Assembly (NCBI GenBank): GCA_010094045.1
Contig: ML986700.1
Coordinates: forward strand, 90,192-154,191
Direction of reading: 5' to 3'
From: Lojkania enalia
Taxonomy: Eukaryota; Ascomycota; Dothideomycetes; Pleosporales
Length of the DNA stretch: 64,000 bases
Under the pieces are notes generated by a model. It saw only the letters and a list, made by a program, of their open reading frames with translations. It ran no database searches and was not told where the DNA came from. This document shows positions 1 to 64,000 of the stretch, piece by piece; the first letter of the stretch is position 1; each line of letters opens with the position of its first letter. The position numbers and the translations under genes are program-made.

Positions 1-3000
1 GCGAGCCTTACTACCTACAGCTCTGTATCGTCTGGACGCGGCGGTAGGTTCTAATATATCGGCTTGCTGGGCTTAGGTGGTAGAGATGCTCCTTCCAGGA
101 TATCCTTAGCAGCCTTACTAACGACTTAGTTTCGTAAGGCGGCTTCTTATAGTAAAATATTCTTGCTATCCTTTGCTAGGTTTATAACTCCCTTATAGTC
201 TACTATAATAGTGTCGCGTCCTATATTAGTAGCGCGAGCTAAGCTCGGTTAGTTAACTAGGTGCTACTATTAGGCTACCTATTAGTTAATAATAGTAAGC
301 TAGGGATCGATATAATAATTAATCTAATTTACTACAGGCCGGAAGTACGGTTAAGGGCTTATAACCTGTTGAGCTATAGCAGACAGAGTGGGAGAAAGTA
401 TATTATTATTACTTGCTTGGTAAAGCGCGCTCTCTAGAAGAACTATCTAAATAGAGCTAGTCCTAATTAAAACTAGTCTACAAATGCTAATGTTTGTGAG
501 GTCTATCACCTTAATATCTACCCTCTAATATAAGATACGGTTTATAGTATATAATAACTAGTTGTAGGGAGCTTCGCGAATAACTAGCCAGATGTAAATA
601 AGTAGTTAGTTAACGTAAATTTCGTATTTAGAAGAAGTCTATTTACCGCTTTAACAGATAGGATTTATTAATACTCTTACTTTGGCGTAGTCTATTACTT
701 AGAGGCTTTCTGTTATTTGTAGGAAAAGTTGGTAATATATAGGTATAATAGAGCCTATACGAATATTAGGCATGAGTACGCTTAGGCTCCTTAGTACCGT
801 AACGCTATAAATCCGGGGCTATATAAGCATCTACCTTAAAATAGGTATAATTACTATATGGATTATCTATTACTATTAAAAACTTTTAAGAAATATAAAG
901 CCGTAGTTTCTATAAAAAATCCAGCACTCTATATCGATTATAGATCCTTTCTAAGGTATCTCAGGTGCTTAAATAAGTAGATTAGCCTTCTAAAACATGT
1001 GTCGAGAGCTGCAGGCTACTATAATATAAGGCGGTCATCCTATATACGTTGGCGCTAATTATTAGTATCTCTCTACCTCGGCAATTATAAACTTGCAAAC
1101 TCTTAAAGCTGTAGAGCCTTAGCACCTATAAACTTATAAAGCCGCACAGCCTTAGCCTATATAAAATTAGTACAACCTATACCTTTATATTAGTAAGTTA
1201 TAGTAAATTACTACTATTACTTCAGTACCTATACTTAATAGGTAAGGAAAGGAGTATCTATCTCGCATGTTACGCTATAGATAGGCTCGAAGATTAAGTT
1301 TATCTACCGCTAGGTTTAAAGTTACAACAATTTTTAAAGTATGCTGTTAAGGTTAGAACTATTATAGTACTAAATATCCGCTCTAACCTTATCTAGGTTC
1401 TCTTTAATCTTCTATAAGGATGGAGTTAATTATCCGTGGATAGTTAAAAAAGACTCTAAATTTGCTAATAGGCTTGTAGAGTAAGCAATCGCATTTAAAA
1501 CCAAAGAATTATAGCTCTTAGGCTTATAGATAACAACTTAAACGTCGCAACGCCTTTCTATTTATATATAAGAATCCTAGTAACAGCAATTATAATTGGT
1601 TCGTATAAAACTAGAAATCAAATCTTAGATAAGTATCTCTTAACCTTATCCCGCCGTCGATTCTATAATACCTAGTCTATAGAATATACTACAGCAGCCA
1701 CCTATTTTTCTATATAGTTAGACGGGGCTAATATTCTATATATAGGCCTTGCGACGAGCCTATAGCTAAGGTAAGACCGCCTATAGCCTTTATAATTAAG
1801 ATCTATATATAAACGATATATTTTAGCTTACTATTATAAGCCCTTCTCGCGTGCTACATAAATAAAGTAAGCTAGTAATCTAGATCTAGACTATAAATAC
1901 CTTTAAAGCTGCTAGTATATACCCGCGACTTAATTTGATTAAACTTTTAGGTAGTATCTAAATAATATATATATATATAGCTATAAAGGTTAGAATAGTA
2001 TAGGAAATAGTCTAGTCTAGTTTATAATACCTAAACCTCTTTAAACCTACCTTAAAATAAGGAGAATACTACTATTACTTCTACAGCCGTACTCGGCAAT
2101 ACCGGAGAAATATAGGTAAAGGAGTAGGAACGCAGGAAGTATAGGCGAGAGGTATAAGAAGATAGGTATAAAAGTTTATAATCACCCTTTATTATTAAAA
2201 CAAGTTTCTATCCTCTTCTACTCAAATAACTGCTCTATTAATCTATCTATTCTATAGAGGATTACTCCCCTAGTATATTATGACTACTTTAAGCTCGTCT
2301 TTCCTTACCTTACTAGGGATATCTTACTATCCTCAACGTTTTTACAGACTTATCCTTTTCTATCTTCCTCTAGTAGTAGTATAACTCTCACAGTTGGTTA
2401 AAAGTTGAATCCCTTTCTCTAGAAGTACTATTTACTATGCTAAAGTAGGTCGAAGCTTACCCCTACACGCTACGATAGAAGCTACTAAGATAAGAAGTAG
2501 TAGTACCCTATTTTAATATATTATATTTACGCTTCCTAGCTATATTTAATATACTTACTATTATTTCTATTCTACCCTTTACTATATTAAACAGCTAATC
2601 GAACTCCTCCCCTTCAGATACTCCTAACTTGGTAGATTAGTATTATTTAAACTAAACTAACGCTTCTACTACTAATAGTTCTAATTAAAGCGGCTAAGGA
2701 GGGATTATATCTATAGATAATAGAGGAGGTACTAGCTAAGATACTCGGGCCGAGAATAGCGCACCGAATAGTACTTTAGGAAACTTAAAGAAGCTATTTT
2801 ATTTAGCTAAACTTATGCAGCGTAGGGATAGTTCTAATAACTAGAATAGATATATACCTACACTTTATAGTATATTAAATAAAATTAACTAATTAACCTA
2901 TACTATCGGAAGTTTACTAAGCTATAAGTGGAAGATTATTTTTCTATAGATTATATGCCCTGCATTTTAATACTAAGCTTTACTATCGGTAAAATCTGGA

Positions 3001-6000
3001 AAAGCACGTTCTAAATATTTAAACCGCCTTCCTTAACTTTATAGTATATAGTATTTTTTACTAATAATTTTAGCTAATAACTCCTCTTATACTATTTAAG
3101 GTTATTCCTGGGTCTACAACTCTTAAGATACTCGCCTATAAGGCCGGTTTATAAATATAGAATAAAACTAAAGTATTTAGTAGTAAAGCTTACAACTTAT
3201 ATAAATATAAGTTAATACTAGTATATAAAAGCTTAATTAAGGAGCTTTTAAAGAGTAAAGTATATTAGAAAAGCTTATACTCTAGCTATTACTAATTTAT
3301 ACTAAGGGAAATAACATATCTATACTATTAGCAGAGAGTAGAAAAGTGAAAATTACTATCTAACAACCTAAATACGATCCGGGTATATATATTTAGGGTA
3401 AAGAACTAACAGTAATAATAGAAAATTAAATCTTCCTTCTAATACCTCTACTACTCTCTAATTCGCCTAAAGAAATAAAGCTGTATATATAGAGTAATAT
3501 AAAGGGAGATAATTGCTATAGTATAATAGAATTACTCTCTAATTTAGTAGTTTTAGTATTTTAGGCCGTTTGTTATTGGATAGAGCCTGGGGGAACGTTC
3601 CTAATTACTATAATTCTATATTCAGCATTACTATTAGAAGTTATAGAATAAAGAGAAGATGTTTAGTATATCTATTTAACTAGGAATAATAGCAAGTCTA
3701 AATCTTCTAAGATCTATTTAGATCTTCTTATTATTATTACTAAATATATCGGTAGTAGTTAATTTATATAATAAGTAATAGAATAATTAAATAGAATAGT
3801 AGAAATATCTTTTATAACCCCCTTAGAACCTATAATAACCTCTACTCTACTATTAATTTCTCTACTAATATTAAGGCTCCCCGCCACGAGCAGTTGTATT
3901 ACTTAGCTTCCTCCTACTACCAGTACTAGGGTAGTTTATATGGTTGTTTCTAATGCGTTATTATTACTAATACCTCCGTCTTTATAATACCGGCCGGAAT
4001 TTCTATATATAAATATATATCCTAGGTTGTTATATTTATAGGATCTTAGAGGGACTTAAAAAAGATGTGTTAGTTACATGCCTAGAGATAAGAATTAGCT
4101 GTTAACGGGCGTGTAAGGCGTGCTACTTAAAGCTAAATCTATATCTCTTATAAAAACATCTATAACAGATTATTAAACCGATATCTATTACGGTAGTAAA
4201 ACGGCGAAGAGGCTATAGTCCCGAGACTCTATAGAGATTTGTATTATAGAAACAACTAAATAGGTATCTTCTACTATCTACCCTATATATAAACCTACTA
4301 TAAATATAGACAACTAGTTGTTATTTTAGGACGTGTTATTAATTAGAGCTCTATTTAACTAGTTAAGTGTTTCTACTAAATTATTATCCAGTTCCTTATA
4401 TTCTAGCAATTCATTAGCTAAGTTATAACTCTACATCTACTTATTATAGAAATAAACCAAATCTATATCTAATGCTAAAGATAAGACTAACTCTTATTAT
4501 ATAATACCTTCTATCTCTTATAAGCTAGTAGTAGACATCTAATTCTTTATAATAAGTCTATTCTCGTTTAAGTAGTAGAAGCCTACGTATTAAACGTCTC
4601 CTAGTAAAGCTGTATCTCTAAAGCTTTATTAATTTGCCTAAAGCTCTATAAAATTAATAATATACTATTAAAGAGTAACTATACTTATCTATATCTATTA
4701 CTAAGTATAACCTTAATTAGAAATAGTATATTAAAAGAAAGATTAGCCTATAGCTCTCCCTTAGGAGGTTTATAAATAATAACTTCGCTTGCAAATTTCT
4801 CTATTCCTTTATATTATATAAATTTTCTATAGAAGTATATTAATCGACCACCTATTAGTTTATTTAAGTAGTTATCTATAATAATATTATTAAGAAACTT
4901 ATAGAGGATAAATATCTCCAGGCTTTAATACTTCAGGCCTTTCTCGTATAGCTTATCTATATGTCTAACCGCCTATAGCGTACCAGTTTAAAGCTATAAT
5001 AAATAAACCTCTTCTAATATATACTCCTTTCCCTATTAGTCCTATAAGAACTTTCTTATATAATTATCTACTGCCTTTAGACCGGATCCAGCCTAGAGGG
5101 TAATAATAGAAAGATATACGAATAGTAGTATACTATAATAAACTATCTATATTATATATACTTTATATACTTCTAATATATTCGCAAATCTATCGTAGTC
5201 TCTAAAAATATTAAGAATACTTACTTCGCCGCCTAGTACGTCGCCGATTTCCAAAGAGTATACTTGTAGAAAATAGTATATAAGAAGGTAGAACGTGTAA
5301 ATAAGTACTGCCGGCTTATTAAGATAGACTTAATTTCTTTTAACTGACCAGCCTTTTTTATCTATTAGTACTTAACTTAAGAATTCTTTTATTACAGCTT
5401 TCTACAGCTGGATAGACAGCTTAGTAACTCTATTAACTCTATTAGCTTAGGACTTTAGAGTTTTAAGTTGGAAAACAAGGTTTCTAGACTGTTACTACTA
5501 CATTAATAATTAACTTTAGACGAGTAGCTTTATTAACAGCTATATTAACAGCTAACTTAGAATAGATACTATATACTAATATCTAAATTGTTAAGATAAA
5601 TACTATACTTATATCTGTAAATTGTAGATAAGCCGCTCCAAATATTTAGTATATTTAACTAGACTCCCCTTAAAGTTTCTAATACGTTGTCCTCTACTTC
5701 TATAAGCTATAAACGGAGGGAGGTAAAAGGAGGAGAGTTCCGTCAAATAATAAGAAGGCTACTACTATACTAAATTTAGATAAACTATTAAGGGTTTATT
5801 AAAAAACGGTCTAGCGTTAGAATAATACTAGTAGGCTATTATCAAGAATATTACCCGGCCCCTATATAATAGCCTAAATACTTACTATTACTTATAATAG
5901 AGGGCTAGATCTACTAGATTCTACCCGCTAAAAGGTTTCGTATAGCTCTTACTTATTTAAAGTCTTCTATCTAAAAGAAATATTTTAGTACTTACTTTAT

Positions 6001-6480
6001 TTATAACTACAACCGCTGCTGCTTAATAGGTTTTTACCTAAATATTACCAATCGGCGGATTTTTCTAGGATATAATTTAAGTAAGTTTCTTTAAATAGTA
6101 GTATAATTGCTTGCGTAAACTAATAATCGCTATATTTAAATATAGGGGTGCTATAGCATAAAAGGCTAAAAGCTATATATTAACTACTTTCTTTCTCGCT
6201 AATTACCTTCTATAAGATAATATATAATTGTATCTTTTAAACCTAGACTAGTATAGATATTATATAGCTAGGTTTTTTATAGCAGCCTTTTTACCTTTAA
6301 GCTCTATATTCTACCTAGATATATTTTACCTCTCTACCTTCGGGCGTTTAGACAGCCTTAAACTAGAACCTAGCTATTTCCCCTAGTAGTATTACTATAA
6401 CGAATATAGACGAATATATACTGCCTCTAGTATACTATTTATAACTAATTCTCTAGTTACTCTAGAAAAAGGTGTATTAG
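1..6480. other. RIP-degraded AT-rich DNA, no identifiable gene
   Basis: TpA-rich DNA with almost no CpA or TpG, and no open frame of useful length on either strand. Stops are overwhelmingly TAG and TAA, as expected when CAG, CAA and TGG codons are hit by C-to-T or G-to-A change. Occasional less degraded patches (for example around 760-840 and 3,850-4,110) probably mark old genes or transposons, but I could not tie them to a family. Confidence 0.6.
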
Positions 6481-7200
6481 ATCGTATAAATATAGTCTAC
6501 TAGGCCTTACGTCTACTATTAGATACTTACTATATATTATAGGCCTGCAATTTATACCGCTGATAGAAAGTAAAGTATAATAGATAGTAACTATACTTTT
6601 ACTACCGAGAGCAGGCTGTAGAATATAAGTATAAGAAGAGTACTATCCTTTTAAAGTAAGGTATAAGACTTTCTTTAGCTATATATCTAGTTAACTAACT
6701 AAGCTTTTAGTTACAGATAAAAAAATTAGACGAAATCTTACTAGTCTAAAAACTATAAGGTATAGGTATAGTTGAAAAGCTATAAGATATTACTATAAGG
6801 TTGTAGAGAATTAAATCTATATTATATATTAAGGATATTTCTAATAATTTAAATACTCTAGATACTACTATTCTAGACGCTAGTAATATATCTCTAGACT
6901 TAAATAATAAATTTTAGACTTTTAGTAATATAGAAGTTCTAGATTTATATTATTTTAACTCTAGTACTAAATATACTAGTAGTAATAAAGGGGAATATTC
7001 CCGGGATATAGAGTAATTAGAATACTTTTAGGTAGGGGTATAATAGGGTAATTTTAAGTATTTTAAGCTAATATATTTACTATTATATATTAAACTTGCG
7101 GCTAAAGGTAAAGACCCTATAGGGTTATATTCTACGTCAGCCTTTACCTTAATCTCTTATAGTAGTAATTTAAGTGGTAAGAATAAAAAATATTTCTAAT
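6480..7200 (+). pseudogene. Fossil reading frame of unknown function
   Basis: Reading through in-frame TAG/TAA codons gives a continuous plus-strand frame of about 240 codons with protein-like composition: an acidic, Leu/Asn/Ser-rich stretch around 6,790-6,980, then a more hydrophobic stretch near 7,050-7,170. All interruptions are stop substitutions, not indels. I do not recognise the family. The boundaries are where the frame stops looking protein-like. Confidence 0.35.
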
Positions 7201-9700
7201 TAATAAAGATATAAAGGTAGTAATATAGCCTAGGTTCGAATATAGTTAGGCAGCCTGCTTAATCCATCTTTTAGCTATTAAATTACAACCTTATATCGTT
7301 GGCTTATATATAGATGTATAGCACTTGCTACTACTATATTTTACTATTTCCACTCCTCCGGCAGACTTACTATACCTCTTATAAGGGGACTTAAATAGAA
7401 AATTAAACGGTTTTATTTTAAGACTAATTGCGGCTTTATAAATTTACTAATTACTACTTTCTCCCTCTAGGCTGTATTGCGTTATATTAGCTTATTTAAG
7501 AATTGAGCTTTTAGAATCCCCTCTAATCAGTATCTACTAACTCTTCTAAAACTACTCTTCGCTTAACTCTACCGCAATTATAGATCTAACTCCCTAACGC
7601 GCTTAAGATAATATTTTTCTTATTACTTAATACTAAATCTAAAATAATAATATTATATCTATTATCTAAATACTCTTAGAATTATATAATAAACTACTAA
7701 GAGTCTAAGAGAAAGATTATAAATATAAATATAGGTCCTATTATATATATAATTAATCTAATAAAGAAAATAGTTATTATATAGTTTAATAGAGAGGAGA
7801 AATAATATAAATATACTATATTAGAGTTAGTCTATATATTTATTACTAGACTTTACTTAGGGAGTATTATAGTATATATATATTTTCTCTAGGAAAAGTA
7901 GCTATAAATAATCGACTTAGGTGGGCTATATATATAGTATTCTTCTACTATATTTACTTTAGATAGCTCCTTAGAATAAAATTAGTAAAGTATAAGAATC
8001 TATATCTAAACTCCTTTTATATATACCTAAATATAGGGTATATTTAAGTAGTATATTAAAAATTATAGATGTAAATAGCTGTAGTAAAATATTTAAACCC
8101 TTTCTAAATTTTTCTACTAGTACCTTATTAAGTATATTATAACTCCCTCTATATTTAAGTCGAGACGGATAATAATATAGTAAATAGAAGTAAAGTAAGT
8201 AGACCTACTATTACCTTTTTATATATTCTTATAATAAAGCTCTTAGACGCTAGAAGAATTAGAAGTCCTCCTTATTAGGGTTTATAATAAGTGCAACCGG
8301 AAACCTATATATAAATAGAGTAGGTAAGAGTATAAATAGTATTTAAAGAAAATTCTTAAGATTATTTTACTATAGGCCTATAAAGCTGTATATATATATT
8401 ATAAGAAGAATCCCTAATCAGCTTATAGTAAAAAAGATATAAAACAGATCCTCTTAAATCCCTAGCTAGGTAATAAGGGTTATTATTATAGTATATTAAG
8501 CGAGATATTTAAGCTAGATAGAAAACCTATAAGAGAGAGTATTTATAATATAGCTATATTTTATTACGCTAAAAAAAGTACTATTAAGTAGTATACTACT
8601 ATAGGATTAGATAACTAGCAATTAATAGCCTAGCTTCTCTTCTAACCTAAAAAAATTATATCCTAAAAAGCTTCTTAAATTATTAGTATTAAAGATAATA
8701 TATAAATAATAATTTTATTAAAAAGAATAATAAAGTATATATTTAAAAATATTAGATAATATCCTAACAACTCTCCTTTACAGTATATATTTAGAGCTAG
8801 ACTGATAAAGCAGCTTAAACTATTATTATTAAAAACTAGTCTAGCTTCTACTTATTAAAAAATAAGAGGATAGTTTACTTAAATAGTAATACTAAAATTC
8901 TTATTTAAAAGTATAAAGTATAAACTATCTAGGAATATTCTATTAATATTATAGGCGGTATATAGAGGATATAGGTAGAGGTAAAAGCGGTATAAGAGGT
9001 AGTATATAGTTTACTACAGTAATAGTAGTATTAATATAGATGCTCTATAAGCTATAATAGTAGTTAATATCTAGTATTTAGGAGTACTACGCGTAACTTA
9101 CCCTCTATTACTATAGTAGATACTAGTATTTACGCTAGAACTAAGCGGTATCCTAAGAATTAGGGTACTAGTAATAGAAGGGTAATAAAGCGAGCGCGTA
9201 GCTTATAGTAGGAATAAATCTAACTTTAAAAAGTAGGTATAGAGGAGTACTTTTTAGCCTATCTATTTTTAGTCGCCTACAATTCTTAAGTTCCTTAAAG
9301 TCTTATTAGATAGTACTCTAGGAGAAGCTTATAAGATAAAGTACTTATAATTTATCTAGTTATAGGGGGTATTCGGCAACCTAGAGAGGGATGTTAAAGG
9401 GGGGAAGGAATATATCCCGTCTACTCTTAATATAGGTTCTAATATATTACTACTATTATATACTATTTACATAAAATAGGTATATACTATTAATTAAGAA
9501 TGCTGTTAATATAGAATTTCTTACTATTTATATTTATAGGCTATTTTAGAATAAATTGGTTAATTTAGCTAAAAGTACGTAAAGCTATATAATCCGTCCC
9601 GCGATAGTATTAATACCTTTAAGTCCTCCCTAAAAGGCTTTTTGTATAGTTAACCTATATAATAAACTAATACTCCTATTAGTTTTATAAAATATTTTTA
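7201..9700. other. RIP-degraded AT-rich DNA, no identifiable gene
   Basis: Same composition as the rest of the AT-rich blocks. No family could be assigned and no convincing repeat structure was seen. Scattered purine-rich runs on the plus strand may be remnants of coding DNA. Confidence 0.5.
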
Positions 9701-12150
9701 TACTCCTTAACATCTACTATATTATCTTTATTTTCGGAGTTTACGAGGGTTAATTTACCTACTTTATTAGAACTGGGATTAGCGAAGAGCTATAGATATT
9801 AGTCTCTATTATTTTCTAATAATAGTTGGTTTATATTAGAATATAATCCGTTTTACTTATAATACTTAAAATACGCCTTTATCCTTTTATATCTTTTTAA
9901 CTATATAGCCTCCTAATTTTCTCTATACTTCTATCTAACTAATTACTAAAATTCTATTCTTATAAGCTATTCTTCGTTTAGATACTTTTTATAGTTAGCT
10001 AGTAGGTTTCTTTAAATATCTACATAATAAACTACGCGTATATAAAGATCCTAATAGTATAGCTTACCCTTCTTTATTAACTTAGTACTAGGAGCTTGTA
10101 GAAGCTTAATGTAAGGCCCAATTACTTTTATTATTGTTTTCCTAGTCTTTTTAGCGGCTTGCTTCTATACTATAAGATTAAAGTATATATAATGCTACTC
10201 TATATTATAAAGCGTTTCCGCTCCTCCTAGTTTGAGATTAGAGCCTCTAATAACTTAGTAGTACGGTCTCTCTTTTATACTAGTATTAAGAATAAACTAA
10301 CTATATTAAGCGTTATCTATTCTATATAGACAAGTAGTAATCAGGTTACTATATTTAGTTCTTCTATTATCGTATAGCAGGATTTCTATACTATTATCTA
10401 GCACCTACTTAAGGCTATTAGTTAGACCTATATCTAACGTAGCTGCTAGTAGAATAATATCTACTTGTAAAGGTAGGAGTTTAGAGCCTTTTTAGAGACT
10501 TATATCTAATATAGCTACTAACAGTAGAAGTAGAAGTACAGAGCTTTTTTAGAGACCTATATCTAATATAGCTACTAGTAGTAAGAGTAGGAGTATAGAA
10601 CTTTTTTAGAGACTAATATTTAATATAGCTATTAGTAGTAGAGGTGGGAGTTTAGAGATTTTTTAGAGACCTAACAGTTTCTACAATTCTAGCGTTACGT
10701 CTATTCCCGAAAGAATAAGTTATATAAGTAATTCGTATTTTATCTTTAAAAAAGTAGCTTTAAGTTTTCTTAGAATATCTACTAATACTTCTTCTAGATA
10801 ACCAGTTATCTTATAGACAACTAATTGTTTTATCTTTTTAATAGGAATCTTCTAGTCTAAGAAATTTATATCTAGATTCTTATTTAAATTAGTTAGCTTA
10901 TCTTATTTCTATATTATTAGGTTAAGCTTATCCTACAACTAGTTCTCTATTACTAGCAATTGTTTAGTAGATGTCTGGGACGTATTTATACTAATAAGTT
11001 CTATTAAAGATAGTATAACTTTATCCTAAATTTTTCTTTACTTAATAGTTGGATTATTTATAAAATCTATAAATTCTTAGTACTCTTATTTTAAGGTCTT
11101 AAATTTATTAACTAACTCGTTAAATTTAGATAGAATATATTCTAGAATATACCTCTTTAGCTTTAGGTACTTACTCTCTAAAGAATAACTAAAGGTTAAT
11201 AAACCGTAAATTAACTTATTTATAGCTTCCTATTAACGTTTATTCTATTTTTTATTATAGTTTCCCCTAGCTATTATTTTCTAGATCTTTTATAGTTGTT
11301 AGCTAAGCGCTATAATCTATTCCCAGATTATTACCTTAGGAAATAGATCTTAATTAGGGTGTCTAAATATTCTAGGGGGCAACTTCTAAATAAAATTATT
11401 GTTCTAATATACCCTTTTTTACATTTTTAACATACTTCTTATTATAGGCGATGTTATTCCTAGAAGGTAGATTCTTCTATACTTTAGTAAGTTCAGCCGG
11501 CTACTTCTTCTTAAACTAAGCGGTTATAGCTTTTATTATCTCTAGTTTAATTACTTTTTAGTTATAATTAGAATTATACTTCTAGATCTTCTTGTTAGCT
11601 CTTATAAGTACTGATTTATATAAGGTTAAAATATCGCCTCTCTACTATATTTTTATAAGTAGATAAAGCTGAGAATACTCTTTTAAGATTAGAGGCGGAA
11701 GGGATCTAAACTGTCCTTTATCTTAAGAGGCGACTAGATTATATTTCCTCTTATCCTCTTCGTTGGCTATATCTATGTCCTCCTTTTCTAAGGCTTCCTT
11801 TTTTTCTTTCTCTATCTTTTACAGGTCTTATAACGCTTAGATAGCAGATAGATCGCTAGCTTTTACCTTTTTTTCTATCTCTTTCTGTTCTTCTCTTTTC
11901 CCCTTACTAGCTTCTATTACTTTTAACCTTACCTGCTTTATAAATTCCTTAGAGAGTTCTAGCTCAGGATTATCCTCCCCTTCTAATTTAAGGCTGTTAA
12001 TATTATCTATAATAGGATTATATAAAGCTTTCTTTCTCCTTTTAGCTTCCTCTTTAGCTATTTCTATAATTATCTTAAACTTTTTTAGATTCGTATCCTA
12101 TTAATTACTCTTCTTTTAATAGGAACTCCTATCTTCTAGAAGTTTATTAA
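9700..12150 (-). pseudogene. Large fossil gene, lysine/glutamate-rich, with 19-residue tandem repeats
   Basis: One minus-strand frame stays in phase from about 12.1 kb to at least 10.4 kb when TAG/TAA codons are read as mutated Gln/Trp. The N-terminal half (about 12,050-11,600) is highly charged and coiled-coil-like, with many Lys, Glu and Gln. A central part has a Cys-x2-Cys pair (about 11,430) and the peptide PLEYLDTLIK (about 11,370). The C-terminal half contains the 57-bp tandem repeat at 10,425-10,666, whose unit length keeps the frame. I checked that codons near 11,790 and 10,612 share the same phase. Function unknown; possibly cargo or a transposon protein. Confidence 0.5.
10425..10666. 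repeat. Minisatellite, four units of about 57 bp
   Basis: Units begin at 10,425 (72 bp, expanded by about 15 bp), 10,497 (57 bp), 10,554 (57 bp) and 10,611 (56 bp). Each starts with a GACYTATATYTAA-like motif and ends in a T-run followed by AGA. The unit is a multiple of three, so it encodes a 19-residue peptide repeat in the minus-strand fossil frame. RIP has scattered transitions among the units. Confidence 0.8.
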
Positions 12151-13000
12151 ACGGCTCTCTATAAACTTATTATAAATTATTAGCTAAGGTTACTATTATA
12201 TTAGAGTCTAAGATTAAGGGGGTATTAAAGACTAAAGTTAATAGTAGATCTAAGGTAGAGTCTAATAGTATATTAAAGATAGAGGTAGGAGTAGATCCTC
12301 TATACCCTAGAAGGGTAGTATAAGTAGAAGGGTTTTTAGTAATAGATATATTAGGGAACTATAAAATAGTAGTTAGAATTATTATAGTAGTAGAATTGTT
12401 TAATATTAAAGCTTATTTAAAGATCGAAGGGTAATTTACTCTAAAGGTAAATAAGATCTAAAAGACTATTTATAAGTTATACTAGTTTCCTATTATAGTA
12501 AGTCTAGAAAATAGTAATACGGTTATAGGCGTATAATTAGTTAACTTAGTCTCTAATAGCGTATTTTCTAATTTTAGATTAATATATAGAGTAGAGAACT
12601 ATATTATACTTCTTATTTTAATGCTACTAAATATAGGTTTTAGAATTAGGCAGTTTTATACATCTTATAGTAAATATAAGAATTTTAGGGTAGAGAGCTC
12701 CTACTAATAACTTAACTATAAAAACCCTAGCTCTTATTATTATTATTTTAGTAGTATTATATACCTTTAAGTAAATAATAAATAGTAATATAAATTATAT
12801 AAATTCCTCTATTCTAATATTAAAATTAGGTAGAATAGTAACTTAGCCTATTTATTTATCTACAAATCTACTATAGAATCTAAATACTATAGAAATTTAG
12901 CCTATTCGTTCTTCTATAACTCTAGTACAAGTATTAAGTACTACAGCTATATAATCTATATATCAGCCTATAAAAACTGTAACCGTTAGAGCTGGAGGGT
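12151..13000. other. RIP-degraded AT-rich DNA between two fossil frames
   Basis: No assignable gene. It lies between the upstream side of the minus-strand frame (9.7-12.15 kb) and the plus-strand frame (13.0-14.5 kb), so it may include their shared divergent 5' region. Short protein-like stretches exist but cannot be joined. Confidence 0.4.
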
Positions 13001-14530
13001 AGCTAATATTCTCTCCCTCTAGTATTATAGCTAAAATTAGCACGGTTATCTCGTTTAATTTTCTAGGACTAAATTACATACTATCTAAGAGTAAATTCTA
13101 GGATCTATATTATAGTATTATAGGATTCGATATAGGTTTTAATTAGTTTAACCTAGAAAATATTAGTAGTAAATTCGTTGTTAATTATAAAGTTTAATCT
13201 ACTAATCTAATATAGTTTTTCTATACACAAAATATTACCAAGTTATATTACTAGTAAAGAATAGTATTTAATATAAACTCTTACGGCGCGTATAAACAAT
13301 TTATTAAGAATACTTTATTAGCTGTAAATAAGAACTCTTCTCTTAAAACATCTCCTTTATATTAAGTTCCGAGGTTTAGGCTTGTAAATAGTACGTCCCA
13401 AATTACACAAATTTTATCTATACCTCTTTCTATAGCTTTATTCTACTAGTATCCTTCTATACTATTAACATCTATTTTTCCTCTAATCCTAATCGCGAAT
13501 AATAGTAATATAAGAAAAGTTAATACTATAGGTCTAGCGCTTAAGCTTCTAGTTTTATAAATTAGTTAAGTAAATAGATTATTTAAATTTATTACTAATA
13601 ATTTCTAATATACTTTACAAGTTAAAAATATCTATAAATAACTACTAGCTAAGTATTTTACCTTATATACCTCTTTTACCCGTATTTTTATTTGGTTAGG
13701 TAGAAACTAGGTTAATATTTATTTAGAATACTATATTAGGAATAGAACTAGTTTCTAATAATAAAACAACTGAAATATATTACTATATAGCTTAATTCGG
13801 GTACCTAAAAAAGTTTACAAGTAGATATTAAAGTACTAGTAGAGTTGGTTGTATTTTCTCTATATTCTATAGTTATAGAAGTATCTTTACTTTCTATAAG
13901 AAGTTCCTTATAATTCCTACTTCCACCCGAGATAACTATAAGATCTATTAAAGTAGCTTAACCTCCCAAGTATTCTCTAACCTAGATTAGTATATAAGTA
14001 AACTCGTATATAAGAGACTTACTATTAAAGAGCTATAGTTCTATTAAGCACGCTTCTAGGTATATAAAGCCTAGCTATAGGATCTTTAGTATAGTTTCCT
14101 GGTAACGCAATTGCTGATAGAAGTAGAAAAGTAAGATCCTAGAAGCTTAATATTACAGAATAGGTAGTATTCCTGAAATTTAACAGCCTAATATCTATTA
14201 GAACTACTATAGATCGATAAGATAGCTTATTACTAATATCTTAGCTCCTGCCCAGCTTTAATCTAAGCGACTGGCGCTGTAAGAATAGAGAAGATAAGGT
14301 TAAAAGGGATAATTTGGCAAGAAGAAAACCTAAAGAGGAGTAGAAGAAGCTTTATAGTAATAGCAAAAACTAAAATATTATTTAGTTGTAGGAGTAGTAA
14401 TATAAGAATAAAATCTTTTATTATTTATAGATCTTTATAAATTAGGTGTTTAAACGATACCCTAGATATAATATAGATAAGACCTGTTAACTAAATCCTG
14501 ATGCACCATTCCTAAAATAAAGATCTACTA
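13000..14530 (+). pseudogene. Fossil gene of unknown function, frame intact except stops
   Basis: From at least 13,321 to about 14,530 a single plus-strand frame (about 400 codons) can be read with only TAG, TAA and one TGA interruption and no frameshift. The last 90 codons are the least damaged: a basic, Lys/Arg/Gln-rich segment (about 14,280-14,420), then a motif reading FINQVFKRYPRYN and a C-terminus near 14,520. I do not recognise the family. Preservation of phase over 1.2 kb shows this was a real coding exon. Confidence 0.45.
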
Positions 14531-15194
14531 TTTCCTAAAATTAGAACTCAGGTTTTAGTATCCTATATTTATAAGTACTATAAAATATAAGGCTACAGCG
14601 TATCGGTATAAGGTAACTATACTGATTATATACCCAAGTTTTCCCAACTATAAACGAATATCTGACCTCTTCATCTGTTTTTCTATACCCGACAAGCCTA
14701 TTATTAGTAAAATCTTAGACGACTATAACGAGGCGGATAATCTACAAATTTAAGCTGCCGGAATCGTTTTATTCTAATAAGTAGGATAACTTAAACGCCT
14801 TATATCGCGTCACCGCGTCCAAATTAAACGCTTAAGCCGAAATAAGCTTAGTATAATTTTATTTCTACCTCTACTACTATACCCTCCTCTAAATATAAAT
14901 TTATACAAATATAAGCGAAAGCCGTATATATAGATATTAGAAACAGTCGTAGAAGAATCTATAGAAGAGGTATTCAATTTGGCTAGAAAAATAAATACTG
15001 GAAATGGAATCTCAACAGAACCTGACCTGGTTATTCTTTATAAATATCTACCCCGCTAAAAGAGGCATGCTATATATGTAGCTAGTAACTATCGGCAGAC
15101 AATTTATAATTTTGGGGTTTAGAGCGAATTTAATTAATTTCGATATTTTGAATATACTCTACTATAGACTGAGTATAATTGCCGATTTTGATGG
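14531..15194. other. Transition from heavily to lightly RIPped DNA
   Basis: Base composition changes here from TpA-dominated DNA to nearly balanced DNA. No gene is supported. The segment lies downstream (minus-strand sense) of the unknown pseudogene and may contain its 3' untranslated region. Confidence 0.4.
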
Positions 15195-15962
15195 CTATAT
15201 ATGCGTGACAAGAACTACTCCGTCCCTTAAAGCGTCTCGAAGTAGCTGTAAAGCAGCTAGTAGGTTGCATAGAGGATTAAGGAATCGTTTTCCATATAAC
15301 ACCCGTACGCAAACTTCTTCGTCTTTAATTATTAAGCACGGAACGTCAAGACTAGGAAGGTCTCTGACAATAGTTGCATCTGGTGCTATGTGTCCGAGAA
15401 TTTTTCTCATTGAAGTCCGATCGACGGGTAGGAAAGGAGACACAACATCCTCGGGGCGCGATACGTAGACGCAAACGCGCACGTCGTGACGGGAGCTAAA
15501 GATCTGGTTCTATCCGGCTAAAACGGGCTTGCAATATCGTAGTTGTTTTACAAGTATAGTGCTCGTATCGATCAGTCCCGGTTCCCTAAATTCATCATGT
15601 CTCAACGTCGGTACAGCGATAGCTGAGTTGGGATCTATAGTAATGATAGCGAAGACGTTCAGGATATTGCCTTTTCCAAAAATGCGCAGATATTAGCAGG
15701 GATCCTTAAGCCTTTTTTCTAAGATACTAATATCGGAGCCAAAAATTCGAATGCGAAATCCTGACGCCTTCTATCTTTCTAACTTTGATCGATCTTCAAA
15801 AATATCGTCCAGAATATTCAGATATGTCTTCTGCTCCCACTTGGATAATTGACAATGCAATACTGTTGTAAGCTTAGCAATGTTAAAGGGTTGTAGTAGG
15901 GCTAGAAGCGTGCGCCTAAATGGTTCAACATGTACAAAAATAGCTCGAATTAACAATGACAT
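15195..15962 (-). pseudogene. Conserved-looking fungal gene inactivated by point stops
   Basis: An ATG at 15,960-15,962 opens a minus-strand frame that stays in phase to 15,195 (about 255 codons), interrupted by stops at 15,771-15,773, 15,693-15,695 and 15,510-15,512. The fourth stop, at 15,195-15,197, may be native or another mutation. Each internal stop is explained by one C-to-T change in CAG or CAA, the RIP signature. The intervening protein is normal in composition, with segments such as LHCQLSKWEQ, GFRIRIFGSDIS and DLPSLDVPCLIIKDEE. No family recognised. An upstream exon could lie at about 16,090-16,190. The gene runs in the same direction as, and just downstream of, the phospholipase pseudogene, the two being separated by the TIR element. 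Confidence 0.55.
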
Positions 15963-16192
15963 TGTTTACATGAATAATTGACTAGGGAATGTAGTTGAGG
16001 AGGAATTTATTAGACAATAATGCGAAATTTATATATAAATCTTGTTGTTACAGGACTCATACACCGTGATGACCGTTCACCGTTTCCCGTTTCCTGTAAG
16101 GAGAATTCGAATACTAGCACCACAGTGCGCTAATGTCAACATAAGGTTAATAGAAGAAGTTTTAGCTACAATAGTGTTATCTAAATACATTA

Positions 16193-16312
16193 ACATCCCT
16201 CCCTGGGTTACCGGACACCTCCTGTGACCGGACAAACCATCGGTACTTTGACTTTCAGCAACTGGAAAACCCATGCGCACGACGAATATTGCTATAATTC
16301 TATAAAATTAGT
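16193..16312 (+). repeat. Left terminal inverted repeat
   Basis: Begins ACATCCCTCCCTGGGTTACC after a TA. Its reverse complement matches 19,592-19,714 with about ten mismatches over about 118 bp. It contains a subterminal pair of CCGGACA-like motifs (about 16,210-16,235). The inner end touches the TAA stop (16,308-16,310) of the ankyrin gene, so coding sequence runs directly into the repeat. Confidence 0.85.
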
Positions 16313-18595
16313 TTGTTATAGCTAAGGCGCCCGCATCGAGTAGCATCTTTACTAACTGCTCGTGGCCTTTAACTGAAGCCGAGAAGAGTGCGTTGCCGTA
16401 TAATCCACCCTGCGCGTTAACGTCGGCGCCCTTGTCGACTAGCAGCCTCACCATCTGCTCGTGGCCTCTAACTGAAGCTGCCTGGAGCGCATTGCCGTAC
16501 TCTCCACCCTGCGCGTTGACGTCGGCGCCCTTGTCGACTAGCAGCCTCACCATCTGCTCGTGGCCTCCAACTGAAGCCGCATAGAGTGCGTTTTCGTCTG
16601 AAGAGCTTTCATCTGGAGAGCTTGCGCCAGATCCTCCGGACAAGGCTATAAAGTCAACCTCATCAATCTATAACGTTCAAGTTAGTAAGTTGTGTGAGAT
16701 ATTGCTAGCCAGCCTTTACCATAGGGCTGACACTTGAAGCTTGCAGGTGCTCTTACATTTTCCGTAAATTCTGACCCACAATCTGGGCACGTTAAGCCGT
16801 GCTCATCGCGATACCACTCGTTATTGCACTCGTGGCAATACATCACCTCCCGCCGGCCGGAGTTTTGCGTCCTTGACGTCGCGACGTCAGCGCCCTTTTC
16901 CACCAGCAGCTCCACGACCCGCTCCTGACCTCTGTATGAAGCCTCCTGGAGCGCGTTGACGTCGGCTTCATCTGTGCTGTCATGGTTAGACCGCGCAAGC
17001 TTGAATGTGTCTTCCACCAATCCCTGGAAATGAAAAGTCCCTCCGGCGACCTCGAGTCCCTTATCTACAGCACTCTCGAAATTTACCTTGAAGGGACTAG
17101 GTGTATTGTTCCCATTTTCACCGGGTGTGTGAAATGCGCGTGTTTGCTTTGCTTCTGTAAAGATCTTTGGGGCCTTGACGCGCCTGGCTTCCGATACCAC
17201 ACGTATTCGCTTGAATCGAGAGTAGTCACCGTCTTCCCCGTCCACTTCTTCTAATTTTCGTTTTAGTGGCTTCGGTCCAAATTGTACGCGCCCAAATGAT
17301 GGCTCTCCAAAATGGACTTCTGTATTCCGAGCCGTAAGGTGCGGAAGGTCCACTTCGTGGATTTCTGTGATACGACGAAACCACATATTGCAAGTGGGAC
17401 TATAGGCGCAGGAATTAATTAGCCCGTTTGAATTCGGAATAGAGGCCTTCCTTACCATAAAACATCAACATTTGTCGGCAGTTCCGATAGAGTGTTGCAT
17501 CTCGGACAATGTGCCGAGGTTCGCGTCGATTGCTCCGTAGAATCACGTTTGAAGACGAGACTCATTGTAATCTTCTGACCGGGCAAGAAAGCGTCCTCAA
17601 AGTTGAGCGACAAGTCGACTTCCCTTCCCGTAGCACTTTCTTGCAGAACATACTCCTTTCGGCATATTTTTCTTAGCCCTTGCTTTCCTTCAAACCGTAT
17701 CTCCATCACTGCTTGAAATGCCGTCCAGGAATTGATGAAGCGCAGATGAACGGGAGCTATGCGTCCAATCGCATCTTCAAGGATGAATGGGTCTTCGAAA
17801 AGAGGACGGTCCACATGTTTCGAAAAGGCTGAACGTAGGGCTACGACTTCGCGATAGATTGCGATATTGCCGGCAATGACGTTAGACATGAAACGTTTCA
17901 GCTCTGACCCAAGGTTCTGTATCCATTCGAGACGGTCCATCATCCGCGAAGCTAGACTGTTTCCTGTCGAAATCAGCTGCCTGTTATTGTCTAATCTTAT
18001 CCGAACTTCTTTCAATGCCTGCGTATGTATATCGAGGGCTGCGTGCATTCTTCGTCCGTCTTCGGCAAGCTGGTCTTTCAAGTCGTCGTTCTTGGTACTG
18101 AGAAGCTTCCTGCTAACTGTTAGCAGGTACTGTGAATATACCAGAAATATCTTACACCATCCCAGTACCAAGGAGCATGTTGATTGAATCTGAATAACCC
18201 GTCACCTCAGCCCGAAATTTTGCGATTTCCGCGTCCTTCTGTGACGCCTGCCATTGTATCTTTCTTGCAGTATCTTTGAGTATATTCCCCGACCCGCCCA
18301 CTGCAAGGCTTCCACTATATTTTCTGACACGAGCTGTGAACTTAGCGACGGAATCGCGGCATTTTGCAGCTGTCTGCTTCGCTGTCTCGTACAAAGCGTG
18401 GAGTTCCGGAGTGGTAGCGCGGGATCGCGAGAGCTGTTCAACTTGAAGTAGGGCGGTGTCAAGGATGTACAGTTCTCGGGCCACTGCTTGGTACTCTGCT
18501 GAAGAGCCTCGACTGTCGTTCAGCGCTATGAGAAGGCGTTTGACGAGAAGGCTGACTGAGATGATGTCGCCCACTGAGCCGAACGTTACGGGCAT
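16308..18595 (-). CDS. Multidomain fungal protein: N-terminal helical domain, ULD, zinc ribbons, ankyrins (4 exons)
   Basis: Exons 18595-18156, 18109-17456, 17399-16757 and 16667-16308 join into 699 in-phase codons (698 aa). The introns (46, 56 and 89 nt) start GTAAGA, GTAAGG and GTAAGA; the first and third have GCTAAC and TACTAAC branch points. Start chosen at the ATG opening MPVTFGSVGDIIS, the usual start of fungal N-terminal helical domains found on NLR/STAND-like proteins. Domains: helical N-domain 1-120; coiled coil about 150-230; ubiquitin-like domain 250-333 (APVHLRFINSW, AFLPGQ); zinc ribbon C348xxC351/C365xxC368; basic nuclear-localisation-like patches 409-432; one ankyrin repeat 512-540; second zinc ribbon C553xxC556/C569xxC572 (CHECNNEWYRDEHG); three ankyrin repeats 604-698. 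Both ribbons are disturbed by, and restored across, splice junctions, supporting the model. No NACHT or NB-ARC domain. Likely a signalling or immune-type scaffold; exact role unknown. No RIP damage seen. Confidence 0.9.
16361..16570 (-). repeat. Near-identical 99-bp tandem ankyrin-coding repeats
   Basis: Units start at 16,361, 16,460 and 16,559 (plus-strand coordinates), exactly 99 bp apart. Each encodes one 33-residue ankyrin unit centred on MVRLLVDKGADVNAQGG. The two complete inner copies differ at only a handful of bases, mostly at the unit ends. This indicates recent unequal duplication or gene conversion within exon 4; the terminal repeat (inner edge of the TIR) is more diverged. Confidence 0.9.
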
Positions 18596-19183
18596 GTTGT
18601 GAGCCTCCCTGATGGACCCAGAGGAAACTGCAAGACAGGGGAACACACTAAAGACGTAAAAGGAGTATACAGACTCCCTTCATGTAGAAAATGTGAGAAA
18701 ATGATTCCGGCACACCAGGCTGAGAATGTACGGATTGCACAGGCTGCAGCGCCACGCAAGGCTGATTCAGCAGCGCAGCAGCGTATTAGACTTCAAGCTT
18801 GGTATCATGCCAATCACTGTCGTCCGCCGCCATACCCGCAAATGTCGGACGCGCACCCAATTTGTGCTAGGCATCCGGCCGCCGCTCAGTATGTGTCTCG
18901 GTCATCATGTGCCCGGGAAGCACATTCGGTTTGAGCGGGTTTGTACGGTCGGCGAAGGGATCAACGGCGGTCTGCAGGGCTTGAGGGCGACGTGATAGAT
19001 GTTGTCGAAGCCACCGAAGTAAATGCAGTCGGCTGTCGTATCACATCACGATGTTGTACGACGGCTGTGTTGGAAGCTGATTGGGGTTTCGCGGTTTCGA
19101 TGGCGGACGCAGTCGTTGTCTTTGAACAAGCGCCGGGGCCCCCGGAACCTCGGCCGTGCTCCTAATCCGGGGCCGGATTTTAG
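18596..19183. promoter_or_regulatory. Presumed 5' region of the ankyrin gene inside the element
   Basis: Balanced-composition DNA upstream of the ankyrin gene's ATG (minus strand). Several overlapping frames are open on both strands only because the DNA is GC-rich. None shows a recognisable domain, so I treat the stretch as promoter and 5' leader. From about 19,100 onward it has a RIPped counterpart at about 43,718, so part of it belongs to the repeat family itself. Confidence 0.4.
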
Positions 19184-19405
19184 ATGTCCCGCAATGCTTG
19201 GCTGCGGCGCTGCACAGCCACGGGTCTGACAGCCGCCACAGATACATTACGCACTAACGATGAGGTCAGACGTGTAAGGTCCTTCTGCACTAGCCAGGAT
19301 CGGTACTCGCTTCCGCGGGAGGTACCGATCGGCATTGCGGCCCTGCATGAATTTGCCCGCGATAGCGCGCACAAGGCTGGAGATGACTTGCAGGCATTAG
19401 AGTAA
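19184..19405 (+). CDS. Small hypothetical ORF (73 aa) in the element's right arm
   Basis: ATG at 19,184 opens 73 codons ending in TAG. The ATG directly follows TTTTAG, so it could also be the start of an exon. The C-terminal part (IGIAALHEFARDSAHKAGDD) is protein-like in composition. No family recognised. The same DNA is present in RIPped form near 43.8-44.0 kb, but that does not prove coding. Divergent in orientation from the ankyrin gene. It may be non-coding. Confidence 0.25.
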   Translation: MSRNAWLRRCTATGLTAATDTLRTNDEVRRVRSFCTSQDRYSLPREVPIGIAALHEFARDSAHKAGDDLQALE

Positions 19406-19591
19406 GGTTTTCGGGCTAGCAAAAAGCCGTTTTACAAAAATCCGGAGCGAAAAAGACGTGGTGTTGGTGCTGTAGGGTGGGAAGTCTGTTATACTACGAT
19501 AGAAGGCGCTTCACAAATCAGGCTCGGAGGCGACAATGCAAACGTAATTTTTAGGGAAGGGTGGATTATAGGCATTTAGCATTAGTTATAG

Positions 19592-19714
19592 TAGACTAAT
19601 TTTACGGAATTATAGCAATATTCGTTGTGCGCATGGGTTTTCTAGTTACTGAAAGTCAAAGTACCGATGGTTTGTCCGGTCACATGGGGTGTCCGGCAAC
19701 CCCGGGACGGATGT
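19592..19714 (-). repeat. Right terminal inverted repeat
   Basis: Read inwards from 19,714 it begins ACATCCGTCCCGGGGTTGCC, matching the left repeat. It is followed outside by TA (19,715-19,716). A third, RIP-mutated copy of the same end is at about 44,198-44,320, also followed by TA. Confidence 0.85.
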
Positions 19715-22700
19715 TATATTAAGTTACGACGCTTGATAGGAATATGCCGTTTACTTAGAGAGTGGTTAACTGATTTCCGCTTTGAAGGCACTACTGGCAA
19801 CGCTTTCTCAGCCGCCCAATGATCTATTGTCCCGAAAGGACTATCCAATCTTTGAGCATCAATCAGACTTTTTAGTGTGGTCGGGAAGCCGCTAATTACT
19901 TTAGACACATCCGTAACGCCTCGGATTGATATAGCAATAATATCATCGAGGGAATCGGCCGTAAATTTCACTCTACACTTAAACGGCGGAAGGCTTTTTG
20001 GGACCGCTGGGGCACAGCATACGGGGCGTCCCTGAACTATAAACCAAGATGATGTATCAAATAGTCGATGGTAAAAGTAGCGACGACCCTCTAAAGGGAG
20101 ATCGAGCCGACAAAAAATATAACCACTACATCTGTACTCGTTACCACTGAAAGGTGGGAACTCATCCAACTCGAAATAGAAAACGGAGGCAATTATTGAT
20201 TCTACTACCGCCGAAAATAAAATCTTCTTTAAGTATATAACTTAAGTAGCTTATACCTTCATCTCGGGAATTTTACGGACGTCGTCCAATTAAGGTTCCC
20301 CACCCTTTAGTTAGAGATTTATTCGGTGATATCGCTCGCGAGAGTTCGAACTCAGGGTATTAGCGAACTTTCTCTATGCATCTTCGCTGTTAAGGCTTCG
20401 CATAAAGCTCCGAAATAATTAGATATAAAATAGGTCTTTTACCTGGCTGTCAGAGGATGTTGCTAATAAGGTTCCAGTACTAAGTAACAATACAAAATCA
20501 GGATCGCATTTCTAAGGCTAGAGAAATCGAGTCTCCTAATAGGTAATACTTGCAGGGTTATTATGCTGTAGGCTACCATCCTGGAACGTCCCTAGACTGT
20601 AGACGACTCTGGGCTTGAAGAACCTGTGACGAGTTAGATATAGTATCCCTACTATAGCGCTTCGAACATACCAAGGAGCAGCAGACGTACAGCATGCACT
20701 ATAGAGGCATGAGCTTCATTTATAAGGAAGGGGAGCCTTACTAACGCTTCGCTAACTGAGACATTATGCTGTAGATTATCAGCACGCATTACATCATATC
20801 CTTAGTATTGTCAGTAAAGAGCACCTAACTAAGATAACAGACTTGCCGATATTATCTGGGCGTCTTCCCCCATTATAATTTGTAAATAGCCAAGGAATAG
20901 AGTCTTTTATAGTTGTAGTTGTTACGGCAACCTTAGTGTTATTTTGGAGAGGGTTAAACATCTGAACATGTGAGTCGAATATCACTTTAAAGGCTGACTC
21001 GATAGCTAAAAGGCTATACTAGCCATCCTCAATATATGCTACTAGCATTCCGAGGGCTTTGGAAATTATAGTAGGTGCTTCCCTTTTTTTACCGAAAGTC
21101 TTGTGCGCAACTTCTTCAAATCTTGCTAAAGACTCAGCAGTACTCTACTACAGCAAAAATATACCAATAACGATAAGTCCGCCTACCGATATTTAGATGC
21201 CTTATTAGAACTAGAAGATGGGTAACTTACCAGCTGAAGTTCCACAAACGAAATTGAAATAGTTTCTAACTAGACAGTTAAATCTAGATAATACCTTTTC
21301 AAGATGTTCCAAAAATACTAGAGGGATAACCCCTCTTATACTACCCCTATTAAGGCTAAATATACGTATCCCAGCGGTAGGAGGGACGAACCGAAAAACT
21401 AAAGCCTGGTAACAGACCCCGTAGAGAACGCACTCAGCTAGTTCGTAGGTGTTCTTCTCCGACCAAGACCGCTGTCCATATACCTTAATGTATATATCAC
21501 ATAGAGCATGCCTATATACTAAGACTTTCTCCGGCATGCGCATAAAGTAGTAAAAGCACGATCTGTAGCTCTTAAATTTATTTAGGTAAGGTTGCAAGGT
21601 TTGTAAAGTCCGCTAATAAACTTCTACGGCTAAGATACTAGAAGTTGAAAAGTTGTCGAATAACGACTTATAGTTGCGAAATAGTGCCGAAAAAATAGAC
21701 TCTTGGAGACTTTAATAAATTGTATACTTTACTACTGCTACTCGACATGTATTATAAAAGTGCGCCTTAAAGAGGAAGGAGGGGTAGAAGTCTAATTCGT
21801 TAGTAACGATCTAGAGTAAAGTGCGGGGGGGTAGGTAGCTCACTGTATACGCCTGGCGGGTAGTTTACTAGAAGTAAGGCGGATGCAACTAATAGGATAA
21901 CGAGCTGCTAGAGCTACGCCTAAGATAGCATTTGATTTAAGCAATCTAATAAGCAGTTTTCTAAGCTATTAATAGAGAAGCTATAGGGGCTTGTAGCAAC
22001 AGCAAATAAAAACGGGCTATTGTTCGTGGCGAAGAGGTAATCGATCACCCGTTTCGAGAGTGCCTGGAAGTAGAGAGGCCCGAATTATGCTGAAGTACGG
22101 GCTTCTATTACTTAATCGGATAGGGCTAATAAACGCCTTTATAAGGCCGAGGCTTTCTTTACTGGCGCTAAAGTCGACTTTAGCCCCATTATTTTAACGG
22201 CCTAGAAATGGCGGAATATATCTTGCTAAATCTCTACCTTTAAGTTATACTCTTTTAGCTCTCGCATCACTCTAGTAACTAGTATAAGAACTTGTATTTC
22301 TGCAATACTTTCATCAAAAATCTTAGAGGTTGTATCTATTACTAACAGGATCTGCGGCAACACCTTAAGATCCGAAGCCACCCCCTTCACCACCTACCAA
22401 GCAAGCCATTTCGCTACTACCTTCTATCCTCCAAAGTCGGAAATATAGTAAACTATTACACTTAAAAAGGGAGCAAAGACTCTATTATATAAAGTAGTAT
22501 AAAACTTTCTCCGGTTATAATATGGGAATTTCCAGGATGTAGTTGTGCTAGAAATCTGGCCTGCGGCTAAGCTCCTGCTGTATATCTCGTAATCTATTAC
22601 TGTAATATAGTTTTGCGCAGTAAGTATAGAAGATGTTAAGAGGCGAACCTAGCTATATATTAGTATCAGTTCTTCCATTCCAAGTATATGCTTAAGGAGG

Positions 22701-22837
22701 AGTGATTTAGTTTTTCGACCGACTATCGTTATAAAGGATACTTTAGTACTAGTTGCTACGTCCGGCGCATTTTCGTTTTTAGTTAGTAGGTTCCCTCCAG
22801 AAGAGCAGTTAAGTATTATCCAACTATAACTATACAT
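19714..22837 (-). pseudogene. Patatin-like phospholipase, inactivated by RIP
   Basis: Exons 22837-21844, 21791-21231, 21182-20847, 20800-20746, 20698-20672 and 20623-19714 join to exactly 961 codons with no indel but about 25 in-frame stops, all explicable as Gln or Trp codons hit by C-to-T or G-to-A. Five introns of 46-52 nt were inferred from splice signals; the third uses a GC donor (GCAAGT at 20,846). Patatins are serine lipid acyl hydrolases with a Ser-Asp dyad. The serine motif GTSAG survives (about 21,230-21,244, split by an intron) and the Asp motif DGS is at about 20,575-20,580. The oxyanion loop DGGGIRG has become NRGSIRG (21,331-21,354) by three G-to-A changes. The long N-terminal half is typical of large fungal homologues. 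The start ATG follows an A-rich run; its stop codon contains the TIR element's target TA. Confidence 0.85.
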
Positions 22838-23056
22838 TTTTTTTTGTTTTTTTCCTTTCTTTTTTACTTTTATAATACAAAGACCTTTATATCTACAAGC
22901 CTTATATCTTCCATTATTTTTCCCGTCTACTGAAACCTGTTTCCTATTACACTGAAGTGTAACTTAGTAATACTGTTTATAGAATATAGATACCCGTAAA
23001 ATAAGTCTATTTAATACTTATAAATACTATATCGCTCCTCCCTCGAGATTACTGTA
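22838..23056. promoter_or_regulatory. Divergent promoter region between phospholipase and DUF3723 fossils
   Basis: About 220 bp separates two start codons facing away from each other. It begins with a T-rich tract on the plus strand (22,838-22,868), which is an A-rich leader for the phospholipase. Less RIPped than the DNA to its right. Shared regulation of the two genes is plausible when they were alive. Confidence 0.4.
22947..22962. promoter_or_regulatory. Small inverted repeat in the divergent promoter
   Basis: TTACACT and AGTGTAA are perfect 7-bp arms separated by GA, roughly midway between the two divergent start codons. This is the form of a dimeric transcription-factor site, but the match could be chance and no factor can be named. 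Confidence 0.25.
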
Positions 23057-26000
23057 ATAGCATCGCTTGAGGAGCTAGACAAAGCCCTTGCTATCGATAA
23101 AGAAAAGTGTTATCGAGGCCTTGCTCGAGTAAATTTGTCAGCATTAAATTTCGATCATCCTCTTATTAGAAGTAAATATTAAAAAATTTCCAAGAAAAAT
23201 GTTCGACGTATTTATAATATTTTTAATTAAACTAGCTGTTTTCGGCTGTAATAAGAGAACTTTATTAATGCTATTATAGACGACGCAACTCTAGATACAT
23301 GCTTGTTAGATTCTAGAATCTTAAGAAATAAGCTACTTTATATACGCGAAGGGAGATCTATACCTTCTCTACCCCTCCTTAAGATTAACTACTTATCTAG
23401 GTTATATCGTATAGAGGCTGCTAAAGCGTTCTTGCTGAATAATAACTAGTAGTAGGTGGTCTAAATCTTTTTAAAAGGTCCTATATATCTTAATATAACT
23501 ATTAATTATTAACTAATTACTACTAGATATACTAGAGGAGATTTTATTATAAGTTATTAAGTCTTATATAAATAAATAGCAGCTATTAGATGGAGAAATC
23601 TTTTGAAAGATACGCTATTATTATTAAATTAATAATAAGGATGCGGAAAATCGGTGGTAGGCCTATCTTAACTATTTAAAGCTAAAGGACCTGCATTAGC
23701 TCCTTAAGAAGTTTAGACTAGTATCTATATTTAATACCCTTGTTAATAAGTCTAGACTTTAGGCGAAAGTATAACTTAGTATATTCTACCGCCTACTAGC
23801 TTTAAAATATAATGATGTAAAGTCCTAAAACTAGCTTAGCTTAGTATTTCTATTAATATACTCTAGGAAATACTAACTTATTTTAGACATATTAAGAGTA
23901 TATAGGAATATATTCTTAATATAAGCGGTACTCAACTATCGCCTTTAATTATCAATTTAATTATTATAGAGAACTTAGAGCTTCTTACTCTCTAGTATTC
24001 TACTAGAGATAGGAAATACGTTTAACAGATAATAACGAATAATAAGATTTTCCCTACTATCCGCGAAAATTATATTCGGTAGGTATTACTATATAATATC
24101 TTTTCTATTTATATACTAATTCCGACCCTATAGACTTTTTTTAAAATGCTAAAGTATTTAGAGCCTTACTATAAAATTCTTAAGCAACTTCTTAGTAATA
24201 AACTAAAAAGTATAATTTAGACCTTATTACTCGGTTACTATTTTCCTCTAGAAAAGATAATAATTTAAAAATCAGAACGCTTTATAGTTAAACTTATTAA
24301 AGATATACTAGAAATTTAAAAGAAGTTTATAGCTTATATCCAGCTTTAGGCCTTTTATATCCGGAATTTTAACCGATTAGGTCTATATACACCTAGAAAA
24401 GAGTGTAGAAAAGCTAAACCGTTAGTAAAGGAGCTAAATCCTATCTTATTACAGTATCTAGCTAAATTTACTATTGCTTAAGAATTCTAAACGCTAGCCG
24501 CGTTAGAGTTAATTAAATAAGATTCTTAATAATAACTTACTCTTAAGTATTTTTATAAAATAAATCTACTATTATTAAATTTTAGCGAAGAGTAGATAGA
24601 TTATATTATATCCTCTAATTTATAGTATCTAGACAAGGCTAAATTAATAGATCTATTAGATTCCGCATATATTATTCTAGAAAGAAGGTGTAGTTAGCTA
24701 TTTAAAGATGACTATTTGCGGGATAAATCTATCTTATTCTTCCCTAACCTCTATATTATATAAGAGTTTCCCGAAGTTATATACGAATATATTAGATATA
24801 ATCTTTTCCGCACTATATTTAGTAATTATACTTTAAGGGTAAGTCTTATACCTAAATCTAGGGTACTTATTAATCGTTTTTAAGCTAATAATATAAGCTC
24901 TATACTAGTTGAGATTAGTTAGAGAAGACCTAAAGGTAGATCCTAAACTATACTAGAAACTAGAGTATTATATTAGTAAGAACTACTTACTTTAAAGCAA
25001 GAACTTAGAAATATATAATAGCAGTTTTAAATATTAGAAGTTTAATACTAATAGGAGATATAAGAGTCGCGTAATTATATTATATAACTATAATAGAAGC
25101 TTAATAACTTAAGAGTAATTATAAAAGGACTATACTAAGAAGTAGAGGAAATATAGATCGCTTCAAAACCTTTTAATATATAGCTTCTAAAAGGAAAGAA
25201 TAAGAAACTAGAGGGGGGTATTATAAGGAAAGGGACTGAGAAGAAGGTTAAGGACGCTAAGAGGGTAGTAAGACAGATGAAAATGTAAAATGAGGTAGTA
25301 AAATAGAGACTTATTAAGAATGTTAAGACTAAAAGACGGTAGATCCTTATAGATGCGTAAAATTTCATGCAACAAGTTTAATAGTAAGGCGAAATTAAGA
25401 AGTAAGCGGCTCTTAAGTAATTAGAGGAGTAAGCAAATGCTGCTATTATTGAAAAGTAACTGCAAAATGAGAGAGAGAAGCAATATTCTACTAAGCAAAT
25501 AAAGGAATAGGCAAATACTTTTGTCCTTTAATCCCAGCAACAAAATTAAATAGAGAAGTAGCAACTAATAATAGATGTAGAGATCCTCTTATCGTAAGCT
25601 TTATCTATATAATAATAAGCTACTCTAGCTAAGTTAATAGAAGATATTACTCTAGTCGTATATAAACAACTAATAGAAGATTTATATAAGTATAATTAAA
25701 GTACTATAAGTAAGGAGATAGAGTAGTATAAGTATATATACTTTTAAATACTTAAGTAAGAAAACTTAACAATTTTCTTTGTTTATAATATTAAAGATAA
25801 TAATATAATTAAAAGCTTGTAGCTACCTTTTAATATATTTCTCTTACAACTACAGTCTCTTCCTTTAGAAGCGGGTAAGAATTAGTAATTGTAGTTACTT
25901 CTTAAAGATTTAGAAAAACTTACTAAAAATAAATTAACTTACTACTAGATGCTTAATAGAAATAATAAAACTATTATAAATCTAGAACTTATCTTAGAAG

Positions 26001-27050
26001 TATATAGATAGACCGGTACCTACTTTATTAGGTTTAATAATCTTATAGATAGACTTTAGAGAATTCTAGCCTTAGAGTTTAAACGGCGTTAGTAAGGTGC
26101 AGCCGCCCCTCTAAGCGTTATAACTTTATATTCTTAGTAGTATCTTTTTAATAATAATAATAAAAAGTACTAGTATTTATATATCTAAACAATTAATATT
26201 ATATTATAGCTATATTTTACTAACTTACCTCTAGCTAGTACCTTAGAGTGGAAGATTAAATTAGCTATCTATAGAGTCTAATATCTTTTAATTATTCTTT
26301 ATCCTCGACGGAAGCTACTTTAGTATAAGTAGTATAGGTATACAACTTAAACTATAGTTTATACTTTAAACTCTTTAACTATATATTTTTATAAATAGGT
26401 TAAATAGCCAGCTCTTAGAGTTTATATAGTAACCAGTATCGAAGGCTGTTTTAATACTAAAGGTAGGAGCCGTCTACACTTATTTAGACGGGGAAGAGGT
26501 AGAGAACTAATAGTTCTCTTATAGTTAAGTTGTAAGAGATATAAATTGTACTTTACCTTTAGAGATACTATTACTAACTAACTAAAAGTAAGAGGGTCGC
26601 TCTATTTTAGGCTTAACTCTTTAGATCTAGTAAAGATAAGTATAGGGTATCTTTATACAGAAAAAAGGACGTATATAATCTTCTAGACTAGTAGGCTAAT
26701 CTAGACCTTCTTCTTAAAATAAGAAGATAGAAGATTCCCCTACAGGCCTCTTAACAAAGATAGCTACTTAAATACCTTCCTCGAGTTTAGTAAGGAGTAT
26801 AGCCTTCCTAAAGAGGCCTTCCTTTCTAGTTCTATAAGAACGATCTATATTCCTAGGTTTTATAGATATAGCTATATCTAGAATATAGATAATAATCGTA
26901 AAAAGAAACAAAATACTTATTTAAATAGATTGTAAAGACAGTTTTCTAGCTCCTATACCAGCCAATTAGAGGTTATATAAGAAGTGTTACGATTCTTACG
27001 TGAGCTAAAATCTATAAGAAAAGTACTATAACTAGAGTACGCTATTAAGC
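23057..27050 (+). pseudogene. DUF3723 family gene, RIP-degraded, frame preserved
   Basis: A single plus-strand frame (codon phase checked at 23,078, 23,345, 24,122, 25,433 and 26,429) can be followed for about 1,330 codons with dozens of TAG/TAA stops, no indel and no obvious intron. Family hallmarks: YRIEAAKAFLL followed by a W-V-V strand (about 23,400-23,470, the conserved H/R-x-x-EAAxxFL block), LQTFFKMLKYLEP (about 24,130), and LGYYFPLEK (about 24,230) followed by an AYIQL..FYIRNF block. Downstream is a long Gln/Lys/Glu-rich coiled coil (25,000-25,760), then a conserved-looking tail. The start was probably an ATG now read ATA at 23,057. DUF3723 proteins have unknown function but are recurrent Starship cargo. 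Divergent from the phospholipase. The same phase stays readable to about 27,600. Confidence 0.75.
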
Positions 27051-29150
27051 GCGCTAACTTAATAACCTTATATTAGATATATTTTAATATAGCTATATAT
27101 TCGGTATTTATTAAAATATAATTTAGAAAATATATTACTATTTTATTATTTCGGTATATATTATATAACTATTTAAAACCGGCCTATTAGTCTATTAGAT
27201 ATCTATAGTTGCGCCCTATAGAAATATAGGTAATAATTATATATATACTCTACTACTCCTTAGTTATTACTTTAATATTAGTTTAGAGAGTCTATTAACT
27301 TCTTACTATATAAACGTAGGAACGCTTACTTTTACTCTTTTTAAAATAGATTATATATACTTTAGTAATATCTAAATAGAAAGGAAGTTTAGATATAAAT
27401 ATTCTAGCTAGTATAGTTATCGTGTTTTATCTTACTAGTAATATTATCGCGTCTATTCTAGGGGTCGGTACTAAGTTAGAACTTTTAGCCTATTTAAGGG
27501 TTCTTAGTATTCTTAACCTTACAATTCTGTCTATTAGCGGGAGAATAAACTTTATAGTTAACAAAGTATTTAGGCTCTCTATAATAGAGTACTACTTATT
27601 TTATTAGTAGATTAGTTATATATCTCTTCTATAAGCTTTTATATATACTCTATTAAAGTTTGTAGAGTATAGTTAGATTTTTAGTAAGGTTAACTTAATA
27701 GTAAGTCTTCTATATAGTCCTTTAGTAGAAATTAGCTAATAAATATTAGCTTCTTATTCTCGTTATAATTCTAGAAATAACTTTAATACTCTATATACGA
27801 AGAGTTTTTTACAAGTTTTTCTTACATCTATATTATCTCTTATCTCTCTTATTGCTAATAATTTTATAGCTATATTTTAGTAAAACGTCTATATATATTA
27901 CAATTTACCTTATAGTATTATTAGAGCTCTTTACTCTCTAAAAACTATTTTAGGTTATCTTTCTAATCTATTAAAATACTGGATTAGAGTTATAATATCT
28001 AGCTAGCGTTAAACACTTTATATAGATAGATAGAAACGAAGTATTCTAAGTCCGTATTATACTAAAATAGTACTAGTATATAATATCTAGATAATATATA
28101 TACCTTTTACTTCTCTATTTTCAAGTTTTAAGTCTAGATTATCTAGAATATTATCTATATATAGTTTTCTAGATTACTATTAATAAAAACACCTCTAGTT
28201 ATATATTAGTACTTCTTATAAACTGTAGAGATAGATTTAGTAAAAGATTAGGCCTAGCTAAAGGCGTATTACTAGTAATTATAGATAGTCTATATAGGGG
28301 TAGTAACCTAGAGTATCTATCTACCTACAATACAATTATTTTTCTAGTAGATAGGATTAATATTATAAATTACTTACTCTTAATTTATTATTTACTTATT
28401 TATTATAATATAAAAACTGTACGAGTCTAATATTTGTCTATTATCTAGTTCCTAAATATATTAGATTATATTAGCCTCTTAATATATAGTATAATAACTG
28501 CTAACTTAGTAAAGATTAATTTTAGTAGATAGAAGAGTTTTTACTCGCTTTATATGATATAGATAAGAGCTATATTTTTACTATATATATATTTTTCCCT
28601 TGCGAAATAGAAGGAGCTACGTAGAGCTATAAAGTTAAACTCTTATAGTCTAAGAAGTAAATTTATAGGACTATAGACAATCTAAATATAGATTAGTAGA
28701 TTAAAGAGGAGAAGTCTGTAGAAGCTAGAAATATAATTATATTAGATTAGCTATATAAGGGTTCTTTTTAATATATTTACTAATTAAGAGTAGTTTATAA
28801 AACCCTATAATTTAAGCTTTATATTTATAAAGCTATCCGATCGAGCCGCAGTAAGATTATAATAATTAATAGAGATTTTCAGCCTAATAAAACTAAAGTA
28901 GTAATACTATCTACTCTACATTATATTTCTTAGATAATTTTTTAAGGATCTAGAAGCTTAGGTAAAGAATTATAGATAATTTTTAAAATACTATTACTAA
29001 TATAATAGTATAAAGAATTCTTAGGATTAAAATTTTAGTAAAAGTTATAGGAGTATAAATTAATATAAGAGAATTCTAATACTACTAGCGCTTATCTAAG
29101 ATACTAATAGGCGGAAGTAATTATATACTAAAGTAATCCGACTGTTAGTA
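27051..29150. other. RIP-degraded AT-rich DNA; possible extension of the DUF3723 frame
   Basis: The DUF3723 phase continues into a hydrophobic, stop-poor stretch (27,422-27,607) that looks membrane-like. Whether it belongs to the same protein is unclear. Beyond 27,700 no family could be recognised. Confidence 0.35.
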
Positions 29151-30000
29151 TTATATATAAAATATAGTACTATAACTAAAACTCTCTATTCTCTATAAAT
29201 AGAAAATAGAAATTATAAAAAATAAGGTTCCTTAGTTTAAGAAGCCTATAAAACCTACTACCCTAGGCTATTATAACTACGATCTCTTTAGTTCCTTTAA
29301 GTAAAGTATTCTTAAAGTACTAATAGCTAAACGCCTTTTTATATTTACTCTTCCCTACAACTTGTATTATTCTCTCTTCGTCCGGCTCTATAGAAGAAAT
29401 TAATAGAATTGTAAGTTACTAGCTTTTAAATAAGAAAGCTTATAGTTAATTATTAATAGGTAATATATTATAATAGATATAATATTCTAATCGTCTATAT
29501 TCGCATTTTTATAACCAAGCTAGTAATAAAGTAAGAGGTAATTATAGCCTTTAGAAGTAAGTAATTAAGGACTAATATTAACCTTTAGATTAGTCGGGTA
29601 GAATTATATATAGATAAAAAGGAAGCGTGCGAAGTCTTCTATTAACTAGAATATTATCATCTAAAGATATAAGATTATATTTAGGACCTAATAGTAGAGG
29701 ATAAGTAAAAGTAGTAGACGATTAAGGAACTAGAGTATACTTTAACTCTATAGAATAACTTACCTTTAGGAGATACGGTTTTAAATAGTATTACCTAGAA
29801 GTAGTAAATATTTAGTCTATTTAGGTCTATTAACTAAGATTAACGCCGTGTTATTAAATTATATATTATTAGAATCCTTCCTAAATCCCTATAACTCGTA
29901 ATAAGTAGATATACTATACTACTTTCCTTAAAGCAGCTGAAAGTATTCTAGTAGAGTAGTTTCGCCGCAAGAATAGTATAGTAATATAATATCTAGTAAT
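29150..30000 (+). pseudogene. Fossil reading frame of unknown function
   Basis: Plus-strand frame of about 150-200 codons (clearest 29,560-29,990) with TAG/TAA-only interruptions: a charged helical part rich in Glu, Lys and Gln, then a Leu/Ile-rich part. No family recognised. Boundaries are approximate. Confidence 0.3.
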
Positions 30001-33000
30001 CCCGAAATTACTTCCCTCTTTACACCTAATTAGTAACAGTATACTATACTATACTATACCTCCGCATTTAAAGATAAGCCTATATCTAACCTTAAGGAAT
30101 TTCTAACCCTACTTTTACAACTATATTATATAGTAGGTTTACAAATTATATTATAATATTAATAAGAGAGACCTTATAAAGGAACCCTTAGCTATATAAG
30201 GCTATATTCTAGCAGCTCCCGCGCAGTAATATAACGAGAGTTTCTAGAGACGCTGTAAAGTATACTTATAAAGCCTAGAATCGTATAATATATAGTAAGT
30301 ACTAGACTCTTACTTACTATTTTCTAACCTATTGTAAGAGCAAATTTCCCGTACTATTAGGAACAAGCCTAACTCCTTATACTATTTAGGATAGAATCAC
30401 GTATAGGATATAAGAATCGTTTATATATAGCGCTTAGAGAGCTAATTACCCCTCCCCCCTCTACTAAAAATTTCTGTAAAGCGACATTTCCCGTACGGCC
30501 CTTAAATATCTAAACTACGCTTTCTCTTCTAAAATAGATATCTGTACGGTTATATTAATATATAGTTAACTAGTTTTCGGTTTTTATAATTCCCGTATAC
30601 TTTAAGTATATAAATAGTCTACTAGTATATATAGTAGAAACCCCTATACTATAGGCTCTTACTACTATTTTAGTAAGTCTCTTTATACGAGATACTCTTA
30701 CGGAATAACCTTATACTCGATCTTTTCTAGCCTTATCCTCTAGTATTCTAGACGTGTCTAATTCCTATATAGTCGCTAGAAACTATATCTATATTTCCGT
30801 AAGTGTTAGAATCCTATATAGCTAATAGTTTCTAGCTACTTAAAAGTACCTATTAGTTAAACCGGTATTATTACTATACTTAACCCCTAGGAGAATCTAT
30901 TTATATTATACTATTATTCTATATAGACTTAACTATAATAGTATACTATAATATCCGTACGGGCTTTACTATAATAATTTACTTATTTTATACTTCTTCT
31001 TCTATTTACGCGCAATTTTATCTCTATAGTACTAGGTCGATTTTATATTAAATAAAGGTAATATTTTCTATAGAAGCTTAGATAGAACCCTTTTAATAAC
31101 TTATATACTACCCAGTAATTTTATAATATTTCTACTTAGATAGGTAGTCTATAATTATCTAATAAACTGTAGATCTTCCTATTAGGTTCTATAATAAAGT
31201 TTTTAATAATATACCTTATAAGTAACCTAATAGATATATAAGTTTCTTTATTAGAGAATCGACTATAAATAAGAAGAATATATTTTATATATCTTTTATA
31301 GTATTCTTCAAGCAAATTTATATAGTAATACTTGTTATAAGTTAACTTTTAGGAGAAGAAAGTTATAATAGTATTCGTAAACCTAATACACTTAGTATAA
31401 GATATAGTTAATAGTAGTAGCAAATTATATTACTTTACTTTATACTCTCTAATAGAATTATATAGATATATATATATATACCGCTCCTTTCCTAACTATT
31501 ATTACTAGAAATAGTATCCTGTATTAGGACTCAGTATTTCTAGAAGCTTCGGGGCTGTTCTAGAGTAAAGGAATAGAAACTAATATTTACACCTATTACT
31601 AGATTTTTCTAATCCATTCCTCTATTATATTAACATCTTTCTAAAGATTTACTACTTTCTACTAAAGGTGGCGAATTTTACTAATTATAGTTATTAGTAT
31701 TAATAGTTTTAGAGACGGAATAAAGTATGCTCTACTTCTCGAGTTAGATAATCGTCTATTAACTATTATTAGTTAAAGGCGTATCTAACTGCTAAGTTAA
31801 GTTGTTAATCTACTATAATAAATCTGGTATTACTAAGGTATTTAAGTATAGATCCTTATTAAAGAAGCTATTATAATTTAAATTAAATAATTGAAATTTA
31901 GAAAAAAAGTCGGTTGCTTTAGGATTAAAGGGAAATATAGGTATATTAAGGTTAAAGGATTGCTCGCCTTAGGGAGAATTAAGTAAATTCGACCCGTTAG
32001 ATAGCATATTTATAAGATAGATATTACTAGTTATAGGTATAAATTCGTTCTTATAGATAAGTTATAAATCTTTTAAAGTTATTAACTTGTACGGAGAGTT
32101 TAGATATATATTAGAGCCTATGTAATAACTTAACTTAATTTACTCTAGTTAAACGCTAATTTTAAGGTATAGTATATAAACTAAAGATAAATAATAGGAA
32201 ATAGTATTTACTTTACACAATTAACTAGTAATATTAGTAGATATTAGTACTGTCGGGCGCTAAAATATAAAATATTCTATTAGAACAATCTCTATAAAAG
32301 GTAATAGAAGCTTTTAGTCTAGCAGTTATAATATATAATAATACTCTCTAGTCTTAGTATATATAATAAAATTATTAGATACGTTTTTTAACTTACTAAC
32401 CTATTAAGCTTAATAATCGCCGGCTTTTTCTTATTTAGGAGATTATTAAGGAAATTAATAAGAAGCTTAAACTCGCTCTATTACTCCCTATTCTTAAGTC
32501 TAAATATTTTGTTCAACTTCCGCTGCTCTTTAATAAAGCTTAATTTACGAAGATTCTTATATAAGCGCCTATTTATGTACTTAAGAACTACGAAACCAAG
32601 GTTTTTAAGATTAATATTAGAGGTTAAGTCGGTTGTCTACTAGACGGTATTATTAAAGTTTGCTAAAGCTATTAGCTTAATCTTTATAGAGGTAGGGCCT
32701 AGTATATATAGAACTACTGTACTATCTCTCCTACTAATATAAATCGTAGCTAGAGAGATATAAGAATAGACGATTCTTATAAATAAGATATACCTAATTG
32801 CTGCAAATACCTAGTATTATTAACTACTATAGTTGACGAGTTTATCTAATACTTATAGAGCCCGCTATAGAGCGGATATACTCCTCCTTAAGACGTAGGC
32901 GTATATTAAGAACTTCTTTAAGAGTAATATAAGTATAATTAAATAAAAGGTATATAAAAATATTATTGTTAAATACCTCTTTAATAGTTATAATATTTAA

Positions 33001-34230
33001 ATAATTAAGTAACTTTATTTTCTTAATCTTCTCTTATTCTTACTTAAGTTTAACCTTCTTAACTATAATTATTTAACTGCTGTAGATATAGATTAACTAT
33101 AACTATATTATCTAGACTAATTCGCCGAATCGTTTTATTAATTTCTAGAGAGACCTATAATATAATATTAAACCTTTTTTTAATTCTACTATTACCTCTA
33201 TATAGAACTTTATATAGCTCTCTATAATCTTCTATAATTTCTCGAGAAGAGCGGCTTTCGTAAAAAACTAAGGCCTTAGATAGTACTAAAAAGCCTCCTT
33301 AATCGGCTTTATACTTATATTAATATATTAGTAAAGAATAAAGCTAAAAAAAATTTTATCTTATAGAGGTCTAATATTTTATATATTTAATACTATATTT
33401 CTCGATTCAAGAAATAGGCGTCTAAATTCTTAACTAAAAGAATAATTGCCTCTAGGGTTTCTATAAATATAAACGCGTTCCTATTCTCTAGTTATATATT
33501 TAGATATATTTCCGTTCTCTAAAAATTGTATTTTATTTCCTAAATATATAACTTAATATACTACTATTCTATAAAAATAGAGCGCTATATATTAATAAAT
33601 CCTAGACTTTATATATACCTAATTCTACAGCCTATAACTTTATTTCTACTACTTAGTATGAGTTTATTAGCCCTTAGATACTACGCTCTAATATTATTCT
33701 ATTTTAGTGCTAAAATATAGCCGATTAATAGGTTTATTTTCTTAAAGTAGAAGAAAGCGACTTATAAGATAGTTTTCTAAAAAGTACCTTAGAAATAGCT
33801 AACAGTCTTAATATCTATACTACTTCAGAACCAGCTAATACCGGGGATTTATTAGCCTACTTTTAGAGTAGTACTTTTAGTTTAATTAAAAATACGAGTC
33901 TTAACTTTTATATAAATAGCACCTTTAATCTACTATCTAATAAAGAAATATCTTATCTCTATTACGGAAGTATAACCGAATTAGTAGTCTATTCAGAATC
34001 TTATCTACTTATAAAAGACCTACCAAGTTCTAGTAATATAATAATATTCCTTTAGTATAGTAGTAACAAAAATCCTATTAATAAAGACAAAGCCCTAATT
34101 TATTATTCTAAGTGATATATTCTACCCCCTAATCTAGAGCGGTATTACTAATTAGCTTAATTTCTATAGATTGAGATATCGCTTTATAATAAGTGTCGTA
34201 GCCGATTATATTAAGAGATTACTTATCGAG
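30001..34230. other. RIP-degraded AT-rich DNA, no identifiable gene
   Basis: TpA-dominated sequence with simple TA runs (for example 31,465-31,482) and CTATA reiterations (30,045-30,060). No ORF or family on either strand that I can support. Confidence 0.5.
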
Positions 34231-34239
34231 GTGTTTTAA

Positions 34240-34840
34240 AAGTAGAGATTATAAAGTAATAAGAAGTAATTGCGAACTAGAAGAAAGAGCTAGCTAAATA
34301 GGAAGCGGCTTATTAGATAGTATACTAAGCTCTTAATAAACATTAATATAAGGGGCTAAAATTAAAGACGGAGTTAGAAGAAGCTAAAAGAAAGCTAAAT
34401 ATACTTAAATATATATAACCTTCTTAAGCAACGCCTAGAATCTAGTCTAACATAGTATAGATTCCCGCTTAAGTAGAGAACTTATCTATAAAAATAGTTA
34501 ACTATAACCCGCGTTTAATTCGGAAGCTTTATATAGTATATTCTAAGCCGGTTATATATTACTCTATAAACTAAGAAGCGGTCTAAAACTTATCTCCCTA
34601 TTAGAAGAACTTATATATTTACTCTAGTTAGAATCTATTATATAAGAAAGATTATATATATAGTTTATATATTACTACTAAGAGTTTACCTAAGGTGGAA
34701 AAGCTGGATTAATAGATTAACTATTATAAATCTTATTTCCTAATATCTATATACTAAACTCAATTATTAGTACTAGATTCTATAATAGAAGGTTTAACTT
34801 ATAGTAGGTTTGGAAATAGAGACTTACGCGACTTAATTAA
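34240..34840 (+). pseudogene. Fossil coiled-coil frame of unknown function
   Basis: About 200 codons in one plus-strand phase with stop-only damage. The first third is Lys/Glu/Gln-rich and heptad-like (about 34,270-34,420), followed by a Tyr/Ser/Asn-rich region. No family recognised. Confidence 0.3.
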
Positions 34841-35990
34841 TATACTTATTATCCGTTTCGCCTTCCCTATACTTTTTACTTTTACTATTACCTTCCCTTT
34901 TATTTCCCACCTAAATATTAGCACTTTCCTCCTATATATTATAAAATTATCCAAGTCGTCTTTATCTAATCTAATTTTAACTTTATTACTTTAAATTTAT
35001 ACTTGTCTAGAAAGCAGTTTCTTAACTGCCTATAATATTCTCTAAATAATTACGTGTAAGTCTAAAACGACTAATAACCTAATATATACTTTAAATAGGA
35101 ATTCTAAATCCGTCTAATATATTTTATATAGAATATTAAACAAGTCTACTTATCGCATATATGTAGAATAGCGCTATAAGTAGGTTAGAAAGAAATTAGA
35201 GAAATCTAGTAACTTCTTAGTAGTAATAATAGCTTTATTTATTACTCTTATAAGGGAGTTAATATAAATTGCTTTAGTCTTCTTTAGTATTATAAAAAGC
35301 TAAATTGTTCTTAAATTATCTACTTAATAAATTAATTCTTTTCTTTTAGCTACCGTCTAGTTTTACCTTTATAATATCGTCTTTATATTTTGGTATTTTT
35401 TATAGGTAATAAAAACAAGTAAAGCGCAGGAAATTATAGTAACAGTTATAAGAACCTTAGTAAAAAGAGAACTATTTAATTTTTCGCTCCCTACTTTACC
35501 TATTATATTCTATTTTAATATAGCTATAGTAAATTCTTTTTTTAGAAGTTAGCGTACTAGTAAAGTAGAAGTAAAGGTCCTTACTAAATTTAGCCTTTAA
35601 ATACACACTCAAGCACCTTATATATATAATAGACTAGCCTTTTCTTAAGAAATTTTGTCTAATACTTTTCAACCTAAGAATTAAATAAGCTAGAGCCCTA
35701 CCGGGCTGTACTATCGTACGTAGAAAGGGGTTCAATTATTTACTCTAAATCGGAGTAGTTTAGTATAATACTTCTCCCTCGCGAGTTAGTTACTTTAGGT
35801 TAGAATACGATAATAACGTAATATATTTTAATAGAATAATTGGATATACGTCTTACTTTTTAAGTATTTATAGTAGCTAAGATAGATTAAGAAGTCTTAA
35901 GAACCTAATCTAGGAAAATATTTTAATCTTTCCTTTTACTAATTCTAGGAATAAAATTTCTATAATTAGAATATAGTTAATAGGGTCTAT
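34841..35990. other. RIP-degraded AT-rich DNA, no identifiable gene
   Basis: No supportable feature; composition as in the other AT-rich blocks. Confidence 0.4.
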
Positions 35991-35999
35991 ATATATATA

Positions 36000-36900
36000 A
36001 TATATTATAAATCTTAAATGCGTAATATCTATAGAAAAATCTCTAAAATAGTAGGCTTATCTAAAATAATTATAGCAACTCTTATATATATAGTACTTAG
36101 TATTTTATATTTTGCTTAGGCCTATTTATAGATAGAAAGAGCTATAGTAGTAGGGGTAGGTAGAGCTTTTATAGGAGAACTAGGCTTTCCCTAAGAATTT
36201 GGTTAGATAAATAGTAGCAATTATTTATCTTATAGCTTATATATTTAAAATATATTAAAACGCTAGCGACTTTATAGATATATTAATAACTAACTTACTT
36301 CCGCTTAATAGTAGAAATATACTATATAAATCTAATCTAATTTGTAAAGAATCCTAGATAAGTTATAACTAGATATTAGAAAGTTCTTCTCTATTCGCAT
36401 CCCCCCTTAACTCTATTATACTAATATATTAAGAGAATAGATATATAACCCTCCTTAATTCTACCCTTAGAAAGATGTTATCTAGCCTCGTATCTATTTA
36501 CGGAATATCTTAGCCTCTCTTAAATAATAAGCTTTTAAATATATATAGTATTTAGACCTAAAATAGAAATAGTAGTAACTAGTATAGAACTTTACTATCT
36601 ATATTATTATTTAATAATAACAGCTGTTACTAAATTAATAGTACTCCGGAATCTATATACTACTAAGGCTTACTATAGAAAGAATATTTTAAATTTAAAG
36701 GTAACAATCTTTAGTATAAGATTACTACAACTCTATCTAATAGGCTAAGGTCTAGAAGTATATATATATTATATTAAGTATAGAACTAGCTAACTCCGGT
36801 ATTAGAGGAATTTACTAAAGGAAAGATTGAAATATATATAACTTGTCTAGATATAATTATTATCTAGGATAGTTTAATAAATTATAGTTAGGATAATAAA
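36000..36900 (+). pseudogene. Fossil reading frame of unknown function
   Basis: Plus-strand frame of about 250-300 codons, interrupted only by TAG/TAA, best preserved at 36,190-36,700. Leu/Ile/Tyr-rich, no recognised motif. Could be a helical regulatory protein, but nothing in it identifies a function. Confidence 0.25.
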
Positions 36901-37380
36901 TATTTAATAAAATAGATAATCTCTAAGTTTTTCTATAAATTACATTAACTAAGCTAGCCGTATTCTCTAGTTACTTAAACTAAAGCAATTAATTGTAGCT
37001 AATTTTATAGCTGTATACCAGTTACGAGAAATAAATAATAGGTAATAGTAGAAAGTATAATATAGGAAGGAGCGGACTTTAATTCTTCCTTAATAGTAAG
37101 AAAATAGAAAATAAGTAGTTAACTGTAAATAGAAATACAAATATAGCTACTTTACAAATATCTAGTAGATATTTAATCTAACCCTACCAACGTCTATTAT
37201 CTAAGTCTATATTAGTATTAGTCTAAGTCTTCCTTATTAATTATATAGAGAAAGGCCTTTAGGCTAATCTTCTTATATATATTATAAATACTAAGAAATA
37301 GACTAGGTTTAATATATATATTTTACCTGATATTAAGCCTTAATTAAGGAGGATAACTTAGACTGTATAGCTTAGATTAT
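36901..37380. other. RIP-degraded AT-rich DNA, no identifiable gene
   Basis: No supportable feature between two fossil frames on opposite strands. Confidence 0.35.
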
Positions 37381-38740
37381 ATATAGTTTTATATCTATAT
37401 AGACCGTTTCCTCTACTTACTAACATCCGTCGAGTTAGGGTATATTAGTAGAGAACTGTAAAGGACTGCTCGGTTTATAAGCTCCTTAAGAGCTTTATTA
37501 AATAATAATAGTTTAGCCTTTTTACTATTATAATTTATACCTACTACTTGTAGAGTCTCTTATAAACTTTCTTAGATTCTAAGAAGTAATAATACCCTCT
37601 ACGGATCTATATAATCTTTAATTCTTATATTAGACACGTCTCTTATACTCTATTTAAATACCGTAAAAGCTAAAATAAGAGGGGGAGCGGTAATATTATT
37701 TATAGCTCGCTTTTTAAATAACTCTAGCTCTATCTATTTAATCCGTATCTACTACTAGCAGGTGTCTAGTTTAGAAGTAGATTGTGCTAGAAACTCTGCA
37801 TCTACTTATATAGCTCTATTATTAAGTTTCCTTTTATACTTTGTATACAGGCTTATTCTAAAAATCTAAACTACTTTTATATTTATATTTACTATAGTAA
37901 CTAGTAGGTAATTTTATAGGCGCGAAGGTGCTTAGGTAAATAGTTTCTTATCTTTATTAACTATTAGCTAGTCTAGTAACTCGATCGGCCGGCTTTTATT
38001 AATATTATACTATATCGGTTTACCCGTACTATCTAAATTCCCTTCTATATAACTACTATTAGTTACTTCTAGTTTATAATTAACTTTATTTTAAGGTAGT
38101 TTATTTGTATTAGTTTTACTCTTAGTATCTAGGTCCTCTTCGCGATTATTATTAGTAGTGTAACCTTCGTCTTTATTTTCTATATCCTCTTCTAAATTAT
38201 TATCTTTACTTTCTATATCCTCTTCCAAATTATCGTCTAGAATAATTAGGTTAGCCTCTAAGGCGCCTTCTTTTTCTATTGCCTCTATTACTGGACTCGC
38301 CGCCTAATTAGGCTCTTCTTCCTATAAGTTGTAAATCGGACTGGATTATATATCTTTACCCAACTCGAATTTATCGGTATAAACGTCTTCAACTATCTTA
38401 GCTTCTAAAGAAGCTTCTACTAGCGAATAGTTGTCTTTATAACAGACGTTAACAGTATCTAAAGCGCCTATTACCCCTTCAGCTTCCGTTTTAAGCATCT
38501 CTTATAATAGCTTATTAAACGACTAAGGAAGTTCTAATGCTGGAGATAGACTCGCATCTTCGAATATTGTAGAGGTATTAAAGTCTAGTAATTGTACTCC
38601 TTTTCGCGCCTTTTTAGCCCTCTTATTATATTATTATATAAGATAATATATATTAGAGTCGCGCTTTAAATACGCTTCTAGTAAAGACCTCTTATATATA
38701 TTAAGTACAGGATAGGTATAGATTACTTATAAGAGTATCC
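37380..38740 (-). pseudogene. Fossil acidic protein gene of unknown function
   Basis: A minus-strand frame of about 450 codons is continuous apart from TAG/TAA stops. The N-terminal end (about 38,730-38,560) is basic, followed by a strongly acidic, disordered-looking region (38,520-38,080) with a duplicated 11-residue acidic unit, then a more normal C-terminal part to about 37,380. The layout (basic block, acidic linker, helical tail) fits a chromatin or transcription-associated protein, but no named domain is visible. Confidence 0.45.
38170..38235. repeat. 33-bp tandem duplication
   Basis: Two 33-bp units (38,170-38,202 and 38,203-38,235) nearly identical apart from transitions. They encode an acidic LEEDIE-containing 11-residue repeat in the minus-strand fossil frame. 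Confidence 0.75.
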
Positions 38741-41700
38741 TTCTAGTAGTATAATTTCTACGCTAGATTAGTATTATATTAATATAATAATATTAAAACT
38801 TTTAGGTAAGTAAATATAGTAAAGAAAAGGTTTAGAGATAGATAATAGATAACTTAATCTAGGGAGGGACTGTATTCTTATATACGTGTCCAACTACTAG
38901 AGTATATTAGAGGTAATTCTAAGAAAGCCTTATACGCGCGTCGGCAGGGATTATAAGATAGAAATAGTAGTAGAGATATAGAATTCGTATATCTATATAA
39001 ATAGGATGTAAGAGCTAGATTCTGTAACTAGCTTATTATTAGTTATTAGGCGTTCTTGAGCGCTTAGCCTATTTTTACTACTACAACTTATTATATATAC
39101 TCTAGAATATATTAGATAATAACTATAGATTAGTAGAATAGTACTCTAGTAGTTTAACTAGACTATCTCGGGACTCCTAGTATAATTGCTTAGTAGGTAA
39201 AATCGTAGCTCTTTATACAATCTAAAGTACTCCTTTACTAGCTTTACCTCTAAGGATTACTCTACTCTCCATCTTTAGCTAATTAGTCTACCTTATCTCG
39301 TCACACATAAAGCATATAATATAAGTAGCCCCTCTTCTTTAAGTACTAGGCTCCTTATCTACTTCTATATAGGTGGTATTACAGCAGCGAAGATTATACG
39401 ATACGTAGGTAGCTCTTACTATTTATATTCGTCGGTAATTCTACTAGAAAGTAGAATACAGCAAAAAGGGTTCAGTATAAGAGAAGTATTTAGGGTTAGT
39501 CTTAGCTGGGAGAGAGTATAGCGTATTTACTAAGAAGAGGAGTAGTCGACTTAGCAAATTTCTTATAAGTAGGCTATAGTAAGGTAACTCTTATCGAAGA
39601 ATCTAGTAAAGAATTACTCTCGCCCTACACTTCTAGAAGCCTGATAATGCTTTAAAATATTAAAGTCGGTAGATTGCTAAATACTTCTCTTACTATATAT
39701 TCTCTTTACGTATTATAACAGCGGTAATACTAGAGGTAGAATAGGTAAAATAGTATAGTTAGGCCTTAATAGGTTATTAGAATTTATAGTTATACTTTAC
39801 TAGACAAGGTATTTAGCGATTAATATCTATAAGAAACTATTAGCTAGGCTACTATTAATACTGCGTATTAAGCTGATTAATCTAAAAGGTAAAAATTAAT
39901 TTAAGTTCGGTCTATATATACTATTTAAAACGATTTAATAGCTAATAGAGGTTTTACCTAATTACTATATCAGTCTTTTCTAATAAAATATACTACTACT
40001 AGGCGTTAGGTAGTCTCTAGTAATATCTATTACGTCCGACGCACGCTCTCTAATTCTATAGATATATTACTCCTTAGTACTATATAATTTAACTAGCGTT
40101 TTATTATAGTAAATGGAAAGTAAATTAAGCTTAAAGTATAAACGTCCGTATATATCTATCTAATATTAGTTGTTACTGTAATATAGGGTATATATATATA
40201 AGAAGGGTTATAATATAAACCTAACGGTCGCTTTTACCTAGCGCTCGTCTAAGTCTAAGTAGGATTCTAGCTCCTATAAGATTAGATACTACCTTAATTA
40301 TACTAGCTATAATTATTATAGTAAAGAAGTATAGAGCTTTTAGGTCTAGGTTAATCCGCCCCAATTATTAGATGCGACGAACCTATTAGATTAATATAAC
40401 TCCTAAGATGATAGATAAGATGGTAGTAGAGAGTAAGGCTACGAATTTAAATATAGTAGTAGGTATTAGATAACTATTTAAATTAGTCGACGTTAAGAGT
40501 ATATATATTCCTCTTATAAGATAGACCAGGTTATACTAACACCTACAAGGGATGCTATAAGCACTCTATATACTAGTAGTCTTGTTAGAACGCTCGATTA
40601 TAAAGGTTAAAGTAGGCGGGAAATCTAGCTAGTTAGTCTTTTTCTAGGCGTTTCTAAGAGAACTTATACTCGTGCAGGATGTAAACTAAAGGGTAGAGAG
40701 GATAACTAGCTCTATCTAGCTTAGCTAACAAACCCTAATCGTGAAAATGATTAGTCTAATACTATAAAAGAGTAGTATCTCCTAAATAATACCGGACGCT
40801 ACTAAAGCTAATTAGAAATAAAAGTTGGTAGAATAGAGTATTTATATAAGGTATTAAACATTCTAATATATTATTACTATACTGAGTATAAACCTAGTAA
40901 TAAAGTAGATAATAGAAATAATAAAAAGAATATAAAGTATGCTAGAAGTAATATAGAGTAAAACTTATAGATTAAAGGATTATATCCTATATATTTAAGG
41001 GTATAGTATATCTAGTAAATTAATAGTACTATTAGACTAGCTCCTATAAAAGCCTACGGTCGAGTAATAGAGATCTAACTATCTAAACTATTAGTAGAAG
41101 TAGGAAAGCTACTAGGCGCTATAATATACAGCTACTTGCTATTAAAAGGGAGGTAGTAGCTTAGTAGACAGTATCTCTGCAAGTAGCTATTTGCTAGACG
41201 GACCTTATAAGACGATATAGTAACAGCCTAAGTTATAGGTACTAGATATATAAATACCCCTTAATAAGACCCGCACTTACTCTATCTAGAGTTATAAGTA
41301 CTAGAGTAGCCTTAAGTTGTAGATTAATTTAGTACTACTCTCTAGCTGATAGCTGTAGATAGATAGAGTTCTACTATCTATTATTTAGTATAGATCCTTC
41401 CTATATTACAGTATAGCTAGCTATACTACTAGTAGTAATACAGCTAGATACTAACGCCTAAAAGTGATTTAATAGACACTAAGTAGCTAGATACTAACCT
41501 TTCGAGGCTATAAATATACCTTATAATCTCTCGTCTGTAGGATAATAAGGGGTAAGTATATAAAGGGCTATAGTTAAGCAAGCCTCCTAACCATCTACGT
41601 TTCTTCCGTCTATATCTTATCTACGCCTTAACAACCTTAGTATAAGCAGCTTACAGGCTATAGTAGAGGATCCTACTCTATACGAGGGTATACTTAGCAT

Positions 41701-43710
41701 TAATATAGAAGAAGGAAATATAATTAACTAGGTAGAGTATAGAATTTACAGTTTATCCTATTTTCTAACTAAGAATTAGTATCTAGTTAGTAGTAGATTA
41801 ATAAAGTAGTCTATTAGAAAGCTATAAAAGTTATACGGATAAAAAGGCTGCGAAAGACCTACTTAGTAGAGAAGAGCTAACTTTACAGTATAATTTGCCT
41901 AGTATATACTATATAAATGCTCTAAGCGCCGCTAATTTTATTAGTAGAGGTGGGAAAGAACGCCTTAATTAAAGACCTCTAATAAGAGATTACTACTAAA
42001 AACGTAATAATTCGAAGGTTTAAAGAAGAGAGTATTAATATAGAATAGTCTTTATAAGAGTTAAGTAAATTACTCGAAGATGCAGGAACTAAATTCTTAG
42101 AGATAGTAAAGAGTATTAAGAAAGAGTATAAGGTAAAGAGGTGAAAATTAAGCTACTTAATATTACTATTAAGACTAACTTAGTCCTTTAAATATATTAG
42201 GCCCTTCTTATATATCTATCTTCCCTAGGGCGAGTTCTATATTTTATAGTTTAGTTATTCTTACAGGAATCGCATGAGGCTGCTAGCCGATTAGTACCTT
42301 AATTAGAAGTATTTATCTAATTAGGCTAGTTTAGTATAGTTCTATATATATAATTATCATATAATTTAATTATTATAGTAGTTAAGATTATAGTCTATAA
42401 TATACTTTACTATTTACTTCTCCTCCGCCTTATACTTCGCCTTATTATTAGAAGCTATTATCTCTAGTAGTATTTCCGATTGTTTATACTTCTTAACTTT
42501 AGGGAGAATTAAATATTTAATAAGTATTTTCTACTCTTATATTTTAGCTTCTACTATAGTAAGATATTAACAAAGATTCTAGCTGGATATTATAACATTT
42601 CATCCTTAAATACAGGTTACATCCCCTATAAGTTCTTTATAAGTAAAGTTAACTAGATAAAGTTATATACCTGGGTAATTTATAGAGTTACTTTATTTAT
42701 CGCAAAACGCCTGCAATATATTAGTAAGCAAAGATATAAGATGCTCTATTAAGTAGAGTACTTACTTTATCTATAACTTTATTAACAACTTATAGCTCAA
42801 CTCTATTATCTATATTAAAGAGTTGAGACTACTATACTAATAAGATTACTTTATAAGACCCTCAACTCCTATATTTAATATTAAGACCTACTACAACTCG
42901 TATACTTACGTCTAAGTCGAGAAAATAGTCTTTAACTAACCGGCTCAGCCTCTTTTTCTTTTATAAATATGCTACTTCGATTATAACGCTAGGATATTAT
43001 ATATCTTTGTACTAGAAAGATGCATCTAGCTTATATTTCGAATTTCTGCTAGATGCAGTATTATATACTAGAAAGTATACTTCTATAAAACAAGCTAGGT
43101 ATACCTTCTAGGTAAAACTTGCCGCGGTACCTAGACCTTTATAAATCGATTTTAGCTAGCTAAATATAGTATCTTTAATATAAGCTATAAATAGTTTATA
43201 TATAGTTATAAGTATATAGACAATTAAACGATTACTTTCCGTGTTGTAATTATACCTACCACATCTCTATTATTAGTAGCTATTAGCTACGTTTCTACTA
43301 TATATATACTATATCTTATCTTTAACGTATCCCGACAGGTCCTTATCCTACTTAAACTAATACTCTATCTTATTATACTCTCCTACTAAAAGTTGAAACT
43401 TGGTCTACAGGTCTTGTTTAATATACTTTCTAGCCCGGATTTCTTTAAAAAGTATAATAACCCGATAGACTTATATAAACAACTTCTCGTCGGTCGGTAG
43501 TAGTATTAAAAGATAGGATGTAAAACTCGAAGGCGGTATAATATATAAATCCTTTATTATAGAAGCACGCGATAAAGATATATCTATAGGTTATAGTATA
43601 TCGTAAAGTTATATAATAGCTGTTATATAAAGAGGTTATAGTAAGAATAATAGGCACGTTAGTTAATTTAGTAATAGTACTAAGTATCTAGAACGCAGCT
43701 TAAAATATAT
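38741..43710. other. RIP-degraded AT-rich DNA, no identifiable gene
   Basis: No family assigned. It lies immediately left of the RIPped copy of the TIR-element arm, so the body of that older element should be here, but I could not detect homology to the ankyrin gene or a second terminal repeat. The 70-codon minus-strand frame at 43,445-43,657 lacks convincing features. Confidence 0.4.
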
Positions 43711-43717
43711 AAAATAG

Positions 43718-44320
43718 CTGGTTTCGATACTAGAAATACGTTAGCTAACTAGATAAGTACTAGGTCTTTTAAATCTATAATACTACTCCCAATTCTAAGA
43801 CGGATTTAGTAATATTCCGAGAGTTTATATAATCTATACAGCTATATATCTTATAATAAAATACCTATAGAGATATAAGATAAGAAGTATAGGTTATCGT
43901 ATTAGCTAAGATTAATAATTTACTTCTGCTAGAAATACTAATTAATATAGTAACCCTATATAAAATTACCCGCGACAGCGCGTATAGGGCTAATAATAAC
44001 TTTCTTATATTAGAGGGAGGTTTTAGGGCTTAGATAGGGTTATTCTACAAAAATTTAGAGTGATAAGAACTTAAAGTTAAGGTTATAGGGAGGGAAGTCT
44101 ATTACGTAATAAAAGAAGTATAAATTAGACTTAGAGATAATAATATAAACGTAATTTTAGAAAAGAGTAGATTATAGATATTTAGAATTAGCTATAGTAG
44201 ATTATTTTTATAGAACTATAATAATATTTATTATATATATAGACTTTCTAGTTACTAAAAGTTAAAGTACTCCTAATTTATCTTGCTATATAGTATATCT
44301 TACTATATAGAGATATACGT
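43718..44320 (+). mobile_element. RIPped copy of the TIR element's right arm
   Basis: Aligns collinearly with 19,100-19,714 with mainly transition differences and only short length changes. Landmarks: GGTTTCGAT at about 43,720, a GCGA-AGCGCG block at about 43,971-43,982, GGGAAGTCTATTA at about 44,092, and CTAGTTACTAAAAGTTAAAG at about 44,248. The last 45 bp match the terminal repeat base for base in length and end at a TA (44,321-44,322). Same orientation as the intact element. It proves the family was multicopy and RIP-exposed. Its left boundary is not resolved. Confidence 0.75.
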
Positions 44321-44322
44321 TA

Positions 44323-46450
44323 GAGTCTAGTACTACTCTAATAGTTAAGCGAAAACTTTAATAGTAATAGTAGTAGAAGTAGTTACTAACTATATATAAG
44401 AATCTCTATCAGCTGATATACTAGACCCCCTTTTTAATAGATTAGGCTCTTCCTCCTATCTAATAGTTAGAAATCTTTACTTAAGTTTCTTCTATAAAGT
44501 CGTGAGTAGTAGTAATAAATTGGTATACCGAGCTACTTATACTAACCCAGTTTAACTCTAGCTTTAATAATTCTACTAAGCCTTTTATAATATACTCTTC
44601 TTATTCTATCTCTAATAATAACTCTAATTTATTATAGTATAACTCTTATAAACCTAACTTAATATACTAAACTTAGTTGCTAATTAAAAGTAAATAAAAA
44701 GGCCGTATCTAAAATACCCTAATTTCTAGATTCCTCTAATATAATAATTAAGTATCTAGAGGGTGTATATTCTAGAAATATTTATATATAGTAGAACTTA
44801 GTACTTTATAGAGCTTATTTTTAACGTAAATAAGGACAAATATATTAATAGAATTAAAGCTCGCGAAAAACTTAATTAAAGCTTTATAATCCTCTTTCTA
44901 TACTAGAGGTCTTCTATAAATATAATATTTAATAAAGGTATTAATAGCTCTATAATATTTATCTTAAATTTAAGTAGTGTTAGGGATAGATATAATTCTA
45001 CACTCTTAATATTTCTAGTATTTAGTTTAGAAAGAGAAACCTAAATACAACTGCGGAGTTAAGAGTACTTAATATATTAGATAAATAGTATTAATATATA
45101 GGATTATTCTTATACTAAGAGAAGTATACCTTTATATTTAAATCTAATATTTAGGATTATATATAATACTGTAGCTAATATACTAATACCAAATATATAA
45201 TATAGTAATATATATCCGTAGAACGCCTCTCTTCTATAAAACTTAAAGAGTGCTAAAATAAAGTATATAATAAAATAAGATACTATTTATAGTTAAATTT
45301 TTTTAGAAATAGAATATCTATATAGCTTTATTAGTATCTATAAAATATCCTCTAATATAACTTACCTTTCTACGAGTATAGGCTACAGAATCGTAAGAAT
45401 TAGGGTTAGAATTAGGAACGCAGTATACTAACAATATCTTCTAAACGAAATAGATAAGAGAAGTTCTTTTAAGATAGCTAGTTGTAGAAGATATTAAATA
45501 ATAATAACTCCCTAGCTTGAATAATTTTAGTCTCTTCTTTTAAAGGGTAAAATCGAAAGAATAAGAACTAAAGTACTAGAGAGGAGATAGAAAACTACTA
45601 TAATAAAGGCTAGGGTCTTTAAGAAATCCGGCCGGCGCTAGGTAATATAACTAGAAACTAAGTATAAGTAGAGAAACAATGCGAAGAAAATACTACTACT
45701 AAAGAGGGTAATTATAGAGAGTACTATAAATAAAGAAGTAATACTATTATCTATACTATAATAAGGTGATTAAGTTTACTAGATTTTTAAGGTTGAGAAT
45801 TTCGAACTATATCTCCCCTTTTATTTATCTAATGGGGGTATAAATCGCGATAGTAAAAACTCATCTAAAACTAACAACGTTATCTAATATTACTAAGTAT
45901 TAGCTTAGCTAATATTTGAGCTACGACCTACTATATATAGATAACTAAACTTATTAATTTATGTAAAAAGAGTTAGTACCCTCCTTATTTAACCTAGGCA
46001 ACCAACTACTATTATAGAGTAGAAGTTTTCATCTAATAAGTACTTAATAAAGCTTTAAGTCTATTAATAAGGAGGTAATAACTGCTAATAAATCTCTAAC
46101 CACCCTAGAAACGTTTATATAATAACTAATAAAACGCTAATATTAGCTAATAAAATTTCTAATAGATAACTGCTAACGGGTAGTAATATTAGTTAATAGA
46201 CTACCTAATATTAACCGACAGAAGCCTTATATAGATTAGTATCTATCTTAGTAGTTAGAGGTGCTATATTTATCAGCTATTAAGTCTCTTTGTTAACCGA
46301 CAACTTCTATCAGCCTCTACCTATCTATTAATAAGCTCTACTTATTTACTCTAGTAATCTCTATTAGACTTCTATCTAACTAATTCTGCTGGGTATCTAG
46401 CAGTATTCTAGCTTCTATTTTCTACCTTAAACTCTAGAATTATCTAGACT
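44323..46450. other. RIP-degraded AT-rich DNA, no identifiable gene
   Basis: No supportable feature beyond the right flank of the RIPped element copy. Confidence 0.4.
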
Positions 46451-46459
46451 CTATCTAAT

Positions 46460-47720
46460 TATTTAGTACTCTAAAGGATGGCTAGAGTATAGATATTATC
46501 TAAATTAGCTAAAGAGGTACTTTTATTAGTATTTAAAATTATCGGTAAAGCTTATATTAACGTAATTAAGTAATGCCCGTTTAATAGAGTATTTAAAGCC
46601 TATAGTAAGCTTTTATAGGCTATAAAAGACCTAGAAAATAGTACTCCTCTACAGCCTAATAGATATATACTATTACCCTAAATAGATAGTATCTGAACAA
46701 ATATTATCCTATTAATAGACAGCTGTCTAATAAACAGTATTTCTCTAATATAGAGTGCTCTAATAAGTATCCTTACTTTAATAGATAATAAAAGTATTTC
46801 CTTTATAAAGAGGTGCCTGCTTAGAGACTTTATTTCTTAGATAAACGAAATTCTTCTAACGAATAACAATCCGCAGATAGATAGTATTCTTTTAGTAGAT
46901 AGTACTCTTATAAGAGATACCGCCTCTTATATAAATAGTTTTATACTAATAAATAAGGTTTCTTATATAAATAGCTATCCCTAAATAGATAGTAATCTTA
47001 TAGTAGACTTAAAGCTTAATTAGTTCTTTAAGATGCTGTCTACTAAGATCTTATAACTAAACCCTATCGAACTTAAACGTATCTATAAGGTTAACTCTAA
47101 GCTTACTAGTACTAAAGTTTATATAAAGCTTATAAAGCTTAGAAATAAATATTTGTCTACTTTATCCCGTTAATATTTAACTATATAATATCGAGAATAG
47201 ATAAAGATACAGCCTTTAGCCAGTACTAACTATACCTAATTTACTAAATCTTATAGGCTTAAATACTATCTTTGTATTTATACTAGCGAGGGTCTAGTAT
47301 TCTTAGAAGTAGAAGATAAGGTCTAATCTACGGGCCTATTAATACTAATAGGACTTATAATTTAAGAGTTTAGACGGGCGTAGATTTGTTTAAGTATTAT
47401 AACTAATATTATATTATTATTATAAGGTAAATATCCTAATATCTTAAGAGCGGTAGATAAGTACTCGCCTTAGATGCTAAAGCTACAGGTAAATTACGAT
47501 AAAGAGTACGAGAGTAAAGAAGATAGGGCTAGTAATATAGATAAGGGAGCTAAAAAAAAGCGAAAGAGATTACCGGTATTAGAAGCGGAGGTAGATAATA
47601 GACTAGAATCGTTATTTTATCCTTATAAATATAATATATACCCCCTATAAGCGCGATAATAATCTTAACAGTTATATCCTATTATAAACTATCTATACCT
47701 CTACTTATTCTAGAAATATA
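46460..47720 (+). pseudogene. Fossil gene of unknown function with a basic NLS-like run
   Basis: A plus-strand frame of about 400 codons with stop-only damage. The first half is Ile/Asp/Ser-rich with loosely repeated Gln-Ile-Asp-Ser motifs (46,680-46,990). The second half contains an acidic stretch followed by KKKRKR (about 47,555-47,575), a typical nuclear localisation pattern. Family not recognised. Confidence 0.35.
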
Positions 47721-48674
47721 AGATCTTAATATATCTATAGATAAAACTAGACTACTACTAAATATATTACCTCCTCTACTATAGTTATAGAGTAAGGTAA
47801 ATTCCTTCTTAAGTACGTGGTTAGATATTAACTAATAGTTTTAAAACGACGAAAATGTAAAAGCTATAATAGCTACGCGTCTAGCTGATTTAATATTTAT
47901 ATATAATACTCCTTTCTTAATATATAATAGTTCTAAGCTACTCTAAAAAACTATATTACTATTTAGAGTTGTAACTAGAGAATTTAGTACGCCTATAATA
48001 AGTATAACGTAATAGTAATATAGTCTAAAGAATATTTTCCCTTATTTTAATACTATACTAAACGAGTAATAAAGCTAGCGCTGTTATATTTAAGTAGGAA
48101 TACTTTATAATATTTCTTTCTATCTATATCTCAGGCTGTAGATACTTAACTTACTTTTCTATTTTAGTATAGTTTAAGATAGTAAATATCTTTATAGATT
48201 TACTAGGGAGGATTTTTACTTTATAGACAATCTTTAATATTATATTATATACCTATCCTATAAAGCCTACCAGCATTCTACTCTATTATATAATCTTTGT
48301 TTAAGCTAGATACTGTTATAATATTTCGCGTCGATATTTTATTACACTATTCCCTAAAATTAACGTTTTTATCCTCTAGAGCGTATTCTAATCTGTGTAG
48401 TAGGGCTTATTCTAGTATACAAGCCTTATACTTAGCGATTTCCTATCTTTTTAAGGAAAATTAAACTACCTTATAGTTACTTAGAATTCTAGTTAGAGGG
48501 AGATACTTTTAGCCCCTATATTTTATACGTTTATTAACTATAGGATTAATATATAAAGGCCTAAATAGCTAGTATCTAATAAGTAAGTTTAACCGGGTTG
48601 TTTACTAGTATTCTTATTAGGGTTAGCTAGTAATAGCGGCTAGTCTAATAGTATCTCGGATATACAGCATTACT
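47721..48674. other. RIP-degraded AT-rich DNA, no identifiable gene
   Basis: No supportable gene. Ends at a 17-base A run beside the assembly gap. Confidence 0.4.
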
Positions 48675-48691
48675 AAAAAAAAAAAAAAAAA
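48675..48691 (+). repeat. Poly(A) run, 17 bases
   Basis: Seventeen A residues followed by eight G and then the gap. It could be the tail of a retroelement or simply a homopolymer that stalled sequencing. Confidence 0.7.
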
Positions 48692-48699
48692 GGGGGGGG

Positions 48700-48807
48700 N
48701 NNNNNNNNNNNNNNNNNNNNNNNNNNNNNNNNNNNNNNNNNNNNNNNNNNNNNNNNNNNNNNNNNNNNNNNNNNNNNNNNNNNNNNNNNNNNNNNNNNNN
48801 NNNNNNN
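48700..48807. other. Assembly gap (108 N)
   Basis: A run of N flanked by eight G on each side (48,692-48,699 and 48,808-48,815), followed by a purine-rich AGAAGGGGGGAGG. The G tract itself is the likely cause of the break, so the true distance is unknown. Confidence 0.95.
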
Positions 48808-48815
48808 GGGGGGGG

Positions 48816-51800
48816 AGAAGGGGGGAGGTTCTTAAAGTACTAAGAAGTTAAACTATAATTAAAAATAATTGTTTTTTTAGGTTTTTAGAATATATTATCT
48901 TAATACCTACTAACGCCTATATTATTTAATATATTAATTACTAGATTAAAGAGTAAAACTTCTAATTTCAACCTAGACTAGATTTTAGTTAATCTCTACA
49001 GCTGTAGTAAGTAAGGTATATATTTATAGAGATATATACTAATTCTTTCTCCGTGTATATTCTATACTTTACTAGTAAAAGAATGTATTTAGTTAGCTTC
49101 GTATACTAATAGATAAGGAAAGCTAAGTAAGCAAATTTTTGGTTTAGTCTATCTAAAATCCGAACACCGAAAAGTAGATATAATATATATCTTCTAAATA
49201 TCTCTATATCTTACTTTCTCGCAATATAATAAGCTAGTAAGTTAGATAAGAGTAACTAAAACTTTTACTACTCCCTGTATTTATATATTATTTAATATAG
49301 TTTAGGTAGTCTATTTAATTAATAAACTAGTAGTACCTTCCCTCTTTTATATAGTACGGGTATTAATCTAGTACTACTAAAATACTATTAATATAAATAA
49401 TACTGTAGATTATCGAAGGATTTTTAGTATAAGAGCGTCTGTAAAAATACTAGTTAAACTTATTACTAATCTATACGCCGCAATTATAGTAGAAATAAGC
49501 CTTTATTAGAACGGTTAGACTAGAAGAGACTCTATAATATTTATCGAGATATATATACAACTTATTTATATACTTTACTTCTTAAGAATATCCTATCTAC
49601 TAGTATCTATCCGGCTCTAATAATATATGCTTGTTAATATATGCCGTAAAATAATTCGCCGTAATTTTTCCTATAATAGGTATTTAACACCTATTCTATA
49701 AACAGTAAGAAATATACTTACATACTCTCTCTATTTATTTAACTTTTATAGTAGCGATCTTATTTTCTCGTAAACAGTAAAGGAGATAAAAGTTTATTAT
49801 AGTTCTACTATTTAAATATTACTAGAATACTACTATATTTATAACTTAACTTACTTTAAAAGTTATTTACGGTACTATAGGCAATTACTATTATAGTTAG
49901 AAGTAGCATCTATAAAGAATAGTTTAAAAGGAATTAGGCTAGCCGCCTTAGTAAATATCTAGATAATATCTATAAGTTTAAGAGATTAATTCTAAGTTCT
50001 ATATAAGTAAGAGATAATTATTAAGTAGTTAAGATTATATTATAATTAGATATTAACTAATTTAGAGATAGGGTACATTTTTCTTAAGGCTAAATCGTCC
50101 TGGCAAGTAACTTTTAGGGTTTTTAACGATGACTAAATCTATAAGACTAAAAGTAGAGTTATAATCTTTTTCTATCCTCTTCTAATTATAATAAAAGAAG
50201 ATTTATCCCTAAGACTACACCCTATATATTATTAGAAGGAGTAATAGTTGGGGCTCTATTTACTACAGACTTTTTAACTTACGACAATAATATTCTATAG
50301 TATGCTAGTTGTCGAGCGTAATTATATTAAGTATAGCTTAATATCCTACTCGATAAAACTAAGATTATAGTAACTTCTCTATTATACTTAGTCTTAGTAT
50401 AGTAGTAGGAGATATTATTTTATTAGGATATATTCTTTATATAATTAGTACGTTTTAAGTTGTAGGTTTAAATAGAAGCTAGACTTAGATAGGCTATTCT
50501 AGAATCTAAAGGGAAAAGAGATTCTAATAACCCGTAATTCCTTTAAAAGCTTTATCAGTAATAGTAAAAGCTAAAATTAAGATAACTAGATATAAACTCT
50601 ACTTCTCTAGATTATTTATAAGAATTATAGTTATACTACTATTTTTAATTAGTTTAATACCTCCTAAAATACATGTTAACGTACTCTTTCTAACGTTTTA
50701 ATAAGGCTTTAGGATTCTTTAGACATATAAGTAGTAAGAAGCGGAAATCTTCTTCTTACTTAGTAACTAGTATTATTATATCTTTATAGAACAATCCTTC
50801 GCTTAGAGCGAATATTAGATAAAAACTAAGATAATATATTAATAGAATAATTAATAATATTTAAAGCTAGAAGTAAGGGTATTTATATTCGTATTTATTA
50901 TAAGCCTAGATAAAGGTAAAAAGATCTTTAATAACCGCTTCTAAGACGCGAGGTTTTGGTAGTTACATCTCCTAAACTATTCGAGGAGAGAGAAAATCCA
51001 GGTTATAGAATAAAAGCGATAATATCTTAATACTAGTAGAGAAAGAAGTTTTAAATTATATAATAAACGTTTATTAATAAAGTAAATATATTTAGAATAA
51101 CTTATTTTTATATACTTAAAGTTTTTAGATCTAAGTTTTAGAAACTCAGAAATAGAAAATAGAAACTAGGAAGGAGAATAGAATTTCAGTTAATATCTAA
51201 TTAACTGCAGTACCCTAAATAGAAAGTAGAAAGTAGAAAGGTTTTAGTAGTAATATCTAATTAGAAGGTTAGAGCCTAAAATAGTAAACTGTAAACGGTA
51301 TTATAACCCTTATAATAGTATATATAGTACTTACTACAATCGCTATAGAATATAAAAAGTTATAAGTATTAAATATACTATATATAGGCCCTATCTTAAT
51401 AGTTATAATCCCCAAGCTTTATTATATAAAATAATATACCTAATTCGATTATCTATAATCTTTATTAGTAAATAATTTAATAGGTAATATTAAGCTTACC
51501 TCTTATATATTTATCCTAGATAATATATCTACGATCTAATATAGTTTAGGGTATCTTAATTTAGTACTAAACTATTCTACTATAGTTGTACTATAATTTA
51601 AATTGTTAAATTTTAATTGTAAAGATTATTATATTAATTAATACTAATTGTATAGTAATTAGAAGTATACTCTCTATATACTCCAGGACTTTAAGTAGAA
51701 ATTGTAAACCGAGAGTGGAAATTTTATAAGTAAATATAGGGAAAGAAAGTCTTATTATATTACCCTATATAACGTAAGAAGGATAGTAGAATAAAGAATA

Positions 51801-52950
51801 AAAAATATTATCAAAGTACAATATATTATTATATAGGCTTAACCCTAAAAAGTAGATAGTATAGATTATAGTTAGTAGTCGCTTTATTAGTAGGCGACAA
51901 CTACTAAACCTTTACTAACAGCTAATAACCGCCGATAATCCTTTACTAATAGCTAATAACCGCTAGCTAAGCATACACCCTACTATAATATTAGCAACTA
52001 GAGCGTATAGTACTTCTAATATGTACTAGTTTACTAGTAGAGAAAAAGTTGTATAAGTAGATAGATTCTTTTTATAGTCCGACTACTTTATATTTTAGCA
52101 TTATCTTAATCTATACTAGTATCTATTCTAATATACGTAATTAACTAGAAGCTATTACTTAGGCTATTAAGAAGATGTAAAAACAGGAAACCGATTTTAG
52201 GCACCTCAGCAATCCAAATTAGGGACTAGAAAACCGATTTAAGTTTTTAATACTACCTACTATATAGTATACTTAACCTGAGAAATAATATAATATAGTT
52301 TTAACTATTCTATATAACTATTATATTTTAACAACAATTAAGATTTATAAACTTAAAGGTAAGGTAGAGTATAAACGAAAATTTTCAAAAGTAAGTCTAA
52401 ACCCTTAGTAGTAAATATAGCAAATTGTAGCGAGATTATAAAGTAGACGTATATTTTATTATATAGCACAATAGCCGCTTTTATATATTTACCTTAGTAG
52501 ACGAGCCTTTATAGCCCCTAAACCTAGAGAAACTAGTAAACCTCCCTTTTTTTTTTTTTTTTTCCACTCTATTGTATACTAACTTATCTTAGAATAAACT
52601 ATACCTTCTATCTATAAAAAGGTCTCCTATATATTTCGAAACTAGGTATTAAGCAAAAGTAGTAAAAAGGAAGATAACTAGCATTTAGTCTACTACTAGA
52701 TCCGGGTGTTATATAAGGTAATAAATAGCTAATTAGTTACCTATTTTTCTAAACGTCTAACTTATTAATATAAACTTAGTAAATAAGAATAAGAGGGATT
52801 AGATATCTTTATTTACTAGGTAGAAATAGTAATCAATTTTCCTTATAATATATACTAGGAGAGATAGAATCTATATATATTAATATAATACTCTATATAC
52901 ATTAAATAATATACTAGAAGATAAGGTAACTTAATAGTACCTCTTAACTA
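48816..52950. other. RIP-degraded AT-rich DNA, no identifiable gene
   Basis: No family assigned. Contains a 17-base T run at 52,547-52,563. It lies downstream of the DUF3435 fossil in the sense of that gene, where Starship cargo would be expected. Confidence 0.4.
52547..52563. repeat. Poly(T) run, 17 bases
   Basis: Homopolymer within RIPped DNA. It could be the complement of a retroelement tail on the minus strand, but no adjacent LINE-like frame was found. Confidence 0.5.
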
Positions 52951-55300
52951 GATATTATACCCTATACTTAAGGGCTGCGTGATTTTTAAAATACTCTTCT
53001 CCTTTAATCTACTCTAAATAAGAAGGATCTTAATATAGAAAACTCTATTAAAACGCTCCCTCAGCTTTATAAAGATTAATATACTTTCTAAGTAACTCCT
53101 TTTTCTTAAATTAGCAGATCCTCTCTATACGAATATAGAGAAGGTAAACGTTATCTATAAACGTAATTAGAATACTTAAGATAATCTTAACTTCGTTTTC
53201 TCTAATCTAATCTAAGCTCCGCATTTAATTTAGACCCTCTTAAATAGGTAAATCTAGGCTAATAACCTCTTTCAGCTACTTTATCTAATAGGCGTTAGGT
53301 TTTACGTCTATTACGCTTTAGTCTCCTTCGGATATAAATCGAACGTTAGTAGCTTTATTTAGTATACTATCTAGCTAACTCTCTACTTAATAGTAGTACT
53401 TAATAAGATTGCGGATAAACTTTATACGAGGTTTTATAGCCTATTCTTCCTCGAGTTTATTTAACTGCTAAGATAGTAATATAGCAATAATAGCTCGTTC
53501 TTAGAATTTATATAGTATAGAAGAACGGGCGGTAAAGTCTACCTTAATATTACTATTTAGTTGCCTTTTAATATTATAATCGTCGATAGTATTATAAAAA
53601 TCGAGAATAGCCTAATTCTCTTTCCGTTTACGTAAGATATTTATAAGACTATAAAGCCTGCGTTTAGCTTTATCGTAATAGTTATATAGCTCTGTTCCCT
53701 TTACAGTATTAATAGAGCGGTATCCTCGACGACTAATTTTTTCCTTATACTGCTCTCGTTTTACGCAAAGACGCAGAATCTTAGAGTATTAATCTAGTTC
53801 CGACTTAAATTCAAACTTCTATTCGTCTATTAGACCTATAGGGGCTTACTTATCCCTTAAAATACCTATCTATACTATATATTATATAAGGTCGTCCTAT
53901 AATAGAGTTCTAAAGTAGATCGATTGGAAATCGCGCTTAATTAAATTAGGTAAATAGAATTACCGGTATATATTACCGTAATAACCCATCGTCTAATCTT
54001 ATTCTTCTAGAAGGATAACTCCTAGAAAACTTAGTAAACATATTATCTCTACCTAAAATAGAACAACTTACTATTTATTTTTCTTCTTAAGGCTTATTAA
54101 AGCTAGTAGAGTTTAAGTAGTTACTTAAAACCGGCTACGCGGTTTAACTATATAAAGTAGTTGTGATATTTACTATAGGGTAATACTTTCGTATCTAGTA
54201 CTTTACTTCTACCAGCTATCTTCTTAATATCCCGAAACATTAGCCGATCTAATATCTCTTTCTTAAATCTAATATTAAGAGATTATTTATACGCAGGAAT
54301 TTCTAATATAAAGATCTCTTCTAGAAAAGTATAATAACGTTAAAATGTGTTATCTACAATTATATAGCTTACTAAACAGGAGATAATATAAAAGGCTAAA
54401 GTATCTTTAAAATAGAAAATAAATCTTTTCTTACGAGTTTATTAGTACTAATTAGGCTGTTCTTTAATTATTATTAATATATACCATCTACCTTTACCCC
54501 TAGAGTTTTTTATATAGACAAGACTTACATGGATAATAGTTATAGTTTAATTCTAGTTATACTTATTATAGACTCTAAGAATTTTAATATATTTATATAA
54601 AAGTACTTTATTTAAACCCTTTACATTTAAACTTTTAATAAATACCTAAGAACGTATAGCTGTAGCTGTATTAAGGAGGAGTATCGTATCTATCTATACT
54701 TAAAAACGACCATAGTAAGGTTTCGGATCTATCTTCTAATAGGTACTAAAAATAGTATATAAGTCCTTCTTATATATTATATACTTTTCCTTTTCTAATA
54801 TATCTAAATTATACTTTAGGGTTAAATAGGTCGGTATCTACTAAAATATATTAGTCTATTCTTCGGAAAAGGGCGTTTAATTATATATCTTATATATTAA
54901 GCTCTATACTATTATCTATATTATAGCCTGCTACATCTATAAATTTGTAAAGTAACCTCCTCTAGTATACTTTAATTATACTCTCCTTCTTAATTCAGTA
55001 ATATTCTATATACTATTTAAGGTATATTTTAAAGATATCAGCCTTATAATAGATAAGAGCGGCTTCTAGATTATAAGTGTTTCCTAAGTTACTACTTAGT
55101 TTAAAGTAAAACCTATATACTATTTATTAGTATTATATAAGGTAGGCTTTTAATAATAAACATACTTTTCCCATTTCTAAAACTTACTAGCAATAAGCTA
55201 TTTCGACCAGTCTCCTCGTCTTAACTTTACCTTTCCCTAGTTTTTATAAAACGCTATTCTTTATAGCAAGTTCCGTTTAGAATTAGTATCTTCCTTAACC
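52950..55300 (-). pseudogene. DUF3435 tyrosine-recombinase (Starship captain-like), RIP-degraded
   Basis: The minus strand reads as a DUF3435 protein with TAG/TAA damage. From high to low coordinates: an N-terminal core-binding-like region (55,200-54,600), then KVLDTKVLPYSKYHNYF and an LYQL..ALRRKIN block corresponding to the first catalytic-Arg region (about 54,220-54,080), then MGYYGNIYR (about 53,985) where captains usually have a His-containing MGH motif, and a C-terminal block with KRDFQSIYF, YKEKISRRGYRS, GTELYN and AILDFYNTIDD (53,950-53,550). DUF3435 proteins are tyrosine recombinases that mobilise Starships. A phase change near 54,000 is either an unresolved intron or an indel. Captain-like homologues outside Starships exist, so mobility is inferred. 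Confidence 0.75.
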
Positions 55301-55990
55301 TTAGTATTACTACTCGATTCTATATACGAGGCTAGTAAGAAATAGATTTTATCTAGTTTAAAGTTAGACTCGGGCGATAAATCTAGATCTTACCGCTTTA
55401 TACGAGAGAATATAATAGCTAAATGTATAGTTTTCGGTTTCTAGATAAAAGATTATTTAAGGGTCGGTTTTTACTAATAGAAGTATTACTTTTATACAGT
55501 CCTCGCTAATAATAGAGAGGATAGAGGAATAACCTAGTAGATGGTACGTAGTAGGGATAGGTCGTAGAGGAGGAGGGCGCTAGGTAAGAGCACAAGTAGA
55601 GTTAATATATAGCAGAAATCCTATAATAATAGGTCGGAAAGAGAAGAGTACTTAGGAAGTATATAGGTAGGAGCTAGTTACAGATCTCTAGAGTCGTAGA
55701 GGATAATATATAGCGAGAACGCGGGTGGGAGCGAATATATAATAGAAACCTATAGCTTCCCTGTACCGCCTGGGCGTAGTATTTAAGAGAGGTAATATAA
55801 TATTTATTAATAGGTGGCTTTATATCGCGCTTAACTATTAGATAAGAGTTTATTTTAGAATCTCTATTACCTTAGCTTATATTAGAAAAGCAGCGAGTAA
55901 TATAGGTTTAAGCGAGGGGAACTCGCCTCCTAAAATAGGGATCTAAACCTCCAAATCTAGATGCATTTTCCCTAATAATAAGATTCTAAT
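55301..55990. other. Upstream region of the DUF3435 fossil
   Basis: Somewhat less degraded than its surroundings (55,500-55,790 has many GAG, GTAG and GGTCG motifs) but with no readable frame. If the DUF3435 gene is a captain, the Starship 5' end should lie here or just beyond, but no target-site repeat could be picked out. Confidence 0.35.
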
Positions 55991-56690
55991 AGTAATACTC
56001 TTTTAACTTACTTAAATTTCTAGATAATTCCCGCGAGTCCTATTTCTTATTTATTATTAACTATTCTTTATATTCCTTTAAAACTTTTAAGAAGGCTATC
56101 CTAAGTCTCCTTTAGACTTCTTATCTATTTATCTATTAGAACTAGCTATTTCTATTATTATATTAATTTATTCTATATTCTTATAAATATAATTATTATA
56201 CCTACCTTTAAAAAGGTAGTTTTACTAGCTAATTCCAATATTCTACTTACGTAAGTTTCCTATATTACTTACTAAAGGTATCTCTTTTCTTATAACTAGG
56301 GTAGTTTAACTAGTCTTACTTCTTCTAGCTTTATAAGAGTAGTTAAAATATAATAGCTTCTAATTAACTAGGTATAAAATAGAGTAATAACTAAGAATAA
56401 TTATATACTATAAGGAATTACTCTTATAGGCTTATAATAGAAGTATATAAGTAGAGTATATAAAGAATATTTAAGTTAACTATAAAAAACTATAAAGGTT
56501 AAAGTTATAAAATTATTAAATATAATTTAGTCTTTCTACTATTCTTCTTACTTAGTTACTTAGTTAACTAAGTAATTAAGTATATTTAGTTATTTAGTTA
56601 ACTAAACTATTAGGTATATTATATATCTTATATTAGTCTTATTCTTCTAGCTATATAGAGTTCTAGATCTCGATTAAATCTAGTATAAGG
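55991..56690 (-). repeat. Gypsy LTR, left copy (3' LTR of a minus-strand element)
   Basis: Matches the copy at 60,078-60,762 over its full length with mostly transition differences, plus a few indels in the ACTTAGTTA-rich part near 56,560. Ends are approximate because RIP has altered the terminal dinucleotides. Confidence 0.75.
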
Positions 56691-57460
56691 ATTCTTATAG
56701 GGATATCTATAATAAAAGATCTAATAGAAGTTATAAAATTCTATAAAAGATTAAATATCTTTAACTAATTTTAGAGTTAATTAGTTTCTAATTACTACTA
56801 ATTTATTTAGATTTATTTATAGTTATTCTAATTTAATAATAAATCTTAAATAGTCTATTTATATAGTATAGAATTTATATTTTCTTACTTTAAAATATAA
56901 TTTTACTACTTATAATATACGTAGTACTTATTTAATATATTTCTTATTATCTTACTTTATTTTTAAATATATAAGAATATTATTTAAATAAGCTATATAG
57001 AATTATCTAAAGTATAGTTTTAGTACCTTATTAATTTATTTTTAAAAAGTAGCTAGTATATTAGTAAGTTTAAATAGTATAACTAGGTATTTAAAGAGTC
57101 TCTTTTTTATCCTAAATACTATTTTCTATTTATCTCCTTCTTTAATATAGATCTAATAGTATATATTTTAAATATCTAATTTTATAAAGATAGTAGCTTC
57201 TTTTAATTAATCTTTAAAGTTATAGATAAGTAGTAAAAAGTATTAGTTTTTAATTATAATATTATTAAGAGTACGGTAGTTAATAAATATTTATAGGTCT
57301 ATTATTCCTTTCTTATCTACGAAAAGTATAAGATATACTACTAGTAAACTTAATTTTTAGATTATTTCTTTCTTTAAGTATTCGTCTATATATTATTCTA
57401 AAGCTTCTACTTCTCTTAGTATTAGGCTATATATTAGTCTATATCTAGGTTCTTTTTCTA
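56691..57460 (-). pseudogene. Gypsy reverse transcriptase fragment
   Basis: The minus strand shows the ordered RT blocks of Ty3/gypsy elements: an LREVEAL-like entry (about 57,440), FVDKKG (about 57,320), INYRTLNNI, a FIKLDI block (about 57,190), a GLFEY-like block (57,090), the catalytic YLDD box now YLNN at about 56,979-57,003 by G-to-A change, and a VKDIQSFI-like block (about 56,760). Many TAG/TAA stops. It terminates at the LTR junction. Confidence 0.8.
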
Positions 57461-59070
57461 GTTATAGTTTAATTTTATAATTATATTCTCTATATTTAGG
57501 TAAATATTATAGTAGTTCTTAAAGTTATTTTATTAAGTATTAGTATTCTTTAAATGTACTATATAATATATTTTCTATTAGGAATAATTCTTTTACTACT
57601 TCTCTTACTATTATAGTAAGTTATTCTTTAACTAATTAGCTAGAATTTTTAAGGATAATTCGTCTAGTTTACTAGTTTATCTAAAGGTTTTTCTTTTTTA
57701 ACTATAGAATTTCTAGGATAATATTATAGTTAGTAATTTCTATAATTTAGAAGATTTATCCTTATTAAATTATTTCTAGAATTTTAAACTCTTCTAATTC
57801 TATAGTATATATAACTTTCTTCTAAAAGTCTTTTCTTTTTATAGTTTAGATTATATAAAGTTATTCTAGTTATATTATAAGTATTTCTTTTCTAGTAATA
57901 TAGTTACTAGCTATAAAATTCTTTATTACTCTACTATTAATAAATATATATATTTTATAGCTGTAGTATTATCCTAGTATTATAAAATAGTACTCTCCTA
58001 TATTTCTATATAGTTAAATTATCTTAAACTAATAAGTTATTACCTCTTTTATAGATATATATTTTAGATATTTCCGTTCTAGATATTTATATTATAGTCT
58101 TCTTCTAATATATATCTTAGATAGTAAAAGTTTAAATTTAAGTACTATATAATTTTAAGTTTATTTAGTAACTTTCTATCCTATTATAGCTTCTTATTTT
58201 ATAGGGTTTCCTAGTACCTTATCTTTATTTAGTTATTTTAGTTATATACCTATATTTTCTTTTCTTTTTTAGTTGGCCTTATATTATTATTTAATATACG
58301 ATATCTATACTATCTTAAAATATACTAGATAGTATTAGTTTATATAAGAGTTATTATCTTTTCTAATCTAGTAGTTCTATTCTTATTTATATTATAATAC
58401 CTTTAGTATCTAGTATTTTACTAGTATTTTACTTTATAAGAAGGCTACTACTTTTTATACTATATATATAGCTTTATCCCAATCTATTATATTAAGATAT
58501 TCCTCTACTACTTTTATCATCTCTATCTATTTTTAGAAGTATAAGAAGTAGATTTCTCTAGAGTAGATATTTTACTATTCTTTATAAACGTCGATAATAT
58601 CCTATTCTAGTCTATTCTTATTATAGAATCTTATAGGTAGTTCCTCTTATAGGGTAGCTATAGGAGCTAGAGTTCTCTATTTATACTCGATTATTCTTTA
58701 TTAGTATATAGAATATACTCTAGATACTAGTTTAAGTATTAGTACTCTAATAGTAGCTTCTTCTATTTATAATAGGGTGTTTATTTCTTTATCCTTATCT
58801 AATTCTTCCTAAACTTCTTCTAGCTATTTTTTTATATATTTTTATATTGCTGTAAGTAATATTTTCTTCTAAGGCTAATATTCTATAGTTTCTTTAAGTT
58901 GTTAATATATTTAATACTCGTTTTTATTATAGAAGAACTAATATAGGGTTCTATATTTTATAATTATAGCTAGTTTCTCTTTACCTATTTCCTACGGTTT
59001 ATCTTCTATAGGCTAGTTTTTCTTCTCTTTCTTTTTACTTTAGTATTCCTTTACTATATATTCTAGTTTC

Positions 59071-59349
59071 TGTAACGATGCAAAGAAATCGTTCCACGAA
59101 AAGCTTCATATACAACCTTATCCCAAAGCTTTTCGCTTATCTTATCCTACCCCCGGTTCTACCCCTTTTCCCTTCCGTATATAGTTGCATACTCCCTTAT
59201 AAGTAGCTTGGTAGTTCTTCTATATCCTTTCGTACAAGGCCTATAGGTGTTAATGGAATTCCTAGGTCCCTGAACCCCCACGCACTCCTATATGTCTCTA
59301 AGTGGATTTATACCGCATTCGGACCTATTATCTTGCCTACGCTGTTACA
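59071..59349 (+). mobile_element. Un-RIPped solo LTR, 279 bp, with 5-bp target duplication
   Basis: Starts TGTAACGATGC and ends CTGTTACA, so the ends are the inverted TGTAAC/GTTACA typical of LTRs. Directly flanked by GTTTC at 59,066-59,070 and 59,350-59,354, a perfect target duplication. GC content and CA/TG frequency are normal, in sharp contrast to the DNA on both sides. A RIPped copy of identical length lies at 63,596-63,874 in opposite orientation. It is a solo LTR left by recombination, inserted into the dead gypsy interior. Confidence 0.9.
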
Positions 59350-60077
59350 GTTTCTAATAATTATAGTACTTAATATCTTTCTTCTAAGTTTTTCTTTTTT
59401 AAATTACCTATAGTTTAGGCTTCTTTTCTCTAGTAGTATTTAGATCTATAGATCCGCCCATATTAATAGCTTTTACTAAAAAGTATACCTTTTAATAGTA
59501 TACTTATCTTTCTTTATTTTTAAACTAGTATAGTTTATTATTAATTCTTTTTACTAGTTAGAAGTATAATATTAGATCTTAAGGTTATTCTATATATATT
59601 ATTACCCTTCTTATTTCTATTTTTAATTCTCTATAGAATTTTACTATTATACTATAATCGTCTTATATAACTTTATTTAAGAGTTGTTAAAAACTTAATA
59701 TATATAAGATAATAGATTCTAGTTAAACTAGGTTATAAAATCTATCTTCTACTACTTATACTTTATTAATATCTCTAAACGCTAGTTTAAGTTTCTATTA
59801 GAAGTATACTAAACTTATAAATATTACTTTAGTTTTACTTTTCTAATATTCTTCTATATAATTCTTAAAATCTATTAGAAAGGATTAAAACCAGTTAAAA
59901 TATTTACCTATTAAATAAGCTCCTATAAATAATACTTTCTCGTTCTTATACTAGATAATATTTAGGTTAGTATTAATATAAATTCTTACTACTACTAGAA
60001 ATTCTTTAAATTTAGACCTAGTTCTATTAAACTTATTAAATAGTACTAATTTAATTTATTACTAATAATATATTATT

Positions 60078-60762
60078 AGTAATACTCTTTTAACTTACTT
60101 AAATTTCTAGATAATTCTTATAAGTTCTATTTCTTACTTACTATTAACTATTCCTTATATTTCTTTAAAACTTTTAAGAAGACTATTTTAAATCTCTTTT
60201 AAACTTCTTATTTATTTATCTACTAAAACTAACTATTTCTATTATTATATTAATTTGTTCTATATTCTTATAAATATAGTTATTATACCTACTTCTAAAA
60301 AGGTAGCCTTACTAGCTAATCCTAATATTCTACTTATATAAGTTTCCTATATTACTTACTAAAGGTATCTCTTTCCTTATAACTAGAGTAGTCTAACTAG
60401 TTTTACTTCTTCTAATCTTATAAGAGTAGTTAAAGTATAATAGCCTTTAATTAGCTAGATATAAAATAGAGTAATAATTAAGAGTAATTATATACTATAA
60501 GGGGGGGAATTATTCTTATAAACTTATAATAGAAGTATATAAAAGATATTTAAGTTAACTATAAAAAGTTATAAAGGTTAGAGTTATAAAATTATTAAAT
60601 ATAATTTAGTTTTTCTACTATTCTTCTTACTTAGTTATTTATTTATAACTAAATAAGTTTAATAACTTAGTTTTAACTAAACTACTAAATTGTTTATATA
60701 ACTTATTCTATTTACTTACCTATATAGAGTTCTATACTTTAATTAGCTCTAGTATAATAGCA
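60078..60762 (-). repeat. Gypsy LTR, right copy (5' LTR of a minus-strand element)
   Basis: Partner of the left LTR. It contains a GGGGGGG run at about 60,483-60,490 absent from the other copy, and a slightly different ACTTAG-rich segment. Confidence 0.75.
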
Positions 60763-60924
60763 TCTATAATAATAATAGTATAAATCTAGCTTCTATAAAA
60801 ACCTATATAATATAGATATTTATATATAGTATATAGTAATAAAGTTAACTACTTAAAATATAATTAACTAACTATATATAAATATCTATAATAAATATTT
60901 AGTACTATAATATTTAGTACTATA
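60763..60924. other. AT-rich spacer with short reiterations
   Basis: Includes a direct repeat of TTTAGTACTATAATA near 60,899-60,928. No other feature. Confidence 0.4.
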
Positions 60925-61265
60925 ATATTTAATAAACCTTTTCTTTAAGTTTTATTAGTCTTTTTAAATTAAGCTTATAATTATACTATAAGTAGATTCT
61001 AGTATATTATTAATATATTATTATTTAAATTATATTAAATATTAAAGTAGCGTATTTTTTACTATTTATTTAGCTTCTTTTAATAGTTAAAAGAGTTAAG
61101 TTTATTAAATTCTCGATTTAGGCTATAATCTTATTATTTTATTATTATATTATTATTAAAAACTTAGGTATCGTATTTTAATAATAGAGTAGACCTCTTA
61201 TTTATATAAGCTACTTACTTATAAGGTATATTAACAACTTTATAACTACCCTTTAAATAACGTAC
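60925..61265 (+). repeat. Left inverted arm of the pogo-type element
   Basis: Reverse complement matches 62,790-63,105 with mainly transition differences. Such arms are long for Fot1-type elements, whose TIRs are usually short. Confidence 0.7.
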
Positions 61266-61559
61266 TATATAAGCGAGCTGATTACCTAAGTAAGCTAATT
61301 ATAATACTAAAACTCTACTAAAATCGCGATAATTATACTTTATAGTATTATACTATAACTAATAACTATAGAATTAATTTAGAAAGAAGCTAGAATATAG
61401 CTTATATTCTAAACTTTTTAATAAGATATAATACTAACTATACGTTATATTATATTAATCTATAATATCTCTTAAAGTATACTTAGTATATAAAAGTAAA
61501 AAACAGCTTTATAACGTAATTACTAGCCTAATTTAATAAAGCTTAGTAAAACTAAAGAG

Positions 61560-62600
61560 TAGGTAATTATTTAGTATATACTAGATCTAAATATAAGAGA
61601 ATTTCTACTATAGTTTACTACTATTTAAGATATAGCTAATTTACTACTAGTTATATACTCTACTAGCTAGGTTAGAAAGAATTAGATAGAAAATTTTATT
61701 AAATATATACTTAAGTTTAAAGTTAAATTTAATTAAAAGTACAACTATTTAAGAGCTAAATATAAGAATTCTAAGGTTATAGAAGGCTAGTTCTACCTTA
61801 TATAGAATATAAAAGCTAAGTATAGTATTATTAATAAAAATATATATAACTTTAATAAATTAGACTTTATAATAAGTATAATATTAATAGAAGTAGTAGT
61901 TACTAACTCTAATAGATAGAATTAACTAAAGTAGCTCTAGCTAAATAATTATAGGTAGACTATAGTTATCTATGGTATTAATATAATAGAATAGATAATA
62001 CTATTTTTTATTATCTTTATAGGTATTTACTACCTCTCTATATAATATAAAGAAGATAATATTCTACTAACCTAGGCTATATAAGTTACTAATAACGGCT
62101 AGATAATAAATAATATTAGTATTAAGTAGTTAAAGTATTTTAACGTATATATAAAGGATTATACTATTAGTATATATTAATTACTAATTCTTAATAGCTA
62201 TAAGAGTTATAACTTACTTAAATTTAGGTAGCTCTATAAAAAAAGAATATTATTACTCTCTATATACCTCCATATTTATTATATCTACTATAGTTACTAG
62301 ATATAAGTTATTTCTCGCCTTTAAAAACTGCGTATAGGTACTAAGTTAAGTAGCTAATATATAGTTATATTAACTATATTATAAAAATTAAGTTCTTATT
62401 CTACTTTAAAGCAGCTTTTAATATAGCAATTATAAAGAGTAATATTCTAGGTAGCTTTTAAAGTGCTAGTCTAGTTCTATTTAACCTAGATATAATATTA
62501 TTAAAGTTTAAAATTTAACTATATATACTAATACTTTCTATAGTTAAAAATATCTTTTAGAAGTTAAAAATACTAAGTAATTCTATTAAATTTAGGTCTT
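61560..62600 (+). pseudogene. Fot1/pogo transposase, RIP-degraded
   Basis: The plus strand reads, through TAG/TAA stops, as a CENP-B-type DDE transposase: YILDLNIREF (about 61,575), a DIANLLL block (61,630), a VR.N..ENFIK block (about 61,670), then YNFNKLDF (about 61,850), which corresponds to the YNFDETGF catalytic block, GINIIE (about 61,980), and LLILNSYKSY (about 62,170-62,210), which corresponds to the TLDGHxSH catalytic block. D-to-N and E-to-K changes in these blocks are G-to-A changes expected from RIP. The C-terminus fades after about 62,400. Confidence 0.75.
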
Positions 62601-62789
62601 AATCTATATATATTTAATTAAGAGTTTAAAAGCATCTAAATAGTTTATCTACTTTAATAGTAGAAGCGTTTAAATAGTTTATAAAGGGTACTACGTATAT
62701 AATATATAAAAATATACTATTATACGCTTAAGTTACTAAACTTTAAGTAGCTAATAAAGCTGCTATATAATATTAATCGCATAAAAAAA

Positions 62790-63105
62790 AGTATAATATA
62801 TCTTATAAGCGAGCGGCCTATATAAGTAAGTAGTCTACTCTATTACTAAAATATAATACTTAAGCTTTTAATAATAATATAATTATAAAATAATAAGAAT
62901 ATAGCCTAAAACGAGTATTAAGTAAACTTAACTCTTTTAGCTACTAAAAGAGGCTAAATAAATAATAAAAGATATATTACTTTAATATTTAATACAATTT
63001 AAACAACTATATACTAATAATATACTAGAATCTACTTACAGTATAATTATAAGCCTAACTTAAAAAGACTAATAAAATTTAAAGAGGAGGTTATTATTTA
63101 ATATA
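62790..63105 (-). repeat. Right inverted arm of the pogo-type element
   Basis: Inverted partner of 60,925-61,265. Confidence 0.7.
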
Positions 63106-63595
63106 TATTTAACCTAGATTTATAAGAATTTACACCTACTTTAACTACTATATAAAATATAGCTAATAGCTTACTTATTAAATATAGTATAGGCTAAATT
63201 AGTATATATTAGCTTAGAAACTTTATTAGACGTACTTCTAAGTTTAAGATACGCCTAAATTAGCTTTATAATTACTAGAGAACTTTATATAAAGATTCTA
63301 AAATAATTAAAGGCTAGTTTAAACTTATATAATATACTAAAAAGAAGTATAGTATTATAGATAAGAATATATACAACTTTAATAAATCTAGCTTTTAAAT
63401 AGGTATTATCTTATTATAACTAGTTATTATAGATATAGAGAGATATAATCGACTAAAGATAATTTAATTAGGTAATTATAAATAGATTTTAGTAATTTAG
63501 AGGATTAATACTACTAGCTAAATACTCCTACCCTTTATTATTATTACTAGCTACTACTATCTTTCTATCTAGTATAAAGGCGATAATATACCTAA
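63105..63595 (+). pseudogene. Second Fot1/pogo transposase fragment, truncated by an LTR element
   Basis: A different Fot1-family copy: RFTPTLTTI (about 63,155), an RRTSKFKIRLN block (63,220-63,260), NIYNFNKSSF (about 63,370-63,400) where an active protein has the catalytic DE, a second GNY.-ILVIQRINTT block (63,475), and YKGDNIP at the end (63,575-63,593). It then stops at 63,596, where the LTR begins. Diverged from the copy at 61.6-62.6 kb, so it is not simply a duplicate. Confidence 0.7.
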
Positions 63596-63874
63596 TATAA
63601 TAGTATAGGCAAGATAATAGGTCTAAATATAGTATAAATCTACTTAGAGGTATATAGGAGTATATAGAGGTTTAGGGACCTAGAAATTCTATTAACATCT
63701 ATAGGCCTTGTACGAAAGGATATAGAAGAACTACTAAGCTACTTATAAGGGAGTATACAACTATATACGGAAGGGAAAAGAGGTAGAACTAGAGGTAGAA
63801 TAAGATAAGTAAAAAGCTTTAGGATAAGGTTATATATAAAGCTTTTTATAAAACGATTTCTTTGTATTATTATA
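63596..63874 (-). mobile_element. RIPped LTR, 3' LTR of a retrotransposon extending beyond the window
   Basis: Exactly 279 bp, collinear with the reverse complement of the un-RIPped LTR at 59,071-59,349. Differences are almost all CA-to-TA and TG-to-TA. A purine tract (AAGAAGGGGGGTAG on the minus strand) abuts its right edge at 63,875-63,887, the position of a polypurine tract, so the retrotransposon interior lies to the right and this is the 3' LTR. Its outer end interrupts the Fot1 fragment. Confidence 0.8.
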
Positions 63875-64000
63875 CTACCCCCCTTCTTATAGGCTGATAG
63901 TCCCTATCTATACTAGTTTAGGAGGGAATTAAGGCTGTTATAAATAGGTTCTAGTATAAAGAAATTTCTTTAAAAAGGTATTTACTAGTAAGAGCTAATA
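63875..64000 (-). mobile_element. Start of retrotransposon interior (truncated by window end)
   Basis: Begins with the polypurine tract; the remaining 110 bp are RIPped and unreadable. The superfamily cannot be determined from this fragment. Confidence 0.5.

What the first reader, a model, noticed from the sequence alone, without database searches (positions are those of the whole stretch)
19714..55300. A RIP-killed Starship: DUF3435, DUF3723 and patatin-like phospholipase fossils in one block
Three dead genes can be read through RIP stops: a DUF3435 tyrosine recombinase (minus, 55.3-52.95 kb), a DUF3723 gene (plus, 23.06-27.05 kb) and a patatin-like phospholipase (minus, 22.84-19.71 kb). Published surveys of Starship giant transposons report DUF3435 as the captain and DUF3723, patatin-like phospholipases, NLRs and ferric reductases as recurrent accessory genes. 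The captain is transcribed toward lower coordinates, which would place the cargo to its left, as seen. The element would span at least 35 kb. Ordinary gene callers would report almost nothing here because every frame is riddled with TAG.
Basis: partly seen in the sequence, partly recalled or inferred. Interest (0 to 1): 0.9.

Follow-up and report, generated by a model that had tools for sequence, protein, structure and literature searches.

The report
Complete mutation-killed Starship giant transposon
A fungal chromosome holds the fossil of a giant mobile element (a Starship), about 76,000 bases long and riddled with stop codons by the fungus's own repeat-mutating defence, with both of its ends still recognisable and uninterrupted copies of its landing site elsewhere in the genome.

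Summary
The three fossils are real. DUF3435 (minus) and DUF3723 (plus) pass Pfam with stops masked. The patatin-like gene (minus) fails Pfam but aligns, with its GTSAG motif, to a non-RIPed patatin/DUF3723 pair on contig C127. They belong to one RIPed Starship whose ends I located. A 14-base inverted repeat, AGGGAAAMTGCATC, sits at C123:70051 (+) and window 55973 (-), just inside the two breakpoints of an interrupted repeat. The flanks, joined, match uninterrupted repeat copies at C51 (948 columns, 1 gap, 89.8%) and elsewhere in the window (88.8%, 18 gaps). The element is about 76.1 kb (C123:70041-146177), covering window 1-55986 and 20.1 kb left of it. The captain is the first detectable gene, pointing inward. 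Cargo also includes NLR-like and DUF7492 fossils and a non-RIPed ULD/ankyrin gene. The main weakness is a 108-N gap (48700-48807) between captain and cargo. RIPed Starships are in print, so this is a new member of a known kind. The more interesting by-product is a second Starship family in the same genome, present as non-RIPed and RIPed copies differing almost only by RIP-type changes.

The parts
1..55986 (-). Window part of the RIPed Starship (element about 76.1 kb, C123:70041-146177; the other 20.1 kb lie left of the window); strand given as captain direction
   Evidence: Inverted terminal repeat pair and interrupted repeat at both ends
55960..55973 (-). 5' terminal inverted repeat AGGGAAAATGCATC; its partner AGGGAAACTGCATC is at C123:70051-70064 (+), outside the window
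55886..55986 (-). 5' terminal region, 77% to a non-RIPed 5' end on C12 and 67-70% over 83-84 columns to the 5' ends of the C293 and C172 Starship
55987..55995 (-). Candidate target-site duplication, 5' copy TTACTATTA (other copy TAACTAATA at C123:70032-70040; unoccupied window copy TTACTAATA)
   Evidence: 7 of 9 bases shared
52950..55300 (-).
23060..27050 (+).
19714..22840 (-).
   Evidence: homology to C127:108978-112231; no PF01734 hit
36262..36876 (+). DUF7492 fossil (PF24320, E 3.4e-15)
16326..18679 (-). Non-RIPed ULD_2 / ankyrin-repeat gene region, open stretches in three frames (introns or frameshifts not resolved)
48700..48807 (.). 108-N stretch between captain and cargo
55997..64000 (.). 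Right flank: RIPed repeat cluster into which the element inserted; two direct copies 4.09 kb apart; one weak RVT_1 match among 12 frames
59641..60579 (+). Uninterrupted copy of the target repeat (empty site), 88.8% to the joined flanks

Best explanation
It is one complete but dead Starship of about 76.1 kb in an ascomycete that is probably related to Pleosporales. Inferred life history: a DUF3435 tyrosine-recombinase captain at the 5' end recognised the short terminal repeats and pasted the element into a TTACTAATA-like site inside an AT-rich repeat. The element carried a divergent patatin/DUF3723 pair, an NLR-like gene, a DUF7492 gene and other cargo. During later sexual cycles, when a homologous partner copy was present, RIP converted C to T across the captain and most of the cargo. 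Stretches the partner lacked escaped. Shown: the genes, the two ends, the rejoined target repeat and the RIP signature. Inferred: that the captain itself did the move, that a partner copy existed and was lost, and that the element is now immobile on its own.
For: Genes. Ends: AGGGAAAMTGCATC has exactly two mismatch-free hits in the window plus five contig stretches (250,007 called bases; 0.0025 expected), facing each other just inside the two breakpoints. Allowing 2 mismatches adds one hit, at C293 (3 found, 2.35 expected), so only the exact matches and their placement carry weight. Related ends elsewhere: a non-RIPed 5' end at C12:449759-449872 (76% over 116 columns) and a non-RIPed 3' end at C3:749883-750007 (83% over 125 columns). 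Empty site: joined flanks align to C51:72596-73543 over 948 columns with 1 gap (89.8%) and to window 59641-60579 over 952 columns with 18 gaps (88.8%). This is the best of three right-hand starting points tried; the other two gave 13 and 25 gaps (C51) and 30 and 42 gaps (window). Architecture: the 5' terminal region is related to those of C172 (70%, E 9.6e-6) and C293 (67%, E 2.6e-5), two copies of another captain-headed element whose mutual homology also stops abruptly there. RIP: index and stops; 53 of 93 aligned stops lie opposite Q, W or R against a background of 12% (the relatives are only 28-43% identical, so many columns are noise).
Against: A 108-N stretch (window 48700-48807) lies between the captain and the cargo, and a 498-N stretch (C123:75894-76391) between the NLR-like region and the 3' end. 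A scaffolding error could join pieces of two elements. Because Starships are site-specific, two insertions at the same site of two repeat copies could mimic the rejoined flanks. The patatin piece does not pass Pfam. The candidate target duplication matches in only 7 of 9 bases and lies in AT-rich, partly palindromic sequence; the C51 copy and the C12 and C3 junctions do not read TTACTAATA. The exact terminal bases were chosen with the help of the C12 and C3 comparisons, so these do not confirm them independently; the C12 alignment ends at 55986 but runs on weakly to 56000. In the end comparison the direct C276 hit (E 5e-4) is no better than other, probably chance, hits. No ferric reductase was seen. 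A search with the masked second half of the captain returned no homologue at E <= 0.001.
Confidence: 0.9

Rival explanations
1. Scaffolding chimera or nested remains: the captain with its 5' end, and the patatin/DUF3723/NLR cargo with the 3' end, come from two different Starships of the same kind.
For: N stretches at window 48700-48807 and C123:75894-76391; other Starship captains and copies exist in the genome; isolated Starship ends exist at C12 and C3.
Against: Both ends carry the same 14-base inverted repeat and lie in the two complementary halves of one repeat with 1 gap in 948 columns. The RIP signature runs on both sides of the gap. The 498-N stretch lies inside one WD40 reading frame.
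Confidence: 0.07
2. A solo DUF3435 recombinase (not a captain) beside unrelated decayed genes in an AT-rich isochore; no single element.
For: DUF3435 recombinases are more usually found solo (PMC12134995, passage); RIP hits all repeats in such regions.
Against: The defined ends, the empty site and the captain-first architecture. The patatin/DUF3723 pair recurs, in C172 about 36 kb downstream of another captain, though that element's 3' end was not found.
Confidence: 0.02
3. Another tyrosine-recombinase element, such as a Crypton, that happens to carry host genes.
For: Cryptons also use tyrosine recombinases (recalled; Horizon was at first taken for one, PMC9594970, passage).
Against: PF11917 captain, length of 76 kb, and recurrent Starship accessory genes.
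Confidence: 0.01

Closest known systems
RIPed Starship of Gaeumannomyces tritici type A (PMC11905480, passages)
   Same: Single, gene-poor Starship under 100 kb with extensive RIP
   Different: Different fungus; here the ends and an unoccupied target repeat were read directly and the fossils named
Starship Horizon of Pyrenophora tritici-repentis (PMC9594970, passages)
   Same: DUF3435 captain at the 5' end, DUF3723-type gene (printed DUF3273 in that passage), ankyrin and NACHT genes, target-site duplications
   [quoted passage not shown] this one is RIPed
Phoenix-family Janus and Hephaestus-family Starships of Aspergillus fumigatus (PMC12153272, passages)
   Same: Target sites A(N3)TTACTA(N2)A(N15)CT and TTAC(N7)A resemble TTACTAATA here; direct repeats 2-12 bp (19 of 20) and terminal inverted repeats (18 of 20) usual
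   Different: Captain family of this element was not determined; the motif likeness is suggestive only
Starships Frontier and Limos (RIPed copies) (PMC12257634, passages)
   Same: Copies that differ from a relative mainly by RIP
   Different: Those compare different elements or species; the C293/C172 pair noticed here is within one genome

Membership tests
Starship | DUF3435 tyrosine recombinase (captain) | tested here: met
   PF11917 over cut-off in two pieces
Starship | Captain is the first gene at the 5' end, transcribed inward | tested here: met
Starship | Defined boundaries with terminal inverted repeats | tested here: met
   AGGGAAAMTGCATC pair
Starship | Short direct repeat / target-site duplication | tested here: inconclusive
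   TTACTATTA and TAACTAATA, 7 of 9 bases, in AT-rich sequence
Starship | Insertion shown by an empty site | tested here: met
   In two paralogous repeat copies, not in another strain
Starship | Recurrent accessory genes (DUF3723, patatin-like, NLR, ferric reductase) | tested here: met
   Three of four: DUF3723, patatin-like, NLR-like (NPHP3_N plus WD40, C123:75.7-78.4 kb). No ferric reductase among the families displayed; one search displayed 25 of 35
Starship | Presence/absence variation between strains | not testable with these tools
   No related strain held
Starship captain families (Phoenix, Hephaestus and others) | Captain falls in a named family | not tested
   No reference captain set at hand; masked captain half found no homologue

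The most novel reading that the evidence does not exclude
Starships in this fungus re-enter after RIP. A second family exists as non-RIPed sequence (C293, C127) and RIPed copies (C172, C276) that are, RIP-type changes aside, 99.76-100% identical over the stretches compared, so the intact copy would have arrived, by a cross or by horizontal transfer, after its sisters were mutated. The dead element of the window, which keeps both ends, would be an older layer of the same recurrent invasion.
Probability: 0.3. Interest if true: 0.6.

Novelty: new member of a known kind. Interest (0 to 1): 0.42.

Why it matters
It shows that a giant transposon can be delimited to within about 25 bases even after RIP has destroyed its genes, using an interrupted repeat as the empty site. 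Finders that rely on a readable captain gene would be expected to miss it (inference, not tested), so counts of Starships in RIP-active fungi may be too low. The matched RIPed and non-RIPed copies of a sister element make it testable whether Starships outlive RIP by re-entry.

Tried and rejected
PF01734 on the window: no hit; settled by homology and gene order with C127 instead. Search for the C172 element's 3' end by its own 5' end: nothing convincing. Rfam scan of window 55900-64000: one match at E 0.95, below its gathering score, so no RNA-gene target was recognised. Homologue search with the masked captain half: 1,439 candidates, none at E <= 0.001. DNA search with window 30000-48600: all 46 rows fall in one dispersed repeat (about window 43.7-44.3 kb) and the search missed even itself, so it cannot be used to claim single copy; the captain-region search did find itself and is usable, within that tool's stated limits. 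The 138-base inverted repeats around the ULD/ankyrin gene looked like a gene-carrying transposon, but the repeat is dispersed in many places and both arms map to the same end of other copies, for example at C88:45383, so I do not claim one. My first reading of the duplication, up to 24 bases, was dropped after the C12 and C3 comparisons suggested that part of it is element sequence.
Full report
Place. The window is the last 64,000 bases of contig C123 (90192-154191 of 154,191) of an unnamed 58.1-Mb genome in 400 contigs. An open captain exon from the same genome (C293) finds 103 homologues; the best is unnamed (79%), and the named ones among the top include Alternaria, Paraphaeosphaeria, Lizonia and Zopfia. 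The host is therefore probably a dothideomycete near Pleosporales (inference); the species is unknown.

Genes. The patatin-like fossil does not pass PF01734. It is identified by its non-RIPed relative: C127 carries DUF3723 (minus) and a patatin-like gene (plus, with PF01734) in the same divergent order. tblastx aligns C127 to the window over both genes, with patatin stretches of 135 aa at 45% and 145 aa at 44% (the joint E of 1.2e-165 also counts other collinear pieces), and the window frame keeps GTSAG. Of the eight DUF3723 loci found, a patatin neighbour was detected at C127, C172 and C105 in a test limited to about 1.5 kb of flank and at the window. Not detected: C15, C53, C43 and C88. The window locus itself was missed by that short test, so those misses are not proof of absence. 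In C172 the pair lies about 36 kb downstream of a captain; that element's 3' end was not found. Searches showed no title or abstract about this divergent pair; I did not read those papers for it beyond the passages cited, so this is a weak negative.

Other cargo. A six-frame Pfam scan with stops masked, in chunks of 6-10 kb, covered the element apart from chunk junctions and about 1.2 kb of C123, of which about 1 kb was later scanned on one strand. Besides the above it found DUF7492 (window 36262-36876), a ULD_2/ankyrin gene in a non-RIPed island, and a WD40 stretch at C123:75695-76843 with an NPHP3_N P-loop domain just upstream at C123:77932-78375 (E 2.1e-6, over its cut-off), read as an NLR-like fossil. 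It also found an RVT_2 element with long open frames at C123:85970-89350, which I take for a Copia type (family identity recalled). One search displayed 25 of 35 families.

Ends. In the window and five contig stretches, AGGGAAAMTGCATC occurs without mismatch only at C123:70051 (+) and C123:146164 (-), the latter being window 55973. The mononucleotide expectation for an exact hit is 0.0025 in 250,007 bases; with up to 2 mismatches 3 were found against 2.35 expected, so the looser count says nothing. A 25-base pattern made from both ends finds, with up to 3 mismatches genome-wide, those two by construction and one more, at C3:749970, with none in the reversed-pattern control. C3 is a non-RIPed 3' end (83% over 125 columns) with no further likeness to the element's left or right parts in the 2 kb read. 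C12:449759-449872 is a non-RIPed 5' end (76% over 116 columns); in the 5 kb read only short pieces reach inward to about window 55307 and no captain domain was seen. C3's likeness stops three bases past the inferred 3' terminus. C12's stops at 55986 and runs on weakly to 56000. Because these comparisons helped to choose the terminal bases, they support the kind of end, not the exact base.

Empty site. Left of the element, C123:69599-70041 matches a repeat up to the break. Right of it, the same repeat continues from window 55997. Joined in a script, these flanks align to C51:72596-73543 over 948 columns with one gap at 89.8% and to window 59641-60579 over 952 columns with 18 gaps at 88.8%; two other right-hand starting points gave more gaps. 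In captain orientation the unoccupied window copy reads GAGTATTACTAATAATATATTATTAG. The 5' junction reads GAGTATTACTATTA then element, and the 3' junction reads element then TAACTAATAATATATTATTAG, giving a candidate duplication of TTACTAATA with 7 of 9 bases shared. Against this motif: the C51 copy reads differently there, and the C12 and C3 junctions do not show it. The 5' junctions of the second family read CTACTAATA (C293, C276) and CTAATAATA (C172), but the exact start of that element is not known, so these letters may be element sequence. Phoenix-family Janus in Aspergillus fumigatus has target A(N3)TTACTA(N2)A(N15)CT and the Hephaestus canonical site is TTAC(N7)A (PMC12153272, passages). 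I count this as likeness, not as a family assignment.

Size and architecture. The element is C123:70041-146177, about 76.1 kb, reaching window 55986 and starting 20.1 kb left of the window. The captain is the first detectable gene, 0.7-0.9 kb inside the 5' end, pointing inward. The 5' terminal region is related to those of C172 and C293 (E 9.6e-6 and 2.6e-5); C276 joins through its 91-94% identity to those two, its direct match to the window end (E 5e-4) being no better than background hits. Homology between C172 and C293 also stops abruptly at that point, with unlike flanks.

RIP. The composite RIP index is high over most of the element and its flanks and near zero or negative at window 15-20 kb, with mixed values at C123:70-74 and 80-90 kb. 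Around the ULD/ankyrin island the index rises gradually rather than at a sharp edge. I take this as a hint that the island was already there, unpaired, when RIP acted. The captain region gave no second full match in the assembly, so the RIP partner was probably lost; this is inference.

Second family. The non-RIPed sequence was taken as source. C293 to C172: 2,683 of 2,706 differences over 17,565 columns and 2,009 of 2,041 over 13,168 are C to T or G to A. C127 to C172: 1,245 of 1,250 over 6,287 and 1,277 of 1,297 over 8,303. C293 to C276: 502 of 502 over 3,926. Other differences are 0 to 0.24%. About 63% of the RIP-type changes in the first block are at CpA. C293 and C127 may be two parts of one non-RIPed element (C293 matches C172:40.9-73.4 kb, with rearranged pieces, and C127 matches C172:79.3-94.7 kb), which is not shown. 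Whether the copies are separate loci or two haplotypes was not tested.

Weak points. The 108-N stretch between captain and cargo, the 498-N stretch near the 3' end, the absence of another strain, and the imperfect target duplication. The rejoined flanks speak against a chimera but do not exclude one, because site-specific insertion could repeat.

Literature. RIPed Starships are known: Gaeumannomyces (PMC11905480, passages), Frontier and Limos (PMC12257634, passages). Accessory gene families are listed in PMC12506042 (passage). Captains are not one cluster and DUF3435 recombinases are more usually solo (PMC12134995, passages). In Verticillium dahliae, the majority of transposons in Starship regions lack a RIP signature (PMC12289983, passages). 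The 2022 survey that named Starships was not held. Verdict: a complete, dead Starship, new member of a known kind.

Noticed in passing
L039-L042 (C293), L028-L029 (C127), L032-L037 (C172), L045/L006 (C276): A second Starship family occurs as non-RIPed (C293, C127) and RIPed (C172, C276) sequence whose differences are 98.4-100% RIP-type changes, suggesting late re-entry of an intact copy or two haplotypes.
   Followed up: partly
L046-L047 (C12:449759-449872) and L048 (C3:749883-750007): Isolated non-RIPed 5' and 3' Starship ends; no captain seen in the 5 kb (C12) read, and no further element likeness in the 2 kb (C3) read. The open frames beside the C12 end look like ordinary genes by eye only.
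   Followed up: partly
window 16191-16328 and 19579-19716: Inverted 138-base arms (89%) around a non-RIPed ULD/ankyrin gene; the repeat is dispersed in dozens of places in the genome.
   Followed up: partly
C123:62416-69602 (L025) and window 59073-59347: A 7.2-kb insertion with about 285-base direct end repeats lies in the left flank, and a solo copy of that end repeat in the right flank, as read from the matches.
   Followed up: no
C123:85970-89350 (L027): RVT_2 (Copia-type, recalled) element with long open frames and little RIP inside the RIPed Starship.
   Followed up: no
window 10461-10673: Three direct copies of a repeat at 57-base spacing.
   Followed up: no
window 19714-24820, C127, C172, C105: Divergent patatin/DUF3723 gene pair detected at 4 of 8 DUF3723 loci; could be a functional unit of Starships.
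   Followed up: partly
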